The position numbers were made by a program, and so were the translations under genes. DNA of 64,000 bases from Terriglobus albidus. Its GTDB lineage: Bacteria; Acidobacteriota; Terriglobia; Terriglobales; Acidobacteriaceae. Numbering within the stretch: the stretch's first letter is position 1; every line of letters starts with the position of its first letter. A model generated the notes under the pieces. That model worked only from the letters and a program-made list of their open reading frames with translations, ran no database searches and had not been told where the DNA came from. Shown one piece after another: positions 1-64,000 of this stretch. The stretch spans positions 62,001-126,000 of the forward strand of contig NZ_JAGTAS010000056.1 in NCBI RefSeq assembly GCF_025685425.1, in the 5' to 3' direction.

Positions 1-1656
1 TACGAGCAAACCAGCCTCAGCACCTCTCAACGTCAGGCTCTCGCCGTCGATTTTCCCGCCAGCAGCCAGTACGTCACCGGCATGGGTGGTACCGAATTTC
101 CTTCTGCGGACGTATCCTCCTCGAACACCACCTATTGGGAATCAGCCGGTGGTAGTGATGTCGTTTCGTCGGCAAAATCTTATGTTCCCGAACAGGTCTG
201 GAACGATGATTCCTCCAGTAGCGGCCTTTCGTCGGGCGGTGGGGGTATCAGTACCTTTACCTCCCGCCCCAGTTGGCAAACCGGCGTTACCGGCATTTCC
301 TCGGGAAGCTATCGGCTCGTTCCAGACATCTCTCTCGATTCTTCCCCTGACAACGCAGGCTATCTCTTCTGTTCGAGTGACTCTGACGCTACCGGTGTCA
401 GTGGAAGCTGTTCCAACGGATTTCGTGACAGCAACAGTACTTACCTTACAGTCGCTGGTGGTACCAGCTTTGCATCCCCGATCTTCTCCGGCATGATGGC
501 CCTGATCAACCAGAAGCTCAACTCCACTGGTCAGGGAGTTATCAACTCCACCCTCTATCAACTGGCATCGAGCTCCAGCACCTATGCTTCCGCCTTTCAT
601 GACATCACCAGCGGAAGCAATGCCTGCACCGCGGGCTCAAGCTATTGCTCAGGGAGCGCCACAAGCCAATATGCCGCCACGACCGGATACGATGAAGCCA
701 CCGGTCTGGGCTCCATCGATTTCTATAACCTCTTTTCCGCCTGGCCAACCCCAACCAACACATCTTCAAAGAGCTCTTCGAAAACGACCCTGACTGCTGC
801 CACGACTTCTCCGAGTTCCGGAGCGAACGACGTGGTGACCATCACGGTTGCCTCGGGATCGAGTTCCGCCACATCTACACCCACCGGTACCCTATCGATC
901 GCCGTGGACGGCACGACCGTGAACTCATCGTTGGCGCTTACAAGCGGAACCGCCGCCTATACCTTCTCGTCAACCACCTCCGGCACTCACGTCGTAAGCG
1001 CCACCTACTCTGGTGATAGTACGTATGCCAGTTCTTCGGGGGTGATTACGCTCACGATTGGCTCGACAAGCGGTACTACGTCTGGAAGCGGCGGTTCGGG
1101 TTCAACCACGGTGACTGCCACTCCCTCTGGGGGCTTTACCGGCACCGTGTCCTACTCTCTGTCGACATCCAACACCTATTTGCAACAATATGCTTGCTAC
1201 GACCTCTCGGACGCCTCCGTTACGGGCACAAGCGCCGTCAGTGAAACGCTCACCATCTATCTGGGGACCACATACTGCGCGAATGCCCAGCGCAAAGGAA
1301 AGATGCATGGTTTCACTCAGGTCGCTCAAACAAATTCCAGTGCTCTTCCAGGAGGCGCCCTATCAGGGATAGCCGGTATCTTTGCGGCTGGCCTGGTCTG
1401 CCTACGACGCCGACGTCTTCGTTCGCTCTGGTTGCTCGTACTCGTAGGGGTAAGCATGAGCTTTGCGCTCACCGGATGTGGAAGCAGCAATGGTTCATCG
1501 TCTTCCTCCAAGAGTTTCACCGTTTCAATTTCGCCATCCACTGTAACGCTTTCTGCGGGAAGTTCAGGGGTGCCCACGGGCACTTATAGCGTCACGATCA
1601 AAGGCACTTCGGGATCTCTATCCTCTTCAACAACGCTCACCCTGACGGTCAATTGA
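1..1656 (+). CDS. S53 (sedolisin/kumamolisin-like) protease, 3' part; 5' end outside window
   Basis: The frame is open from base 1, so the N-terminal pro-domain and the Glu/Asp of the Ser-Glu-Asp triad lie upstream of the window. The catalytic-serine motif GGTSFASP is encoded at about 454-480, followed by the usual helix. Around 770-1060 comes an Ig-like module (bacterial Ig-like repeat, ending in a GDSTYASSSG-type strand). A Ser/Gly linker and a second beta-rich stretch with two Cys follow. Near the C-terminus there is a hydrophobic segment, an Arg cluster (RRRR), a second hydrophobic segment ending in LTGC, and a last Ig-like strand set. Family knowledge: acid-acting secreted endopeptidases, expanded in Acidobacteriota. 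The internal LTGC resembles a lipobox but sits far from any N-terminus, so lipidation is doubtful. Assignment to S53 is firm; the role of the tail is not known. Confidence 0.85.
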   Translation, partial: YEQTSLSTSQRQALAVDFPASSQYVTGMGGTEFPSADVSSSNTTYWESAGGSDVVSSAKSYVPEQVWNDDSSSSGLSSGGGGISTFTSRPSWQTGVTGISSGSYRLVPDISLDSSPDNAGYLFCSSDSDATGVSGSCSNGFRDSNSTYLTVAGGTSFASPIFSGMMALINQKLNSTGQGVINSTLYQLASSSSTYASAFHDITSGSNACTAGSSYCSGSATSQYAATTGYDEATGLGSIDFYNLFSAWPTPTNTSSKSSSKTTLTAATTSPSSGANDVVTITVASGSSSATSTPTGTLSIAVDGTTVNSSLALTSGTAAYTFSSTTSGTHVVSATYSGDSTYASSSGVITLTIGSTSGTTSGSGGSGSTTVTATPSGGFTGTVSYSLSTSNTYLQQYACYDLSDASVTGTSAVSETLTIYLGTTYCANAQRKGKMHGFTQVAQTNSSALPGGALSGIAGIFAAGLVCLRRRRLRSLWLLVLVGVSMSFALTGCGSSNGSSSSSKSFTVSISPSTVTLSAGSSGVPTGTYSVTIKGTSGSLSSSTTLTLTVN

Positions 1657-2048
1657 AAGGCAAGATTCAAAAAACGACTGAACTTGCCATCCAAAGCTAA
1701 GACATATTTGCCTCCGCAACAGGCAAGGGCAGTTCGGCTCCGATACTCGGAAGTGCCCGATGAACCAAAGACTCGTCCAATGATGCGAGTGATCAATGGT
1801 CGCCTCAGAACCAACGTACCGAGGTCGGAAAACCTCTCCTTCTTCGATGGTTGCTCTTCGATTTCGAGTTATCCGCTTTTCACAAAGCGGTACCTGGTGG
1901 CGGCGCACAGATTAGTCCCGAGCCGGTCGGAGCTGCGCGAACACAAACCGCGTGACACTTCGTTACAAACTATTACCTATCGTGACAACAATCGGTGAGG
2001 CGAGATCGTCTTCCTAGCGGGACTCAAAAACGATTGCGCGGTGACACG
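1657..2048. other. Intergenic region with regulatory array
   Basis: About 390 bases between the protease and the TonB receptor with no convincing gene. The only clear structure is the four-site GTNAC-type array at 1952-1986, described separately. I see no strong Rho-independent terminator after the protease stop. Confidence 0.5.
1952..1986 (-). promoter_or_regulatory. Cpx-like box array, four half-sites at 10-bp pitch
   Basis: On the + strand GTGAC starts at 1952, GTTAC at 1962, ATTAC at 1972 and GTGAC at 1982, each separated by five bases. On the minus strand this reads GTCAC-N5-GTAAT-N5-GTAAC-N5-GTCAC. It is the same pattern as the perfect GTAAC-N5-GTAAC boxes in front of the two response-regulator genes. 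It lies about 60 bases before the receptor start at 2049. CpxR of E. coli recognises GTAAA-N5-GTAAA, so this is inferred to be bound by the CpxR-like regulators encoded downstream. Confidence 0.65.
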
Positions 2049-4904
2049 ATGACTTTTATCTTCAAAGGGCTAACGCTCGCTCTGATCCTTACATCGCTCT
2101 GGATGCCGATAGCATGGGCTCAGAGCTCTACAGGAACGGTCCGCGGTACGGTTGCGGATCCCTCCGGAGCACTCGTGCCATCCGCCGGGATCATATTGAC
2201 CAATGAGAACGGCTATTCGAAGACCGTTAGGAGCGGACGCGATGGAGGCTTTGAGGTGGGGAGCCTTGTTCCAGGCCGCTATTCACTTTCGGTAACTGCG
2301 GGTGGGTTCGCGCCACTGACGGTGAATGACGTCCTCGTCTATGGGGGCAAGGTAACCTCCGAGAAACTCACCCTGAGAATCCTTGTCGAAGAGCAGCAGG
2401 TGCAGGTCAGTACAGGTGGCCTCAGCGTCGATACCAGCGCAGACAACAATGCAACTGCCATTGTGATCAAAGGGAAAGATCTCGACGCCCTCTCTGATGA
2501 CCCGGACCAACTCCAAAATGAGCTCAACGCATTGGCCGGTCCTTCGGCAGGCCCGAACGGTGGCCAAATTTACATCGACGGCTTCACCGGGGGACAGCTT
2601 CCGCCTAAATCGTCGATTCGGGAGATTCGCATCAACCAGAATCCGTTCTCGGCACAGTATGACAAGCTCGGGTATGGCCGCATTGAGATCCTCACCAAAC
2701 CCGGCACAGACAAGTTTCAAGGCTCGGTTCTGGTAAATGGCAATGACTCATCGTTCAACTCCCTGAATCCTTTCATCACGAGCCAACCGAACTACTACAC
2801 CACGTTTCTGAGCGGAAATCTGAGCGGCTCTCTAAATCGATCGACCTCGTGGTTTGGGAGTGTGTTCCAACGAGACAACCAGTCCAACTCCATCATCAAC
2901 GCGCAACGGCTTGATGGAAGTGGCGCCAGCTACAACTACAAGGCGGCGGTGGCCAATCCGCAATCACGGCTTGATCTCAGCTCGCGGATCGATCTTCAGT
3001 TGACTACGAATAATACCCTCAGCATCCGATATATGTATGACCGGCAGAAGCAGTCGAATAGCGGGGTGTCGCAATTTGCGCTGGAGAGTCAAGCGTATGA
3101 TGTTTTGGATCATGAGCATACCGTCCAGGTCAGCGATACTCAAGTTCTCAATGCGAACGCCGTGAACGAAACCCGCTTTCAATACACAGGAGCACGGGAT
3201 AGCCAGGTCGCACGCAGCGCCGACCCTACGATTACAGTACAAGGTGCGTTTACAGGTGGTGGGAGCAATGAAGGCACGGTTCGGGATAATCAAGATCGAT
3301 TCGAACTCCAAAACTACACGACCGTCGCTGCAGGGAAGCACGCAATCAATCTTGGCTTGCGATTACGTCTTACCCATGCATTCAGCTATTCGACCTCGGG
3401 TTTCAATGGCAACTACACCTATCAGTCGCTAAATTCCTATGCGCTCAAGGCACCTTCGCAATACGAGATCACAACCGGGGCGACCGATGTACGAGCGAAT
3501 CTCTTCGATGCCGGCCTGTTTTTTCAAGACGACTACCGGGCACGGCCAAATCTGACTTTGAGCTATGGGCTCCGCTTTGAAGGACAGAATCGCATTAACG
3601 ATTACGCCAATTGGGCACCGCGCTTCTCATTGGCTTGGGCACCTTTCTCCGGGAATGGAAAAACTCCGGCGAAGACAATCGTTCGCGCTGGCTATGGATG
3701 GTTCTTTGATCGCTTTACGACCACCAACCTCCTTACTGCGATCCGGCAGAACGGCGTAAACCAAAAGCAGTATGTTGTGAAGAACCCGACTTTCTATCAG
3801 AATGCTCCTCCCCCAACGCAGCTAGCCTCCAGCAGCACGGTCGCTCCGACGATCTATCAGGTCTCACCCAAGCTCAAGGCCGCGCTCAATATGCAGCTGG
3901 CATTTGGCCTTGAGCATCAGTTCGGAAGAGTGGCCACCGTCTCGGGGACCTACATCTATTCCCGTGGCATCCACCAGTATCTAACGAACAATATCAATGC
4001 GTTCGTGCAAGGCACCTATGATCCCGTGAGCGGGACGGGCGTACGGCCCAACGGTTTGAATGAGAACATTTATCAATTTCAGTCTGGGGCCGTATACAAC
4101 CAAAATCAATTGATGATGAACTACACGGTGAGGGCGCGCCGTATTTCGCTCTTCGGCTTCTATATGTTGAACTTCGCCAAGGCCGACAGTTCCGGAGCAA
4201 CCTACTTTCCGTCGACTCCAACGAATCCCGGAGCTGATTACGGCCGAGCCAACTTCGATGTGCGGAATCGCTTTCTGCTTGGCGGAAGCTTGCAGGCCCC
4301 CTTCGGAATATCGTTAAGTCCGATGCTGGTCGCGAACGCCGGAAGCCCCTTCAACATCACGGTCGGGCAGGATCTCAACGGCGACAACCAGTTCAATGAT
4401 CGTCCCGCATTTGCCACCTCCACGAGCACCAAGACGATGCAGACCGAATATGGTCTCTTCGACCTGAGCCCAGACGCCAACCGAAGCCGCATCCCTTACA
4501 ACTACGGTGCTGGCCCCGCCCAGTTAAGCATGAATCTGCGCGTGAGTAAGTCATTTGGCATCGGCCCGAGAATGGAGGGTGGACCGCGAGGAGCGACGGG
4601 CATTCCAGGTGGCCCCGGCGGGCCTGGAGGCCCTCCTCCGGGCGGAGCCCCAGGCGGAGGGCTTGGTCCGGGCGGTATGAGTGGAAACGGGGGACCACCC
4701 CGATTGGACATGCTCGCGCCACGTCGATATTCCCTCACGTTTGGGGCGATGGGCCGGAATGTCTTCAACAACGTCAATCTGGTGGCGCCGGTCGGGGTCC
4801 TCCAATCTCCTCTGTTCGGCAAGTCCAATGCGCTTGCGGGAGGATTCTTCTCATCGCAGGCCGCCAACCGCAGTATTGACCTGCAGATGAGCTTCTCTTT
4901 TTAG
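2049..4904 (+). CDS. Oar-like TonB-dependent outer-membrane receptor with carboxypeptidase-regulatory-like domain
   Basis: 951 residues from the ATG at 2049; an in-frame GTG at 1995 would add residues ahead of the obvious signal peptide (MTFIFKGLTLALILTSLW, cut near AQS), so 2049 is preferred. Residues about 28-110 form a carboxypeptidase-regulatory/CNA-B-like domain (GTVRGTVADPSGALVPSA). A plug-like stretch and a long beta-barrel rich in aromatic strands follow, ending in the outer-membrane-type terminal FSF. Family role: energy-dependent uptake or surface function in the outer membrane; the substrate cannot be read. Odd: near residues 840-885 a Gly/Pro-rich collagen-like stretch (GGPGGPGGPPPGG) lies just before the last barrel strands. 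The Cpx-like array upstream suggests envelope-stress control. Neighbours give no sugar-specific clue. Confidence 0.85.
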   Translation: MTFIFKGLTLALILTSLWMPIAWAQSSTGTVRGTVADPSGALVPSAGIILTNENGYSKTVRSGRDGGFEVGSLVPGRYSLSVTAGGFAPLTVNDVLVYGGKVTSEKLTLRILVEEQQVQVSTGGLSVDTSADNNATAIVIKGKDLDALSDDPDQLQNELNALAGPSAGPNGGQIYIDGFTGGQLPPKSSIREIRINQNPFSAQYDKLGYGRIEILTKPGTDKFQGSVLVNGNDSSFNSLNPFITSQPNYYTTFLSGNLSGSLNRSTSWFGSVFQRDNQSNSIINAQRLDGSGASYNYKAAVANPQSRLDLSSRIDLQLTTNNTLSIRYMYDRQKQSNSGVSQFALESQAYDVLDHEHTVQVSDTQVLNANAVNETRFQYTGARDSQVARSADPTITVQGAFTGGGSNEGTVRDNQDRFELQNYTTVAAGKHAINLGLRLRLTHAFSYSTSGFNGNYTYQSLNSYALKAPSQYEITTGATDVRANLFDAGLFFQDDYRARPNLTLSYGLRFEGQNRINDYANWAPRFSLAWAPFSGNGKTPAKTIVRAGYGWFFDRFTTTNLLTAIRQNGVNQKQYVVKNPTFYQNAPPPTQLASSSTVAPTIYQVSPKLKAALNMQLAFGLEHQFGRVATVSGTYIYSRGIHQYLTNNINAFVQGTYDPVSGTGVRPNGLNENIYQFQSGAVYNQNQLMMNYTVRARRISLFGFYMLNFAKADSSGATYFPSTPTNPGADYGRANFDVRNRFLLGGSLQAPFGISLSPMLVANAGSPFNITVGQDLNGDNQFNDRPAFATSTSTKTMQTEYGLFDLSPDANRSRIPYNYGAGPAQLSMNLRVSKSFGIGPRMEGGPRGATGIPGGPGGPGGPPPGGAPGGGLGPGGMSGNGGPPRLDMLAPRRYSLTFGAMGRNVFNNVNLVAPVGVLQSPLFGKSNALAGGFFSSQAANRSIDLQMSFSF

Positions 4905-5003
4905 TGCAACCCCGAGAAAAAAGGGAAGTGTCCGATTCAGGTTAGGACGTCGTCGATGGTGCTGAATTGGCCATGGACCGGATTCTGAATGGATTTGTCG
5001 TTT

Positions 5004-5018
5004 GTAACGATTGGTAAC
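5004..5018 (+). promoter_or_regulatory. Cpx-like box GTAAC-GATTG-GTAAC
   Basis: A perfect direct repeat GTAAC (5004-5008), five-base spacer, GTAAC (5014-5018), 54 bases before the start of the first response regulator. The same 15 bases recur at 7168 and 14794. The pattern matches the spacing of the E. coli CpxR box and predicts autoregulation. Confidence 0.75.
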
Positions 5019-5072
5019 GAGAGCCAGAGAGATCGTTCAGCGAGGAGCAGACTAGTAGGGGAGGGGTTCAGA

Positions 5073-5819
5073 ATGATCGAGACTCCACATGCCGGGACGG
5101 AGCACGTACTCGTAATCGATGACGATGTGGAACTCTGTTCGATGCTGGAGGACTTTTTATCCCGACATGGGTGGCAAGTATCCACGGTTCACACGGGGCA
5201 AAAGGGGATGGATGCCGCGCGAACGATGCATGCCGACCTGGTTGTGCTCGATGTCATGCTGCCGGACTTCGATGGTTTCGAGGTACTTCGGCGATTGCAA
5301 CGGGAGATGCCGATCCGGGTTTTGTTGCTGACCGCCCGAGGGGAGGAGATTGACCGGATTGTTGGATTGGAACTGGGAGCGGACGATTACCTTCCCAAAC
5401 CCTTCAATCCAAGAGAGCTCTTGGCGCGCATGAGGGCAGTGATGCGGCGCTCGACCATTATGCCGCGGACGGATCTCCCCGCCGACACGTCGAGCGCTGG
5501 TTTCTCGGTAGACAGTCCGAACCGGCAGATCCGGTTCAAAGGTCGGCTGTTGGAGCTCACCGATGTGGAATATCTCTTGCTTCGGCTATTACTCGCACAT
5601 CCAGGTGAAGTTCTCAGCCGTGACGCGCTGTGTCTCGAAGCGCTGCAAAGACCACATCGTGCCTATGACAGAAGCCTGGACATGCATGTTTCTCGTTTAA
5701 GAAAGAAACTAGAGGCATTGCCCTCGTTTCATGGCGCATTGATTGCAGTTCGCAGTAGCGGGTACCGCTTTTCTCCTTCACTCCCTGAGGACCCAGCGGA
5801 AGAAGAGTCGAAGGCATAA
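5073..5819 (+). CDS. OmpR/CpxR-type response regulator (orphan paralogue)
   Basis: 248 residues from the ATG at 5073, chosen because GAGGGG precedes it and the paralogue at 7238 starts identically (MIETP). Receiver domain at residues 11-125 with acidic pocket D16-D18, phospho-acceptor D60 (VVLDVMLPDFDG), T87 and K109 (DDYLPKPFN). The winged-helix DNA-binding domain occupies about residues 145-240 (ELTDVEYLLLRLL, VSRLRKKLE, VRSSGYRF). By eye about 90% identical to the second copy. The ARGEEIDRIVGLELGADDYLPKPFN run closely resembles CpxR. No intact kinase follows, only a short vestige of one, so this copy must rely on the kinase at 7969 or act alone. A GTAAC box upstream suggests autoregulation. 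Confidence 0.92.
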   Translation: MIETPHAGTEHVLVIDDDVELCSMLEDFLSRHGWQVSTVHTGQKGMDAARTMHADLVVLDVMLPDFDGFEVLRRLQREMPIRVLLLTARGEEIDRIVGLELGADDYLPKPFNPRELLARMRAVMRRSTIMPRTDLPADTSSAGFSVDSPNRQIRFKGRLLELTDVEYLLLRLLLAHPGEVLSRDALCLEALQRPHRAYDRSLDMHVSRLRKKLEALPSFHGALIAVRSSGYRFSPSLPEDPAEEESKA

Positions 5820-5885
5820 GGACATTTTCTTCAACTGTTCCTGTCCTGTCCTTCTGGATCTGTTCGTAGTCTTCGATGCGCCTGA
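5816..5885 (+). pseudogene. Vestige of a sensor-kinase 5' end
   Basis: Directly after the first regulator, the DNA still aligns with the first 70 or so bases of the kinase gene at 7969. ATAAGGACATTTTCTTCAAC here corresponds to ATGAGGACCTTCTTTCTTCAG there, and later codons still give LQLFLS and, in a shifted frame, FW. The start codon is now ATA and small deletions break the frame. This is what a tandem regulator-kinase duplication would leave after the first kinase was deleted. Confidence 0.6.
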
Positions 5886-5951
5886 ATGGGAAGCCAACTC
5901 CTTCCGGAAGACTGCCCATGAGGCCGGTGTTGGAGTTGGCGAGATGGAACC

Positions 5952-6941
5952 TCAAGCGGGTTTCTGATGTGCTGCAGTCTTCTTCAACTTCTTAGTCACG
6001 GACTTCGCAAGCTTGTTCGCGATATCGAGACTGTCCGAATCCCCACGCTCGGTTTCCTTGAGGTCCTTGTCCAAAAGCACCTTGCCTTGGTAGTCCTGCA
6101 GATGGACGTGAAATTTCAGGCTTGTTACTCCCAGGAACATGCCAAGTGGCCCTGTGGAGGCCCGCACTGCCGCGTTTCCTTTGTTGAATGCACTAAGACT
6201 CAGAGCTAGACTTGCCATCGGACACGCCGCACCGCTGGCACGATCGCCGTCACGAAATACCTGGCCGAAGCCAGCGTCCGCCTGCAGCCGCCGGATCAGT
6301 TGTTCGTAGAGCAGCACTTTGTATTCTGTCGGGACCGGTACATCGGCGGCATCGATCGTTGAAATCTTCAACGTGGCCATTCCTGCAGTTCCATCCACGC
6401 ATGGATGCTGTTGTTCCTCGATCTTTGCCTGAGCAAGTGGAGAGCCGAAGAGCTTAGCCGCATTGAGGGCCTCCAATTTGGGAAGCAGAAAGACCGCCCC
6501 GTGATATGCGTCATGTGCGTCTCGAAATTCTACGGTTAGAAGATCCACCTGTTTGTGGGTCACCGCTGCGATGACCGATCCCCCACCGTAGGGGATTACC
6601 TTACGGCTGAATCTTCCGAGCGTGCCACCCTTCTCCATGTGCATATCTCCCGCCGAAATTGCGAAAATTCGTGCACGCTCAATGGTGGTCTGGCCGGAAG
6701 AAGTGGCGAATGTAATCGTCGTTGGCGAGATGGACAAGATACCCTCGATGTTCGGCTTACTCTCAATCAACCCGATCAGATGAAGCGCGTGATCGGACTT
6801 CCAGAGAAGGGGAGTAGGCGAGGGCGCGGCCTTGACGACATCTTGACAGATGGCCGCAGCGGTGGAAAGCAGGAAGGCGGCTAAACTGAACGTGTGAAAC
6901 CTACGCGCGGAGAGGGAACGGCGGACAGTAACTAAGAGCAT
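5952..6941 (-). CDS. Secreted DUF4410-like protein of unknown function
   Basis: 329 residues from the ATG at 6941, with GGAG upstream; an in-frame TTG two codons earlier is less likely. A signal peptide is clear (SLAAFLLSTAAAICQ). The middle part (FATSSGQTTIERARIFAI) is beta-rich. The C-terminal half (LYEQLIRRLQADAGFGQVFRDGD ... DKDLKETERGDSDSLDIANKLAKSV) resembles the DUF4410 group of envelope proteins. That match is from memory and tentative. It sits between the two response-regulator copies on the opposite strand, so it was either between the duplicated units or inserted when the first kinase was lost. It shares the 296-base upstream gap with the second regulator. Function unknown. Confidence 0.6.
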   Translation of the reverse strand: MLLVTVRRSLSARRFHTFSLAAFLLSTAAAICQDVVKAAPSPTPLLWKSDHALHLIGLIESKPNIEGILSISPTTITFATSSGQTTIERARIFAISAGDMHMEKGGTLGRFSRKVIPYGGGSVIAAVTHKQVDLLTVEFRDAHDAYHGAVFLLPKLEALNAAKLFGSPLAQAKIEEQQHPCVDGTAGMATLKISTIDAADVPVPTEYKVLLYEQLIRRLQADAGFGQVFRDGDRASGAACPMASLALSLSAFNKGNAAVRASTGPLGMFLGVTSLKFHVHLQDYQGKVLLDKDLKETERGDSDSLDIANKLAKSVTKKLKKTAAHQKPA

Positions 6942-7147
6942 AAACAAGGTCTCCAGCTAAACGTGAGGCCGATACCGAACCGTTCTGAGTGCGGGTATAT
7001 CGGTGTAAATAGCGCGCTACAACGAAGCTCATGGATGCCAGGTCGATTCTGCGTTTGGCACGCACCTCTTTCGGAGAGCAAACCGGACGAACTTCATCGT
7101 TCCGCAGTGCGACTCCTATAGGAGATATCGAGGAGCTAGATCAGGGC

Positions 7148-7182
7148 GTAACGGTGAGTCATCGTATGTAACGATTGGTAAC
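7148..7182 (+). promoter_or_regulatory. Cpx-like box array upstream of response regulator 2
   Basis: GTAAC starts at 7148, GTCAT at 7158, GTAAC at 7168 and GTAAC at 7178, all with five-base spacers. The last two form the same perfect GTAAC-GATTG-GTAAC element as at 5004. The array ends 55 bases before the regulator start. The distance and orientation match those of the first regulator, which supports shared origin by duplication and autoregulation. Confidence 0.75.
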
Positions 7183-7237
7183 GAGAATCTAAGGAATCAT
7201 TCGGGCAGGAGCACACTAGAAGAGGAGGGGGTTCAGT

Positions 7238-7972
7238 ATGATCGAAACTCCGCTTGCAGGAACGGAACGTGTCCTCGTTATCGATGACGATGTGGAACTC
7301 TGTTCCATGCTGGAGGATTTTCTATCCCGACATGGGTGGCAGGTATCCACGGTTCACAACGGACAGACCGGAATGGATGCGGCGAGGAGGTTCCATGCGG
7401 ATCTCATTGTGCTCGATGTTATGCTGCCGGACTTCGATGGTTTCGAGGTACTTCGGCGGCTGCAACGGGAGATGCCCACGCGGGTTCTGTTGCTAACTGC
7501 CCGAGGAGAAGAGATTGATCGCATTGTTGGATTGGAGCTGGGAGCGGACGATTACCTTCCCAAGCCTTTCAATCCGAGAGAGCTCTTGGCTCGTATGCGG
7601 GCCGTGATGCGGCGTTCGACCATTATGCCTCGATCGGAACTCGCCGAGGGAGTGTCCAGCGTTGGCTTCTCTGTCGACAGTCCGAATCGGCAGATCCGAT
7701 TCAAAGGCCGGCTTTTAGATCTCACCGACGTGGAATATCTCTTGCTTCGGATGCTGCTGGCACATCCCGCTGAGGTGCTCAGTCGTGACGAGCTGTGCCT
7801 TGAAGCCCTGCAAAGACCGTATCGCGCCTATGACAGAAGTCTGGACATGCATGTTTCCCGTCTAAGAAAGAAATTGGAGGCGTTACCCTCGTTTCACGGT
7901 GGATTGATCGCAGTCCGCAGCAGTGGTTATCGGTTCTCTCCTGATATTCCTTCAGAAGAGGGGCGTGAATGA
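7238..7972 (+). CDS. cpxR: CpxR-type response regulator, first gene of a two-component operon
   Basis: 244 residues; strong GAGGAGGGGG ribosome binding site before ATG 7238. Receiver domain with D16-D18, phospho-acceptor D60 (IVLDVMLPDFDG), and the DDYLPKPFNPREL lysine motif; OmpR-type winged helix from about residue 145 (DLTDVEYLLLRMLLAHPAEV, VSRLRKKLEAL, VRSSGYRFSP). It overlaps the kinase gene by four bases (ATGA), indicating translational coupling. The receiver sequence and the GTAAC-N5-GTAAC boxes both point to the CpxR group. Differences from the first copy cluster in the interdomain linker and the tail. It is the likely partner of the adjacent kinase. Confidence 0.93.
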   Translation: MIETPLAGTERVLVIDDDVELCSMLEDFLSRHGWQVSTVHNGQTGMDAARRFHADLIVLDVMLPDFDGFEVLRRLQREMPTRVLLLTARGEEIDRIVGLELGADDYLPKPFNPRELLARMRAVMRRSTIMPRSELAEGVSSVGFSVDSPNRQIRFKGRLLDLTDVEYLLLRMLLAHPAEVLSRDELCLEALQRPYRAYDRSLDMHVSRLRKKLEALPSFHGGLIAVRSSGYRFSPDIPSEEGRE

Positions 7973-9366
7973 GGACCTTCTTTCTTCAGTTGTTCTTTTC
8001 TTTCTGGGTTTCCACGATCGTTATCTTCGTGGCTGCGACGATCTTTTCCCCCATGAACGCGCCTCGAACCCCCGAAGAGTTGCAGGCGATCCTCGGGATG
8101 TCCACGGAGCAACTGACTCAATTCATTCTTTCTGACTATCGCGCCCATGGTTGTTCCGCACCCGCTATATCAAACTCCCACTTCATTCTGGCTGACGGGA
8201 ACGGGGAGACGCTATGCTCGCGACCAATCGATGAGGAAGGTAGATCTTTACTTCATAAGGGAATCGAAGCACAAAAGGTCCTCGGCCAACGTTCCGGTAA
8301 AGAATGGCTTCAGATTTGGCCGGTAATTCTTGAATCCGGCGAGAAATGGTATCTCCTGTTGCGAGCCCCGGCAGGCCAGCTGCGGTTGTTTCCACCGTTT
8401 CCCAAGAGTGCGTTACCGATTTCCATTCTCGTGACATTCCTGTTTGCCTATCTGTTGACCCGGCCTCTTCGCGCGCTCTCCAAGGCGTTCCGACGCTTCA
8501 GCGCCGGGGACCTCGGGGCACGACTTCCGGTATCTGGAACATCACGTTGGGGGAGGTTTGATAGCGCCGACGTGCGGACGCTCATGCTCGATTTTAATCG
8601 CATGGCAGAACGCGTTTCAGAATTGATTGATGCGCAGAAGCTTCTGGTTCGGGACATCTCCCACGAACTTCGCTCCCCTCTAACTCGACTTCGCTTGGCG
8701 CTTGAATTAGCGCGAGAGGACAACCTACTCGATCAAGCATCGTTCGATCGCATGGCGCGCCAGACGGACAAAGTCAACGATCTTATCCGCGAGATATTGA
8801 CCCTCTCTTTGCTGGAGAGCACGGGAGAGTTACCGCGTTCTGAGAGTTTCAGTATGCGTACGTTGATCGAAGAGTTGTTGCCGGACGTTAACTTTGAAGC
8901 AGCCGCGCGCAGTTGTACCATCCGGCTTTCTTCGCAGGCGGAAGCGGGGGTAAATGTGACCGGGCAGAAAGAAATGCTGCAGCGTGCCGTTGAGAATGTT
9001 CTGAGAAATGCGATCCGATACAGCCCATCCGGTGGCGTTATCGACGTGGAGCTGAGTTTGGGCGAAGACGGTGGGACGGAGATGAGCGGGGTCCATCATC
9101 AATGGCTCTGTGTATCGATCCGAGATATGGGTCCCGGAATTCCGGTGGAACATCTCACCCAGATCTTTCGTCCGTTTTATCGAGTCGATCTGGCAAGGAG
9201 TGAATCCTCGGGAGGCTTTGGCGTTGGCCTGGCAATTGCGGAACGGGCAGTTCATCTTCACGGCGGAAAAATAGTAGCCAAGAATCGCGCCACTGGCGGA
9301 CTGGACGTGCAGATTTGGATGCCACGGTCGGAGGCTCGCTCGGCTTCCGAAACAACACCTGTCTAA
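7969..9366 (+). CDS. cpxA: CpxA-like sensor histidine kinase
   Basis: 465 residues. A first membrane segment (about 8-27) is followed by a periplasmic sensor of about 115 residues containing two Cys, then a second membrane segment (146-164, ILVTFLFAYLLT). Next come a HAMP domain (to about 225), the phospho-acceptor H232 in RDISHELRSPLTRLRL, an N box (ENVLRNAIRYSP), G1 box (DMGPGIP), F box (FRPFYRVD) and G2 box (GGFGVGLAIAE). Organisation and H box match CpxA-type kinases: autophosphorylation and transfer to D60 of the regulator, in the inner membrane. The start ATG overlaps the regulator stop. The family call is solid; the name cpxA rests on similarity of layout and of the DNA boxes, and the sensor domain itself is not recognisably E. 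coli CpxA. Confidence 0.9.
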   Translation: MRTFFLQLFFSFWVSTIVIFVAATIFSPMNAPRTPEELQAILGMSTEQLTQFILSDYRAHGCSAPAISNSHFILADGNGETLCSRPIDEEGRSLLHKGIEAQKVLGQRSGKEWLQIWPVILESGEKWYLLLRAPAGQLRLFPPFPKSALPISILVTFLFAYLLTRPLRALSKAFRRFSAGDLGARLPVSGTSRWGRFDSADVRTLMLDFNRMAERVSELIDAQKLLVRDISHELRSPLTRLRLALELAREDNLLDQASFDRMARQTDKVNDLIREILTLSLLESTGELPRSESFSMRTLIEELLPDVNFEAAARSCTIRLSSQAEAGVNVTGQKEMLQRAVENVLRNAIRYSPSGGVIDVELSLGEDGGTEMSGVHHQWLCVSIRDMGPGIPVEHLTQIFRPFYRVDLARSESSGGFGVGLAIAERAVHLHGGKIVAKNRATGGLDVQIWMPRSEARSASETTPV

Positions 9367-9487
9367 ACTCCTTCTGCGTTGCAAATGGATCTCTCAAGAA
9401 ACCGCCCTGCTTACAGAAGGTCGCCGTGGAGCCGTGGCTGTAGGAAGCGGAACAGCAAATACAGCGGAGAACCTCCACAGCGCAGCA

Positions 9488-9512
9488 GTGACAAACTGTT
9501 ACCAATCGTGAC
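9488..9512 (-). promoter_or_regulatory. Cpx-like box, three half-sites
   Basis: GTGAC (9488), GTTAC (9498) and GTGAC (9508) with five-base spacers; on the minus strand GTCAC-GATTG-GTAAC-N5-GTCAC, keeping the GATTG spacer of the perfect boxes. It lies 120 bases before the start of the small secreted protein at 9633. Orientation relative to the gene is opposite to that at the two regulator genes, as at 1952. Confidence 0.6.
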
Positions 9513-9632
9513 TGCACGATATACCAATATCGGGTGTACTCGAATGGAGTAGCACGCGATGTCAGGCAAAGAAATCGGGGAGATTTTGAAGCTGGCGCAT
9601 TGAGCTACATCGCCATCCTGCGAGGCATCGAT

Positions 9633-10097
9633 ATGTTGGGCCTTGAGCTGAAATGGAAACGCTCTGAGTTTGTTGAGTTCTTGCTTCTATCGTTGGTGCT
9701 TATCGTCCGAGGGACTACGCTTCGTGCCCAAAGCGGGCCGCCACCGGAAGGGAAACGCGTGGCCACGGTCGTCTTCGGCGGTGCTTATGATGGCCCGCGT
9801 ACCGCTCCCCATCGTTCCATCCTGGGTAGGGTCACTGATAAGGATGGTAAGGCAATGCATGGAACGATGGTCTATCTCAAAGACCTCAAAACATCCCAAG
9901 TTCGAGTGTTACATGCTGATGACGGAGGGGAATACCGATTCAGTCCCTTATCTCTGAACAATGACTATGAAGTTTGGGCTGAGAACGGCGTGAGGAAGAG
10001 TCGGGTCAAACCGGTGGGTTCGTATATCACGACCAATGAGGTCTCCGTCCCCCTGCGGCTCGAAGACCCTAGCCCGACAAATCCCACAAGCCGATAG
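9633..10097 (+). CDS. Small secreted protein with carboxypeptidase-regulatory-like (CNA-B type) domain
   Basis: 154 residues from ATG 9633, preferred over an upstream start at 9534 because GAGG lies seven bases before it and a signal peptide then begins directly (FLLLSLVLIVRGTTLRAQS). After a short linker, residues about 60-145 form one beta-sandwich of the carboxypeptidase-regulatory type (RSILGRVTDKDGKAMHGTMVYLKDLKT ... GEYRFSPLSLNNDYEVWAE). No catalytic residues are expected; such domains are structural or binding modules on exported proteins and match the N-terminal domain of the TonB receptors here. A Cpx-like box lies upstream. Likely periplasmic or surface-bound; partner unknown. Confidence 0.7.
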   Translation: MLGLELKWKRSEFVEFLLLSLVLIVRGTTLRAQSGPPPEGKRVATVVFGGAYDGPRTAPHRSILGRVTDKDGKAMHGTMVYLKDLKTSQVRVLHADDGGEYRFSPLSLNNDYEVWAENGVRKSRVKPVGSYITTNEVSVPLRLEDPSPTNPTSR

Positions 10098-10354
10098 TGG
10101 GTCAGTTGATCAATTGAATTTTATCTGTGCTTGTCTGCCTGGATCTCTTGGTTTGAAGGAATGAGCACACATGGAAATGTATGTGCGCTTGCTTCGGGTC
10201 TAGTCAGAAAGACTTCAAGGCGCTGTACCCAGAGAAGTCGATCACGCCCAGCGTGACCTCGATTGACTCGTGGCCTTTCTGCCGCGGAGATTCTGTCTCC
10301 GGCACTGAAACATCCGTTCTACGTTGAGTTTCGTGACGGAAGGTTCCGCGCGGT

Positions 10355-10651
10355 ATGAACAATGTTGTCATCTTCGTGTCCCTGATCCGCATTGCCCCCG
10401 AACATATTACCGCCTTCGTCGAAGCGATCACGCCACTGCTCTGGTCTAGTCGAAGGGCAAGAAACTGCCTGTTTTTCGATCTCTATCGTGTTTGCGGTGA
10501 CGAAGGAAGCTTTGCGCTGCATGAGATGTGGAGTGTACGGGAAGACCGTGAGCGACATCTCGATGGGCCAATCGGGAAACAGATTCAAGCGCTCACTGCG
10601 GATTTAGGAGCAGAACCTGCGAAGGTATTTGAAATCGAAGAGGTTCTCTGA
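10355..10651 (+). CDS. ABM-fold monooxygenase (putative quinol monooxygenase, YgiN-like)
   Basis: 98 residues, the usual length for single-domain antibiotic-biosynthesis-monooxygenase proteins. The pattern VSLIRIAPEHITAFVEAI ... NCLFFDLYRVCGDEGSFALHEMWSVREDRERHL is typical: a ferredoxin-like alpha/beta strand, then the FxLHExW core strand. Such proteins work as cytosolic dimers without cofactors on quinols or other aromatics. GGAAGG upstream is a plausible ribosome binding site with a long spacer. No operon partner. Substrate not inferable. Confidence 0.75.
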   Translation: MNNVVIFVSLIRIAPEHITAFVEAITPLLWSSRRARNCLFFDLYRVCGDEGSFALHEMWSVREDRERHLDGPIGKQIQALTADLGAEPAKVFEIEEVL

Positions 10652-10968
10652 GGTTTGGGGGCACTGTCGGACATGAACGGTTTGCGCCGCTATCACGGCG
10701 AGCGGCCCCAATATTGCCATTCGTCCCGCCCAACCCACTGCAAGCCAGCAATCCGGCGATGTAGTGCGACGCGATTCCGAATATGGTCCCAACCTACACA
10801 CACCGTTGTTCCTGTATTTTTGTTTGTTATCCCCGAAAGGGAATGTTTCTCCACGCGGTCAGGCCGATCACAAAAGGTGGTCTTCGTCGGCAAAGCGGTA
10901 CTGAGAAGATTCAATCCCAGCAACGAGTACAGATTTGCGCAGCGTAGAGATTTTTTGTTGAATTTCAA
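10652..10968. other. Intergenic region, nothing recognised
   Basis: About 317 bases between the monooxygenase and the 3' end of the lipoprotein gene. Short open frames on both strands have no recognisable content. I see no clear terminator. Confidence 0.4.
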
Positions 10969-13197
10969 TTATTGATACGAGCGAGGCTTGGAAGCGATTA
11001 GATCTGGAACGGCGTAGCCGCTGCCGCTATATGCCGGTAGCTTCGGATTGATCTGGCTGGTGTCGCTGTAGGTGCTGGAGCCCTTGGTGAGCAGGTGCAC
11101 TTGGTTGTCTCCTGCGGTGCTGACGTAGAAGGTATTGTCATCCGCACTAAAAACGCCTGCAACGGGAGCCGTGGGGGTGCTGGAGCCGGAGGTGGTCGCC
11201 AGCGCAATGTTGGAGACTGTGCCGGTAGAAGGGAAGTAGGCTGGAACCACCGCGGATGCCGGCGAACCCACTGAGTACGTAACGAAGGCAACTGTGGAGT
11301 TCGAAGCGGGAACAATGCCCGTGATGGCTGTACCGGTGGCGGTTGTAGTGTATGTGCTCTGGCTATTGAGGGTAAAGCTAGGCACAGCGGCGCTGGTCGT
11401 CGGGCAGTTGCCCGTTGGCAGGCTTATCCCGAGATCAGTGATCTGTGGAACGCCGCTAACCATGGTGGCGCCAAGGATATGTGTTCCATCATTCGTGGCC
11501 GCGAGGCGATCCAGCGGCACGGAAACCGTTGCGGCTGTTCCGCCGGCAACGGGGAAGTACTCGATGGAGGAAACCGTGGTGCCCGAAATGGTCGTTTTGG
11601 GGCAGTATGTGTGCGCCACCGTTGAGGTCGATCCGCCAAAGAAAGCGCCGACAGCGGGTACAGTAACTGCGACATCTTTGATGGCAGAGAGGCCCGTGCT
11701 GCTGAGCACCTGCCAACCTGCTTGCTTCGAATAGGTAATGATCTGGTTATCGTCGTTAATAATGTAGACGATCGAGCTGTCAGGGGACCAGGCAGCTCGC
11801 GTCGCCACGCCACCGTAGGTCGTGCTGATCGCAGCCGAAGAGGTGTAGAGGTAAATAAGCTTCCTCGATGAATCCGTAATCACCACGGTTCCAGAATCTG
11901 GCGAAACGGAGATGACCTTCCCGGAGAGCGATGTGTCTTCCTTGGTGATGGCGTTAGAGCTCGCATTGACCGTGATGATCTCGTTGTTCGTACCTAGGTA
12001 GAGGGCGGACCCGTCGGTTGAAAGTTGCATGGAATTTGGCACATAGGTTAGGCGCAGGGTGCTGCCGACATTTCCAGTCGTCATGTCGATCTGTGTGATG
12101 TATTGCGAGGCGGTGCTTCCCAGGTAGAGGTAATTTCCGCTTTGTCCGGTCGTGGTGACCTTCACGTTGTTGGAGACGATTGGCTTGCCATTCCCAAACA
12201 GGCCTACAAGGCTGGATGGTGCAGTATTGCAGGTAGGCGGCATGCAGAGGGCCGTAATAGCGGCCACTCCGCCATAGGTCGGCGTGACCGAGCCACTGCT
12301 GCTAACCGGGATGGTCCGCGGCGTTGTAGAGACGAAGGTCAGTGTCAGATTTGTTAAGGTTGTGTTGTTCTTGTCCAGAACGGTAGTGGTCAAGGCTTGG
12401 GTTGTGTTGGGGTCGACGCTAACACTGGTCGAAGATCCTGCTGTAAGCGCAATGCTGGTTGGCGGGCAGGTAGAAAAGTACCCTGCTGCCGAGGTGGCAT
12501 TCGAAACGGCAGCGTTAATAAGCGTCGAACCGGGCTGCGCGGCAGTGGCCACTCCATTCTCGTCGACGGTGACAATGCTGCTGGATTGCGGCGTGTAGGT
12601 GAAGTGGCCAACGATCGATGAGTCAATCAAATTGCCTGACGTGTCATAGGCGGAGGCCGACAGCATAATAGAAGTTCCTTGTGAGACGCAGTCCGCTTGG
12701 AGCGAACTTTTCAAGGCAACGCTGCCGATGATGGGGTGAACATAGACGGTGACCGTGTTACTCGTAGCTCCGCCTGCGCTTGCCGTGATGTTCGCTGTGC
12801 CTGTCTTGCCGCTACTGGTGCAGTAGGTGTAATCGGCGATGCCGCCGGCGCTGTTCCGGTTCCAGCTTCCAGCGCAGAGTTTCCCAGTGGAAGGATTGAT
12901 GTCGACGAGCTCGTGGGTCGTATCAGAACTGGCGTACGTAAAGGAGGAGACGCTGACGCTGTTGCCCTTGCAGTCTGTTGCGGAGGCTGTACCAACGCTC
13001 CCCATCTGACCGTTGGAAAGCGAGACCCCAGTCAATTTGGGTTCCAAGGTGATCGAGGAGATTTGCCCAGTCGTCATTCCGGTGTCGCCACCGTTGCAAT
13101 AGGTCGAACTGCTGTTGCTGCTTGAGCATCCCGTAACCGAGATACTCACCGGAATAAAGCACATCACCAGAAAAGCAAGTAGAATAAATCGCTTCAT
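10969..13197 (-). CDS. Large lipoprotein with Ig-like domains and beta-propeller-like C-terminal half
   Basis: 742 residues from ATG 13197, chosen because it starts a classic lipoprotein signal (MKRFILLAFLVMCFIPVSIS, then VTGC lipobox). A longer in-frame start at 13359 would bury this signal. Residues about 30-290 are Ser/Thr-rich Big-type Ig repeats (ITLEPKLTGVSLSNGQ; IALTAGSSTSVSVDPN). Residues 320-730 look like a YVTN/NHL-type propeller (YLYLGSTASQYITQIDMTTG, ALYLGTNNEIITVNASS, VISVSPDSGTVVITDSSRK). Family knowledge: extracytoplasmic binding scaffolds common in Acidobacteriota, not enzymes. Direct GGTGAC repeats lie upstream at 13271-13331. Function unknown. Confidence 0.8.
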   Translation of the reverse strand: MKRFILLAFLVMCFIPVSISVTGCSSSNSSSTYCNGGDTGMTTGQISSITLEPKLTGVSLSNGQMGSVGTASATDCKGNSVSVSSFTYASSDTTHELVDINPSTGKLCAGSWNRNSAGGIADYTYCTSSGKTGTANITASAGGATSNTVTVYVHPIIGSVALKSSLQADCVSQGTSIMLSASAYDTSGNLIDSSIVGHFTYTPQSSSIVTVDENGVATAAQPGSTLINAAVSNATSAAGYFSTCPPTSIALTAGSSTSVSVDPNTTQALTTTVLDKNNTTLTNLTLTFVSTTPRTIPVSSSGSVTPTYGGVAAITALCMPPTCNTAPSSLVGLFGNGKPIVSNNVKVTTTGQSGNYLYLGSTASQYITQIDMTTGNVGSTLRLTYVPNSMQLSTDGSALYLGTNNEIITVNASSNAITKEDTSLSGKVISVSPDSGTVVITDSSRKLIYLYTSSAAISTTYGGVATRAAWSPDSSIVYIINDDNQIITYSKQAGWQVLSSTGLSAIKDVAVTVPAVGAFFGGSTSTVAHTYCPKTTISGTTVSSIEYFPVAGGTAATVSVPLDRLAATNDGTHILGATMVSGVPQITDLGISLPTGNCPTTSAAVPSFTLNSQSTYTTTATGTAITGIVPASNSTVAFVTYSVGSPASAVVPAYFPSTGTVSNIALATTSGSSTPTAPVAGVFSADDNTFYVSTAGDNQVHLLTKGSSTYSDTSQINPKLPAYSGSGYAVPDLIASKPRSYQ

Positions 13198-13270
13198 CCA
13201 ACCTCTCCATTCGGAGAGAATTCCTTCCGAACGGTTCATCCCCCTTACTTGTCGCAGTAGTGGTATGCCT

Positions 13271-13331
13271 GTAAATGGTGACGATGGCTTGTCGGTAAAA
13301 GGTGACGTGTCGAACAGCAAAATCGGGTGAC
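13271..13331. repeat. Three imperfect direct GGTGAC repeats, about 24-bp pitch
   Basis: GGTGAC occurs at 13277, 13301 and 13326; the first two are preceded by GTAAA seven or eight bases earlier. They lie 75-135 bases upstream of the lipoprotein start. The pitch is near 24 bases, so this is not the 10-bp Cpx-like pattern. They could be an operator array or chance. Confidence 0.35.
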
Positions 13332-13374
13332 ACGCGTAGGGTGGTAGACGTCCGAACATTTGTGTGACTTAATG

Positions 13375-14718
13375 CTACGGAGTGCTAGTCCCCGTTATCC
13401 AATCCTCTAGCTTGCCAACCTGTTTCAGGTAGCGAATATAGGTTTCGAGGTATTCGTTAGACAGGTTGAGCGCATCGAGGTGCTTCTGTCCTGCATCCAG
13501 AAGAGCTCGCTGTTCTTCCTTGGGTGTCATTGGACCGGAGCCAGGAGAAGCTTGGGATACGCGGATAAGAATCTCGGCTAGTTGAGCGGACGCAATCTTA
13601 TAGTCGAGCTGGGCAATTTTGTATTGGGCCGCAGCTTCTACCAGCGAACGGCCCAAATCACTGCAGCGCTCTTTCTGTTGCTCTTCGGCGAGGAGTGCTT
13701 GCTGTTTGGCCTTCACCGCTTCGGCAGCGGATTCGCGCGCGCGTGCGCGCCGTCCCTGGTCCAACACCGGAAGCTGAAATTGAATACCAACCGCAAGCGT
13801 GTTGTAGTTGCCATGGAGATTGTAGTAGGACGATACGTCGTTGAATGGGCTGATTCTTCCATACTGCGCTTGCAGAGTCACTTGCGGCCGCCAGGTATAG
13901 CGTTGATCTCCAACGCCAGTCTGCCATTTTGCTTTGGCATCTGCTTGGGCCGCAAGCACACTTGAACTCGGAACACATGTCTTTTCTAGAGACTCCACTG
14001 AGAACATCTCCGGGGAGATCCCGTTTTTCTCGAGATCAACTGCGTGCTCGTCAATGCCTGTGACATTGGCAAGATGATGGGAGAGTGTTGCAATGCGATG
14101 GCTCAACTGCACTTGCTGTAGTTCCAGTGAGGCCGCCTCTTTCTGTGCCTTCATCAATTCGAGTTCTGTGTCATAGCCAACCGCCAGCCGCTCTTGAACG
14201 ATGGAAACGAGGCGGTTTCCCGCAGCTAGTTGTTCGCTGAGAACGACTTGTCGCTGAAATGCATTGTCGAGCGAAATGTAGGTGATTGCTGCGTCCTCTT
14301 CTGCCTGCAGACGAGCATCCGCGAGCGTGTGAGAAGCAGCTTCAACTCCAAATCGTGAAGCACGGATGTAGTCTTGCTGCGAGTAATTGAATACCAGAGA
14401 TTGTGCATTGACAGTGAAGATCGTCGGCACTGTCAGCGTGATCCCGGACGACGCACCCAGACCGCTAGAGACAGAAATTGCCGGCACAAAGACAGCTTTA
14501 GTCTCGGAAAGGGCGGCTCGCGCCTTCGTAAGATCTGCAGCGGCGATCTTGATTTGGGGACTGTTCTCAATTGCCAATTGCACGGCAGCTTTCAGCGTGA
14601 TTTGGCCGCGTGCGATCTTCGGCGTAACCGTGAGGAAGGTGGCAATCGCGCTACAGACAAGCAAATTTCTATTCCGTCGAAGGAACAAAAAGCTTGTTAC
14701 GAAAATCGACGAACTCAT
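13375..14718 (-). CDS. TolC-family outer-membrane efflux protein
   Basis: 447 residues from ATG 14718, with a signal peptide (LLVCSAIATFLTVTPKIARG) and two outer-membrane-efflux-protein repeats. Hallmarks are LKAAVQLAIENSPQIKIAAADL near the N-terminus, long coiled-coil helices (EAASHTLADARLQAEEDAA), the central VAVGIQFQLPVLDQGRRAR strand and a second helical pair. Works as a trimeric outer-membrane channel for export, normally with a membrane-fusion protein and an inner-membrane pump. No intact partner is present, but a decayed RND efflux operon lies just upstream. Two GTAAC-N5-GTAAC boxes upstream suggest membership of the local Cpx-like regulon. Confidence 0.85.
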   Translation of the reverse strand: MSSSIFVTSFLFLRRNRNLLVCSAIATFLTVTPKIARGQITLKAAVQLAIENSPQIKIAAADLTKARAALSETKAVFVPAISVSSGLGASSGITLTVPTIFTVNAQSLVFNYSQQDYIRASRFGVEAASHTLADARLQAEEDAAITYISLDNAFQRQVVLSEQLAAGNRLVSIVQERLAVGYDTELELMKAQKEAASLELQQVQLSHRIATLSHHLANVTGIDEHAVDLEKNGISPEMFSVESLEKTCVPSSSVLAAQADAKAKWQTGVGDQRYTWRPQVTLQAQYGRISPFNDVSSYYNLHGNYNTLAVGIQFQLPVLDQGRRARARESAAEAVKAKQQALLAEEQQKERCSDLGRSLVEAAAQYKIAQLDYKIASAQLAEILIRVSQASPGSGPMTPKEEQRALLDAGQKHLDALNLSNEYLETYIRYLKQVGKLEDWITGTSTP

Positions 14719-14793
14719 CTTCTGATCAGGCCTCGAATAAGTGCTTCATTGGTGGAAGACGCAGGGGATGAGCATGAGGAAGCATTATCTTCT

Positions 14794-14808
14794 GTAACGA
14801 TTGGTAAC
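14794..14808 (+). promoter_or_regulatory. Cpx-like box GTAAC-GATTG-GTAAC
   Basis: Identical over 15 bases to the boxes at 5004 and 7168. It lies 75 bases upstream of the TolC-family gene, which is on the minus strand, so the box is reversed relative to that gene. Confidence 0.7.
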
Positions 14809-14889
14809 GGCTGGCAGAACGACGATGTAATCGGCTATACGATTCGGGCGCAGCAATGAAAGCGCATTATGCAACGAAAGTCACAGGCT

Positions 14890-14904
14890 GTAACAATATG
14901 TAAC
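14890..14904 (+). promoter_or_regulatory. Second Cpx-like box GTAAC-AATAT-GTAAC
   Basis: A second perfect pair of GTAAC half-sites with a different five-base spacer, 96 bases further from the TolC gene. It may act with the first box or may have served the now-decayed efflux operon at 15.1-15.6 kb. Confidence 0.6.
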
Positions 14905-15089
14905 TGCAAACAACGCGACGGTCTCTCATGCGAGAGATACAATCGAGAAGCGAACCGTCTTCGTTATCGAAGACCGGCTCTCACAATGCAGCGTGGATGA
15001 TGCCGGCAATGCCCGGATCACGCCTCAGATAATCGACCGCTTGCTGTTGATCGACTTTGTTTCCATTGACAGGGATCACTGTCCCGAGA

Positions 15090-15415
15090 GGCAGGCTTCA
15101 CGGTAGGCGCCAAGGACGGTCTTCTCATACTGCGCCAATGACTGTCTGTATGCAGCCCGCGCCTGTTCCACATCGGCTTTCAGTCTGCCGCCCGTGAAGA
15201 GTATCGATGGTGTTGCTGAGAATCTGCAGCTCCTGGTCTGTCTGACGGATGTTGTAGTAGGTCACCGCAACATCGGACTCGACAGAAAGCATCACAAAGC
15301 GAGGGTCTGCCTGGGACGCTTTCTGTGTGGCCCGGGCAGATTCGATCGAGCGCGGATGCGTCCCAAGGCGTCGAATTCATAGCTGGCAGCAAGGGAGAGC
15401 TGAAGATCGTTCTGA
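15090..15415 (-). pseudogene. Relic of NodT-family RND efflux outer-membrane lipoprotein
   Basis: Read on the minus strand in shifting frames, fragments match NodT-type proteins in the expected order. These are LQLSLAASYEFDALGRIRA (about 15355-15410); then, after a frameshift, RSIESARATQKASQADPRFV and a VAVTYYNIRQTDQELQIL block (about 15210-15330); and after a further break ADVEQARAAYRQSLAQYEKT and GAYREA (about 15095-15190). The first 100 or so residues and much of the second half are missing. It cannot make a working channel. Confidence 0.65.
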
Positions 15416-15420
15416 CACTT

Positions 15421-15576
15421 GGCCTGCGGGGGCGACAGACGAAAGCTCTCGCAGCAACCACACGCGCCATGGAATCGGAACCGGTCTCGGTCATCCACGC
15501 GAAGGCAGGCGCCGCTAACAGCGACCTCACATTGCCCGGAACCTTACAGGCCTATGAAAAACGCGCCGTTTTAGAG
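15421..15576 (+). pseudogene. Relic of RND membrane-fusion (HlyD/AcrA-type) protein, N-terminal part
   Basis: The + strand encodes KALAATTRAMESEPVSVIHA followed by SDLTLPGTLQAYEKRAV, the usual beginning of the periplasmic adaptor after its membrane segment (LPGTLQAYEE-type). Homology stops abruptly near 15576, where unrelated sequence leading into the vapC 3' end begins. It is divergent from the NodT relic, so an inversion or fusing deletion is needed to explain the layout. Confidence 0.55.
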
Positions 15577-15610
15577 AACATGTTGCTGCGTCAGATGAGT
15601 TCTCTGAATC

Positions 15611-16030
15611 CTAGAATGTCCACGGATCGATTACTGGAATGTCTGCGGCTTTGAAAGGGGACGTGTCTCGTGTCGCCACAGTAAACCCATGTTGCATAGC
15701 GATTGCCGCGATGAGAGCGTCCGCAAGACCAATGGCTTTGCCCTCAGTCTTTGCCTTGGTCCGGAGACTGGCGTAAGCTGCGGTCGATCCCTCCTCGAAA
15801 GAAAGAATGCGGCCGAAGAAGAGAGAAAGGATACGCTCCTCGAACTCGTCTTCGAGACGCCGTCGACGGCTTCCCAGAGGAAGAACCGCGATGCCGAAGC
15901 GCAGTTCTGCGACCGTAATGGCGGTCAAATAGAGGGTCTTGATATCTTGTTGGTCTAACCAACGGAGAACAGCTGGATCGCCCTTTGGGCGGAGCGGTTC
16001 CGAGATGACATTGGTGTCGAGGATGATCAC
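15611..16030 (-). CDS. VapC/FitB-type PIN-domain toxin ribonuclease
   Basis: 139 residues from a GTG start at 16030 that overlaps the antitoxin stop (GTGA). All PIN acidic residues are visible: D5 (MIILDTNVISE), E42 (AELRFG), D104 (GLADALIAA) and D122 (ATRDTSPF), forming the metal site for RNA cleavage in the cytosol. Length fits the family. With its RHH antitoxin upstream it forms a complete type II module. It lies in a scar zone between an efflux relic and a tRNA-derived attachment site, typical for horizontally moving toxin-antitoxin pairs. Confidence 0.9.
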   Translation of the reverse strand: MIILDTNVISEPLRPKGDPAVLRWLDQQDIKTLYLTAITVAELRFGIAVLPLGSRRRRLEDEFEERILSLFFGRILSFEEGSTAAYASLRTKAKTEGKAIGLADALIAAIAMQHGFTVATRDTSPFKAADIPVIDPWTF

Positions 16031-16266
16031 GACAAACGAACCGGTGGAGCAGGGGATTGGTCCCGGTCGGCGGAGATCTCAATGCCGCCATACTTTTTAC
16101 CCAGCTCAGCCAATGCCGAGCCTAGACGGACCCGGTTGGCAGGTCGAACCGCGGTCTCAATGATGTCGCGAATCTCGGCCTCGGTACTTCGGCCATGCTT
16201 GGCTGCGCGCGCCTTTAGGGCGCGATGGGTGGCTTCCGGAAGATTTCGAATCGTCACCGCAGGCAT
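16027..16266 (-). CDS. FitA-like ribbon-helix-helix antitoxin
   Basis: 79 residues from ATG 16266 with GGAG before it. N-terminal RHH DNA-binding fold (PAVTIRNLPEATHRALKARAAKHGRSTEAEIRDII) as in FitA/Arc-type antitoxins. The C-terminal tail (LGKKYGGIEISADRDQ) should wrap the toxin active site. Overlaps vapC by four bases, giving coupled translation. Two TGATATCA palindromes 18-45 bases upstream are the likely operators for autoregulation by the complex. Confidence 0.88.
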   Translation of the reverse strand: MPAVTIRNLPEATHRALKARAAKHGRSTEAEIRDIIETAVRPANRVRLGSALAELGKKYGGIEISADRDQSPAPPVRLS

Positions 16267-16283
16267 CAGATTCTCCGTATTGA

Positions 16284-16311
16284 TGATATCAACCTTCCGC
16301 TAATGATATCA
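16284..16311. promoter_or_regulatory. Duplicated palindromic operator of the toxin-antitoxin operon
   Basis: The palindrome TGATATCA occurs at 16284-16291 and again at 16304-16311, 20 bases apart (two helical turns). On the minus strand each copy is followed by T, giving TATCAT, a possible -10 element. Two in-phase palindromes suit cooperative binding of two RHH dimers or one FitAB hetero-octamer. Confidence 0.65.
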
Positions 16312-16456
16312 CTTCAGGAGGATTCACGATCCAGATTTAGTACAGGGAAGTCGGCCTTCGAAAGCGACTCGGCCACGAAAGGGATGTGGTTTCTAGAAGG
16401 TTGTAAGAGACAAGGGACCGATCCGCCACAATCGGTCCCGACGCCCACCTAAAAAG

Positions 16457-16516
16457 TTGATGCCAAATTGATGACAAATTGAGCCCTTAATACCGGTTTT
16501 TATGGTGTAAACCGGT
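16457..16516. repeat. Possible integrase arm-type repeats and inverted repeat near att site
   Basis: TTGATGCCAAA is followed directly by TTGATGACAAA (16457-16478). At 16492-16516 the inverted repeat ACCGGTTT ... AAACCGGT has an eight-base stem and nine-base loop. Another tandem repeat, TTTGTGGCAT/TTTGTGGCAA, lies at 16641-16660. Such short repeats flank tRNA attachment sites of integrative elements as arm-type integrase sites; here this is inferred only from position. Confidence 0.4.
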
Positions 16517-16555
16517 AAATAAGTCCTTTAGAATGTGCAACCGACCGCTTCGACC

Positions 16556-16605
16556 CCACCTTCACACGGTGGAAGTCGTAGGTTCGAATCCTGCTGTGCC
16601 CACCA
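16556..16605 (+). tRNA. 3' half of tRNA-Val(CAC), likely attachment-site remnant
   Basis: CCACC-TTCACAC-GGTGG forms an anticodon arm with anticodon CAC. Variable loop AAGTC, a T arm (GTAGG-TTCGAAT-CCTGC), the 3' acceptor strand TGTGCCC and ACCA follow. No matching 5' acceptor strand or D arm precedes it, so this is not a full gene. A 3' tRNA half next to an integrase remnant is the standard footprint of tRNA-targeting integration. Confidence 0.7.
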
Positions 16606-16610
16606 ATAAA

Positions 16611-17228
16611 TCAATAACTTACAGCCGGTAGCTTCGAAAATTTGTGGCATTTTGTGGCAAATCTGAAAACGACTGTTTTTCTTCCATCTCTCCTGGCCGC
16701 TTTTCTGCCCCCTTTCGTGAGCATCAGGTAAACCGAACCGACCCTCTGCTGAACACTTTCAGGCAGCGCCTGCATGTACTCGTTCGCGGTCGTGTCAGGC
16801 CGTGTTTGCCGCAAGTGCGCCTGAATGTCTTTGACCGATCCCATGTTTTGGGCCTGCGTTGCCTTCGTGCGGCGCAGAATCTGGAAGTTCAGCTTCTCGA
16901 TCCCGAGACGTTCTGCCAACCGCTTTAGGACCCGGTGGCGGTAGTTCGTGACAAGCAGGAAAACACCTTCTGCGTCAGGGAAGATGAAATCGTCAGGGGA
17001 TACGTCCCCGCATTCCGTCTTCCGGGCACGGAGCTCGGCAGCAAGGCCGTCCGGCAAAAAGACCTTCGTCAGGCCGCCAGGCGTCTTCCCGTAAGGGCGA
17101 AGCTTGCCACGGTAGACAGTCTCCGTGATGTTCAATGTGTTCTGGTCATCAAAGGAACGCCAGCGCAAAGCAGACAAATAATGAGGTGCCGAGGTAAGAG
17201 ACTGGGCGCAAGGCAACGTCGGTTCCAC
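16611..17228 (-). pseudogene. Tyrosine recombinase (integrase), C-terminal part only
   Basis: About 205 codons matching the catalytic half of phage-type integrases. They include ALRWRSFDD, the TVYRGKLRPYGKTPGGLTK beta region, ILRRTKATQAQ (the HxxR box with the His replaced) and a final ANEYMQ containing the probable nucleophile Tyr. The N-terminal arm- and core-binding domains are absent and the region before ALRW does not fit the family. No good start codon; the frame begins at a GTG just after the stop of the XRE fragment. Most likely dead. It would have used the neighbouring tRNA-Val end as its target. Confidence 0.7.
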
Positions 17229-17321
17229 CTACGCACGGACTTCTACATCCCGCAGTGTCAGTTGTTTGCGCAGACGCACGGCACGCAATCGATGGCCCAT
17301 GGATTCATTTGACGGCGTCAT
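17229..17321 (-). pseudogene. N-terminal fragment of an XRE-family regulator
   Basis: A 30-codon frame from ATG 17321 reads GHRLRAVRLRKQLTLRDVEV, the first helices of a Cro/C1-type HTH, and then hits TAG in the same frame as the integrase remnant. The rest of the HTH is missing. It looks like a junction between two deleted genes. Confidence 0.5.
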
Positions 17322-17396
17322 CGTACTCCTCATCGCAAGAACGACGTGATCGTTTAAGGGGAGATGTGGAACAGCGTTCCGACCTACTAATTTGAT

Positions 17397-18188
17397 CTAG
17401 AAATCTCTTGTGTGCACGATCGCGCCGCCGGCCACAAATAAGACGAGTGAGATGAAGACGCAAGCAAGCGCGCTTGGAAAAAATGCGAAATTTTGTAGGA
17501 GTTTGTTGGACGGATCGACATAGTTAGCAGCACTCATGGTGTCAAAGATATTCCACCGATGTAGGACGTGACCTTTGTACGCAAAGAAGATGGCAGTGAT
17601 GCTACACAACCCGAGAACAGGGGCGGTGAACTCTCCGGAAAAGATTTCAGACAAGAGTAATCCGAAGGCGATAAATACCAGACCCGCAACGCCCATCAGG
17701 GTACCAAATGTGAGCGATTGGAATAAAGAGTATGAAGAACCAATCAGACGTGATAATAACGCGATCAGTACAGATGAAATGAGAGCGAGAAAAAGGCCCT
17801 GTACAGATGCGACGAGAGCGCGGACTCCGAACAGATGAAGACGTCGGGCCGGTAGGCCCAAACTGTAGAGAGCCGCGCCGGTGGCCTTCTCTCTGTAAAG
17901 TCCCCCGAGGCACAGCACAAAGGCTGCCAAAAGCCAGAGACCCTGAAGGGCATAGTGAAATAGACCGCTCCAGATATAGTCCGAATAACTGAGTGGGGAC
18001 ATAGGAAAGCGAGCGTTGTAGCGCGCGAGAAAGTCGGAACTCGTGAACACTGCGTAAACAATTAGCGTTGAGAGGAGAGCTACACCGGCGAAGAATCGCG
18101 CCTTGGATTCCTGCCAAGATTTCCAAGTAAGAGGAAGCCGCAGAGATGCTTGGGATGCGATTCTGTTAGTAGTCAATGTGATCTCCAT
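17397..18188 (-). CDS. ABC-2 type transporter permease, subunit 2
   Basis: 263 residues with about six membrane segments (AGVALLSTLIVYAVFTSS, YALQGLWLLAAFVLCLGGL, ALISSVLIALLSRL, GLVFIAFGLLL, LGLCSITAIFFAYKG, LACVFISLVLFVAGGAIV). The block GGLYREKATGAALYSLGLPARR is shared with the preceding permease (GGLIREKQDGTSLFSLGLP), showing a paralogous pair. The start overlaps the upstream permease by 23 bases. Last gene of the GntR-ABC operon; inner-membrane half-channel of an exporter or resistance pump of the YtrB-F type. Substrate unknown. Confidence 0.85.
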   Translation of the reverse strand: MEITLTTNRIASQASLRLPLTWKSWQESKARFFAGVALLSTLIVYAVFTSSDFLARYNARFPMSPLSYSDYIWSGLFHYALQGLWLLAAFVLCLGGLYREKATGAALYSLGLPARRLHLFGVRALVASVQGLFLALISSVLIALLSRLIGSSYSLFQSLTFGTLMGVAGLVFIAFGLLLSEIFSGEFTAPVLGLCSITAIFFAYKGHVLHRWNIFDTMSAANYVDPSNKLLQNFAFFPSALACVFISLVLFVAGGAIVHTRDF

Positions 18189-18951
18189 AGACTGCTGCGG
18201 TGCGAAGCAGAATTGCGGTCATTACGGTCATTACAAGGATCGTTATCCACGGGACAGTCGACCAGGTGAGGTGCCATGGCCCTGCCATCGCATAACCGAA
18301 GTCGACGTATGACAGCCATGTCGAACGACCAATTGAGCGCATATGTTGCACATAGGTTTGGATGAGCAGATAAGGCGCGCTGATCACTGCCAAAATCAAT
18401 ATCAGTGAGACGTAATTGCTCGGAAAAAGTGTATAGAAAACATTTCCCAATGCCGCGGCAAAGAAACCGATTCCCACCATCAACGCCGTGTGCGCGAGTA
18501 CTTGGCTGAGCGAGTAGGTCTGGTGGATTACTGCCGAGCCGATTGCAATCACGAGTACAGAAAATACCGCGAGTGCGCAGCCTTCAAGGAGCGCGACGAG
18601 CAGCCTCGTGTACAGCCAGCGTCGTCGGCTAACCGGCAATCCCAAGCTGAAAAGAGAAGTTCCATCCTGTTTCTCGCGGATAAGGCCTCCAAATGCGAAC
18701 AAGGCGGCAAAGAGGCACCAAATTTGCTGTAGATAGTTGTCGTAGAGGTAGTGCCAGAGATAAAAGTTATAGTCACTGATTGCCAGGCGCATCCAACCGA
18801 AGTGTGGCCCCTTCGGATCCTGCAGCATATGGGTCCACATCGCAACGAGTGAACTGTGTGCATAGAGATAGTAGCTGCAGACGATGAGCGTAGTCGCCAG
18901 TCCTGCTAAGAATCGGATTCTGGTTTCGATCCAAGCTTTATAAAGAAGCAT
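18166..18951 (-). CDS. ABC-2 type transporter permease, subunit 1
   Basis: 261 residues from ATG 18951, overlapping the ATPase stop by 14 bases. Six predicted membrane segments, beginning with IRFLAGLATTLIVCSYYLY and ending with VPWITILVMTVMTAILL. Paralogous to the next gene, so the transporter is probably an ATPase dimer with a heterodimeric membrane part. Context (YtrA-like repressor first, ATPase second) is that of small-molecule or antibiotic-responsive exporters. Confidence 0.85.
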   Translation of the reverse strand: MLLYKAWIETRIRFLAGLATTLIVCSYYLYAHSSLVAMWTHMLQDPKGPHFGWMRLAISDYNFYLWHYLYDNYLQQIWCLFAALFAFGGLIREKQDGTSLFSLGLPVSRRRWLYTRLLVALLEGCALAVFSVLVIAIGSAVIHQTYSLSQVLAHTALMVGIGFFAAALGNVFYTLFPSNYVSLILILAVISAPYLLIQTYVQHMRSIGRSTWLSYVDFGYAMAGPWHLTWSTVPWITILVMTVMTAILLRTAAVYGDHIDY

Positions 18952-19846
18952 GTCCTGACCTCGCTGTTACCTTCTCCAGAAAAACCTCTTTGAGAGATGT
19001 CGGAAGGACATCTATGCTGCCGGCACGAAGCATGCGTACGTGTTCTACGATGCTGTCGATATTGTGACTAGCCAACAGGGAAACGGTGCGCCCATTGGTA
19101 CGGACTTTTTCGATGCCAGGGACGCGGAAGTCCCGCTCCTCTACCGGCTCAGGAAAAACAGCCTGAATATGGCGATATTCCTCTTTCACCTGATCCATGG
19201 TCGAGTCGAGCACCAGCAAGCCTCGGTCAATCATGAGAACACGGTCGGCAACCTGCTCAACCTCGGCAATCTGGTGCGAGGAAAAGAAGATGGTGGTACC
19301 TTCCGAGGCGAGCGAAACTACGATCTGCAAGACTTCTTCGATCGCAACAGGATCCAAACCTTCCGTGGGCTCATCGAGGATGAGCAGTTCACATCCTCGG
19401 CAGAAGCCGAGCAGAAGGGCAAGTTTGGTTCGCATCCCCTTGGAAAGTTGACGTACTTTTCGCGCTTTCGGGAGTTCGAATCGCTGCAACAAATTCTTTT
19501 CAAGAGTTGCATTCCATCTCGGAAAGAAGGAACGAGTAAAGCGGATAATTTGCTCAACCGACATATAGTCGTAAAGCCTCTTGTCCTCAGCTACGTAGGC
19601 AACCCTTTGTCGAATGAGGAGGCTTTCGCTTTCTCGATCGATCCGATGTCCAAAGATGGTGCCGCTGCCGGAGGTGGGATGAATCATGCCCAGAAGCATC
19701 TTGATTGTCGAACTTTTGCCGGCGCCATTCTGACCTAAAAAGGCGCAAACGGACCCTTCTGGTACGGAGAGATTTAGGCCTTTGACGGCTTCATGGTTTC
19801 CGTAATTTTTCCTGAGTTGGACAGTTTCGATTACTGTAGACATCAT
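18938..19846 (-). CDS. ABC transporter ATP-binding protein
   Basis: 302 residues, ATG 19846 preceded by GGAGAGG and two bases after the regulator's last codon. Walker A (GQNGAGKSS), Q loop, signature LSKGMRTKLALLLG, Walker B (LLILDEPTEGLD) and switch His (SSHQIAEVEQVADRV) are all present, so it should hydrolyse ATP. The C-terminal extension of about 80 residues (VFPEPVEERDFRVPGIEKVRTNGRTVSLL) matches the DrrA/YtrB-type accessory domain. Drives the two permeases encoded next. Confidence 0.93.
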   Translation of the reverse strand: MMSTVIETVQLRKNYGNHEAVKGLNLSVPEGSVCAFLGQNGAGKSSTIKMLLGMIHPTSGSGTIFGHRIDRESESLLIRQRVAYVAEDKRLYDYMSVEQIIRFTRSFFPRWNATLEKNLLQRFELPKARKVRQLSKGMRTKLALLLGFCRGCELLILDEPTEGLDPVAIEEVLQIVVSLASEGTTIFFSSHQIAEVEQVADRVLMIDRGLLVLDSTMDQVKEEYRHIQAVFPEPVEERDFRVPGIEKVRTNGRTVSLLASHNIDSIVEHVRMLRAGSIDVLPTSLKEVFLEKVTARSGHASL

Positions 19847-20233
19847 CTACCTCTCCTGGAACATCTCATTGAGTTCGGCTTCCAGAAGCCTCCGGATCTC
19901 GCCTTCGTCGAGTCCCTGAGCCTTCAGAGTATGGACAAAATCACGCATCAGTTGCTGTGCGTCCCGCAATCCCTCCGTTTTGGAGTTTGTATTGCGTCGG
20001 GATGCGACAAACGCGCCCAATCCGTGCTTGATTTCTAGCGTCTTTTCTCCCTCGAGCTCTCGGTAGACGCGAATAACCGTGTTTGGATTGATTACCAGCG
20101 TTTCCGCTAAACTTCGGATTCCTGGTAATTGGTCGCCTGGAGCCAAGGCGCCCGTCTCAATTGCGTGTCGAATCTGTTCCTTCAGTTGGACATAGATGGG
20201 AACACCGGAGGACGGATTGGGCTTTCTGAACAC
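19847..20233 (-). CDS. YtrA-type GntR family repressor of the ABC operon
   Basis: 128 residues from GTG 20233, the usual size for YtrA regulators; a longer in-frame start at 20314 is unlikely because it would read through the operator. Winged HTH at residues about 8-75 (SSGVPIYVQLKEQIRHAIET, LPGIRSLAETLVINPNTVIRVYRELE). A short C-terminal helical tail (LDEGEIRRLLEAELNEMF) follows, without a ligand domain. First gene of the operon and likely its repressor. An 11-bp inverted repeat overlaps the start codon. No Shine-Dalgarno is apparent, so a leaderless transcript is possible. Confidence 0.85.
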   Translation of the reverse strand: MFRKPNPSSGVPIYVQLKEQIRHAIETGALAPGDQLPGIRSLAETLVINPNTVIRVYRELEGEKTLEIKHGLGAFVASRRNTNSKTEGLRDAQQLMRDFVHTLKAQGLDEGEIRRLLEAELNEMFQER

Positions 20234-20256
20234 TGTGCTATAGAAATAGCACAGTG
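20231..20256. promoter_or_regulatory. Perfect 11-bp inverted repeat, GntR operator
   Basis: CACTGTGCTAT at 20231-20241 and ATAGCACAGTG at 20246-20256 are exact reverse complements around a four-base spacer. The left arm contains the regulator's GTG start codon (minus strand). Position and symmetry fit autorepression by the YtrA-type protein. It is also only 130 bases from the divergent agaS-like start, so it could affect that promoter. Confidence 0.75.
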
Positions 20257-20322
20257 GAACTGTCCGCGCAATGGAAAGTAAAAACCACTCTCCCGAATCG
20301 GTACGGTTTACCAAGGACGGAA

Positions 20323-20340
20323 TGTAACGTTTGCTATGTT
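20323..20340 (+). promoter_or_regulatory. Candidate operator TGTAACGTTTGCTAT upstream of the agaS-like operon
   Basis: The 15 bases TGTAACGTTTGCTAT differ at two positions from TATAACGTTTACTAT at 46435, upstream of the GH97 gene. Both lie in gene-free DNA less than 95 bases before a sugar-related gene. The AACGTT core is palindromic, as in LacI-family operators. No such regulator is encoded in the window. Confidence 0.4.
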
Positions 20341-20385
20341 ATGGTTACGTTTAGCTGCGAATTATTACCAATTGGAGGCGTCTGG

Positions 20386-21618
20386 ATGAGCCAGAAAAAC
20401 AGTGTGCGTGCCGAAGACGAATTCTCGCGATACATGCGAGTGTTTCCGCAAGCCGATGGGTGGCTTGGACGTTCCGAAGAGGAACGGGACGGACTTGCCT
20501 ATCGGCACACGCTGTGTGAAATTTTGCAGCAACCGGACACATGGCTGAAGACGGCTAGCCAGGTACTGGCCTGTGCGAACAGGCTTGGAGCCCTGCTGGA
20601 TGGTTGTGAGCAGGTCGTGCTCACAGGTTCGGGAAGTTCTGAGTACGCGGGTGAGTGTGTGCGCGTTCCTTTGCAGAAGGCATTGCGGATGCCCGTACAA
20701 ACTATTGGATCCGGGGCGCTGCTGACCAATGGCACGGCCCTGCTGCCTGAAACGACCGCGTTGATGGTTTCGTTTGCGCGTTCCGGCGACAGCCCGGAGA
20801 GTGTAGCTGCCTTGCAGGTGGCGCAACGATTGAACGCGAACGTTCGACACCTAATCATCACCTGTAACAAGCAGGGCAGGCTATCTACCAGTTTCCGGAA
20901 GGGCGACGATCTGGAAGCTATCGTGCTGGATCCACGCACCAACGATCGCAGCTTGGTAATGACCAGCAGCTTCACGAACATGGCGCTTGCTGCGCTCGGC
21001 CTCTCCTACCTGAAGGCGCCACAGCAGTTCGTGCGGCACGCAGAGCAACTTAGCGAAACTGGCACAAACATTTTGCGAACTGCGTTCGAGCGTTTTCCGG
21101 AGTTTCTCCAGGAGCGATTTGAAAGGGCCTTCTATCTTGCCAGCCCGTCGTTGTTCGGTGCGGCCCGCGAATCCGCGCTGAAGATGACCGAGATGACCGC
21201 CGGCCGCGTCATTACTGTTTGCGAAACATACTTGGGGCTGCGACATGGTCCCATGAGTGCGGTGCATCCAGATTCGCTGGTAGCGTGCTTCCTCTCCGCA
21301 GATCCGCTGGTTCGAGCCTATGAACTGGATGTCGTTCGCGAGCTGAATCAGAAGCAGCTCGGCATGAAGAAGCTTTTCATTGGATCAGACATTCCAAGCG
21401 ATATTGCACGTCCGGGTGACCTCACGATTGATGTCGCGGGGTTCGACGATGATGACTTCACCTCGATTCTGTACGTTGTTGCGGGACAGGTGTTGGCGCT
21501 GCTGCGTTGCCTGCAGGAAGGTTTGCGTCCGGATGCCCCATCAAAGGATGGCGTCATCAGCCGGGTAGTGGGAGAGTTCCGCATTTACGGGATGGAAGAA
21601 ACCGCTGCGGTGTTGTGA
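20386..21618 (+). CDS. agaS: AgaS-type SIS-domain ketose/aldose isomerase-deaminase
   Basis: 410 residues from ATG 20386 with GGAGG eight bases upstream; a much longer in-frame GTG start at 20254 has no support. Two SIS domains: residues about 60-200 (VVLTGSGSSEYAGECV, LMVSFARSGDSPESVAA, HLIITCNKQG) and 235-380 (GAARESALKMTEMTAGRV, LRHGPMSAV). DPRTNDRSLVMTSSF corresponds to the xxTxDRxFAMTSSx block of E. coli AgaS, and the C-terminal PDAPSKDGVISRVV to PDTPS...NRVV. AgaS converts galactosamine-6-phosphate to tagatose-6-phosphate plus ammonia in the cytosol. Here it heads a chain with PfkB kinase, APC permease and M20 hydrolase, so a deglycase role on a phosphorylated sugar-amino acid is an alternative. 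Confidence 0.85.
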   Translation: MSQKNSVRAEDEFSRYMRVFPQADGWLGRSEEERDGLAYRHTLCEILQQPDTWLKTASQVLACANRLGALLDGCEQVVLTGSGSSEYAGECVRVPLQKALRMPVQTIGSGALLTNGTALLPETTALMVSFARSGDSPESVAALQVAQRLNANVRHLIITCNKQGRLSTSFRKGDDLEAIVLDPRTNDRSLVMTSSFTNMALAALGLSYLKAPQQFVRHAEQLSETGTNILRTAFERFPEFLQERFERAFYLASPSLFGAARESALKMTEMTAGRVITVCETYLGLRHGPMSAVHPDSLVACFLSADPLVRAYELDVVRELNQKQLGMKKLFIGSDIPSDIARPGDLTIDVAGFDDDDFTSILYVVAGQVLALLRCLQEGLRPDAPSKDGVISRVVGEFRIYGMEETAAVL

Positions 21619-21676
21619 GGCGACCGTATCGTCGTAAGTTCGTTGCAAGTGATTCATCATCGGTTTTCGGAGAGGG

Positions 21677-22663
21677 ATGCCTAGAGTGAAAGAAGCGGCG
21701 CAGCGCGCCAGACGCAGTGTTGACGTTGTGGTCGCAGGCGAGTTGAACCTCGACCTGGTGCTCTACGGCCTGCCGCCCAAGATGGAGCTGGAGCGTGAGC
21801 TGCTCGCCAGTAATTTCAGCATGACGCTGGGCAGTTCTTCCGCAATCCTTGTACACAACATGGCGAAGCTGGGTTGTTCTGCGGCGTTCCTGGGAAAAGT
21901 GGGGGACGACGCGATGGGCGAGATCACGGTGTCCCGTCTGCGTGAAGCCGGCGTGGATACCACCAGAATCAGTGTTGCCCCAGAAGGAACATCTACTGGC
22001 GTTACCGTGTTGTTGCCGCATGGGCGCGACCGTCACATCCTGACCTACATAGGGGCTATGGCGACCCTAACCGAAGCAGACGTCGACGACGCATTCCTGT
22101 TGCAGGGACGTCATCTGCACTTGTCGTCATTGTTCCTTCAGACAGGACTCAGGCCGGGAGCCGCCGCACTACTGCGCCGCGCACGTGAAGCAGGTCTCAC
22201 CACTTCTCTCGATACGAACGATGACCCCGAAGACCGCTGGGAAGGTATTGATCAACTTCTGCCGCTGGTCGATGTTCTGCTACCGAATGACGCGGAGGCA
22301 TGCCGCATGACGAGTTCGGCCGATGTGGAGCAGGCCATGGAACGCCTGGCCGCTCAGGTACCTTTGGTAGCAGTGAAATGTGGCGCAAATGGAGCGCGTT
22401 TGGCATACGGAACAGTACGAGCGCACGTTGCAGGTACGCCTGTGGTTCCGGTTGATACCATTGGCGCGGGCGATAGCTTTAACGCAGGCTTCCTGACGGC
22501 GTATCTGCGAGGACACGATCCTGAGACCTGCGCCGCCGCCGGTAACCTTACTGCCGCGCTGTCCACCTTGCGCAGTGGAGGCACGGAAGCCTTCCGTGAT
22601 GACGAACTACGCAATAGTTTCCTGCGAGAGCATGGATTTGGTTGGATGGAGCGTGCCGGGTGA
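21677..22663 (+). CDS. PfkB/ribokinase-family sugar kinase
   Basis: 328 residues from ATG 21677; a GTG at 21686 has a better-spaced GGAGAGG and is equally possible. PfkB signatures are present: the N-terminal GELNLDLVLYGLP strand, GSSSAILVHNMAKLGCSAAFLGKVGDDAMG, and the catalytic C-terminal VDTIGAGDSFNAGFLTAYL with the conserved Asp base in GAGD. Cytosolic; phosphorylates a sugar, amino-sugar or fructosamine. It lies 58 bases after the AgaS-like gene and overlaps the permease by four bases. In frl and fra systems the PfkB enzyme makes the 6-phosphate used by the SIS deglycase. In an amino-sugar route it would act before AgaS. Confidence 0.88.
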   Translation: MPRVKEAAQRARRSVDVVVAGELNLDLVLYGLPPKMELERELLASNFSMTLGSSSAILVHNMAKLGCSAAFLGKVGDDAMGEITVSRLREAGVDTTRISVAPEGTSTGVTVLLPHGRDRHILTYIGAMATLTEADVDDAFLLQGRHLHLSSLFLQTGLRPGAAALLRRAREAGLTTSLDTNDDPEDRWEGIDQLLPLVDVLLPNDAEACRMTSSADVEQAMERLAAQVPLVAVKCGANGARLAYGTVRAHVAGTPVVPVDTIGAGDSFNAGFLTAYLRGHDPETCAAAGNLTAALSTLRSGGTEAFRDDELRNSFLREHGFGWMERAG

Positions 22664-24018
22664 GTGAGCATTTGCCGCAGCCAAGTACACTTCGCCGCGT
22701 GCTCTCGCGTCGCGATCTGATCCTGTATGGCCTGGTGATCCTCACGCCCACTGCGCCATACCCTGTTTTTGGTATCGTGCAGCAGACATCACATGGGCAC
22801 AGCGTGTTGAGCTACCTGGTCGCCATGGTCGCCATGCTGTTCACTGCAATGAGCTACGGCCGTATGTCAGGCGCGTTCCCGTCCGCAGGCTCTACCTATA
22901 CCTATGTGTCAGAGGGGCTGCATCCGATTGTCGGCTTTCTTGCAGGTTGGGGCATGATCCTGGATTACTTGCTGATCCCGCTGCTGAGCGTCGTTTACGC
23001 TGCGCTGACTGCAAGCCGTATGGTTCCGTCCGTGCCATATTCTGCGTGGGCCGTGATGTTCACGGTGGCGATTACGCTGATTAATCTTCGCGGCCTGCGC
23101 ATGACCAAGTGGGTGGGGAATGTGATGATGGGGTTGATGTGTATCTGCGCGGTGCTGTTCGTGGCGCTCGCGTTGCGCTATCTGGCAGCTCATGGCATCT
23201 CTCTGGTTACGCCGCGTGCGATCTACAATCCGGCCACATTCAGCCTGCGACCGCTCATGCTGGGCGCTGCCATCGCAAGCCTTTCGTTTATCGGCTTCGA
23301 CGCGATCTCTACATTAGCGGAGGACACGATCGATCCGGAGCGCGACATCTCTTTCGCAACCGTCGCGGTGTGTCTTATTGAGGCGGTCTTTTGCGTTGTG
23401 GCTGTATATGTCGCATCTCTGGTGGCACCGGATTTCGCGAACTACACGGAATCAGAGACGGAGATCCTCGACATCGGACGCGCCATCGGCGGCACAGCCA
23501 TGCTGCAGTTCATGAGTGTCATCCTGCTGGTGGCGGGCCTGGCTAGCGCATTGACTGGTCAGGCGGGCGCTTCGCGACTGTTGCTGGGCATGGGACGTGA
23601 CGGCGTGGTGTCGCGCCGCTTTTTCGCGCACATTAATCCAAGACATGCCACACCCACGCGAAGCATTTACCTGATGGGTGCGATTTCGTTAGCCGGATCG
23701 TTGTTGTTACGCTTCCAGCTTGTCGTGGAGTTGTTGAATTTCGGCGCTTTCTTTGGGTTCATCCTGGTGAACCTGAGTGTCATCCGGCACTTCTTCGGGC
23801 GCAAGGAGCAGCGGAGCGGCCTGGCGATCCTCACGTCACTTGTCTTTCCCGCACTCGGTGCTATCGTGTCCGCCTATGTGTGGCTCAGCCTCACTGCGAA
23901 AGCGCAGATCGCAGGTTTCGCCTGGCTCTGCACTGGCGCAGTTTATCTGGCTGTTTTGACGAAAGGCTTTCGCCGCAACGCGGGACGACTCACCAGCCTG
24001 GAGGGAACAGCCGTATGA
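22660..24018 (+). CDS. APC-superfamily amino-acid/amine permease
   Basis: 452 residues from GTG 22660, four-base overlap (GTGA) with the kinase stop; the longer TTG frame at 22642 lies inside the kinase. About 12 membrane segments. Typical APC features are LILYGLVILTPTAPYPVFGIV (helix 1), the FPSAGSTYTYVSEGL block, ASLSFIGFDAISTLAEDT (helix 6 core) and AGLASALTGQAGASRLLLGMGRDGVV. Proton-coupled importer in the inner membrane. An amino-acid-type carrier between sugar genes is the key hint that the substrate carries an amino-acid or amine part, as for FrlA in fructoselysine uptake. Confidence 0.88.
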   Translation: MSEHLPQPSTLRRVLSRRDLILYGLVILTPTAPYPVFGIVQQTSHGHSVLSYLVAMVAMLFTAMSYGRMSGAFPSAGSTYTYVSEGLHPIVGFLAGWGMILDYLLIPLLSVVYAALTASRMVPSVPYSAWAVMFTVAITLINLRGLRMTKWVGNVMMGLMCICAVLFVALALRYLAAHGISLVTPRAIYNPATFSLRPLMLGAAIASLSFIGFDAISTLAEDTIDPERDISFATVAVCLIEAVFCVVAVYVASLVAPDFANYTESETEILDIGRAIGGTAMLQFMSVILLVAGLASALTGQAGASRLLLGMGRDGVVSRRFFAHINPRHATPTRSIYLMGAISLAGSLLLRFQLVVELLNFGAFFGFILVNLSVIRHFFGRKEQRSGLAILTSLVFPALGAIVSAYVWLSLTAKAQIAGFAWLCTGAVYLAVLTKGFRRNAGRLTSLEGTAV

Positions 24019-25310
24019 CCCCTGATGCGCAGAAGATCCGCACCCTTGTTGAAAACAATCGTGAACTCCTGCTGAAGACTTTGGAAGACCTGATCCGCAT
24101 TCCATCAGAGAACCGCTCTCCTGCAGGGGATGAAGCTGCATGTCAGCAGTACCTGGCGGAGCGTCTGAAGGCGACGGGATATGAATATGATCTGTACCCG
24201 CTGAACGATGTAAGGGAATTGCGCGGCCACCCGCTGAGCACACCGGATCGAGACTACCCCGACCGGCCCAACCTCAGTACTGTACGCCGCGGATCGGGTG
24301 GTGGCCGCTCACTTATCCTCTCCGGGCACATCGACACGGTGCCGCGCGGCACCCTGCCGTGGACGCGGGACGCATTTGAAGCGGTGCGCGAGGGCGACCG
24401 CATCTATGGCCGCGGGGCGAACGATATGAAGGCGGGTGTCGCGATCAACTTATTCGTGTTGCAGATGCTGGATGCGATGAGATTGCGGTTGCGCGGGGAC
24501 GTGATCTTCGAAAGCGTTGTGGATGAGGAATTCGGCGGTGTGAATGGGACGCTTGCGGCGCGGCTACGGGGCTCTATGGCGGATGCGGCCATTGTGACGG
24601 AGCCTTCCTCTTTACGCATCTGTGCGGCGCAGCGTGGCGGGCGCACCGTGCACCTGCTGTTTACCGCATCTGGCGGCGTCTTGGATGGCGGCCCTGGCGC
24701 GGGTGTCATCACGCAGTTGAAACGCTTCATGGATGAGCTGCCGAATTTCGCCAACCAGCGGAAGAGGGAGTGCAAGGGACACGCGCTTTATCAGAGCGAT
24801 GATCCCGTGCCGGTCACCATCACCAAGATCACGACTGGCCCTTGGGGGACGAGTGAGCCGATCACCGTGCCGGAAGAGTGCAGGGTAGAGCTGTACTGGC
24901 AGCTGATGCCGGGCGAAGAACAAGCCGATGTCGACACCGAGTTTCAGGCGTGGCTGGATGGCCTGATCAATGCAGCGCCAGATATCTTTGCATCCGCACC
25001 GACGTTGACGAAGGCAGTGCGCTGGCTACCGGGATCAGCCATTGAAGCAGATGAGCCGCTTTGCGTGGAGCTGGCGGATGCAGCGCAAGAAGCGAACGGA
25101 ACGCGTCCGTCCGTTGTGGGCATGGAAGCCCCATGCGACATGTTCATCTTCCATCGCTTTGGCATACCTGCGGTGCTTTGGGGGCCCAGCGGTGCCGGGG
25201 CACATGGTTCGGACGAGTACGTCACCATCTCCAGCATGCTGGACGCCGCCGCCGCCCTGCTGTTGTTCACATGCCGGTGGTGCGGCGTCGCCGGGGGGCC
25301 GCAGGAATGA
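24015..25310 (+). CDS. M20-family zinc amidohydrolase/peptidase (ArgE/DapE/ACY1 type)
   Basis: 431 residues; ATG 24015 overlaps the permease stop (ATGA). Di-zinc motifs are intact: LILSGHIDTVPRG (first His and Asp), YGRGANDMKAGVA (bridging Asp), VVDEEFGGVNG (catalytic Glu-Glu), a later EAPCDMFIF region and the C-terminal GAHGSDEYV with the last His. There is no signal peptide, so it acts in the cytosol after import. Family reactions: removal of an acyl group from, or cleavage of, an amino-acid amide. In this operon it may free the sugar or amino acid from a conjugate. Its partner genes parallel the fra set, which also carries an amidohydrolase (asparaginase). Confidence 0.88.
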   Translation: MTPDAQKIRTLVENNRELLLKTLEDLIRIPSENRSPAGDEAACQQYLAERLKATGYEYDLYPLNDVRELRGHPLSTPDRDYPDRPNLSTVRRGSGGGRSLILSGHIDTVPRGTLPWTRDAFEAVREGDRIYGRGANDMKAGVAINLFVLQMLDAMRLRLRGDVIFESVVDEEFGGVNGTLAARLRGSMADAAIVTEPSSLRICAAQRGGRTVHLLFTASGGVLDGGPGAGVITQLKRFMDELPNFANQRKRECKGHALYQSDDPVPVTITKITTGPWGTSEPITVPEECRVELYWQLMPGEEQADVDTEFQAWLDGLINAAPDIFASAPTLTKAVRWLPGSAIEADEPLCVELADAAQEANGTRPSVVGMEAPCDMFIFHRFGIPAVLWGPSGAGAHGSDEYVTISSMLDAAAALLLFTCRWCGVAGGPQE

Positions 25311-26785
25311 GAGTGCTACAGAGCGTGGCGATTGGCATTGGATGCATTCTTTCGACGGCCGGCGCTGCCGCACAGACAATCGTCATCAAGCCAGTGGAAT
25401 CTGACCGTGTGCTGACTAATCCTGGCATCGGCTTCACCACATTCCAGCGCTTCAATGGAGACAAGCTGAACAGCGGTACGGGGTGGACCGAAGGCTCGCC
25501 GATCGAGTCCCAGCCATTGCCCGGAGCGACGGTTGCGCCCGGATACCCGAAGTCCACCGTTGCATATCTGCGGCTGTATTGGAAGTTCCTCGAACCAGAA
25601 AAAGGTCGCTTCGATTGGAGCCTGCTGGACCGAGCTTTGGAGACTGCTCAGCAGCGCAGACAGACGCTGATGTTGCGAATTGCGCCCCATGGTTCGCAAG
25701 CTACCGAGGATGTTCCGGGCTGGTATCGCAAGGAGACAGGAGAACACATCGACGCGGGCCACAGGCAAACCGACTGGCAATCCAAGAAGGCCAAGTGGCT
25801 CATCGATCCCGAGCAGCCAGCGTACGCGCGAGAATACGGAGCTATGATCCGTGCCCTCGGGAAACGATATGATGGCGATCCAAGGCTGGAGTCGGTCGAC
25901 ATTTCACTGCTCGCAGCATGGGGCGAGGGAGCAGGGAGCGATTTGCTGAGCGGCGCCACACGCACGGCGTTGATCAGGAGCTACACCGAGAGCTTTCACC
26001 GCACACCGCTCCTCACACAGCTCGCCGATGCAGGTACCGTAGCGGAGACCCTTGCCGCAGCGCATAACGGAGGCGCTGCAGGCAGTCCAGATGCTCCGGT
26101 CGTAGGTTGGCGCGCAGATTGTCTCGGCGACATGGGCGGATTCGATCCAAAACGAAACCTGATGACGGATAGCTACCCGGAGGCCATTGTCGGACTGCAT
26201 CTGGATCAGCTATGGAAAACCGCACCGGTGGCGATGGAGTCCTGCTGGGTTATGCAGCATTGGAAGGACCAGGGCTGGGACCTGAAGTACATTGCGGCTC
26301 AAGCGGAGAAATGGCACGTATCCACGTTCAACAACAAGTCGTCCGCCGTGCCGGAAGAGTGGTGGCCTCAGGTGAATGAGTGGCTGCGCCACATGGGATA
26401 TCGGTTCGCGCTGCGACGGTTTGCCTATCCGTCGCGCATAGGCTCCGACCGCACGCTGAAGTACGAATCATGGTGGGAGAACAAAGGGAACGCCCCTGTG
26501 TACCGGCCGTACCGTGCTGCGCTGCAGCTCACCGACGGCCGGGGCACGTGGGTTATTCCACTTCCGGCAGATGTACGCAGTTGGTTACCGGGAGATATCG
26601 TGCAGAATGGCACCGTGACGCTGCCGCAGGGCATACCCTCGGGTGAGTATCGCCTCGCCATCGCGCTGATAGATCCCATCGAGCCGCAGCCCCGCATCCA
26701 CCTCGCCGTGGAAGGCGAGAACAGCAATGGATGGTTTCCACTGGGAAGCCTTTTCCTTGAAGGCACGCCGTCCACCAACCGTTAG
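25307..26785 (+). CDS. Secreted DUF4832 protein (putative glycoside hydrolase-like)
   Basis: 492 residues; ATG 25307 overlaps the M20 stop (ATGA) and starts a signal peptide (VLQSVAIGIGCILSTAGAAAQ). The long upstream frame is discarded. The first 330 residues resemble a TIM barrel with GH42/GH5-like spacing (NPGIGFTTFQRF, AYLRLYWKFLEPEKGRFDW, LLDRALETAQQRRQTLMLRI, VDISLLAAWGEGAG). The C-terminal 150 residues are the DUF4832 beta domain (SDRTLKYESWWENKGNAPVY). Family members are untested putative glycosidases or carbohydrate binders. Tight coupling to a cytosolic catabolic operon suggests that it acts on the polymer or glycoside feeding the pathway. Confidence 0.8.
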   Translation: MRVLQSVAIGIGCILSTAGAAAQTIVIKPVESDRVLTNPGIGFTTFQRFNGDKLNSGTGWTEGSPIESQPLPGATVAPGYPKSTVAYLRLYWKFLEPEKGRFDWSLLDRALETAQQRRQTLMLRIAPHGSQATEDVPGWYRKETGEHIDAGHRQTDWQSKKAKWLIDPEQPAYAREYGAMIRALGKRYDGDPRLESVDISLLAAWGEGAGSDLLSGATRTALIRSYTESFHRTPLLTQLADAGTVAETLAAAHNGGAAGSPDAPVVGWRADCLGDMGGFDPKRNLMTDSYPEAIVGLHLDQLWKTAPVAMESCWVMQHWKDQGWDLKYIAAQAEKWHVSTFNNKSSAVPEEWWPQVNEWLRHMGYRFALRRFAYPSRIGSDRTLKYESWWENKGNAPVYRPYRAALQLTDGRGTWVIPLPADVRSWLPGDIVQNGTVTLPQGIPSGEYRLAIALIDPIEPQPRIHLAVEGENSNGWFPLGSLFLEGTPSTNR

Positions 26786-26842
26786 CAACGACCCTCCGCT
26801 CAACGAAAAAAAACGGCATATATTACGTATTGTTATCTTTTG

Positions 26843-26871
26843 TTGACTTTGTGTTTCCTTTCCTGTACTAA
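26843..26871 (+). promoter_or_regulatory. Sigma-70-type promoter of the second TonB receptor
   Basis: TTGACT at 26843-26848, a 17-base spacer, then TACTAA at 26866-26871. This is the best housekeeping-type promoter seen in the window and points at the receptor start 80 bases on. An AT-rich stretch (TATTACGTATTGTTAT) sits directly upstream and might hold an operator. Confidence 0.65.
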
Positions 26872-26951
26872 GTACGCACTGCCTTTTCTCTAGATCCGGC
26901 CGGTCTGCGGGCCGGGCATAGTGCTGGTGCTTGTTTCTCCAAGGAGCTTGT

Positions 26952-29900
26952 ATGGGCGTTTTCCTGCGTACTTTCGGTTGTAGTCTGCTTCTGTCCACCG
27001 CGGCAGTAGCCCAGTTGTCCAACTCGGGTGTGAAGGGCACGGTGCACGACAGCACGAACGGTATCGTGCCCGATGCTGCCGTCACCCTGACGAACCTCGG
27101 AACCCAGGAACACCGCCAGGACCGGACGAACCGCGAAGGCTACTTTGATTTCACCGCGTTGGCGCCTGGCGAGTATGAGGTGCAGGTACAGCGCGAGGGC
27201 TTCGCGGACTTTGTGGCCAAGCTGACGCTGCGAGTGGCCCAGAACGCTACGGTAGATGCGGTATTGAAAGTGGCTACTACCTATGCTTCCGTCGATGTCG
27301 TGGATGCAACACCGATCATTGAACGTTCCGAAGCGACGATTGCCGATGTGAAAGAAGACGTCCGCATTCAGACGCTGCCGTTGGCGAATAGAAACTTTCT
27401 CAACGTGCTGAACTTCACGCCAGGCGTGGTGGCGAACGGGTTTGGCGGCCAGGGAAATGGCTATACGCGCGTCAACGGAATCCCAGGCGGATCGATGGAC
27501 TACCTGGTGGATGGACAGACCGCATCCGAGCGCGTCACCAATGAGCTTCAGCGTACGCCGCAGCCTCTGCCAACCATCCAGGAACTCAAGGTCACAACGT
27601 CGAACGGCAGCGCGGAGTACAGCCGTCCGGGCATGGTGGAGGTTGCAACCAAAAGCGGTACGAATCAGCTTCATGGCCAGCTATTCGAACTGAATCGCAT
27701 CAGTGCGCTGCAGGCGAAGACCATGGGCCAAACCTCTGTGAAGTCGCTTGTGCATAACGAGTTTGGCGGCAATCTTGGCGGTCCGGTCATCATTCCCAAG
27801 CTGTACGACGGACGCAATAAGACGTTCTTTTTTGTGGACGTGGAAGCGATTCGTGAACGCTCCGCTGCAAACGCGCGGTACACGGTTCCGCAGAAAAACT
27901 GGAAGACCGGTGATTTCTCGAACTTTGTAGATTCGCAGGGTGCCCCGGTAATCATCTATGATCCGCTGACGACGCATTACGATCCCGCACTTCAGTCCTA
28001 TGTGCGTTCGCCCTTCCCCGGTAATCGCATTCCTGTGGAACGTATCAATCCCATCGCAGCAAAGATCATGACCTACATTCCCGATCCGACCAGCTCGGCC
28101 CCGTATTACCTGGGACCGAACTATCAGGTACCCAACCTGCGAGCAAAGTCTGATCAGACCTTGATCACGGCGAAGGTGGATCAACTCTTTGGGCAGCAGC
28201 GTCTCTCGGTTCGCTATACACACACCGATACGGCCTCGGGAGGCGCCGGATATTTTCTGAATCCGCGTCAGGGTGCTCAAGGTGGCCACAATGCTGCCAT
28301 CTCATACACGCACATCTTCACACCGAACATTGTGAATGAAGCGCGCGGCGGCGTGCAGGTGTTCCATGCATACAGCGGTCCGCAGATCATTTCGCCGCCC
28401 ATTACGCAGACACTTGGTCTACCCACATACCCGGGTACGATCGCGTGGCCCAGCTTTTACTTCGATGATGCCTATAGCTACAACTTCGATGGTATCGATC
28501 GTGATAACCCCAAGGATTCACCGAACATCACGGTGAATGTGGCGGACAACGTGAGCCTCACAAAGGGACGTCACGAAATGAAGACGGGTTTCGCGTTTCA
28601 GCACGTGATGGTAGAGACTTATGAGACCGGGCAGCCAGGCGGAGATTACAACTTCTCCGGTCTTTTCACGGCGCAGATGGATCCCAAACAGGCAGCCAAA
28701 GGTATCTACAACCAGCAGATGGCAGACACCGGTGCCGGTCTTGCTGATCTATTGCTGGGCCACACAGATTACGCCGGCCTGAATCAATATCCCGTCTTCG
28801 ATACACGTCAGAGCTACTTTGCCGGATTTTTCCAGGACAACTGGAAGGTAACACCCAAGCTGGTTCTGAACCTGGGCCTTCGCTATGACTATTGGACGCC
28901 CTTCAAAGATGCGAATGGCAAAGCCTCCACGCTCAAGTTCACGGCGGGCAGCAACAAGCCTGTGGTTGTATATCCCGGATCAGGCACGCCAAACGTTGAT
29001 CCTGCTGTCCTGAGCGCCTACCAATCTGCCGGCCTTCAGTTCCAATCGGCACAGGCAGCCGGTTTCAACTCGGATTTGTGGAACATGGAAAAGAACAACT
29101 GGGCGCCTCGTTTCGGTATTGCCTATACGCTGAACGAGAAGACGGTGCTTCGCGGTGGTTACGGCATCTATTACTGGGCCATGCCACTCATCCAGTACCA
29201 CCAGAACACGCGTAAGAACGCTCCGTTCAGCTATATCTATCAGAGCACGGTTGATAACACTGACAACAACGCAGCAGAACTTGCGTTTCCTGCGGCTCCC
29301 AGTCGCTACAGCAACCAGTCTCCAAATGCGCGTACGCTCGGCAACCAGTTCATCAATCCTACTTCGCTTGCGATTGCGGAGAACAGCGGCTGGAACATCC
29401 TGCCGTTCGATCCAAACTACAAGCCACAACGTGTGGCTCAGTACAACGTGACCTTGGAGCGTGATCTGGGCAAGAAGACCGGAGTTCGTCTGTCCTACGT
29501 CGGAAACAACAGCAGCAACCTTGTGATGTATGACCCCATCAACGCTCTGGTTCCCCGTGCCCAGGCTCCGGCCGGCGCCAAAATTCAGCAGCGGCGCGCC
29601 TATCCGAACTTCGCCACATCATCCACGAACGCAATGGACCTCATGCGCTACAACGGCTTCGCCAATTCAAACTCGGCGCAGGCGGAAGTAAAGCAGCAGG
29701 TGAATGCAGACATGATCCTCCAGGGATCGTTCGTGTATCAGCGAGTGCTGACGACGTCGGAGGGCAGTAATAACACATTCGCGGGATTGGAGATGTTGCC
29801 CTCTGCTCTGACCAACAATGCTTCGGATGCGCAGCGCTTGTCCTCTGTGTACGCGAACGACTCCTCTCTTCCGCGCTATGCAATCAGTATCAACACGCAT

Positions 29901-30431
29901 TACGTGTTGCCATTCGGCAAAGGCAAGATGTTCCTGAACAACACGAACGGTTTTGTGGATCGTCTTGTGAGCGGATGGAACTTTACCGCCTTCTTCTACT
30001 GGCGTAGTGGTCTGTACTTCTCGCCGTACTATAGTGCGCGCGGTTCGGCAACGATCCTCGCACAGGGCAAGAATGGCGCGTTGCCCAAGGATCAGCGCAC
30101 GCGTAAGCAGTGGTTTGATGCTCGTGTATGCCGCCTGGACCTGGGACAGACCTGCACCACTCAGTCATACCTCCAGCGGGCCAATACACTCGATAACGAT
30201 CTGCTAAACAACATTCCGCGTAGCACCCTCACCGGTCCGGGATTCAACAACATGGACGCCACATTCTCCAAGATCACGCCGATCAAGGAGCGCTTGAACC
30301 TCCAGCTGGAGGCGCAGGTCTTCAACATCTACAACCACATCAACATGAGCATTCCCAACAATCAGGGAGTAATTACTTCACAGGTTGGCGGGAGCCGTCT
30401 GATCCAGTTGCAGGGCAAGATCGTCTTCTAA
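26952..30431 (+). CDS. Oar-like TonB-dependent outer-membrane receptor of the conjugate-utilisation locus
   Basis: 1159 residues from ATG 26952 with AAGGAG upstream; the TTG at 26931 is dismissed. Signal peptide (VFLRTFGCSLLLSTAAVAQ). Carboxypeptidase-regulatory-like domain at residues about 24-105 (VKGTVHDSTNGIVPDAAVTLTN), plug domain about 110-230 (TLPLANRNFLNVLNFTPGVV), then a long barrel (FFQDNWKVTPKLVLNLGLRYDYW is the typical strand pair) ending in KIVF. Own promoter, and a strong terminator follows, so it is a single transcription unit. Energy-dependent uptake across the outer membrane of the same substrate class as the cytosolic operon before it is inferred from position. Confidence 0.9.
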   Translation: MGVFLRTFGCSLLLSTAAVAQLSNSGVKGTVHDSTNGIVPDAAVTLTNLGTQEHRQDRTNREGYFDFTALAPGEYEVQVQREGFADFVAKLTLRVAQNATVDAVLKVATTYASVDVVDATPIIERSEATIADVKEDVRIQTLPLANRNFLNVLNFTPGVVANGFGGQGNGYTRVNGIPGGSMDYLVDGQTASERVTNELQRTPQPLPTIQELKVTTSNGSAEYSRPGMVEVATKSGTNQLHGQLFELNRISALQAKTMGQTSVKSLVHNEFGGNLGGPVIIPKLYDGRNKTFFFVDVEAIRERSAANARYTVPQKNWKTGDFSNFVDSQGAPVIIYDPLTTHYDPALQSYVRSPFPGNRIPVERINPIAAKIMTYIPDPTSSAPYYLGPNYQVPNLRAKSDQTLITAKVDQLFGQQRLSVRYTHTDTASGGAGYFLNPRQGAQGGHNAAISYTHIFTPNIVNEARGGVQVFHAYSGPQIISPPITQTLGLPTYPGTIAWPSFYFDDAYSYNFDGIDRDNPKDSPNITVNVADNVSLTKGRHEMKTGFAFQHVMVETYETGQPGGDYNFSGLFTAQMDPKQAAKGIYNQQMADTGAGLADLLLGHTDYAGLNQYPVFDTRQSYFAGFFQDNWKVTPKLVLNLGLRYDYWTPFKDANGKASTLKFTAGSNKPVVVYPGSGTPNVDPAVLSAYQSAGLQFQSAQAAGFNSDLWNMEKNNWAPRFGIAYTLNEKTVLRGGYGIYYWAMPLIQYHQNTRKNAPFSYIYQSTVDNTDNNAAELAFPAAPSRYSNQSPNARTLGNQFINPTSLAIAENSGWNILPFDPNYKPQRVAQYNVTLERDLGKKTGVRLSYVGNNSSNLVMYDPINALVPRAQAPAGAKIQQRRAYPNFATSSTNAMDLMRYNGFANSNSAQAEVKQQVNADMILQGSFVYQRVLTTSEGSNNTFAGLEMLPSALTNNASDAQRLSSVYANDSSLPRYAISINTHYVLPFGKGKMFLNNTNGFVDRLVSGWNFTAFFYWRSGLYFSPYYSARGSATILAQGKNGALPKDQRTRKQWFDARVCRLDLGQTCTTQSYLQRANTLDNDLLNNIPRSTLTGPGFNNMDATFSKITPIKERLNLQLEAQVFNIYNHINMSIPNNQGVITSQVGGSRLIQLQGKIVF

Positions 30432-30450
30432 AAGCGCGAAGGTCACTCCT

Positions 30451-30480
30451 GAAGGATCCCGTAAGGGATCCTTCCTTTTT
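30451..30480 (+). terminator. Rho-independent terminator after the TonB receptor
   Basis: GAAGGATCCC and GGGATCCTTC form a perfect 10-bp stem around the tetraloop GTAA, followed by CTTTTTT. It starts 20 bases after the receptor stop. Confidence 0.93.
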
Positions 30481-30505
30481 TGTATTGGAGCTGGAGGTGT
30501 GCGCT

Positions 30506-30574
30506 GGAGCATTTTCCTTGTTGCTGGGTAGACCGACAGAGGAGTGCAGCGGCGTTTTTATTGCGGAAAAGGCT
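30506..30574. repeat. Dispersed ~68-bp repeat, copy A
   Basis: GGAGCATTTTCCTTGTTGCT ... GGAGTGCAGCGGCG ... ATTGCGGAAAAGGCT matches copy B at 45393-45459 over nearly its whole length with scattered changes. Its ends GGAGCATTTTCC and GGAAAAGGCT are partly complementary, so it may fold as a palindromic REP/MITE-like unit. Its right end provides the stop codon region of the CBM9-like gene. Confidence 0.6.
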
Positions 30575-31457
30575 AATCGCGAAGAAGGTGCAGGTAGCCG
30601 AACCGCGACGGCACATGGAAGCTGACATCATGTGTGGGTTGCCACGCAAGTTCTACGGGAGCGGGTCCTTGGCTACGGAAGAGATTCAAGCGCAGATCGC
30701 GGGTCCCGCGTTCGGCGAGTAGCGGGACCGGAACGCGCAGGAAGGCCAGCCAGCGACTCTGGCTTTCACGCAGCTCAGCGGCCGCAAGAAATCCGGAATT
30801 GAGTGCGACAGAGCTATGGATGGCGCCATCGTCCGCCGTGATGTCCAGATCGAGCCATTCACCACGCGGTGATACTTCATACTCGCCATAGCCTTGCGAC
30901 GCTTTCGGGTCGCGTCCAAGGAAGAGTTCGGCAACGTCGTGTTCCCAAAGGTTGGGGGTCGGTTGTGTAAGCACCGCATCGTCTGTGCGTAGGTTTAGGT
31001 GCTCGTAGCCAGAATTGAAGAGCAAGTAAAGATTATTGTCTGTCCAGCGCATGCGAACTTCCGTATCGTGCCCTTCCACGCGCAGACCTGAATTGTCTGT
31101 CAGAAGGAGGGCAGACGGAGCAGACTGCCACCATCCAGAACATGGATCAAGATCAACGTCTATCTCCTCCCCCGACCACGCAGCCAACGCCGTGCGGTGC
31201 CAGAGACGGCGCTCGTGTTCCGCATCGCTGATTGCCATCCAATGGACAGCCTCAACGGCGTGCGTGCGCCGTACTAACCAGCCGATACGGCCAGCCTGCT
31301 TCTCATCCGCTTCTACCGTGAATTGGATGTGCATGGCGCTGTGGCATTGGCGGGCCTGCAAATGTTGGGGAGGGATTCGCTGGGTCTCAAGCACCTGAAG
31401 GATGCGCGACACAGATCGCTCCACGGCAGAAACACGTACCTGGAAGTACCAATGCAA
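30573..31457 (-). CDS. Cytosolic-looking protein with ACT-like N-terminus and CBM9-like C-terminus
   Basis: 294 residues from TTG 31457, chosen because AAGGAG sits five bases upstream; a TTG at 31496 would only extend it without a ribosome site. Residues 1-75 (HWYFQVRVSAVERSVSRILQ ... MHIQFTVEADEKQAGRI) have the beta-alpha-beta pattern of ACT domains such as acetolactate-synthase small subunits. Residues about 90-290 resemble CBM9-like beta sandwiches (VRMRWTDNNLYLLFNSGYE, DVAELFLGRDP, YGEYEVSPRGEWLDL, WLAFLRVPVPLL). There is no signal peptide, unusual for a CBM9-like protein. Divergent from the DUF5107 gene. Function unknown; the fold calls are from pattern only. Confidence 0.6.
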   Translation of the reverse strand: MHWYFQVRVSAVERSVSRILQVLETQRIPPQHLQARQCHSAMHIQFTVEADEKQAGRIGWLVRRTHAVEAVHWMAISDAEHERRLWHRTALAAWSGEEIDVDLDPCSGWWQSAPSALLLTDNSGLRVEGHDTEVRMRWTDNNLYLLFNSGYEHLNLRTDDAVLTQPTPNLWEHDVAELFLGRDPKASQGYGEYEVSPRGEWLDLDITADDGAIHSSVALNSGFLAAAELRESQSRWLAFLRVPVPLLAERGTRDLRLNLFRSQGPAPVELAWQPTHDVSFHVPSRFGYLHLLRD

Positions 31458-31604
31458 TGCGGCTCCTTGGGTGGCTGGTGGGAAGATCCTTAGCAACTCG
31501 TATAGAAAATGCTAACAAAACGAAACTAAACGATAGTAAAGAGTCGCGCAATCAGGTACAGTAGCTCCATCGCTCGATCGCGGTTTTCTTGGAGTACTTC
31601 ACGA

Positions 31605-34600
31605 ATGAAGAAGCACGGCATCTTTGTCCTTGCGTTGTCCGCTACTCTTTTGCATGCGCAGGGGCCGTCCGCGGTGACGGTTCGCGAGGGCGAGATTTCG
31701 GTGCCCACGTACGAGAATCCTGGACGGGAGCTTCAGCCACCGCTCTTTGCAGGCTCAGCAGCAGGTGGCGTCTATCCGTTTCCCACGTACAAGACACCGC
31801 TGCCTGCAACTCCGACACCAAAGACCTACAAAGCCGTCTTCCTCGAAAGTGACACGCTTCGTCTGACCTATGTGCCGGAGTTCGGCGGCCGCTTCATGGA
31901 ACTGTACGACAAGCTAAACAAGCGTGAGGTCTTCTACAAGAACGACGTCATCAAACCGACCGGCTTCAATCCTCGCATGAACTGGCCGCAGGAGGGTATC
32001 GAGCTCACGGGACCGTTTGACATTCATTCGCTGACGCTGAAGTCAGACCCGTTCTGGTCGAACACCGTGGTGAAGCATGACGATGGCAGCGTCAGCATTA
32101 TGCTGGGCGAGATCGATCCGTTTTACGGTATGGACGTGACTCTTACCGCCACGCTGCATCCTGGTGTACATGGCCTGCAGATCAGCGTGTTTTGCTTCAA
32201 CCCGAACACCAGCCGTATGCCACAGATGTTCTGGACCAATGCTGCGTTCCCATTAACGAAGGAAACGCAGTTTCTCTATCCCATGTCGCGCACTGTAGGT
32301 CACAACACCGGTGAGGTCACAGACTGGCCCTGGTATCACGGGGTGGACTATAGCTGGGACCGTAACAACCTGAATATGCTGGGCGTGTTCGGTATCGACG
32401 CGTATGACAACTACGGGGGCGCCTACATGTATGACCAGGATTACGGCGTCTTTCGCTATGCCGACCGTCGTGTGGTGCAGGGCATGAAGATGTGGACCTG
32501 GGGACACGGCCGCGACTCTGCCGCTACGGAACGCAGCTACACGGACAAGGCCGGCCCGTACTACGAGGCGCAGAGCGGTCGGCATGTCTGGGATGGACAC
32601 TACGAGTGGGTGGGGCCGCACGCCGTCGAACGCTGGAGCGAGTGGTGGATTCCCGTTGCGGGCACTAAAGGGCTTAGCACGCTGAGCGATGCTGCCGCGC
32701 TGAACGTCCGGGAGGAGAAGCAGGGCAGCAAGCCGTCGCTACAGGTTGACCTTTCGCCAGTGCGTGCAGTGCAAGGCGCACATCTGATCGTGACATCCGG
32801 CGCCGGTATGCTGACGGACACCACGCTCGATCTCGTTCCGGGAACGCCCGTTCATAAGACGGTTGTCGCAAAGAGTGGCATCCTGCGAGATGTACAGGTT
32901 GTTCTCAAGGACGCAAGCGGTGCAGAGCTGCTTCGTTATCAGCGGCCCAATCCTGAAACGAAGCCGTCCGATTACACCGCCTTCACGCGCGAATTGGAAA
33001 AGCCGACCAAGCTTCCGGAGCAGATGGACCCGGAGGAGCTAGTGCTTGCCGCCGAGTCAAAGCTGAAGGACCTGGATGACGCAGGCTCACTCGATCTTCT
33101 GGCGCTCTCTCTGAAAAAGTTGCCGGGCTACAGCGTGGCCAACACGTTGAAAGGAATCCTGCTGTACAAGCAAGGCAAACTGCCAGAGGCGGAGGCCGCC
33201 TTGCAGGCGGCAGTGGATCGCAATCCATACGAAGACCGCGGCTGGTACTACCTTGCGGTTACTCAGCTAGACCGGGGCAACCGCACTGCCGCGGAGCGTA
33301 ACCTCTATTACGTGTGGCCGGAGAGCGCCTACTTCGGTAATCGCGAGTATCAGTTAGGACGTTTGAACCTGATGCGCGGAGACTTTCATGCTGCCATCGA
33401 GCATCTTCGCGGCGCTGTGAACCACAACGCGGAAGATCTCAGCGCGCACCAGATGTTGGCAATGGCCTATCGCGCCACGAAGCAGGATGCGCTGGCCGAA
33501 GAAGAATGCGCGACCTTGTTAGGCATCGACCCGACCAATCGCGCAGCATTCGCGGAACGTTTTCTGCGGACCGGAGACGCTGATGTGAAGGCTGAACTCA
33601 AGCGCCGCATCGGTGACCAGACACAGGAGGCGCTCCACCTTGCGGAGTTTTACAGCAACGCGGAACGGTGGAAGGATGCCGCAGCGTTGTTGGAACTAGA
33701 GATACCGCCGAATGCTGATCCGTTCGGGACTTCTTCCGTTTTCTATTACACGCTTGCGGATGCCCAGGACCATGCGGGTGATCACAGCGCGGCGAAGGCC
33801 TCGCGTGCGGCGGCAAAGCGCACTGAGCCTGTTATCGATCGCTTCCCGTATCTCCGATCCAGCGAAGCGCCGCTGCGTGCCGCTATTGCGGTAGACCCGG
33901 CGGATGTACTTGCGCACTACGACCTGGGCTGTCTGCTTTACTCGCTTGACCGCAAGGATGAAGCCGTAGCGGAGTGGCTGGCTGCGGAACATCTACGCGG
34001 TAGCGACTTCAAGATTGAGCGTGTGTTGGGTCTTGCCGCTGCTGAGGCAGGCCAGACGAACATGGCCATCAATCATCTCCAGAAGGGCGTGGAGCTCGAT
34101 CCAAGTCACCTTGCAACGGTGAATGATCTTGTTTCGCAATATGCGAAGGCCGGCCGCTTTGACGAAGAGTTGAAACTTCTGCAGGCCAGCGTTGACCGCG
34201 CGGCAGACAAGGATGACCTGATGATGCGCCTGCTGCAGGTGAACTTAGTGCAGGGCCGGTACGATGATGCGGAGAAGGTGATCGGCACCCACACTTTTGC
34301 GCCGCGCCACCGCGACACACAGCTTCGCGACAACTATCGCGCTTTGAAGTATGCCGAAGCAGGAAAGGCGTTCCGCGCAGGCAAGTATGCGGAGTCATAT
34401 ACCGCATTGCAGGCAATCGCAACACCGCCGGCAACGCTCGGCGTGGACGACTTCCACTTTGAAGCCACACCCCGGCTGAACTACGATCAGGGACTCGTCC
34501 TGGAAGCACTCGGCAAGTATGCTGAAGCGCAGGCGGAGTTCAACGATGCAGTGAAGCATGCCGACCTGACCTCAGGCGACAGGACCAGCTACAACAGCGA

Positions 34601-34883
34601 CAGTATCTTTGTGCTGTTTGCCCTGGATCGCCTGAACCGGAAGCAGGAATCGGATGGACTTGCGAAGAAGTTCGGCGAGTTCGCGCAGACACAGTTGCCG
34701 CTGAAGCGCGCGCATCGTCGGGCTGAAGGTCATTACCTGTTGGCACTGCTCGCGTTACGCGCCGGCGATCGCACTGCAGCAAATCAGCATATTCAAGAGG
34801 CTTTGCGCATCGAGCCGGACTTCCTGGCGCCTCGCTTTGATTTGCGTGGTGATTCGGTGGATGTGGTGTTAACGGTTCGGTAG
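31605..34883 (+). CDS. Secreted DUF5107 protein with C-terminal TPR array
   Basis: 1092 residues, signal peptide MKKHGIFVLALSATLLHAQG, GGAG upstream of ATG 31605. Residues about 60-370 are DUF5107, a galactose-mutarotase-like beta sandwich (LRLTYVPEFGGRFMELYDKLNKREVFY; MFWTNAAFPL; WGHGRDSAATERSYTDKAGPYYE). From about 480 to the end, repeated helical pairs such as GILLYKQGKLPEAEAALQAA and AHYDLGCLLYSLDRKDEAVAEWL form at least eight TPR units. Family knowledge: DUF5107-TPR proteins occur in polysaccharide loci of Bacteroidota and Acidobacteriota, with untested roles in handling glycan or recruiting enzymes. First gene of a four-gene chain with 20-, 12- and 6-base gaps. Confidence 0.85.
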   Translation: MKKHGIFVLALSATLLHAQGPSAVTVREGEISVPTYENPGRELQPPLFAGSAAGGVYPFPTYKTPLPATPTPKTYKAVFLESDTLRLTYVPEFGGRFMELYDKLNKREVFYKNDVIKPTGFNPRMNWPQEGIELTGPFDIHSLTLKSDPFWSNTVVKHDDGSVSIMLGEIDPFYGMDVTLTATLHPGVHGLQISVFCFNPNTSRMPQMFWTNAAFPLTKETQFLYPMSRTVGHNTGEVTDWPWYHGVDYSWDRNNLNMLGVFGIDAYDNYGGAYMYDQDYGVFRYADRRVVQGMKMWTWGHGRDSAATERSYTDKAGPYYEAQSGRHVWDGHYEWVGPHAVERWSEWWIPVAGTKGLSTLSDAAALNVREEKQGSKPSLQVDLSPVRAVQGAHLIVTSGAGMLTDTTLDLVPGTPVHKTVVAKSGILRDVQVVLKDASGAELLRYQRPNPETKPSDYTAFTRELEKPTKLPEQMDPEELVLAAESKLKDLDDAGSLDLLALSLKKLPGYSVANTLKGILLYKQGKLPEAEAALQAAVDRNPYEDRGWYYLAVTQLDRGNRTAAERNLYYVWPESAYFGNREYQLGRLNLMRGDFHAAIEHLRGAVNHNAEDLSAHQMLAMAYRATKQDALAEEECATLLGIDPTNRAAFAERFLRTGDADVKAELKRRIGDQTQEALHLAEFYSNAERWKDAAALLELEIPPNADPFGTSSVFYYTLADAQDHAGDHSAAKASRAAAKRTEPVIDRFPYLRSSEAPLRAAIAVDPADVLAHYDLGCLLYSLDRKDEAVAEWLAAEHLRGSDFKIERVLGLAAAEAGQTNMAINHLQKGVELDPSHLATVNDLVSQYAKAGRFDEELKLLQASVDRAADKDDLMMRLLQVNLVQGRYDDAEKVIGTHTFAPRHRDTQLRDNYRALKYAEAGKAFRAGKYAESYTALQAIATPPATLGVDDFHFEATPRLNYDQGLVLEALGKYAEAQAEFNDAVKHADLTSGDRTSYNSDSIFVLFALDRLNRKQESDGLAKKFGEFAQTQLPLKRAHRRAEGHYLLALLALRAGDRTAANQHIQEALRIEPDFLAPRFDLRGDSVDVVLTVR

Positions 34884-34903
34884 TTCTAAGGAGAGCGATA
34901 CAC

Positions 34904-37510
34904 ATGGTACGACGTACATTCGGCTGGGCCTTTGCGACCTGTCTCTTGCTGCCGCTTGCAAGTGTTGCGGCAACGCGCGGCGTTGTGGGGCTGTCGTTGC
35001 CGTCAAAGGTTCTGGAACGTAAAGGGACGGTCGTGGCCACCATGCGCTTTCAGCATGCACATACGGGCAAGGGAAGTGTACATGTGCGCTGGACGGATTC
35101 GCTCAATCGAGTTGTGCAGGAGTACGACTCTCCCATCGAGCTTACGGACGAGGAAGAGTTCACCTTTCCGGTGGACATGACACGCGCGGTCGCCATGGAG
35201 AACACGCTGGAAGCGCATTTCACCATGGATGAGAAGACTGCCAAGGGTACGGAACGTCTGGATGAGACGGGTCGCGTGGACTTTACTGCAAAACCCCTGT
35301 TTCAAGGCTGGCGCGACTACGTCATCATCATGTATCAGTCCTATCCTGCGCCCATTCACGAGAAGCTGGAGCGGCTGGGCATTAACGGCGGACAATGGGT
35401 GGGACGCAACCAGACGACGATCCCTCAAAACCTGCTGAAGAACAACATCCGTTGGTACTCTGAGCAAATTGCAACCGATTTTTACGCGGAGTACCATCGT
35501 TTCCGAACGGATCGGAGCGTGGACTGGTCGTTTCAGCAAGCCAAGGACCTGTACTTTGCTGACCCCACGTCGAAGGAGGCCTTGAAGCGCCATCCCAGCC
35601 TCTCTGACCCGGTTTGGCTTGCGAAGATCACAGATCGCCTGCGCGCGACGGTCAAGCTGAACCAGCCTTATCGGCCGTTCTTCTACAGCCTGGCAGATGA
35701 GACCGGGATTGCTGAGCTCGGAGCCCAGTGGGACTTTGACTTCTCCGACCAGTCCCTTGAAGCCATGCGCATCTGGCTGCATGAACGGTACGGCACGCTG
35801 GCCGCACTGAACGCGGCTTGGGGGTCGAGCTTCAAGGATTGGAATCTGGTCACGCCGCAAACCACCAATGAAGCGATGAAGCGCACGGACGAGAACTGGA
35901 CGTCCTGGGCTGACTTCAAAGAGTGGATGGATATCGCATACGCCAACGCCATCAAAGCTGGTGTGGACGCCGTGCATGAGGTAGATCCCGAAGCCTACGC
36001 CGGCGTGGTGGGTGCGCAGAAGCCCGGGTGGGGCGGCTACGACTATTCGCGGCTGACGCAGGTTGCTACGGTCATGGAGCCGTATGACATTGGCGGTAGC
36101 GTCAAGCTGGCGCATTCCCTGAATCCATCTATACCCTTGCTGTCCACAACCTTTGCGAGCGATGACGCGGAGCGCCAACGCATCTGGCATGAATTGTTTC
36201 AGGGCAATCGCGGTCTCATCTTGTGGGATGAGGATCAACGCTACATCCGTCCTGATGGTTCTAAGGGAGAAGGTGGCGCAAGGGCGGAGGGTTACTACAA
36301 TGAACTCCGCGACGGTCTTGCTGCCCTCATCATTGCCAGCAAGGGCGATGATGATGGCATTGCAGTCCACTTCTCGCAGCCAAGCCTGCGCACGCAATGG
36401 ATGCTCGAGCGGCGCCCTGATGGCGATGCATGGATGAAGCGCGACGCTTCTTATGAGCGCAGCCACAACGACTTTCTCCGCCTTCGTGAATCATGGGGAC
36501 ACGCCATCGAAGATCAGGGCCTGCAGTATCGCTTCATTTCGTACGCCCAGGTGGAGAAGGGTGGCCTTCTGCATGGCGGCATCAAGGCATTGATCCTCCC
36601 TAACTCCAGTTCGCTCTCGGCTGCAGAGGTAAGCGAGATTCGGAACTTCATCTGGCGCGGCGGAACGGTGATTGCAGATGGTCTTCCCGGCACATACGAC
36701 GAGCACAGCCGACGCCTTGCGGCATCACCGCTTGCAGATCTGTTTGTGGCGGGCAACAGGGAAATCACGCACACGTTGAAGTATGGCGCTGGTCAGGCCA
36801 TCACTGTCGGCTTCAGTGTGACGCCGTATCTGCAAAACCGTCTTAGGAGTAACGAGCAGCCAACAGCGAGGCGCATCGCAGAGATTCTACACAAGGCGGG
36901 CGTTACGCCCACCATCGCCGTGACCGATGCCAATCGGCAGCCCGCAGTGGGCGTGAACGTTCGCACCTTTGAAAATGGAGGCGTAACGCTGCTCACGCTG
37001 TTGTCTAACCCGCAGCTCTCCGTCGACGAACTCGGCGCGGTCAACTCCCGCTCGAACGAACGCTTCAGCAAGCCGCAGCAACTGGTGGTGCATCTGCCTT
37101 CTCCCATGTATGTGTGGGATGTTCGCGCGAAGAAGGACCTGGGCCGAGTGACAAGCCTCCCCGTCACAATGGCTGCGTATGATCCTACCGTGCTTGCCAT
37201 CAGTAATACTCCACAGCCGGAGATGAAGAGCGTGATGCCGGACCATGTAAAGGCTGGCGATCGGCTCACCCTCTCCATCACGTCCTTGAATACACCTTCA
37301 GCGAAACAGATCTATCACGTCGATGTCATCGATCCTTCCGGGCAACGCAATGTCCAGTACTCCACCAACGTCTTTGGTGAACATGGAGCAGCGGCGTACA
37401 CATGGCCGTTGGCGAAGAACGATGCAGCCGGTGCCTGGACCTTCCGCGTGCAGGAAATGTTGACCGGCGTGGTGCAGACGCATACTGTGCAATTGCAATC
37501 CGGCGAATAA
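34904..37510 (+). CDS. Secreted GH42-like (beta-galactosidase-type) glycoside hydrolase
   Basis: 868 residues; AAGGAG before ATG 34904; signal peptide (FATCLLLPLASVAA). A short N-terminal beta domain precedes a TIM barrel (VIIMYQSYPAPIHEKLERLG ... FFYSLADETGIAEL with E266 where a GH42-type acid/base is expected; LNAAWGSSFKDWNLV; FKEWMDIAYANAI). A Rossmann-like trimerisation domain follows (KALILPNSSSLSAAEVSEIRNFIWRGG) and a C-terminal beta domain. Layout is that of GH42-type enzymes but the sequence is divergent, so hydrolysis of beta-galactosides or arabinosides is inferred, not shown. Lies between DUF5107-TPR and the transglutaminase-fold gene in one probable operon. Confidence 0.75.
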   Translation: MVRRTFGWAFATCLLLPLASVAATRGVVGLSLPSKVLERKGTVVATMRFQHAHTGKGSVHVRWTDSLNRVVQEYDSPIELTDEEEFTFPVDMTRAVAMENTLEAHFTMDEKTAKGTERLDETGRVDFTAKPLFQGWRDYVIIMYQSYPAPIHEKLERLGINGGQWVGRNQTTIPQNLLKNNIRWYSEQIATDFYAEYHRFRTDRSVDWSFQQAKDLYFADPTSKEALKRHPSLSDPVWLAKITDRLRATVKLNQPYRPFFYSLADETGIAELGAQWDFDFSDQSLEAMRIWLHERYGTLAALNAAWGSSFKDWNLVTPQTTNEAMKRTDENWTSWADFKEWMDIAYANAIKAGVDAVHEVDPEAYAGVVGAQKPGWGGYDYSRLTQVATVMEPYDIGGSVKLAHSLNPSIPLLSTTFASDDAERQRIWHELFQGNRGLILWDEDQRYIRPDGSKGEGGARAEGYYNELRDGLAALIIASKGDDDGIAVHFSQPSLRTQWMLERRPDGDAWMKRDASYERSHNDFLRLRESWGHAIEDQGLQYRFISYAQVEKGGLLHGGIKALILPNSSSLSAAEVSEIRNFIWRGGTVIADGLPGTYDEHSRRLAASPLADLFVAGNREITHTLKYGAGQAITVGFSVTPYLQNRLRSNEQPTARRIAEILHKAGVTPTIAVTDANRQPAVGVNVRTFENGGVTLLTLLSNPQLSVDELGAVNSRSNERFSKPQQLVVHLPSPMYVWDVRAKKDLGRVTSLPVTMAAYDPTVLAISNTPQPEMKSVMPDHVKAGDRLTLSITSLNTPSAKQIYHVDVIDPSGQRNVQYSTNVFGEHGAAAYTWPLAKNDAAGAWTFRVQEMLTGVVQTHTVQLQSGE

Positions 37511-37522
37511 GGAGATGGGGAT

Positions 37523-39595
37523 ATGAAGCGGTCAAAGCTATCTTGCCAGTGCATTCTGCTTTTATCCATGCTGACGCCGACGCTGTTTTCAGCGGGCGCG
37601 CAGGTGTACTCTCCCACGATCGTTCGCGAAGGCGCAGTCGACACAACGGATCTGCACCGCATGGCTGAAGGCATTGTGCAGAACGCACATGCGGAAACGC
37701 CCAGGCAGAAGGCCGAAGCTATTTGGCGATACTTCCTGACCGACGGCCGCTTCGTTCGCCCTGGCATCTTCTATCACATCCCCGGATGGGCCTACGAGGA
37801 GCCGTTGGGCGAGGTGCTGGATCCAGTAAAACTGGTAAACAGTTACGGCTTCGGTCTTTGCTACCAGGACGCCCCTCTGCTTGCTGCCACATGGGAGGCA
37901 GCGGGGCTGCCCGCGCGCGTGTGGTTTCTCACCGGGCATACCGTTGCTGAAGTCTATTACGACGGCGCATACCACTACTACGACTCAGACATGATGGGTT
38001 ACACCACTGTGGGCAACGGTCCGGTGTGGAGCAGCCCTGTTGCCTCGGTGCAGCAGCTGGCAGACGATCCAAAGCTGATTCTGGACAAGCTGATCTCTGA
38101 AAAGATGACGCGAGCCGGCAGCGTGGATGCACCATGGTATCCGGCAGACCTGCGTGCGGGAGCCATCCCGGGCCTCGCTGAGTTGTTCTCCACGAGGGAT
38201 GACAACTATCTCTACGCTGGTTCGCGCTACCCCCATGGGCACACCATGGACTTCACGCTGCGCCCGGGTGAGCGCATGATCCGATACTACGAACCCGGTG
38301 AGTATGCATCGCGCTATATGCCGTACCATCGTGACGGCAGCACCTGGCAGGAGTTTCCAAAGGACATCGGCGAAATCCTGCTGGTGAAGAACGGCCCTCG
38401 GAGCGAGAAGGATGAGCGGCGCTGGTCTGTGGGTGTTCTGGAGTATCGGCCGGACGCAGCGGCGCAACGTGCCGGCAACGGAAAGGCCGGTGAGTGGACG
38501 TATCGCATCGCATCGCCGTATGTTCTGATAGACGCGCAGTTCATTGCGGACGCCGGATCAATTGGCCTGCAAGCGGAAACGTCTGCAGACGACGGCCACA
38601 GCTGGACGCCAGTCGTCGTGAACACATTTGCTGGAGGGCAATGGTCTGCAGCGCCTGGACGACTCGCCACCACAACGCATGGACAACTGAATGCGGTTGC
38701 GGGAACGTACGGTTACCTGCTGCGTCTGCGCAGCTCGAAGCCCATGCAAACTGTACCCGGCCTGCTCATCCGTTCCACGTTTGAGGTGAATCCGCGGACA
38801 CTGCCGGGACTGCTGCCCGGAACGAACCGGTTCACCGTAACTAAGTCGCAACAGGAGAGACATGAGCTCCCTGTACACGCAGAGACAGCAGTATCATTCG
38901 CTAAATTTGCAAAGCATGTGACCTTCGAAAGCGATCATGGTCAGGGCTATCTTCGCAATGAAGACGGCCACGACGGTGAACTCATCTTCGCGTTTGATCG
39001 TGACCGTGATGGACATTTGAAGGCGATCGATGCCGGTGGGCGCTTCCTGGACCTTCACAGTGGTTTGGCGCCGGACAAGCTCACGGCGGAGACGCGCAAG
39101 GTAACTCCGTGGCCGGCGCAGGCTGATGCACCGCAGTCCGCCAGCATTGCCTGGTCGACCAGCGAAGCAGGCCCATGGATTACAGTATGGAGCTTCGCCG
39201 GTCAGAAGCCGCCGTCAGGTGATGGTTCACAGAAGCTGCAGACTCTGCAGTGGCCTGAGGTGGACCGTACCATCAGTGGCTTCCCGAATGGCGCCGGCAA
39301 CGTGTACGTTCGCTATCAGTTCCGGAATCTCGCAGTAGACGATGTGCGCCTGGCAACGATGCGTGCACCCGAGGGGAAGCCCACGGCGTTGACCGTGACG
39401 CACTGCTGGACCGCCGATGGCAGGGCAGGATCATTCAGTCGTACGCTTGCGGCAGATGACTTCAGCTACGAGATCAAGGTCCCGGAAAGCAGCGCGGTAA
39501 CTCCAACAGCCTTGATACTGTTTGCGGGCAATGCTTCGGATGCATCATCTGTCTGCACGGAACAGGCGCCTTTGCAGTTCGCAGGGAGCCGCTAG
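37523..39595 (+). CDS. Secreted transglutaminase-fold protein
   Basis: 690 residues, AAGGAG before ATG 37523, signal peptide (ILLLSMLTPTLFSAGAQ). A papain-like transglutaminase-core domain at residues about 40-165 shows the complete triad: C113 (GFGLCYQDAPLLAATWEAAG), H139 (TGHTVAEVYYDG) and D154 (YHYYDSDMMG). Several beta domains follow (residues about 300-690). The superfamily includes proteases, cross-linkers and peptide:N-glycanases, which act on glycosylated peptides. In a locus combining sugar and amino-acid genes, cleavage of a peptide or glycopeptide bond is attractive but unproven. Six bases before the PFK gene. Confidence 0.8.
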   Translation: MKRSKLSCQCILLLSMLTPTLFSAGAQVYSPTIVREGAVDTTDLHRMAEGIVQNAHAETPRQKAEAIWRYFLTDGRFVRPGIFYHIPGWAYEEPLGEVLDPVKLVNSYGFGLCYQDAPLLAATWEAAGLPARVWFLTGHTVAEVYYDGAYHYYDSDMMGYTTVGNGPVWSSPVASVQQLADDPKLILDKLISEKMTRAGSVDAPWYPADLRAGAIPGLAELFSTRDDNYLYAGSRYPHGHTMDFTLRPGERMIRYYEPGEYASRYMPYHRDGSTWQEFPKDIGEILLVKNGPRSEKDERRWSVGVLEYRPDAAAQRAGNGKAGEWTYRIASPYVLIDAQFIADAGSIGLQAETSADDGHSWTPVVVNTFAGGQWSAAPGRLATTTHGQLNAVAGTYGYLLRLRSSKPMQTVPGLLIRSTFEVNPRTLPGLLPGTNRFTVTKSQQERHELPVHAETAVSFAKFAKHVTFESDHGQGYLRNEDGHDGELIFAFDRDRDGHLKAIDAGGRFLDLHSGLAPDKLTAETRKVTPWPAQADAPQSASIAWSTSEAGPWITVWSFAGQKPPSGDGSQKLQTLQWPEVDRTISGFPNGAGNVYVRYQFRNLAVDDVRLATMRAPEGKPTALTVTHCWTADGRAGSFSRTLAADDFSYEIKVPESSAVTPTALILFAGNASDASSVCTEQAPLQFAGSR

Positions 39596-39601
39596 ACTCG
39601 T

Positions 39602-40768
39602 ATGCCAGGCAACATGCTCATAGTGCAGGGCGGCGGCCCCACGGCGGTCTTCAATGCGAGTCTCGCCAGTGCCATCCGCGAACGGGCAAAGCAAGCGCCC
39701 GGTGGTCGCATCTACGGTGCACGATTCGGCATGCAGGGCTTGTCTCGTGCCGACTTGATCGACCTGAGCAGCCTGTCCAGCGATGCGCTATTACAGGTGC
39801 GAAATAGTCCGGGCGCTGCGCTTGGCTCATCGCGCTTCGCGCCTTCGGAAGCAGATCTGGATGCATCGCTGCGGCATCTGAGTAGTCGCGGCGTTGACCA
39901 GATTGTGTTCCTTGGCGGCAACGGCACCATGAGCGGAGCTAAGAAGTTCGCAGAGTTTTGCGAGAGCCGTAGTTTCTCCGTGCAGGTCATGGGATCTCCG
40001 AAGACGATCGACAACGATATTGCCGCCACCGATCGCTGCCCTGGTTTCGGCAGTGCAGCGCGCTTCATCGCACAAAGCACGTTGGATCTGGCTGCTGATC
40101 TTCGCTCGCTCCACCAGCCTGTCTCTATCTTCGAGACGCTCGGGCGCGATGTAGGTTGGCTCTCCGCAGCAGCAGCGCTTGCGAAAGAGAATGAGGATGA
40201 TCCGCCACACGTGGTCTGCGTGCCGGAGGTGCCGTTTGAACTCGACCGGTTTCTCGATGCCATTTCCAACACCGTCGCAAAGATCGGGTGGGCACTCGCC
40301 GTGGTATCGGAAGGAATCTCGTATGCGAACGGCAAACCTGTCTTTCAGCAGGTATTGCCGTCAGGCGGGAAAACGGCCATGAGGCCATTGATAGGTGGAG
40401 TTGCACAGCACCTGTCGGGACTTGTGGCGGAGCACCTCGGGCTGCGTTGCCGCAGCGAAAAGCCTGGCCTGATCGGACGTTCAGCCGCTGCTTACGTGTC
40501 ATCACAGGACCTCGCAGATGCAGAACTCACTGCGCAGGAGTGCGTGCGTGCGCTTGCCCGCGGAGAAACCGGCAAGATGGCGTCCTTGCTTCCCCTTGGG
40601 ACTGGAGCATCGCCTTCATGCGAATTGATCCCGTTGGCAGCTGCTGCAGGCCCCCGGAGAGCGTTACCGCAGGAGTGGCTCGGCACGGGTGCGATCGCAT
40701 CGAATGAAAAGTTTCGGGGGTATGCCGCGCCATTGGTGGGCCAACTCAGGCGACCGAGATATCTCTAA
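39602..40768 (+). CDS. PfkA-family 6-phosphofructokinase with atypical active site
   Basis: 388 residues. Substrate and phosphoryl-donor motifs: GGGPTAVFNAS near the N-terminus, GGNGTM with N107-G108, and PKTIDND with K134, D137 and D139. ATP enzymes normally have GGDG and PGTIDND; pyrophosphate enzymes have GGDD and PKTIDND. This protein has the pyrophosphate-type Lys, the ATP-type Gly and an unusual Asn for the Mg-binding Asp. Cytosolic; makes a sugar 1,6-bisphosphate. With the AgaS-like enzyme it could phosphorylate tagatose-6-phosphate. It ends the operon starting at 31605; no aldolase follows. Confidence 0.85.
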   Translation: MPGNMLIVQGGGPTAVFNASLASAIRERAKQAPGGRIYGARFGMQGLSRADLIDLSSLSSDALLQVRNSPGAALGSSRFAPSEADLDASLRHLSSRGVDQIVFLGGNGTMSGAKKFAEFCESRSFSVQVMGSPKTIDNDIAATDRCPGFGSAARFIAQSTLDLAADLRSLHQPVSIFETLGRDVGWLSAAAALAKENEDDPPHVVCVPEVPFELDRFLDAISNTVAKIGWALAVVSEGISYANGKPVFQQVLPSGGKTAMRPLIGGVAQHLSGLVAEHLGLRCRSEKPGLIGRSAAAYVSSQDLADAELTAQECVRALARGETGKMASLLPLGTGASPSCELIPLAAAAGPRRALPQEWLGTGAIASNEKFRGYAAPLVGQLRRPRYL

Positions 40769-41391
40769 AGCAACGTCGAAGGTGGCCAGGCAACTTGAAG
40801 AATGCGAGTTGCGTTCTTCGCCTCGACATGAGCAACAGATCAGTTGCACGAGGGCTGTCAGGGCACCGGTAGAGAACACCATCCGATGGCCTCAAGGCTT
40901 TCTGGCTTCATTGCTAGTAGTCCTCACTGGCGTCGGTGCGCCCTAAGAAATGGATGACGCGTCTCTGAGAGGTAGCAGATTGCGTCAAAGCTCGTGATGA
41001 ACTGCCATAGCTCCCAGGAGGGTGAGATCTTCTTTTTTAATGTCTTGCAGAGGGGATTGACGGTCGACAACGCTCCACGGGTACCTTGGTCAAGGTCAAG
41101 CGTACAAGCCAGAAAGGAGTATGTATAACCCTGCTGCTTCTGCAATATAGGCTGTCCCGAAAGGATGGGAGCCTCTTTGGGGGTGCCCACACGGGATCAT
41201 GTGTGCACAAGGAGTCGCAATATCGCACCGTCTATGGCTTTTGCCTTAATTAGACTGCGGAGGATTGAGATATACACGGGAGTATCCTCGATTGCATCAT
41301 GGACGAGGCGTTTCATTGCGTGACGGAACCCATTTGCTCACCTTTTCAGCAAGATTGGCTTCCCACCGATATTCACGCCCACAGGAGTTGG
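40769..41391. other. Gene-free stretch of about 620 bases
   Basis: No frame here has recognisable content, coding bias or a ribosome site. An 88-codon minus-strand frame (40924-41190) and a 63-codon one (41037-41228) match nothing I know. The amidohydrolase promoter must be at its right end. It may be the right border of the conjugate-utilisation locus. Confidence 0.45.
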
Positions 41392-42840
41392 ATGAAAACT
41401 GTCAGATATCTGCTACCGGCCGCCCTCTCGTTCTGCTGCTGCCTGGGAATGGCTCAGCAAAGAGCCTATGTTCTTCCGCCAAATCCCTTGCCTTACGATC
41501 TGTTGCTTCAGGGAGGACATGTAGTCGATGCGAAAAGCCATATCGATGGCATCCGTGATGTCGCTATCAAGGATGGCAAGGTCGCGGCTGTCGCTGAGCA
41601 TCTGGAAGCGAAAGACGCCTTGAAGACGATTGATGTGAAGGGATTTTGGGTAACACCGGGTCTCATTGACATTCATACTCACGTCTACGCCGGCACGGGT
41701 GAGCGTAACTCATATGCTGGTGACAATTCGGTGTATCCAGACGGTTTTACACTGCGTAACGGCGTCACGACGATTGTGGATGCAGGTTCGTCGGGCTGGA
41801 AAAACTTTCCCGACTTCAAGGACAAGGTTATCGATCGTTCTATTACGCGGGTTCTGGCCGAATTGAATATTGTGGGTTCCGGGATGCGTGGTTCGAAGTA
41901 TGAAGATGATCTCGATGACATGGATGGGAAGACGACCGGAGAGTTCGCTCTCAAATATCCCGGTGTCATTGTTGGCATCAAGAGCGCCCACTTTACCGGG
42001 CCGGAGTGGAAGCCCTATGAGCAGGCTGTGATCGCCGGCAATGTCGCGAATATTCCTGTGATGATCGATTACGGAGCACGAAGAATCGAGCGTCCACTTG
42101 ACGACCTGGTTACAAAGTACCTACGTCCTGGAGATATCTACACCCACTGCTTCTCTGGAAATCGCGGCGAACAAGACCCCAAGACAGGAGGACCCTCAAA
42201 GGCCCTCATGGATATGAGGAAGCGGGGTATCTACTGCGATATCGGTCATGGCGGCGGTTCTTTTTCATTTTCAGTAGCGGCGCCCATTATGGCTTCGGGC
42301 TATCATCCCGATTCCATCTCTACCGACCTTCACATCACGTCCATGAACGGGAGCATGAAGGACATCCTGAATGTCGCTGACAAGATGATTCTGTTGGGTG
42401 AAACCATCCCCGAGGTCTTTGCGCAGATGACCGCGAATCCGGCACACGAGATCAAGCAGGACCAGCTTGGCAACCTTTCAGTCGGATCGGTGGCGGATGT
42501 TGCCGTCTTCTCGGAAGAGCACGGCACCTTCGGTTTCTTTGACATGTTCGGCGCCAAGGATATCGGACAGGTGAAGCTTGTCTGTGAGTTGACGATCAAG
42601 AGTGGCAAGATCGTATATGACCTCAATGCGATCGAGTTCGACAAGTGGGATGCGCCGAAGCATAGCTCCGATCCAGCTCTGGCTGGACACTGGACGACAT
42701 TTAGCGAGCGCCCTTTCGGATCGCAAAGCAGTGCACGCTGGCCTTCCTGGATTCCACCATCACAGCGTAAGACCGTGGAGACTGGGCCTCCCGATGTCTA
42801 CAACATGAAGACACCCGAGGAGAAGAAGTCGCCTCGATGA
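41392..42840 (+). CDS. Secreted amidohydrolase/deacetylase-family metallohydrolase
   Basis: 482 residues from ATG 41392 with AGGAG upstream and a signal peptide (YLLPAALSFCCCLGMAQQ); an ATG at 41299 would hide the signal. Amidohydrolase-fold features: the N-terminal beta domain (YDLLLQGGHVVDAKSHIDGIRDVAIKDGKV), zinc motif GLIDIHTHVYAG, a GIKSAHF stretch that may hold the carboxylated Lys, YTHCFSG, DIGHGGGSF and the STDLH metal Asp. Most like the dihydroorotase/D-aminoacylase-related deacetylase group. Probably periplasmic hydrolysis of a cyclic amide or N-acyl group; substrate unknown. Followed after 129 bases by an unrelated export module. Confidence 0.85.
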   Translation: MKTVRYLLPAALSFCCCLGMAQQRAYVLPPNPLPYDLLLQGGHVVDAKSHIDGIRDVAIKDGKVAAVAEHLEAKDALKTIDVKGFWVTPGLIDIHTHVYAGTGERNSYAGDNSVYPDGFTLRNGVTTIVDAGSSGWKNFPDFKDKVIDRSITRVLAELNIVGSGMRGSKYEDDLDDMDGKTTGEFALKYPGVIVGIKSAHFTGPEWKPYEQAVIAGNVANIPVMIDYGARRIERPLDDLVTKYLRPGDIYTHCFSGNRGEQDPKTGGPSKALMDMRKRGIYCDIGHGGGSFSFSVAAPIMASGYHPDSISTDLHITSMNGSMKDILNVADKMILLGETIPEVFAQMTANPAHEIKQDQLGNLSVGSVADVAVFSEEHGTFGFFDMFGAKDIGQVKLVCELTIKSGKIVYDLNAIEFDKWDAPKHSSDPALAGHWTTFSERPFGSQSSARWPSWIPPSQRKTVETGPPDVYNMKTPEEKKSPR

Positions 42841-42969
42841 ATTCCTGCCAGGGGGACGAACTACAAGTTAGTTCGTTCCAGTGGAACTTCACAGAGGCGG
42901 TGGAGTTTTGGAAGTTGAGCAAAAATCGCCAATGGATCGTCTTATTCTTTAGGAGGCCCGGTACCTGCG

Positions 42970-43392
42970 ATGAACCTGCCAATTCCTTTCCTCTTCGGCC
43001 TCATATTATTCGCCACCAGTCAGGGAGGGTCTCCGCCCAGCATCTCATGGGCTACGCTGAAGACCCTCAACTCGTCGCGGGCCAGTTCTCCTGCTAAAGA
43101 TCTGGACGGGAAGAGGATTGCCGTTCCTGGGTTTATGGTGCCTCTGGAGGACGATGCGGATCAAGTCACAGAGTTTATTCTCGTGCCATTCGCGGGCGCT
43201 TGTATTCACGTTCCTCCACCCCCGCCAAACCAGATGATCTACATTAAGCTAGCCCACAATCAGAAGGTGAAGATGTCTTTCACGGATCCTGTTCTGGTTA
43301 CCGGAATGCTTCACGTAACCACGGTGCAGAGCCCATACGGGGATATCTCTTTCAATATGGATGCGGACCTTGTGCGGCCCTATGAGCAATAG
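42970..43392 (+). CDS. Secreted DUF3299 protein
   Basis: 140 residues with a signal peptide (MNLPIPFLFGLILFATSQGG). The DUF3299 hallmark GFMVPLEDDADQVTEFILVPFAGACIHVPPPPPNQ is complete, with the CIHVPPPPPNQ block that suggests a Cys/His metal or thiol site. AGGAGG lies 13 bases upstream. Overlaps the ABC ATPase gene by 11 bases, and a FtsX-type permease follows. This three-gene arrangement recurs in many proteobacteria and suggests the protein is the periplasmic partner of the exporter. Biochemical function unknown. Confidence 0.85.
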   Translation: MNLPIPFLFGLILFATSQGGSPPSISWATLKTLNSSRASSPAKDLDGKRIAVPGFMVPLEDDADQVTEFILVPFAGACIHVPPPPPNQMIYIKLAHNQKVKMSFTDPVLVTGMLHVTTVQSPYGDISFNMDADLVRPYEQ

Positions 43393-44089
43393 AACACCGC
43401 TATCCATTTCGCTAAAGGGAGTTGTTCTCTCATATACGAAGGGGAATCCTGTTCTCGACATTGATTCATTGGAGATATTCGCAGGACGTCGTGTCTTCCT
43501 CTACGGACCGTCCGGCAGCGGAAAAACAACTCTACTCTCTCTTATTTCGGGCATTCTTTCTCCGCAGGAAGGAGAGATTCATGTGCTGGGCCACGATCTC
43601 CGCAGACTCTCTGCATCGGAGCGGGATATCCTGCGCGGATGTGAAATGGGCTACATCTTCCAAAGCTTCAATCTGATTCCTTATCTTAGCGTTGAAGAGA
43701 ACATAGCCTTACCCTGCATGTTTCATGCGAGCCGCCGCCGTCGTATCCGCGCCGACAGCCTTTCGGAAGAGATAAGGCGGATTGCGAAACGGCTCGACAT
43801 CCAAGACAAGCTCAATGCGCCCATCTACGAGCTCTCGACCGGGCAGCAACAGCGCGTAGCTATTGCCCGCGCCATCATTGGTTCGCCACCGCTGGTTGTC
43901 GCCGATGAACCGACCTCTTCGTTGGACAATGACCGGCGCGATTCCTTTCTCGACTTGCTAACGGAGGTGGTTGCGGAGACTGGGAGCACTCTGCTTTTCG
44001 TTTCTCACGATCTCACTCTTACGAAACACTTCGAGCAGTCGCTCTCTCTGACATCCATCAATCGAAGAAACGCCGGGACCTTCTTATGA
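43382..44089 (+). CDS. LolD/MacB-type ABC transporter ATPase
   Basis: 235 residues from ATG 43382, within the end of the DUF3299 gene. Walker A (GPSGSGKTT), Q loop (YIFQSFNLIPYLSVEENI), signature LSTGQQQRVAIARAI, Walker B (LVVADEPTSSLD) and switch His (FVSHDLTL) are intact. The Q-loop sequence is typical of the LolD/MacB/FtsE class that moves lipoproteins or transmits mechanical force rather than importing solutes. Overlaps its permease by four bases. Confidence 0.92.
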   Translation: MSNRTPLSISLKGVVLSYTKGNPVLDIDSLEIFAGRRVFLYGPSGSGKTTLLSLISGILSPQEGEIHVLGHDLRRLSASERDILRGCEMGYIFQSFNLIPYLSVEENIALPCMFHASRRRRIRADSLSEEIRRIAKRLDIQDKLNAPIYELSTGQQQRVAIARAIIGSPPLVVADEPTSSLDNDRRDSFLDLLTEVVAETGSTLLFVSHDLTLTKHFEQSLSLTSINRRNAGTFL

Positions 44090-45339
44090 TGCTGATCCGG
44101 CTTGCCTGGAAATCGCTTTACAGCCGCGCGTTTCCAACCTCATTAACCATCTTTTCTATTGCGCTCTCTGTGACGCTGCTGGCGGGAGTCGATCGCCTGC
44201 GGTACGCTGCACAAGCGGGCTTTACGGGAACCCTCTCTCGGACAGACCTGATCGTCGGCGCCCGCGGAGGGGAACTGCCTCTGCTGCTCTCCACCGTCTT
44301 TCATCTCGGCGGTGCAGCAAACGAGATCTCTTGGGAGAGCTATCAGCATTTCGCCCAGCATCCGGCAGTAGCATGGACGATTCCTATCTCTATGGGAGAC
44401 TCACACCGAGGTTACCGGGTTGTAGCTACCGATGAGAACTTCTATGCTCACTACCAGTACCGACGGGATCGTCATATCAGCTTCGCCGAGGGACATGCTC
44501 CATCTTCGTTCTCCGAGATCGCACTTGGCTCTGAGGTCGCCTCGTCGCTGCACTACCGTCTTGGCCAGAAAATTGCGTTGTCTCACGGCATTGAAGAGCA
44601 CTCCATTCTGAAGCATGATAACGTCCTGTTCACGATCGTCGGGATCCTTGCGCGGACAGCAACACCAGTCGATCGGGCGCTCTATATGACATTGCTCGGG
44701 GACGAGGCGATGCATGTCGGATGGGAGAACGGGACTCCTCCCGCAATTGGAGAGCAGTTGCCGGAGCTGGATCCGTCCAAGCTCTCGGTCAAAAACATCA
44801 CCTCGTTTCTCCTCGGAACAAAGTCCCGCATCAGTACCCTCATGCTGCAGCGGGAGATCAATTCCTATAAGCCCGAGCCGCTGACGGCGATTATTCCCGC
44901 CTATACATTGCAGGAGCTCTGGAGCATTCTGGACTATGCGGACCAGACGCTCTCGATGATCTCGGCCGCAGTTCTTATTGTTGGCCTGCTCGCGATGCTA
45001 ATCGCTCTCTACATGGCAATTAATGAACGGCGGCGGGAGATCGCAGTTTTGCGGGCTGTTGGCCTTCATCTGCGTCAGATCATCACCCTCATCCTCATGG
45101 AGGCCGGCCTCATTGCTATCGCGGGGACGGTACTCGGCCTTGGTGCGGTGTACGTCCTGCTCTTTGTCTTGCGGAGCGTCATCGAGAGCCGCCTTGGACT
45201 TCCGATAATGCTGGTCGGGCTTTCCGCCCGGGTCGAGATCTATGCGCTAGCTACGATCCTTGGAGCAGTTCTACTGGGGATTGTGCCAGCTTGGAGGGCC
45301 TACCGTAATTCTCTTATTGACGGACTCAATGCAAGTTGA
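44086..45339 (+). CDS. FtsX/MacB-like ABC permease
   Basis: 417 residues; ATGA overlap with the ATPase. One N-terminal membrane segment (FPTSLTIFSIALSVTLLAGV), a periplasmic domain of about 230 residues (LSRTDLIVGARGGELPLLLSTVFHLGGA), then three C-terminal membrane segments (MISAAVLIVGLLAMLIALYM, LILMEAGLIAIAGTVLGLG, IYALATILGAVLLGIVPAW) with the FtsX motif NERRREIAVLRAVGL between them. This is the MacB-type fold used for lipoprotein release, efflux coupling or hydrolase activation. Works with the ATPase and probably the DUF3299 protein. Confidence 0.88.
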   Translation: MMLIRLAWKSLYSRAFPTSLTIFSIALSVTLLAGVDRLRYAAQAGFTGTLSRTDLIVGARGGELPLLLSTVFHLGGAANEISWESYQHFAQHPAVAWTIPISMGDSHRGYRVVATDENFYAHYQYRRDRHISFAEGHAPSSFSEIALGSEVASSLHYRLGQKIALSHGIEEHSILKHDNVLFTIVGILARTATPVDRALYMTLLGDEAMHVGWENGTPPAIGEQLPELDPSKLSVKNITSFLLGTKSRISTLMLQREINSYKPEPLTAIIPAYTLQELWSILDYADQTLSMISAAVLIVGLLAMLIALYMAINERRREIAVLRAVGLHLRQIITLILMEAGLIAIAGTVLGLGAVYVLLFVLRSVIESRLGLPIMLVGLSARVEIYALATILGAVLLGIVPAWRAYRNSLIDGLNAS

Positions 45340-45729
45340 TTGACAAGGCCAGCGGCAACCCTAACTCGTTCCACGAGAGACTCAATATTTACAGCATTTT
45401 CCCTGTTGTTGGGTATACGGAAGAGGAGTGCAACGGCGTTTTCATTGCGGAAAACGTCCATAGATGCGGGAACCCTATGCTACACCTACAGGAAAAAGGC
45501 TCTAGTGCTACTACCCATCATCCGGGTATCAGAATCACCCTTTTGCCTCTCCCAGGATTGTGCTTCAAAGTGAAACGGGACCATCCGGCGCACTTGACAC
45601 CTCCGGACTATTCCGGTTTCGAGGCTACCGCCTGACACAAGACATAGGAGTCGATAGTGCTCGGCCGACACGCTTTACCGGGGGCAGCAGTGATGCCAGG
45701 TTTAGGGAAGGGAGATTTATCCTGAGACC
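45340..45729. other. Intergenic region with dispersed repeat
   Basis: 390 bases between the permease and the flavodoxin-like gene. Apart from repeat copy B at 45393-45459 I recognise nothing; the frames within are short and show no family pattern. Confidence 0.4.
45393..45459. repeat. Dispersed ~68-bp repeat, copy B
   Basis: AGCATTTTCCCTGTTGTTGG ... AGAGGAGTGCAACGGCG ... ATTGCGGAAAACGTCC, the same element and orientation as copy A at 30506, about 80% identical by eye. It is also just downstream of a coding region. The termini AGCATTTTCC and GGAAAACGT are near-complementary. Confidence 0.6.
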
Positions 45730-46344
45730 ATGGAAGTGCCTACCCCCAATCGAATCGGACTGATCGTCGTTTCGCATCCGGACGATGCAAGCTTCACCGT
45801 CGCGATCGCGCGACGGTGTGAGATCTCTTTACAGTCAGTAGGCTTTACGACACACTTCTGTAATTTATATGCAGATAACTTCAATCCCGTGCTGACCAGA
45901 CGAGAGATGCGGGGCCTTGGGACTGATGATCCTCTCGTCCAGCGCTACCGCGATCTCCTGCTTTCCGCAGAAGTGCTTGTGGTCGTGCATCCGAATTGCT
46001 GGGGTGCACCTCCGGCCATGATGAAAGGCTGGATGGATCGCGTCTTTGCCGAGGGGTCGGCGTACGCTTTCGAGAAAGATAGCGATCAAGGCGACATCCC
46101 GAAGGGGCTATTGCACACCAGAGTGGCGGTTGTGTTTAATACAAGTAATACAGAGGAAGAACGCGAGCAAATCGTATTCGGCGACCCACTCGAAAGAATC
46201 TGGAAACAGTGCCTTTTACAATACTGCGGAGTTCAGAACGTGATCAGGCATGTATTCAGAATCATCGCAACCAGCTCAGTCGCAGATCGTGAGCGCTGGC
46301 TCGATGAAGTTAGCCGTATCGTCGTTCAAGCCGCAGGTTCTTGA
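45730..46344 (+). CDS. Flavodoxin-like NAD(P)H (quinone) oxidoreductase
   Basis: 204 residues. NAD(P)H dehydrogenase (quinone)/KefF/MdaB-type fold: N-terminal RIGLIVVSHPDDASF phosphate-binding segment, NPVLTRREMRG, then VLVVVHPNCWGAPPAMMKGWMDRVFAEGSAYAF, the conserved block that places FMN/FAD and the dimer interface. Cytosolic two-electron reductase of quinones or similar. A GGGAG lies about 18 bases upstream, a weak ribosome site. No operon partner, so its physiological role is open. Confidence 0.85.
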   Translation: MEVPTPNRIGLIVVSHPDDASFTVAIARRCEISLQSVGFTTHFCNLYADNFNPVLTRREMRGLGTDDPLVQRYRDLLLSAEVLVVVHPNCWGAPPAMMKGWMDRVFAEGSAYAFEKDSDQGDIPKGLLHTRVAVVFNTSNTEEEREQIVFGDPLERIWKQCLLQYCGVQNVIRHVFRIIATSSVADRERWLDEVSRIVVQAAGS

Positions 46345-46434
46345 TCTGTCATCCCGGAGATACGAGGCAGGCGCCAGAACGCACGCCGCTATACGCCCTT
46401 GAAACCTACATTGGCGTGTTTTCTCGATTCAATC

Positions 46435-46452
46435 TATAACGTTTACTATATC
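46435..46452 (+). promoter_or_regulatory. Candidate operator TATAACGTTTACTAT upstream of GH97
   Basis: Matches the element at 20323 at 13 of 15 positions (TRTAACGTTTRCTAT). It lies about 80 bases before the GH97 start. A related core AAACGTTT occurs at 48712 before the next gene. Confidence 0.4.
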
Positions 46453-46527
46453 GTTGACTTTTAAGGGCCGCAGTCTTCACACTGGAGCCGAATACACATA
46501 TTTAGGCGAGGTTCCGGAGGTACATTG

Positions 46528-48354
46528 ATGAAGGTTAAACCCTGTGTTCTGGGAGCCGTTTGTGCAATGCTCCTCGGGGGAACCAGCTTTGCACAGACGA
46601 ATGTTCGGACGGTTTCCAGCCCAGACGGCCACGTAAAAGCCGAAGTGTTCGTGACAAATGGAAACCTGCGATATCACGTTATGCGGGATGGCCAGGAGGT
46701 ACTCGTCTCCTCCCGCCTCGGGATTCTGAGCAACGGTATCGAGTACGGCAAGCAGGTCGAACTCGCAGTTCCCACTCTCCACGAAGTCAATGAGGAATAC
46801 CGCTTGCTGGGCGGTCATTCGACGAGCATCAATCATGCCTTCGAGGGGGAGATCCCAGCAACTTCTTCCGGACACAATTTCTGGATAGACCTTCACGTCG
46901 CAAATGATGGTGTGGCTGTCCGCCTCAGGTTGCCAGCCGAGGCAGGCCGCCGGGTGGAAGCGGATAGAAGCAGTTGGAATTTGGCCGGGAATCCCGTTTT
47001 GTGGGCGGATCCACTGAGTGCTGCATATGAGGGGCAGTATAGGACTACAACACTGTGGAGCGTAGGAGAGGACCCGATTGGGCTGCCGATCACTGCAAAG
47101 TACAAAGACCTCTACGTCACCATCAGCGAAGCAGGTCTAAAAGATTTCGGGGATCTTGCGATAAAACGCGGGGCAAATAGCGAGCTAAACGGATATCTCT
47201 ATGCCGATCCCAAGGGATGGGTGACGGACGAGGAAGTCAGGCAACCTTGGCGCGTCACGATCATCGCCGCCGATCTAACACAATTAGTGAATAGCACTCT
47301 CATTCAAGATCTGAATCCTCCTCCGGATGCAGCCCTGGCGAATGCCGATTGGATCAAGCCGGGGCGCTCGACCTGGCAATGGTTATCTTCCGGCGCACCA
47401 GTAATTGGCGAGCAAGATCAATGGATTCGATGGACCAAAGAACTGGGATTTGAGTACTACCTGATCGACGAGGGATGGGAGAGGTGGGATAAGCCATGGG
47501 AGTCTCTTCGGCAGATCGTCTCCGATGCAAAGAAACAAAACGTAAAGATCTGGGTTTGGGTCCACAGCAAGTACGTTAAAGATGCAGTCGAACGGAACGC
47601 GTATTTCCAACAACTAGTTGCTGCCGGTGTTGTCGGTGTAAAGATCGACTTTCCTCAAGAATTTAACCGGGAATGGTCGAACTGGTACTACGACACCGCT
47701 CGTGATGCGGCGAAGTTCAGACTGTTGGTAGATTTTCACGGAGCGGTGAAGCCTACCGGTATGGAACGCACCTGGCCGAACGTGCTGACACGTGAAGCTG
47801 TTCGCGGCCACGAATATCAGATCACACGCTATCACCGCCGGCTTGACTCAGCTCACGATACGATTCTTCCTTTCACCAGATATGTCATCGGTCCGGCCGA
47901 CTATACGCCGACAGTGCTTGAGAGCAGGGAATTGCAGGACAACACATGGACGCACGAGTTCGCTCAGGCGATTGAATTCACCTCACCGTTTCTTTGCTAT
48001 GGAGGAAATCCCAGAGACCTTGTGAGCAATCCGGCACGGGACATATTAACCGCGATTCCGAGCACATGGGACGAGACCTTGGTGCTGCCGGGAAGCGAGC
48101 CAGGAAAGATAGCGGCCATGGCTCGTCGCACCGGAGAGCAATGGTTTGTAGCCATTTTGAATGGCGAGAACGAAGGCGATCTTAAAATCCCGCTGACATT
48201 CCTGGGCTCCAGCAAATGGAAAGCGAGTCTTTTGAGTGATGAACAGGGTTCACTCGATAAATTCGCCAGGAAAGACACTACGCTTAGCAGCGGTGACGTT
48301 CTGGAAGTTCACGCTAACAGCCGTGGCGGATTTGTCGGTTGGTTTCGGAAATGA
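46528..48354 (+). CDS. Glycoside hydrolase family 97
   Basis: 608 residues from ATG 46528 with GGAGG upstream; signal peptide (KPCVLGAVCAMLLGGTSFAQ). N-terminal GH97 beta sandwich (VSSPDGHVKAEVFVTNGNLRYHV ... GIRLRLPAEAGRR-type strand at residues about 130-145). TIM barrel from about residue 275 (RSTWQWLSSGAP, YLIDEGWERWDKPWESL, WVHSKYV). The segment VVGVKIDFPQEF carries the Asp expected as nucleophile in retaining GH97 enzymes, and RTWPNVLTREAVRGHEY the family E/RG motif. C-terminal beta domain. Cleaves alpha-glucosides or alpha-galactosides in the periplasm or outside; the retaining-type Asp favours alpha-galactosidase. First gene of the hydrolase run. Confidence 0.9.
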   Translation: MKVKPCVLGAVCAMLLGGTSFAQTNVRTVSSPDGHVKAEVFVTNGNLRYHVMRDGQEVLVSSRLGILSNGIEYGKQVELAVPTLHEVNEEYRLLGGHSTSINHAFEGEIPATSSGHNFWIDLHVANDGVAVRLRLPAEAGRRVEADRSSWNLAGNPVLWADPLSAAYEGQYRTTTLWSVGEDPIGLPITAKYKDLYVTISEAGLKDFGDLAIKRGANSELNGYLYADPKGWVTDEEVRQPWRVTIIAADLTQLVNSTLIQDLNPPPDAALANADWIKPGRSTWQWLSSGAPVIGEQDQWIRWTKELGFEYYLIDEGWERWDKPWESLRQIVSDAKKQNVKIWVWVHSKYVKDAVERNAYFQQLVAAGVVGVKIDFPQEFNREWSNWYYDTARDAAKFRLLVDFHGAVKPTGMERTWPNVLTREAVRGHEYQITRYHRRLDSAHDTILPFTRYVIGPADYTPTVLESRELQDNTWTHEFAQAIEFTSPFLCYGGNPRDLVSNPARDILTAIPSTWDETLVLPGSEPGKIAAMARRTGEQWFVAILNGENEGDLKIPLTFLGSSKWKASLLSDEQGSLDKFARKDTTLSSGDVLEVHANSRGGFVGWFRK

Positions 48355-48762
48355 TCCGCGGTTGTGGACACATACACCATCGGTGTTGCGGCGGGAATGA
48401 GGAATTTTTGCAAACAACATGCGCAGCGAGAGCTTTTTATGGCTGCAGCTTACCAGGTTTAAAAGGAGGGCGGTGAGACGCGCGTTCGCCCTATGCGGAA
48501 AGATCCCATCACTTTCGGGAATTACCAATTCAATCGTCGTTGACGAGTGCCACGTCGAGTTGCTAGGATTCGTCTCGCATGAAAGCAATGAATATTGCAT
48601 ATTATGCAATACTGTAAGCAGGCTATACCTCGCTTTATGTTCGAAGATCGACTCCCGAGGCAATAAATGCGCAAGAAATGATCGGAATCGAAGAAACCGT
48701 GGCACGAGAGAAAACGTTTCCCGGGTTCAGAAGGAAATGTTTCTCTTGACGTTCGGAGCACC
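48355..48762. promoter_or_regulatory. Intergenic control region with two palindromes
   Basis: 408 bases without a believable gene. At 48593-48611 TATTGCAT and ATGCAATA form a perfect eight-base inverted repeat around ATT. At 48712-48719 the palindrome AAACGTTT lies 43 bases before the next start. Both are candidate operators for the downstream hydrolase genes. Confidence 0.45.
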
Positions 48763-51084
48763 ATGAGAAAGCGCCCTTCCGCTGTTAGCTCGCCATTTGC
48801 TGTTCATCCTCACTCCAAATCTGTCGCCATTTGCAAGGCAACGCGGATATTTGTTTCTTGGGCATCACTTGCTCTGGCGCTCGGCTGTGTTTCACTGCAT
48901 GCACAGGCCGCAGAGGCTCAGGTCATCTCTTTGGGGCACCTGGATAGTGGCGCGGAAGTAGTTTTCCAGCGAGCGGGCAATGAGTGGGGAATTGAGGTCG
49001 CAGGAGGAGCGGCCTCAAAAATCTCGCAGCCGAAGCCGGCGCGGATTGAAATCTACCGATCGGAAAATGACATCCGCCAGATCATATCCGGCTATTCAAA
49101 GATCAAAAAAACGCCAGATGGGCTAGAAGCAGTGGCCGACCTCAGGAATGCGGACAAGACCATCTTTCACGTGCATGACCTCTGGATGTTGGATGGATCG
49201 GTTTTGAGCATACGGCGTAGTGTGACCGTAGATGGTCATTCGCCGGGTGGATTCAACTCCGCAGTCGTATTTGCATTTGACCCCTCCCTGAAATGGGATG
49301 ATGTAAAGTTCATGTTTCCCGGCGCCATCTATGGCGACCCTACCTATGATGGAGAACGCTCTCCAGGGGGAATTCTGAATTTCAATGCGCATCGTCTGGT
49401 TATGCGGGAAGACATTATGCCTGCGCCGGCATTTGCAATTTCTTTCAACAATGGCGCCAGCGTGTCGGTAATGGACCCCTCTCCCCGAGGTGATTCAACT
49501 GACGAGGAGACCAAGCTTACGAAATTGAGCATGATCGATGCGCGATTCCAGTTCGGCGCGATAGGAGTCTGGCAAGCCGAAAGCGCTCCTCTGGAGTTTG
49601 GATATAGATATCCGGCGAACTCAAATGACTACGGCAGTTCTCGCGATGCTGCAGCAAAAGAACGGTGGATCCGGCGGTACCATCCGATTGTTCCTGGAGT
49701 GAAGCATCATTACGAAATCCGGATTCGGTTCGCCCAGGATGAAGACTTTCACGATGCAACACGAAACACATGGCGCTGGGCGTGGTCGGCATTAAATCCG
49801 GCGATCAACTATATCGATGTCCGCGCCATGCGGACCGTGCTGGCTGACCAGCTTTCGTCTCAGGTGCTGACTGTAAACGGGAACACTGCCGTGCCGTTCG
49901 TGATGTCGACATTGAATGATGTCAGGAATTGGAATTGGCAAATGGTAGCGATGGGGTTTGTCGGAAAAGATTTAGAGTGCGCGGACATGCTTCTGCGAGA
50001 GTCCGAGCGTGATAAGACGGCGCGTGGAGAGAAAATGCGTGAACAGGGATTGGCGATGATTGCCACGGCTATTCGTGCATTGCCCACCGTACCTCTCGCC
50101 GGTACAGGGTTCGATATTGCGACAGGAAGACCATGGGACCACATCTGGTTATCACCCTGGCTTCGTAACGCGACCGAAGATATGGCGGTTCTGCTTCGTG
50201 CCTATAAACGGGAAATGCAGGAGAGAAGGGATCATCCCGAGTGGCTGGCGTGGATCAAACAGTATGGAGATTGGCTGATCCAGCAACAACGCGAGGACGG
50301 ATCCTTCCCGCGCCGCTGGAAGCCGGGCAGCAATGAGGTTGCGGAACCCTCTGGTACCGCTAGCTACAATCCCGTGCCTCTGCTGGTGAGGCTGACGCAG
50401 GTTACTGGAGACGCCAGGTACCAGTTGGTAGCGGTCAAGGCAGCTGAATACGTGTGGGAGCAGTTTGGCAATCGCGGGTTCTTCGTTGGCGGCGCGATCG
50501 ACAATCCCAATATCACTGATAAAGAAGCTGGGATGTTGAGCATGGAAGCGTTCCTGACTTTGTATGAGTCAACCAAAGAGCCGAAATGGTTGGATCGGGC
50601 GCGCGTGGCAGGTGATTTTGCTGAAAGTTGGATATGGATCTGGAACCTTCCCATGCCCATAGACGCGAAGGATGAAGAGCTGCATTACAAACGCGGTGTT
50701 TCGACCGTGGGAGTGCAGGGAATTACCGCAGCTAACACCGGAAGCACCGATGAGTATCTTGATTGGGCCGTGGCCTCTTACGCCAAGCTTTATACCTATT
50801 CTCATGATTCTCATTACCTCGATGTAGCCAAGGTATTGCTGCATGACACCAAGGCGATGGTGGCTATGCCCGGGCGCCAGTTCGATGTCAAGGGAATCGG
50901 CTGGCAGCAAGAGCATTGGCGCATGGGACCCGGGCCGAACGGCCGTGGGCGCGGATCGCACCGGTTCTGGTTGCCTTGGGTGACAGCCAACCATCTGAAT
51001 GGGATCAATAGTCTTGAGGAGTTCGATCCGAAGTTATTCGAGATGATTTCTACCAAGCCGGCGTTGGCTGCGAGCAAGAACTGA
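48763..51084 (+). CDS. Secreted (alpha/alpha)6-type protein, family not recognised
   Basis: 773 residues, GGAG before ATG 48763, signal peptide after a charged leader (FVSWASLALALGCVSLHAQA). Residues about 45-320 are beta-rich (VISLGHLDSGAEVVFQRAGN ... GVKHHYEIRIRFAQDEDFHD), like the N-terminal domain of many six-hairpin glycosidases or lyases. Residues about 330-770 are helical with repeated aromatic pairs (WLAWIKQYGDWLIQQQREDG, YQLVAVKAAEYVWEQFGNRG, WLDRARVAGDFAESWIWIW, YLDWAVASYAKLYTYS), as in (alpha/alpha)6 barrels. Candidate catalytic acids are not clear. Its place between GH97 and an acetylesterase suggests a plant-polysaccharide hydrolase or lyase. Confidence 0.65.
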   Translation: MRKRPSAVSSPFAVHPHSKSVAICKATRIFVSWASLALALGCVSLHAQAAEAQVISLGHLDSGAEVVFQRAGNEWGIEVAGGAASKISQPKPARIEIYRSENDIRQIISGYSKIKKTPDGLEAVADLRNADKTIFHVHDLWMLDGSVLSIRRSVTVDGHSPGGFNSAVVFAFDPSLKWDDVKFMFPGAIYGDPTYDGERSPGGILNFNAHRLVMREDIMPAPAFAISFNNGASVSVMDPSPRGDSTDEETKLTKLSMIDARFQFGAIGVWQAESAPLEFGYRYPANSNDYGSSRDAAAKERWIRRYHPIVPGVKHHYEIRIRFAQDEDFHDATRNTWRWAWSALNPAINYIDVRAMRTVLADQLSSQVLTVNGNTAVPFVMSTLNDVRNWNWQMVAMGFVGKDLECADMLLRESERDKTARGEKMREQGLAMIATAIRALPTVPLAGTGFDIATGRPWDHIWLSPWLRNATEDMAVLLRAYKREMQERRDHPEWLAWIKQYGDWLIQQQREDGSFPRRWKPGSNEVAEPSGTASYNPVPLLVRLTQVTGDARYQLVAVKAAEYVWEQFGNRGFFVGGAIDNPNITDKEAGMLSMEAFLTLYESTKEPKWLDRARVAGDFAESWIWIWNLPMPIDAKDEELHYKRGVSTVGVQGITAANTGSTDEYLDWAVASYAKLYTYSHDSHYLDVAKVLLHDTKAMVAMPGRQFDVKGIGWQQEHWRMGPGPNGRGRGSHRFWLPWVTANHLNGINSLEEFDPKLFEMISTKPALAASKN

Positions 51085-51139
51085 TAAATAAGGAAACCAT
51101 CGGATAACACGAAGCATAGAGGAAGGAATCGATAAGACG

Positions 51140-53122
51140 ATGAACTCGCTTTTCCGAAACGTACTGCTTGTGGCGATTGAAATGCTGTTATCGCTATCGA
51201 CGGCAATTGCCCAGCCGGCGGACGTTGCAACAGCTCATCTGCCTTTTGTGAGTCCCATCTTCGGGGACAATATGGTGCTGCAGCGGGATAAGGTGAACAG
51301 CGTCTGGGGATGGTCCGAACCGGGAGATCGGATTACCGTGCAGATTGGTGATGTGTCGGTAACAGCGACCGCAGGAGCTGATCGGAAGTGGACTGCGATG
51401 ATTACGCCCCCAGCGGTCGGTGGACCGTACACCATGAAGGTTATGGGCAAACAAGTCGCCGAGCTGAAGAACATCATGGTGGGCGACGTATGGTTGTGCA
51501 GCGGGCAATCGAATATGGAATTCATGATGCGGCAGGTCAAGAATGCTGACCAGGAGTTGAAAGCCGCGAACTATCCAGACATACGATTTTTCGTGGTGGC
51601 GCAACGATCGGGATATCACCTCGTGAGCGTGCCATCGGGAAGTTGGCAGGTGGTGACACCGGAGACGGCCGGGCGACTGTCTGCAGTTGCGTACTTCTTC
51701 AGTCGAAGACTAGAAGAGGAGCTTCATGTGCCGATCGGGCTGGTGGTGGATGCTGTCGGTGGCACCCCGGCTGAGACCTGGATGAGCGTGGCTGCTTTGC
51801 ACGAATTGAAGGACTTTGAGCCGCCATTGGCCGAACTCAAGAAGATGGCGGATGAGGGCTTACCAGAGTACGGCAATTATGTAAGCCATTGGTATGACAG
51901 GTACGACATCGGCAAAAAGGAAGGATGGCAAGAGCCCGCGTTCGATGATTCCGGGTGGGCGACAGTCACACTCAAGAGTGGATTCAGGGATCTCGGTGTG
52001 GCAGACGCGCCATCGGTTGTCTACTTCAGGAAGGAGTTCACCTTACCTGAAACGATTCCTGCGCAGCGCGCCACGGTGCGGCTCGGAGTTGTCGAGAAGA
52101 TGGATACGGTATGGGTGAATGGCCAGACGGTTGGTGGCAGTTCTTGGGTAGAAAACCCGCGAAACTATTTTCTGCGGCCAGGAGTATTAAAGCCCGGCAA
52201 AAATCAGATTACGATTCGCGTTCTGAAGACCTTGCCAGATGGCGGCTTTACCGCAATGCCGGAAGACCTGAAACTTCAGTTCGCCGATAACACAACGATC
52301 CCGTTTTCCGGTCCCTGGAAGGGCAAGGTGAGTGTGGATGCACGTCCTCCGTTTCCGTTACCCAACTCCTATCAGAACTGGCCCGTTATCCCTTCTGTCC
52401 TTTTTAACGGAATGATTGAGCCGTTGACGCCGTTGGCGATTACCGGCGCTCTGTGGTACCAGGGCGAAGCAAACTCTGAGCGTGCGTATGAGTATCGCAA
52501 GGTTATGCCGGCATTAATTGCTGACTGGCGACGAGCCTTCCATCAGGGAGATTTTCCTTTCTATATTGTTAGCCTGCCCGCGTTCAAGGCGCGAAGCGAG
52601 GTTCCGGTGGAGGACTCATGGGCTGAGACCCGCGAAGCACAAGCGGGTACGGTGGCTGCGGTGCCGAATACCTGCTTAGCAGTCACCATTGATACCGGAG
52701 AAGCCGACAACATTCATCCCAAAGATAAGGCGCCGGTCGGCGACCGGCTGGCTCGCTGTGCCTTGGCGAAACAGTACGGCAAACCCATTGTGTATCAGGG
52801 GCCGACTGTAGATAAAGTGGAGAAACAATCTGGCGCAATTCGGCTCCACTTCATCCATGCCGAAGGAGGCTTAGTGGTGAAGGGTGACCATCTCGGTCAA
52901 TTCCAGATTGCGGGGGACGATCATCAGTGGATGTGGGCGGATGCTCATATATCGGGAGACTACATTATCGTCTCAACCTCACTTATCCAAAATCCGGTAG
53001 CCGTGCGCTACGCGTGGCAGGCCAATCCCGTTGCAACATTGTTCAACGGAGCGGGACTACCTGCTGCTCCGTTTCGTACAGACAACTGGAAGGGAATTAC
53101 AGAGGGGCGTCAGCCTTATTGA
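51140..53122 (+). CDS. SASA-family (sialate O-acetylesterase-like) carbohydrate esterase
   Basis: 660 residues with signal peptide (NVLLVAIEMLLSLSTAIAQ). SGNH-type serine esterase: WLCSGQSNMEFMMRQ gives the nucleophile Ser near residue 123. GTPAETWMS and WYQGEANSERAYEYR are the conserved oxyanion/structural blocks, and a C-terminal TGEADNIHPKDK supplies the Asp-His pair. Residues about 260-390 are an inserted jelly roll (YFRKEFTLPETIPAQRATVRLG ... KPGKNQITIRVL), usual in this group. Removes acetyl groups from sugars; in this plant-glycan run the likely target is acetylated hemicellulose or pectin, not sialic acid. Only 55 bases after the preceding gene. Confidence 0.88.
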   Translation: MNSLFRNVLLVAIEMLLSLSTAIAQPADVATAHLPFVSPIFGDNMVLQRDKVNSVWGWSEPGDRITVQIGDVSVTATAGADRKWTAMITPPAVGGPYTMKVMGKQVAELKNIMVGDVWLCSGQSNMEFMMRQVKNADQELKAANYPDIRFFVVAQRSGYHLVSVPSGSWQVVTPETAGRLSAVAYFFSRRLEEELHVPIGLVVDAVGGTPAETWMSVAALHELKDFEPPLAELKKMADEGLPEYGNYVSHWYDRYDIGKKEGWQEPAFDDSGWATVTLKSGFRDLGVADAPSVVYFRKEFTLPETIPAQRATVRLGVVEKMDTVWVNGQTVGGSSWVENPRNYFLRPGVLKPGKNQITIRVLKTLPDGGFTAMPEDLKLQFADNTTIPFSGPWKGKVSVDARPPFPLPNSYQNWPVIPSVLFNGMIEPLTPLAITGALWYQGEANSERAYEYRKVMPALIADWRRAFHQGDFPFYIVSLPAFKARSEVPVEDSWAETREAQAGTVAAVPNTCLAVTIDTGEADNIHPKDKAPVGDRLARCALAKQYGKPIVYQGPTVDKVEKQSGAIRLHFIHAEGGLVVKGDHLGQFQIAGDDHQWMWADAHISGDYIIVSTSLIQNPVAVRYAWQANPVATLFNGAGLPAAPFRTDNWKGITEGRQPY

Positions 53123-53255
53123 AGTACTTGGCAGCGAAACATGCAAGACGACAAGCATAAGAACCTGTTTCCGGTAGGACTGCCGCAACAACAGTCCGGC
53201 TGGAAGCACACGATACCGAATGATGGTTTTTAAGCACGGCTGTACTGGAGCATGA

Positions 53256-56200
53256 ATGAAGTTAAGACACGGTCTTGGAGTTATGTTCGCCCTCGTATCG
53301 GTGTTGATCTCCGTAACACTAGCGACGGCGCAGCAGTCCACCGCGACCGGGAGCGTATCGCAGCCGAAGGGCCCATGCGACATCTATGCGGCGGCTGGTA
53401 CTCCGTGTGTCGCGGCACATAGTACGACTCGTGCTCTCTATGCTTCCTATAAGGGGCTACTCTACCAAGTTAAACGCCAGTCAGATGGGAAAACATTCGA
53501 AGTCGGCTTGATGGACGGATATGCCGACGCAGCCGCTCAAGATGCTTTTTGTTCAAACATGCTTTGCGTTATCAACGTGATTTACGACCAGTCTGGCAAA
53601 GGAAATCATCTTTACCAGGCGCCCCCGGGGACTTTCAAAGGTCCGGCCAAAGGTGCTTTTGACACTCAGCCCATCGCAGATATGGCGCCTATCACCATTC
53701 ACGGGCGCAAAGCCTATGGTGTTTACATCATGCCGGGCATGGGGTTCCGCAACAACAACGCAAGCGGTATTGCGATCAATGATCAGGCCGAGGGAATCTA
53801 TTACGTGATCGATGGCACTCACTTTGACAGCGGATGTTGTTTCGACTATGGCAACTCTTCCACGAATGGCCGCGCGGTTGGTACCGGCACTATGGAGACG
53901 ACCTACTTTGGCACTTCTACCGTCTGGGGCCGTGGCGAAGGCAAGGGGCCATGGATTATGTCTGACATGGAAGCAGGCCTTTTTTCAGGACGTAACGCTA
54001 AATTGAATGAGGCTGATCCTAGCATCCATTCATGGCGGTTTGTCACAGCCGTTATGGATGGCGATACCGGAGATCATTGGGACTTGCGCGGCGGTGATGC
54101 CCAAAAGGGAAACCTTGTCACGTTCTACAGTGGTCCTCGTCCTCTGCCCGGTATCAGCGGAGGTTATGCGCCGATGCGTAAGCAGGGGGGCATTTTGCTC
54201 GGCACCGGCGGCGACAATGGCAACGGTTCCGCCGGCACTTTTTATGAGGGCGTCATGACCCGCGGATTTCCCACGCAAGCCACGACGGATGAGGTGCAGG
54301 CGAACATTGTTGCTGCGAAATATGATCTACCGTCTCTAGGTCTGTCGCGAGTAATGACATTTACTCCGAAGTCGAGGCACCAGGTTCTAGTGTCCTTTAC
54401 CAATACGACCGGCGGTACAGTGAGAGGCTTGCAGCTAAGTCTTTCCCTGCCCGGTAAAGGCTGGAATTCTGTCGTTTCTGAGAGCACAGCATCCGCAAAG
54501 ATTTTCCCTGAGGCTATTCCCCCGGGAGCAAGCGTTAGAGCGGCATTCCTCGTTACCTCTCCTGCTAAGCCTGAAGCCGGCTTCCTTACCGCGAAAGCGA
54601 TGTGGCTTAACGCCATGGCGCCTGACGTTATATCCGCGCGCGTGCGTAACGTGTATCCAATCAAGATCAATGAGGTGCGGTTCGGTACAAGTCTGAACGA
54701 TTCTGATCAGTTCATTGAGCTTTACAACCCAACGGACGAGCCGATAGACGTTTCTCATTGGAGAATCCTCCATACTCCTGGACAGTGGGCGACTGTCGAA
54801 TTGGCGTCCGTCCCATCGAGCACCAGGATTGCCCCGCACGGTTTTTATCTGCTCGGTCTTTCCAGCACCGGGTTGGCCGCGCCGGCAATCGCGAGTACGA
54901 AGACGATTTATGTGCGTACTACAAAGGGGTTGGCTGCCGGAGAAGCTATCGATATAGACGGAGAGAAACGAACTGTCGTGGGCATCGGCCAAGCCGCTCA
55001 TGCTATGACGACCATTTTTATTCCGGTGTCTACAGGACCGTGGCTCACCATCCCCGCGGGCTCAACCAATCTGCCGATCGCCAATACCAGCGGCTTCGAA
55101 GCTGGACAGCGCGTTGGCATCGACATCGGAGGCAACTATGAGGAGGTTACGGTCAAGTCCGTCGGAAAGGCATCGACCCAGACTGTCCTTGCCGGCGCTG
55201 CCTCCTCTCGGGCAACCGATATCAAGGTTGTGGCAGCATCCAATATCTCCGTCGGCGACATGCTTACAGTGAGCACTGGTTCGCTTAAGGAAATCGTAAA
55301 GGTGTCCTCGATCGGTTCGGCGCAGGCCAACGGCGACACGGACATCATTCTCACCTCGCCTTTACGTTTCGACCATATGACTGGAGTCGATGTCGCAGAT
55401 CCTGGGACAGGAATCACGTTTGAGCCGGCGACGAAGTTTACCCATATGAGTGGAGATGCGGTCCAGGCTCTGGGCACTGGGGTCACACTAGATCGTCCTC
55501 TCTCTCGTAGCCATCCCTACGGCGCCTATATCGCCGGTATCGCAACCAGTTCGGCCGGCTATCAGGGATCCCCAATGCCGGACCAGTGGTTTGGGACTTC
55601 ACTGTCGAACCCGACTGTAGCTCAAAACCCCGCAGGCCCGTTCGCAAACAACGCCGGTTCACTCGCGCTTGAAGATCCAACCGGCAAGATTGTCGTTGAT
55701 GCGCTGGTCTATGGAACGCGGCAGAGCAATTCAAGCGGCAACGGTACCATTACCAGTCCGGAGCTCGCCACACTTGAGGGAGATCAGAGTCAGGGAGGAT
55801 GTATCGTCGTAGCTCCTGCAATGGTTGGAGGAGGCGGTACGAGTGTAGGCCGTTTTCCGGATGGCGCCGATTCTGACAGTAATTGCATAGACTTTGCTTC
55901 TCAGGCGGCAACCAATGTTGCAGCCGCATCCGAGGCTGAAACAAGCAATATTAAGGTGATAGGCACGGCAGGTTTTACGGCTGGTCGAACCGTGATGATC
56001 GGTTCCGGCACGGAGCGGGAAACAGCAACGATTGCGAATGTAGGAACTTCAGGAGCTACCTCCTCTACTGCAGCTACGACGGCCGGTTCGACGGTGATCC
56101 CCGTCCTTAGTACGGCAGGTTTTACGACGGGGCAGACCATCATGATTGGCAGCGGAGCTAATACTGAGGCCGCGGTTGTCCGGTCAGTCGGTAGAAGGGG

Positions 56201-56381
56201 CAATGCCAGCATTACGATTGAGACTCCATTGGCTCACCTTTACGAACCGGGCACGTTCGTTGCGGGCACTGGAATAACTTTCACCTCACCATTAAAAAAG
56301 GGGCATCCCATTGGGTCTCCGGTTGTAAGCGATTTACCAACTCCCGGTGCATCGAATACGTACTCTAGCCAGGCGCCTTAG
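53256..56381 (+). CDS. GH54-like alpha-L-arabinofuranosidase with lamin-tail module
   Basis: 1041 residues, GGAG before the start, signal peptide (VMFALVSVLISVTLATAQ). Residues about 38-370 match the GH54 catalytic fold (GPCDIYAAAGTPCVAAHSTT; LLYQVKRQSDGKTFEVG; CVINVIYDQSGKGNHLYQAP; DSGCCFDYGN). A CARDB/NPCBM-like strand set follows (about 375-460). Then comes a lamin-tail domain (INEVRFGTSLNDSDQFIELY) and several Ser/Gly/Thr-rich beta units, two nearly identical (TAGFTAGRTVMIGSG, TAGFTTGQTIMIGSG). Fungal GH54 enzymes carry a CBM42 instead, which I do not see. Removes arabinofuranose side chains outside the cell; the tail probably anchors it or binds the surface. Confidence 0.8.
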   Translation: MKLRHGLGVMFALVSVLISVTLATAQQSTATGSVSQPKGPCDIYAAAGTPCVAAHSTTRALYASYKGLLYQVKRQSDGKTFEVGLMDGYADAAAQDAFCSNMLCVINVIYDQSGKGNHLYQAPPGTFKGPAKGAFDTQPIADMAPITIHGRKAYGVYIMPGMGFRNNNASGIAINDQAEGIYYVIDGTHFDSGCCFDYGNSSTNGRAVGTGTMETTYFGTSTVWGRGEGKGPWIMSDMEAGLFSGRNAKLNEADPSIHSWRFVTAVMDGDTGDHWDLRGGDAQKGNLVTFYSGPRPLPGISGGYAPMRKQGGILLGTGGDNGNGSAGTFYEGVMTRGFPTQATTDEVQANIVAAKYDLPSLGLSRVMTFTPKSRHQVLVSFTNTTGGTVRGLQLSLSLPGKGWNSVVSESTASAKIFPEAIPPGASVRAAFLVTSPAKPEAGFLTAKAMWLNAMAPDVISARVRNVYPIKINEVRFGTSLNDSDQFIELYNPTDEPIDVSHWRILHTPGQWATVELASVPSSTRIAPHGFYLLGLSSTGLAAPAIASTKTIYVRTTKGLAAGEAIDIDGEKRTVVGIGQAAHAMTTIFIPVSTGPWLTIPAGSTNLPIANTSGFEAGQRVGIDIGGNYEEVTVKSVGKASTQTVLAGAASSRATDIKVVAASNISVGDMLTVSTGSLKEIVKVSSIGSAQANGDTDIILTSPLRFDHMTGVDVADPGTGITFEPATKFTHMSGDAVQALGTGVTLDRPLSRSHPYGAYIAGIATSSAGYQGSPMPDQWFGTSLSNPTVAQNPAGPFANNAGSLALEDPTGKIVVDALVYGTRQSNSSGNGTITSPELATLEGDQSQGGCIVVAPAMVGGGGTSVGRFPDGADSDSNCIDFASQAATNVAAASEAETSNIKVIGTAGFTAGRTVMIGSGTERETATIANVGTSGATSSTAATTAGSTVIPVLSTAGFTTGQTIMIGSGANTEAAVVRSVGRRGNASITIETPLAHLYEPGTFVAGTGITFTSPLKKGHPIGSPVVSDLPTPGASNTYSSQAP

Positions 56382-56465
56382 TTTGGGAAGACGATAGGCG
56401 CCCTGATCCTAGTCTGTTTTCCCGAATCAGCTTCACCGCCGTCAGTTGTAGGAGTAAGAGCCAGA

Positions 56466-58961
56466 ATGAACGTCCGCAATGCAGTCGTCCTCACAGCTAT
56501 CAGCACTCTCCTTTATGGAGCGCAGGCCCAGAGGGCCGTTCAAGGCGATGTCCTCTGGTACGATCGCCCCGCCATTATTTGGGACGAGGCGCTGCCCGTT
56601 GGCAATGGCCGTTTGGGTGCAATGGTTTTCGGTGGGGCGAACGACGGGACGAACAACGGCGACCTGCAGGATGCTAAGAAAAACCTGCCATTGATGGACG
56701 GCAAGAGCACGCGCCCGCAAGACGAACATTTGCAACTCAACGAAAGTACATTGTGGCAAGGCTCACGTGCGGATCTGCTAAACCCGCGCGCTCACGAAGG
56801 ATTCTTGGAGGCGCGTCGACTTTTGCTGGAGTCCCGAGGAACGGATAGCGCGAAGATCAGTCAGGCAGAGAAGCTTCTGGAACAGACCATGCTATCGACG
56901 CCACGCGGCATGCCAGGTTATTCAACCTTGGGGGATCTTTACCTTCGTTCCACGTCCAATTCGCCGGTGGATAATGATCGACGCTCGCTCGATCTCGAGA
57001 CAGGTGTCGTGCGCAGCTCCTATACACAAGACCATACGAAGTATCAGAAGGAAACATTCGCCTCGGCGCCCGACCAGGTGATCGTAGTGCATCTTACGGC
57101 GAATCATCCAGGCGCCATTTCCTTCAAACTCAGCATGGACCGTCCTGCGGATTTCACAACCGTCGCGCTGGACGCTCGTAACCTTACACTTCAACCCTCT
57201 GCGAACCACCACGACCAGACTGGCTTCCATGCTCAAGTGCGTCTCCTCACAGATGGTGGTCAATCCTTGCAGGATGGCAACTCGCTGCAGGTGATTAAGG
57301 CCAATCAAGTAACTATTCTTATCAGCGCTGCGACTGACTTCAAAGGCGGCCGCTTTGCAGGAGGCGATCCAGCCCTGCAGGACAAGGCCACGCTTGATCG
57401 CGCTGCAAAGAAGAGCTATGAGCAACTCCGCGAAGCCGCCACACGCGATGTTAGCCGTTACATGCAGCGCATGCATTTCACTCTCGGTGCGGCCGATGCT
57501 GCTCTCGAAGCGCTACCTACGAACGAGCGGTTACGCCGTGTCGCAGCCGGAGGCAACGACCTCGGTCTGCAGTCGCTGTACTTCCAGTTCGCACGCTATC
57601 TACTGGTCGGATCGAGTCGGCCCGGCGGCCTTCCGGCCAACCTGCAAGGTCTCTGGGCTGCGGGCATTGGCAACCCGTGGGGCTCCAAGTTCACCATCAA
57701 CATCAATACCGAGATGAACTACTGGCTTGCGGAGCCAGGGAACCTCGGTGATCTGCACCAACCGCTTTTTGATCTCGTCGAGATGGTGCGCAGCCCCGGC
57801 AGCGGCACCGGCACGGAGGTCGCACGGAAATATTACGGAGCACAAGGTTTCGTCATCCACCACAACACGGACATATGGGGGGATGCCCATCCCATCGATG
57901 GTGTTCCTTATGGGATCTGGCCGATGGGCGGAGCCTGGCTGACGTTGCATGCCTGGGACCACTATGCCTTCTCGCTCGACCGCGATTTCCTCCGTACACG
58001 GGCATGGCCTCTGCTGCACGACGCCTCACTCTTTTTCCTGGATTACCTCGTCGACGACGGTACCGGCCATCTGGTCACCGGCCCATCATTGTCACCAGAG
58101 AACAAGTACAGGATGGCCGATGGCACAGCGCACTCCATTACGATGGGCCCGACGATGGATCTCCAAATCGTGCGGGAGCTCTTCACGCGTACGCTGCAGG
58201 CGGGAGATATTCTGCACGAAGATCCCGTTTTTCTGAACCGTGTTCGGGTCGCAGAATCCAGGCTGCTTCCGTTGCAGGTCGGCAAGCGTGGCAATCTGCA
58301 GGAATGGCCGCTCGACTACGATGACGCGGAGCCCGGACATCGCCATATCTCGCACCTCTGGGCGCTGTTTCCCGGCACGCAGATTGACCGGTGGCATACA
58401 CCTGACCTTGCCCGCGCTACGCAAAATACATTGCAGGCGAGACTGGAGCACGGCGGCGGCCAGACGGGATGGTCGCGCGCGTGGGTCGTTAATTATTGGG
58501 ATCGCCTCGGCGAAGGGGAAAAGGCCTATGAGAGTATGCAGGTCCTCTTCCGCCAATCGACGTTTCCGAACATGATGGATACCCATCCTCCGGGCGTCTT
58601 CCAGATTGACGGTAACCTCGGGGCCGCTAACGGTATGCTCGAAGCTCTGGTACAGTCGCGCTGGTACCCCGACCACACCGAAGTCGATCTTTTCCCGGCG
58701 CTTCCCTCCGAATGGTCGCAGGGCAGCGTTACCGGCCTGCGCCTCCGGGGTGACGGTACGCTCGATTTGCAGTGGCAACCGCAGGGCACAACCATCCATT
58801 GGCACGCGAACCGCACCGGGCCAGTCGATCTCCGCCTGCCACAAGCTATGGATCCCCGCAAAATTGTCATCGACGATAAGCCCGTACTTACATCACAGAT
58901 TAATGGTCAGGTCGTGCGCCTCAATATAGTCGGAGGACACATCTACACGCTTCGCTTCTAA
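56466..58961 (+). CDS. Glycoside hydrolase family 95
   Basis: 831 residues with signal peptide (AVVLTAISTLLYGAQAQ). N-terminal beta domain begins with the family signature WYDRPAIIWDEALPVGNGRLGAMVFGG and LQLNESTLWQG. The helical (alpha/alpha)6 core carries LPANLQGLWAAGIGNPWGSK, INTEMNYWLAEPGNL and the later VTGPSLSPENKYR region with the expected catalytic Glu. GGQTGWSRAWVVNYWDRLGEGEKAYE and FQIDGNLGAANGMLEAL close the domain. GH95 enzymes are inverting alpha-L-fucosidases or alpha-L-galactosidases. With the arabinofuranosidase and esterase before it, the target is probably fucosylated or L-galactosylated side chains of xyloglucan or pectin. Ends the hydrolase run. Confidence 0.93.
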   Translation: MNVRNAVVLTAISTLLYGAQAQRAVQGDVLWYDRPAIIWDEALPVGNGRLGAMVFGGANDGTNNGDLQDAKKNLPLMDGKSTRPQDEHLQLNESTLWQGSRADLLNPRAHEGFLEARRLLLESRGTDSAKISQAEKLLEQTMLSTPRGMPGYSTLGDLYLRSTSNSPVDNDRRSLDLETGVVRSSYTQDHTKYQKETFASAPDQVIVVHLTANHPGAISFKLSMDRPADFTTVALDARNLTLQPSANHHDQTGFHAQVRLLTDGGQSLQDGNSLQVIKANQVTILISAATDFKGGRFAGGDPALQDKATLDRAAKKSYEQLREAATRDVSRYMQRMHFTLGAADAALEALPTNERLRRVAAGGNDLGLQSLYFQFARYLLVGSSRPGGLPANLQGLWAAGIGNPWGSKFTININTEMNYWLAEPGNLGDLHQPLFDLVEMVRSPGSGTGTEVARKYYGAQGFVIHHNTDIWGDAHPIDGVPYGIWPMGGAWLTLHAWDHYAFSLDRDFLRTRAWPLLHDASLFFLDYLVDDGTGHLVTGPSLSPENKYRMADGTAHSITMGPTMDLQIVRELFTRTLQAGDILHEDPVFLNRVRVAESRLLPLQVGKRGNLQEWPLDYDDAEPGHRHISHLWALFPGTQIDRWHTPDLARATQNTLQARLEHGGGQTGWSRAWVVNYWDRLGEGEKAYESMQVLFRQSTFPNMMDTHPPGVFQIDGNLGAANGMLEALVQSRWYPDHTEVDLFPALPSEWSQGSVTGLRLRGDGTLDLQWQPQGTTIHWHANRTGPVDLRLPQAMDPRKIVIDDKPVLTSQINGQVVRLNIVGGHIYTLRF

Positions 58962-59095
58962 GGACAAGCATCTGAGCTACACGGCATAGTCCAAAAACGT
59001 CATCATTCCACTTCCTACGCAGGAAATTTCTCCCACAGCGTTCGAAGAACTAAAGAAGCAGAGTTGCCGCTGTTTCTGGCAGGCGCCTGGTTGCG

Positions 59096-59626
59096 TCAGC
59101 GGCGATTGCCCTGAGCCCAGTTCAGCGCATCCTCTCTGTTCGCGAAGGCGCGCATTTTCGTAACTCTTCCGCCTTCAAATGTATACACGTCGGCAAGTCT
59201 GATGTCCTGCCAGGTATCGCTCTCCTTCGGTAGCACTTTTGCATGGACGAACACCACAATACGATCGTCTACCGGAATAAATCTCTCAGGCTCGCTAATT
59301 ACTTCAGCGGCGCCGGCGCGGGATTGCGCGAGATACTTTTTGGCTCCGTCGATCCCATGGTAAGTTCCACCGCCCGGAAATTCTTTGGGCTCTGTCCATT
59401 CAACGTGAGCGTCCAACATTTGGACAGCTGAATCAATATCGCCCCGGTTGAATGCTTCGTATGCTCCACGGAGTTTCGTTATCGCATGAGCGGTCTCTTG
59501 TTCAGTTAGCACTCGATTTCCTTTCCAAGCGTGATGACAACCGATGATGGAGGCGACCAAAACACAGACGGCCGTCCATAGCGACTTCACACTGCGCCTT
59601 CGAACCGATATGTGCTCCGGATGCAT
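59096..59626 (-). CDS. NTF2/SnoaL-like lipoprotein
   Basis: 176 residues from ATG 59626; the longer frame upstream is rejected because the signal starts here (SLWTAVCVLVASIIGC, with IIGC as lipobox). The mature part is one SnoaL-like alpha-beta barrel: ITKLRGAYEAFNRGDIDSAVQML, HVEWTEPKEFPGGGTYHGIDGAKKYLAQ, VVFVHAKVL, WQDIRLADVYTFEGGRVTKMRAF. Members are binding or small isomerase-like proteins; no catalytic residue can be assigned. Convergent with the GH95 gene. Function unknown. Confidence 0.75.
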   Translation of the reverse strand: MHPEHISVRRRSVKSLWTAVCVLVASIIGCHHAWKGNRVLTEQETAHAITKLRGAYEAFNRGDIDSAVQMLDAHVEWTEPKEFPGGGTYHGIDGAKKYLAQSRAGAAEVISEPERFIPVDDRIVVFVHAKVLPKESDTWQDIRLADVYTFEGGRVTKMRAFANREDALNWAQGNRR

Positions 59627-59933
59627 CATTGATCCGCTTTCTGCCCCGATCCACGCCGTGCGACCTCGACATTGGCTGTCTACCAAAACCAAATGTTTCG
59701 TTGGCGATTCTCGGTACACTACCGGCCTTGAAACGCGCCTATTCATTCACTCACTTCTGCGTGCTTGAAAGGTCAAGTATGGACCTCCAGAAGCTAAGCT
59801 TGTAGACACTGGAGCAATGATAGAGCACCGTGCGCCGGGTGAGCGGTGATTCGAGCGATGCTGACGCATATGTAGAACAGGAGGGCAATTTTGTCCAAGA
59901 CGATCCTGCTGCTCTCCCCTCAATGTAATCATT
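59627..59933. other. Intergenic region, nothing recognised
   Basis: About 307 bases between divergent genes (NTF2-like lipoprotein and PLP decarboxylase). It must hold both promoters, but no clear -35/-10 pair or repeat stands out. Confidence 0.4.
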
Positions 59934-61457
59934 ATGAACACATATTCCCCTCAAAATATCCCACTCGTTGCTGACCGTGAACCCTCCCTTGATACGCCCA
60001 CTCCCAGGCTGCGTGGGGAGTTCACAAAGGCAATGGAAATCGTCATTCGTCTGTTCGAACAACTGGAACACGCGCCCATTACAATGTCGAAATCTCCTTC
60101 CGAAATTGCCTCTCTATTTAGTGAATCGCTTCCAGAGGAAGCGCAGCCCATTGAATCGATACTTGATCAAATCGAGAACAGCATCATTGCAAATTCCACG
60201 CTCTGCCTGTCGCCTCGGTTCTTCGGGTATATCAACGGGAGTGGTAACCAGGCGGCGATTATGGGCGAGATGCTGGCCGCTGCCGCAAATCAGATTTGCG
60301 CGAAATGGCATTTTTCGCCAGCGGCCTCGGAAGTGGAGCGACAGGTGATTCGCTGGATCGCAGACTTCGTTGGCTATCCAAAAGGGGCTGGAGGTTGTCT
60401 TCTGAGCGGAGGTTCGGCCGGGAACCTCATCGCACTGGCAATCGCTCGAAAACGGAAACTTGGATTTGATGTGGCTTCCGAAGGCATGTATCGGTCACCC
60501 GTCGCGACCGTTTATGTTTCGACAGAAGGACACGCTTCCATTGAAAAGGCAATGGGCCTTCTGGGCATGGGGCGCACCGCCCTTAGGAAGATCCCAGTCG
60601 GAGAAGATTTCACAATCAATCGACAGGCGCTAATGGAAAGGGTTACGGAAGATCGGCGAAACGGCTGTATACCGATCTGTGTGATCGGTAACGCCGGCAC
60701 AACGAATACTGGTGCCGTCGATCAGCTGAATGACCTGGCAGACTTTTGCCACGAGCAGAATCTATGGTTCCATGTCGATGGGGCGTACGGCGGCCCAGCA
60801 GCGCAGACTAAAGCTGCCGGTGCGCTATTCCGCGGTTTGGACCGGGCAGATTCTTTGGTGATCAATCCTCATAAGTGGCTCTATGTCCCTGTGGAGGCGG
60901 CCTGTATTCTCGTCCGGGATTCCGAAGTGCTTCCCGAAACCCTAGGCATCGAAGCTGATTATCTGCAGGAAAAGAAATCCATCGGCTTTAATGCGGACGG
61001 GCAATTCGATTTCAAGGACTATAGCACTCAACTCTCGAGGGGATTTCGTGCATTGAAGGTATGGATGACGTTCAAGGCTTACGGTGCAAACAGACTTCGG
61101 GCGGCAATCGAAAGCAATATCGAGCTCATGCGCGATTTTGCGAACCAGATCGATAACGCCGAAGATTTCATGCGCTTTTCCCCTGTGCCACTGTCTGTAG
61201 TGTGTTTCCAATATCGGACTGTAGATCAATCGGTTCATCAGGACAGGGAATTCCTCGATCGATTAAACAGGGACCTACTCAGCGCGCTGGAACAAGACGG
61301 TCGCATATTCCTTTCCGGAACCAAAATCAATGGGAGTACCGTCCTTCGGGCATGCAGCGTGAATCATCGGCTCCAGAGAAGACATGTGAATCTCATTCTG
61401 GAGGTTGTTCGGCAGGTAGGTTCTGCGCTGGCGGCTCGTTTGAGACAGGGTCGCTGA
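59934..61457 (+). CDS. PLP-dependent group II amino-acid decarboxylase
   Basis: 507 residues. Fold-type I decarboxylase signatures: LSPRFFGYINGSGNQAAIMGE, the PLP-pocket GGCLLSGGSAGNLIALAIAR, WFHVDGAYGGPA with the Asp contacting the pyridine N, and INPHKWLYVPVEAACILVRD with K314 as Schiff-base lysine. Cytosolic; decarboxylates an aromatic or acidic L-amino acid (DOPA/tryptophan/tyrosine, glutamate or aspartate type), which the sequence does not settle. The ATG lacks an obvious ribosome site. Its stop is four bases from that of the convergent AraC gene, so the two may be functionally linked. Confidence 0.88.
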   Translation: MNTYSPQNIPLVADREPSLDTPTPRLRGEFTKAMEIVIRLFEQLEHAPITMSKSPSEIASLFSESLPEEAQPIESILDQIENSIIANSTLCLSPRFFGYINGSGNQAAIMGEMLAAAANQICAKWHFSPAASEVERQVIRWIADFVGYPKGAGGCLLSGGSAGNLIALAIARKRKLGFDVASEGMYRSPVATVYVSTEGHASIEKAMGLLGMGRTALRKIPVGEDFTINRQALMERVTEDRRNGCIPICVIGNAGTTNTGAVDQLNDLADFCHEQNLWFHVDGAYGGPAAQTKAAGALFRGLDRADSLVINPHKWLYVPVEAACILVRDSEVLPETLGIEADYLQEKKSIGFNADGQFDFKDYSTQLSRGFRALKVWMTFKAYGANRLRAAIESNIELMRDFANQIDNAEDFMRFSPVPLSVVCFQYRTVDQSVHQDREFLDRLNRDLLSALEQDGRIFLSGTKINGSTVLRACSVNHRLQRRHVNLILEVVRQVGSALAARLRQGR

Positions 61458-61461
61458 TAGA

Positions 61462-62331
61462 TCAGATCGTCCCCGCCTTAACATACTTTCCGGGTGCGAT
61501 TCCGAAGGATTGCTTAAAGCAGCGATTGAGATGGCTCTGATCGCAAAAGCCCGCCTCAGAAGCAGTTTCTGCGATCGGTCGACCGGAAGCCAGAAGCTTC
61601 TTGGCGCGGTGGACCCTTTGAATCGTCTGATATCTGTGAGGGGCAACCCCGACTTGCTTGTGAAATGTGCGGACTAAATAGTAGGGGCTTAGGTTCGCCA
61701 TCTCGGCCAGAGTGTTGATAGATATATTTTGGTCAGAATACGCGTCTAGCCATTCTCTGACTCGCCGGATCGCTGCACTTTCGCGCCCGATCTTGCAGGA
61801 AACTTGATGTGGAACGAAATGACTTGAGATCAATCGTGCAACGACCGACAACAGCAGCGACTCGATTTGCAGTAATGAGGTGGATTCGATCAAGCTTTCG
61901 AAAACACTTACTAAATGCGAAACCAGAATCTGATCAGATACCAACGGAGAATCGAACCGAGGCTCAAGAGGACCTCTCCGGTCGAGGCCTACGAAAAGGT
62001 TCTTCATCAGAGCGGGCTCAATATACAGATTGCGGTATTCCCATCCGTGATGGGAAACTGCGCGACCGGTATGGAGTTCTCCCGGTGCGATGAGATTGCA
62101 GGTGCCAGGTGAGGCATCGTGGATCTGACCACGGCAGTCGAAAGTACCACGACCTGCATAATTCAGGCTAATGGCATAGAAATCATGCATGTGAGGGGCG
62201 AAGGAATGTTTCACCCATCGGGCACTCATCACCTCCAGACCGTCCAACCCGGGCGGGCGAGAGTACTTCACAAGTTCCTGATGGTTCTTCCCTTCGCGCT
62301 GAACAGGTTTCTTTTTCTGATGGTCAGCCAT
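61462..62331 (-). CDS. AraC-family transcriptional regulator
   Basis: 289 residues from ATG 62331; an upstream in-frame start at 62391 adds unlikely sequence. N-terminal cupin-type sensor (FAPHMHDFYAISLNYAGRGTFDCRG, CNLIAPGELHTGRA). C-terminal double HTH (INTLAEMANLSPYYLVRTFHKQVGVAPHRYQTIQRVHRAKKLL ... IAETASEAGFCDQSHLNRCFKQSFGIAPGKYV). The second HTH block is the canonical AraC signature. Convergent with the PLP decarboxylase, which it may control. Effector unknown. Confidence 0.9.
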   Translation of the reverse strand: MADHQKKKPVQREGKNHQELVKYSRPPGLDGLEVMSARWVKHSFAPHMHDFYAISLNYAGRGTFDCRGQIHDASPGTCNLIAPGELHTGRAVSHHGWEYRNLYIEPALMKNLFVGLDRRGPLEPRFDSPLVSDQILVSHLVSVFESLIESTSLLQIESLLLSVVARLISSHFVPHQVSCKIGRESAAIRRVREWLDAYSDQNISINTLAEMANLSPYYLVRTFHKQVGVAPHRYQTIQRVHRAKKLLASGRPIAETASEAGFCDQSHLNRCFKQSFGIAPGKYVKAGTI

Positions 62332-62421
62332 TACAACTCTCGTCTCGGCAGTTAGATGAGTGATGGTCCGAACGGCGCTGAACATAAACATCTCTACACC
62401 GGTGCGGAGAGAGGATTCATT

Positions 62422-62745
62422 CTACTGTGAATCCAGACGGACCTCCCGTCCCAATTTGGCGAGTTGTACACGCATCTCGCGCTCCAGTGCAGTCCATTCC
62501 TTACGGGCGGTGTCGAGATCGGGAATGCGCTCCGCCTTCTGAAAGACCTGAAATGCTTCGCCTCCCAAATGATTGATCCAGATGCTCTCGGCAGCACAGA
62601 TGTGCGCGACAGATCACGCACTGAACTGAAGCTGTTGCCCAGGGGATATGAATTGCTCGGGTCTGATCATAGCGATGGCGCCGAGTACGCGGTCTCGCGC
62701 CCAATAGTTAATAGTCGATGAGAGGCAGAGATCGTCGTAGGTCAT
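62422..62745 (-). pseudogene. DinB-family gene interrupted by an in-frame stop
   Basis: From ATG 62745 the minus strand reads MTYDDLCLSSTINYWARDRV, then IRPEQF, hits TGA at 62614-62616 (codon 44), and continues in the same frame with SVAHICAAESIWINHLGGEA, then ERIPDLDTARKEWTALEREM to TAG at 62424. WARDR...RPEQF...VAHICAAE...W is the standard first half of DinB/DUF1572 four-helix proteins, where SVRDT/SVAHI would be expected at the stop. The third metal-binding His near the C-terminus of full DinB proteins is absent, so the 3' end is also truncated. Confidence 0.6.
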
Positions 62746-62874
62746 CAAGTCCCGTTCCAAACGTGCGTGCTCGCTGTTGAGCGGTTGACGAGCGCTGTGC
62801 AGAGAAATAGCGGAAGTGGCTGAGGCTATCAGTCTATGTTCCGCAGAGAGCACTCGAGCACTTTCCATCAGATC

Positions 62875-63384
62875 TCAACGATTCTGACTGAACACGAAAC
62901 CATGGGCCTTGGCGTTGATATGACATTGAAAGCAGGATGATCCGGAGTCGTGGACAGCATCCTGGAGCTGTTGATTGCCCATGAATCTTTCGAATTTCCA
63001 GCCCCCAGTACTCTTGTAGAGGCTCGCATCTTTGATCATCACGTCAACTCTTCGGCGCTCGCCCTCGATGATGACCCCATTCTTCTGTTGAGCTTCACGT
63101 AACTCGTATACGATTACTGCTCCATCAGGGAAGTTGCCAGATACATATCCGTCGACTGCTTTCTGGTTTGCAAAAATATGATGCATTCCTTGTTCGTTCT
63201 CGGGGAAGACGCCGCCAGGTAGAATTACGCCGGTTCCCACATGGACCCAGCGACGAAAATTGTCGGGGTATTGCGCCGAATCGGCGGCCCACGCCATGCC
63301 TACCGAGATGAGTGCGAAAACCAACAATATTCGAATATTGCGCCGTGACAGCTTCAACCAAAACGTGATTTCTTTAGTATCCAT
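62875..63384 (-). CDS. Cytochrome P460-family c-type haem protein
   Basis: 169 residues from ATG 63384 (GGGGAG upstream); the longer frame is dropped. N-terminal membrane/signal segment (IRILLVFALISVGMAWAAD), then the P460 beta fold (YPDNFRRWVHVGTGVILPGG, HHIFANQKAVDGYVSG, DGAVIVYELREAQ) and haem-binding CFQCH near the C-terminus. Periplasmic. Family members oxidise hydroxylamine or detoxify NO-type compounds when the haem is cross-linked to Lys; that residue cannot be confirmed here. The DoxX-like gene lies 34 bases upstream, so the two may be one operon. Confidence 0.85.
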   Translation of the reverse strand: MDTKEITFWLKLSRRNIRILLVFALISVGMAWAADSAQYPDNFRRWVHVGTGVILPGGVFPENEQGMHHIFANQKAVDGYVSGNFPDGAVIVYELREAQQKNGVIIEGERRRVDVMIKDASLYKSTGGWKFERFMGNQQLQDAVHDSGSSCFQCHINAKAHGFVFSQNR

Positions 63385-63418
63385 GGCTCCCCGCTTAACT
63401 GAAGGTCCGCGTTCCAAT

Positions 63419-64000
63419 TCAGTTCGCTGCTGCAATATACGTGGTTCTTCCAGGCACATTGGGATTCTCGGCGGAGCCAATTTGTCTTCGATCTACACGG
63501 CTTGCGAGAATCTCGGCAAATATCAAACATGCTCCGATCGCAGACAGGTTGTAGACGGCGGCACCCCATGTCGCCTGATTGCCAAGACGAATAAAAGTAG
63601 GAGGAATTTCTACAAAGCCCTCGAACAGCAGCAGCATCAACGCGAGAAGCCTGGCAGCCAGAATGGCTTTGATTCCTGAACAAATCGCAATTCCTGCCAG
63701 AATGAAGGCGATTCCGGTTGTTGCTGCCCAAAAATATCCCAACCCCATCCAATGTGGGACGATGTTCGCGAAGACGCGAATGCCAATGAGATGGAGTACG
63801 CCAAAGACAAGAGGAGGCAATCCCAACATCCAGCGCGCCGCGACTGCGGTCCTCGCTTGCAACGCGGAATCTGTCGAGGCAAGGGATACGTAAAGCATTG
63901 CTGCCGCGGCGACCAACATCACCTGTTGTGCGACCCCAAAAGAAACCCCTGCCAGGACATCGAATCGCCAACCGAGCGCATGAATTCCGGCGTAATACCT
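63419..64000 (-). CDS. DoxX-like integral membrane protein, 5' end outside window
   Basis: The frame stays open to the window edge (codons from 64000 read YYAGIHALGWRFDVLAG), so the start lies beyond it; an internal ATG at 63919 is not the true start. At least 168 residues are visible in the longest window, with four or five hydrophobic helices (VMLVAAAAMLYVSLAS, LGLPPLVFGVLHLIGI, GIAFILAGIAICSGI, LLALMLLLFEGFV, GAAVYNLSAIGACLIFAEIL). Pattern and helix lengths resemble DoxX-type small membrane proteins. Probably co-transcribed with the P460 gene. Confidence 0.6.
   Translation of the reverse strand, partial: RYYAGIHALGWRFDVLAGVSFGVAQQVMLVAAAAMLYVSLASTDSALQARTAVAARWMLGLPPLVFGVLHLIGIRVFANIVPHWMGLGYFWAATTGIAFILAGIAICSGIKAILAARLLALMLLLFEGFVEIPPTFIRLGNQATWGAAVYNLSAIGACLIFAEILASRVDRRQIGSAENPNVPGRTTYIAAAN

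Follow-up and report, generated by a model that had tools for sequence, protein, structure and literature searches.

The locus described here lies in a window of 64,000 nucleotides (the whole stretch of Terriglobus albidus DNA analysed) and opens with a plus-strand gene for an AgaS-family SIS sugar-phosphate deaminase/isomerase of 410 aa (20386..21618), called from family scans, a sequence search against solved structures and BLAST. On the same strand follow a PfkB/ribokinase-family sugar kinase of 328 aa, a probable amino-sugar 6-kinase from family scans (21677..22663), an APC-family permease of 452 aa, likewise from family scans, whose GTG start overlaps the PfkB stop (22660..24018), an M20 ArgE/DapE-type amidohydrolase of 431 aa in which no signal peptide was seen (24015..25310), and a DUF4832 protein of 492 aa with a signal-like start and a GH42-like N-terminal part (25307..26785). 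Family scans further place a TonB-dependent receptor with a carboxypeptidase-regulatory-like N-terminus (26952..30431, plus strand), a CBM9-like protein (30573..31496, minus strand) divergent from a DUF5107-TPR protein (31605..34883, plus strand), and, also on the plus strand, a GH42-like protein (34904..37510), a protein with a weak transglutaminase-core match (37523..39595) and a PF00365 phosphofructokinase, PFK, as a candidate tagatose-6-phosphate kinase (39602..40768). All genes named in an earlier note on this DNA were found in place in our gene check of the window, family scans agree, and the outline of that observation is confirmed. The translational coupling it described holds for PfkB/APC, APC/M20 and M20/DUF4832, with stop/start overlaps of four bases (GTGA, ATGA and ATGA, respectively), but not for SIS and PfkB, which lie 58 bases apart. 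The genes placed after this chain are all present, but with the CBM9 gene reversed and with a transglutaminase call that is weak (PF01841 at 18.1 bits vs a cut-off of 23).

Judged from its sequence, the SIS protein is a member of the AgaS family, at family level: beside a PF01380 match, its best NCBIfam model is agaS_fam (TIGR02815, 263 bits, under the curated cut-off of 529), BLAST aligns it with E. coli AgaS at 33% identity (E 1e-51), and three putative tagatose-6-phosphate ketose/aldose isomerases stand nearest to it among solved structures (E 2e-56 to 1e-47). The kinase matches PF00294 with 173 bits, and the permease matches AA_permease with 106 bits, its best models being amino-acid transporters. 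Peptidase_M20 scores 89 bits on the amidohydrolase, whose relatives among solved-structure sequences are putative acetylornithine and succinyl-DAP deacylases, matches that do not fix its substrate. The frl fructoselysine operon, to which the earlier note had likened the locus, shares the combination of APC permease, SIS enzyme and PfkB kinase, but kinship is not borne out by the proteins themselves: BLAST at E <= 10 did not align the SIS enzyme with FrlB of E. coli, PfkB and FrlD share 27% identity (54 bits; NF007321 78 bits, cut-off 247), APC and FrlA share 26% (59 bits), SIS, PfkB, APC, M20 and PFK gave no match to FrlC or FrlR, and relatives carry AgaR and KbaZ, which are markers of galactosamine use. 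The fra fructose-asparagine operon resembles the locus in outline with an SIS deglycase (FraB), kinase, transporter and amide hydrolase; the last is an asparaginase (FraE), unlike the M20 protein found here.

We compared the neighbourhoods in 298 genomes of the same order, own genome included, with linkage defined as a distance within 10 kb and with two of the underlying searches counted up to the 150 matches listed, leaving out 8 short KbaZ fragments that were the sole KbaZ matches of two genomes (G108 and G127). Among 131 places with an AgaS-like gene, at least 67 had a kinase of the same PfkB subfamily, at least 39 KbaZ and at least 14 an APC gene in this range, and AgaS lay near M20 at 6 of 19 places among the matches listed. 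Viewed from the kinase, 54 of 80 loci contained an AgaR-like gene, 27 AgaS, 25 a second SIS type, which is closest to the glucosamine-6-phosphate deaminase GlmD, and 20 KbaZ; the two SIS types never shared a locus (0 of 52), and KbaZ occurred near both. Either SIS gene accompanied 23 of the 25 closest kinases, and an SIS gene was present in 29 of the 55 loci with kinases of 46–53% identity; five of the inspected loci of the latter group displayed a different gene context. Co-location of PfkB, AgaS, AgaR-like and KbaZ genes is shown to be conserved in relatives. Clustering as claimed before exceeds chance for this core but does not extend to the GH42-like and transglutaminase-like genes, which, like PFK, occur in none of the 80 kinase loci, DUF5107 being present in two and CBM9 in one.

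These comparisons bear on the earlier note's reading, in which a glycosylated amino acid or small glycopeptide is imported by the APC permease, its amide is cleaved by M20, and PfkB phosphorylates the sugar part, with the AgaS-like enzyme as a deglycase or deaminase. For amino-acid conjugates, proteins of the APC and M20 families would be expected, and the two genes share an ATGA overlap both in this locus and in L097 and are adjacent in another genome (G163, L151); the SIS enzyme, however, resembles AgaS and not FrlB, and kinase loci such as L074 and L087, which have no M20 or APC match, retain an SIS gene together with KbaZ, an AgaR-like gene and an MFS gene of the sugar-porter type. An amino-acid conjugate is therefore unnecessary for the core, and we regard this reading as quite unlikely. 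Of the substrates listed in the earlier note, an N-acyl amino sugar stays in agreement with galactosamine-type catabolism, our leading reading, while little specifically points to a glycosyl-amino acid. A mutual exclusion of M20 and Amidohydrolase_2 was considered and dropped, since only two of the 80 kinase loci carry M20 and one of these, L097, has both.

One AgaR, on another contig (C39) of the same genome where a paralogous locus lies (275.6 bits, cut-off 260), and one KbaZ, in a relative's locus (L053; 601.7 bits, cut-off 568.8), were scanned against family models, and both exceed the curated cut-offs. Within the locus, three promoter regions carry predicted AgaR-like operator sites and rank first, second and fourth among 25 intergenic regions: the divergent CBM9/DUF5107 region (31497..31604), with overlapping sites including the window's best score (31519, minus strand, 19.3 bits), the region before the TonB receptor (26786..26951; six matrix windows of at least 8 bits, best 14.2) and that before the SIS operon (20315..20385; weak sites, three such windows, best 10.2). 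They hold 12 of the 18 intergenic matrix windows of at least 8 bits within 345 of 8404 intergenic bases, which none of 1000 permuted matrices equalled. The position of the best site within these promoters is by itself less telling, being also achieved by 88 of 1000 permuted matrices; two sites with 16–17 bits lie in coding sequence, a count of the plain consensus across the entire window shows no enrichment (6 vs 3.9 expected; 6 reached in 17 of 100 shuffles), and no operator site was seen in three same-genus SIS-PfkB-PFK loci.

Going by the shared AgaR-like sites, the core and the outer-membrane front end are probably parts of one system, as the earlier note had supposed, and DUF5107 lies close to the close-clade AgaS gene in 7 of 13 genomes of a chosen set, though near the kinase in only 2 of the 80 loci. 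The receptor matches OMP_b-brl_4 (605 bits), the CBM9-like protein CBM9_1 (26 bits), the DUF5107 protein its family (146 bits) and TPRs, and the GH42-like protein Glyco_hydro_42 (30 bits); the transglutaminase-like protein has no match among solved-structure sequences. For the DUF4832 protein (DUF4832 71 bits, Glyco_hydro_42 35 bits), the same search found beta-galactosidases only and weakly (best E 1e-4), and the structure prediction, from an alignment of 4 sequences, reached a mean pLDDT of 48. As a lead only, one study places DUF4832 in Pel polysaccharide clusters (PMC7112168).

The PFK of the locus (PF00365 158 bits; PRK14072 subfamily 338 bits, cut-off 273) is one of two PF00365 phosphofructokinases in the genome, from which KbaZ (PF08013) was absent in a genome-wide profile search. 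The four genomes with a linked PFK (G000, G032, G037 and G046) have no KbaZ, and one with KbaZ (G045) has its PFK on another contig. The idea that PFK stands in for KbaZ nevertheless stays weak, because seven more genomes of the same genus also have no KbaZ, six of them outside the PFK search. Three of these genomes (G032, G037 and G046) have no PF00365 protein besides the linked PFK, which may therefore be the glycolytic enzyme there. Another reading is catabolism of glucosamine or another hexosamine to fructose-6-phosphate with PFK as an ordinary glycolytic kinase, in line with the missing KbaZ of this genome, the GlmD-like second SIS type and the single PF00365 protein, scoring like that of the window, in four of five same-genus relatives searched. 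We consider it very unlikely, given the AgaR of the same genome, the AgaR-like sites at the locus and the presence of KbaZ near both SIS types in relatives.

A further alternative assigns PfkB the LacC role of tagatose-6-phosphate kinase and leaves the first phosphorylation to an unlinked kinase. LacC is a PfkB-family protein and belongs to the 1-PFK/hexose-kinase model. That model gives the window's kinase 48 bits, in contrast to 122–124 bits for the IolC and ribose-1-phosphate kinase models. Many relatives have this kinase gene as the only one near SIS, and in a review the Tag6P kinase is given as LacC (PMC12118421); a first kinase is nonetheless required without a PTS and PFK is already in the window, and we consider this assignment unlikely.

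The galactosamine pathway is known mainly from gut bacteria. Like aga/gam of E. coli and Shewanella, the locus combines an AgaS-family deaminase with predicted AgaR-type operator sites, and, as in the Shewanella aga set including AgaOMP-AgaP-AgaK, an outer-membrane receptor, permease and kinase would replace the PTS (PMC12118421, PMC2996990). It differs in the APC and PfkB families of the last two, in its M20, PFK, DUF4832 and DUF5107 proteins, in having no full-length AgaA/NagA gene, and in the missing KbaZ. An AgaA/NagA-type deacetylase in the cluster is a sign of GalNAc rather than GalN use, according to one report (PMC5583593); two such genes exceed the cut-off elsewhere in the genome, only on contigs C20 and C22, and a partial NagA match of 201 bases (28.7 bits, C50:103500) lies inside the AmHyd gene after PFK.

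The best reading appears to be an aga pathway variant with permease and PfkB kinase in place of the PTS. We think it probable that this is an aga-type locus for catabolism of galactosamine or N-acyl-galactosamine, with no phosphotransferase system in the locus. Each catalytic step of the pathway is inferred, as are its sugar and the parts played by M20 and PFK. Exported GH-like proteins and the TonB receptor would liberate the sugar and take it up, import into the cytosol would fall to the APC permease, M20 would remove an N-acyl (or amino-acyl) group, PfkB would phosphorylate galactosamine at C6, the AgaS-like enzyme would deaminate and isomerise galactosamine-6-phosphate to tagatose-6-phosphate, PFK would add the second phosphate, and a putative aldolase elsewhere in the genome would cleave the bisphosphate. 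The order of amide hydrolysis, phosphorylation, nitrogen removal and second phosphorylation proposed earlier is judged sensible. Ordinary galactosamine-6-phosphate/tagatose-6-phosphate chemistry, which the earlier note had set against its proposal together with a permease and M20 protein of unrelated function, is now the leading reading, but in several genera these two genes do accompany the core.

Most likely, the locus takes up and degrades galactosamine-type amino sugars via an unusual permease and sugar kinase. If so, it would tie the breakdown of galactosamine in a soil phylum of wide distribution to a concrete set of genes, extend the pathway by one kinase family and one transporter family, and suggest what the imprecisely named PfkB, M20, DUF4832 and DUF5107 genes of these genomes do. 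More tentatively, it may represent an undescribed galactosamine-first Acidobacteriota pathway in which APC carries the free amine or N-(amino)acyl-galactosamine, M20 replaces AgaA, PfkB is the galactosamine 6-kinase, PFK replaces KbaZ at the tagatose-6-phosphate step, and DUF4832 and DUF5107 proteins form a front end facing polymers, possibly matrix galactosamine polymers of fungi or bacteria. No described system of this type in Acidobacteriota was found among the openly readable literature matches listed; Edaphobacter paludis uses N-acetylgalactosamine for growth (PMC11354219). Near the kinase in 12 of the 80 loci stands a protein, absent from the window, that is a GH36-like glycosidase by structure model and whose structure-model matches include alpha-galactosamine galactosaminidase.

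Family scans of the window, which is G000:C50:62001-126000 in a 6.1 Mb assembly, bore out the gene set that the earlier note had described at 20386-40768, in which the SIS operon (SIS, PfkB, APC, M20 and DUF4832, in this order) is followed on its 3' side by a TonB receptor, CBM9 (minus strand), DUF5107-TPR, a GH42-like gene, a TGase-like gene with a weak family match, and PFK. In the chain that the earlier note called translationally coupled, four-base overlaps occur at the last three junctions, PfkB/APC, APC/M20 and M20/DUF4832; SIS and PfkB are separated by 58 bases. Downstream of PFK, an Amidohydro_3-type metallohydrolase (41299-42840) displays a signal-like start and a short NagA-like N-terminal match.

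The comparison with fructoselysine (frl) systems made in the earlier note was not supported: SIS gave no match to FrlB of E. coli K-12 at E <= 10, and PfkB and APC showed 27% identity to FrlD (54 bits) and 26% to FrlA (59 bits). SIS is 33% identical to E. coli K-12 AgaS (174 bits), and among solved proteins it comes nearest to three putative tagatose-6-phosphate ketose/aldose isomerases. Four NCBIfam models matched SIS, none of them a deglycase; agaS_fam reached 263 bits against a cut-off of 529 and the GlmD model 58 bits. In the alignment with E. coli AgaS, the LKMTE and RHGP segments are retained, which we take to be the site of the catalytic Glu and His in this fold family. The reading that best fits the locus is a putative amino-sugar pathway of the aga type, in which APC would serve as permease and PfkB as kinase. 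A review describes AgaS as galactosamine-6-phosphate deaminase/isomerase (PMC12118421), and a Shewanella variant with permease and kinase is also on record (PMC12118421, PMC2996990). In another paper agaS serves to recognise GalNAc/GalN utilisation, with agaA pointing to GalNAc (PMC5583593), and Edaphobacter paludis is reported to grow on N-acetylgalactosamine (PMC11354219). Among the matches listed in our literature search, none was an account of such a locus in Acidobacteriota.

Across 298 genomes of the order Terriglobales, AgaS-like genes were found in 121 (131 places, E <= 1e-40), the kinase subfamily in 160 and APC relatives in 162 (both E 1e-60), M20 relatives in 19 (E 1e-30) and KbaZ in 88 (E 1e-3). 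A close clade of AgaS, at 47-58% identity, adds 14 copies spread over 12 genomes besides ours, and all remaining ones lie at or below 43%. With 150 places each of PfkB and APC entering the distance counts, at least 67 of the 131 AgaS places lie within 10 kb of PfkB, where chance would give well under 1% if a 5 Mb genome holds roughly one kinase, and at least 14 within 10 kb of APC; for KbaZ and M20 the numbers are 39 and 6. Co-occurrence in relatives, the check proposed earlier, is observed for AgaS with PfkB; 6 of the 19 M20 genes (G000, our genome, and G107, G207, G084, G175 and G197, from six different genera) have both AgaS and PfkB within 10 kb. M20 is near APC in at least 5 of 19 (G000, G163, G207, G084, G137). 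At L097 (JAJZCA010000125.1), AgaS, PfkB and an Amidohydrolase_2 gene accompany M20 (52%) and APC (57%), the latter two joined by an ATGA overlap as in the window. Since six M20 genes lie near AgaS and PfkB and given the L097 arrangement, SIS, PfkB, APC and M20 form one group in places, SIS with M20 being uncommon.

Neighbours within 10 kb were counted at the best 80 of at least 528 confirmed kinase loci, many of which reach contig ends; the named relatives of the window kinase are labelled Acidobacteriota, except one MAG labelled Alphaproteobacteria (L138). Among these 80 we found AgaR-like regulators at 54, Amidohydrolase_2 at 38, TonB-receptor-like genes at 34, AgaS at 27, a second, GlmD-like SIS type at 25, KbaZ at 20, sugar-porter MFS at 11, melibiase-like genes at 9, APC at 7, DUF4832 and NagB-like genes at 4 each, DUF5107 and M20 at 2 each and CBM9 at 1; PFK, GH42-like and TGase-like genes occurred at none. 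The one AgaR scanned, from our own genome (C39), and the one KbaZ scanned, from L053, exceeded their curated cut-offs. AgaS and the second SIS shared none of the 52 SIS-bearing loci, as is expected if both perform the same step. Where the kinase is at least 54% identical, 23 of 25 loci carry one or the other; of the 55 loci with lower identity, 29 do. Five kinase relatives of 50-53% identity (L101, L102, L106, L117, L128) lie, on sequence reading, by radical-SAM/SPASM-like peptide genes; four of these loci carry an AgaR-like regulator, none has an AgaS or second-SIS match, and they probably belong to a different system.

Our genome holds a second set on contig C39 (L058, G000:C39:581500-601400; 6878-12779), with a GlmD-like SIS, a 54% PfkB paralog, AgaR and, by sequence reading, an Amidohydrolase_2-like gene and a sugar-porter-like MFS; the AgaR consensus is matched exactly at L058 10986-10999. 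A GH36-like protein occurs at 12 of the 80 kinase loci and not in the window. It gave no sequence match among solved structures; in Foldseek the top hits of its structure model (mean pLDDT 87) were alpha-galactosidases of family GH36 (best E 1e-24, TM 0.64), a Flavonifractor plautii alpha-galactosamine galactosaminidase came at ranks 5-7 (TM 0.42-0.45), and GH97 enzymes were retrieved as well. The model would suit a galacto-configured sugar in the regulon, without fixing specificity.

The window PFK (39602-40768) carries PKTIDND and a GGNGT motif in place of the usual GGDGT. Our genome has two PF00365 proteins, including this one; in each of G032, G037, G045 and G046 there is a single such protein, with a score similar to that of the window PFK (173-181 bits, versus 340-353 for the other type), and G039 has the other type only. 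PFK lies one gene from SIS in L040, L041 and L043. KbaZ is present in G045 and was not found in G000, G032, G037 and G046. It is plausible that the window PFK would act on tagatose-6-phosphate.

Regarding the front end, DUF5107 was found, as one to three matched pieces, in 12 of 13 searched genomes that carry a close-clade AgaS gene; none was found in G175. In G252, G294, G117, G255, G164 and G066 one AgaS-like gene has a copy at a distance of 1.4-7.7 kb, with G252 and G255 each having a second AgaS-like gene without DUF5107 nearby; the distance is 10.1 kb in our genome, and in G032, G037, G045, G046 and G165 DUF5107 is present with none near AgaS. Four close-clade AgaS loci without PfkB (L044, L046, L047, L048) feature a BNR/sortilin-like protein (assigned by Pfam for L044 only), an Amidohydrolase_2-like gene and DUF5107-TPR, together with a TonB receptor at L044, L047 and L048 and NagB-like and MFS-like genes at L046 and L047.

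An AgaR-like operator matrix was built from 244 upstream regions of the 80 kinase loci, seeded with the E. coli consensus. Among the window's 25 intergenic regions, predicted sites ranked first in the CBM9/DUF5107 promoter region (19.3 bits), second in that of the TonB receptor (14.2 bits) and fourth in that of the SIS operon (10.2 bits). These three regions, 345 of 8404 intergenic bases, hold 12 of the 18 intergenic matrix windows of at least 8 bits, overlapping windows being non-independent; among 1000 column-permuted matrices not one gave as many, and 88 also placed the window's best site in these promoters. Coding sites at 47529 and 36526 reached 16-17 bits. In a comparison with 20 Markov-shuffled windows, whose maximum was 17.7, the best site scored 18.5, and the plain AgaR consensus showed no enrichment over the whole window. 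From 22 loci outside training, 21 were scored (L050 has no intergenic stretch; L039 is probably on the same contig as training locus L086), and 15 had a best site of at least 12 bits versus an average of 5.3 with permuted matrices; none of 200 permutations reached the mean. Sites were absent from the same-genus SIS-PfkB-PFK loci L040, L041 and L043 and from L049, and weak in L156 and L159. The third-ranked intergenic score (10.6 bits, 46345-46524) lies 5' of a GH97 gene that opens a GH97/SASA/arabinofuranosidase/GH95 cluster (46525-58961).
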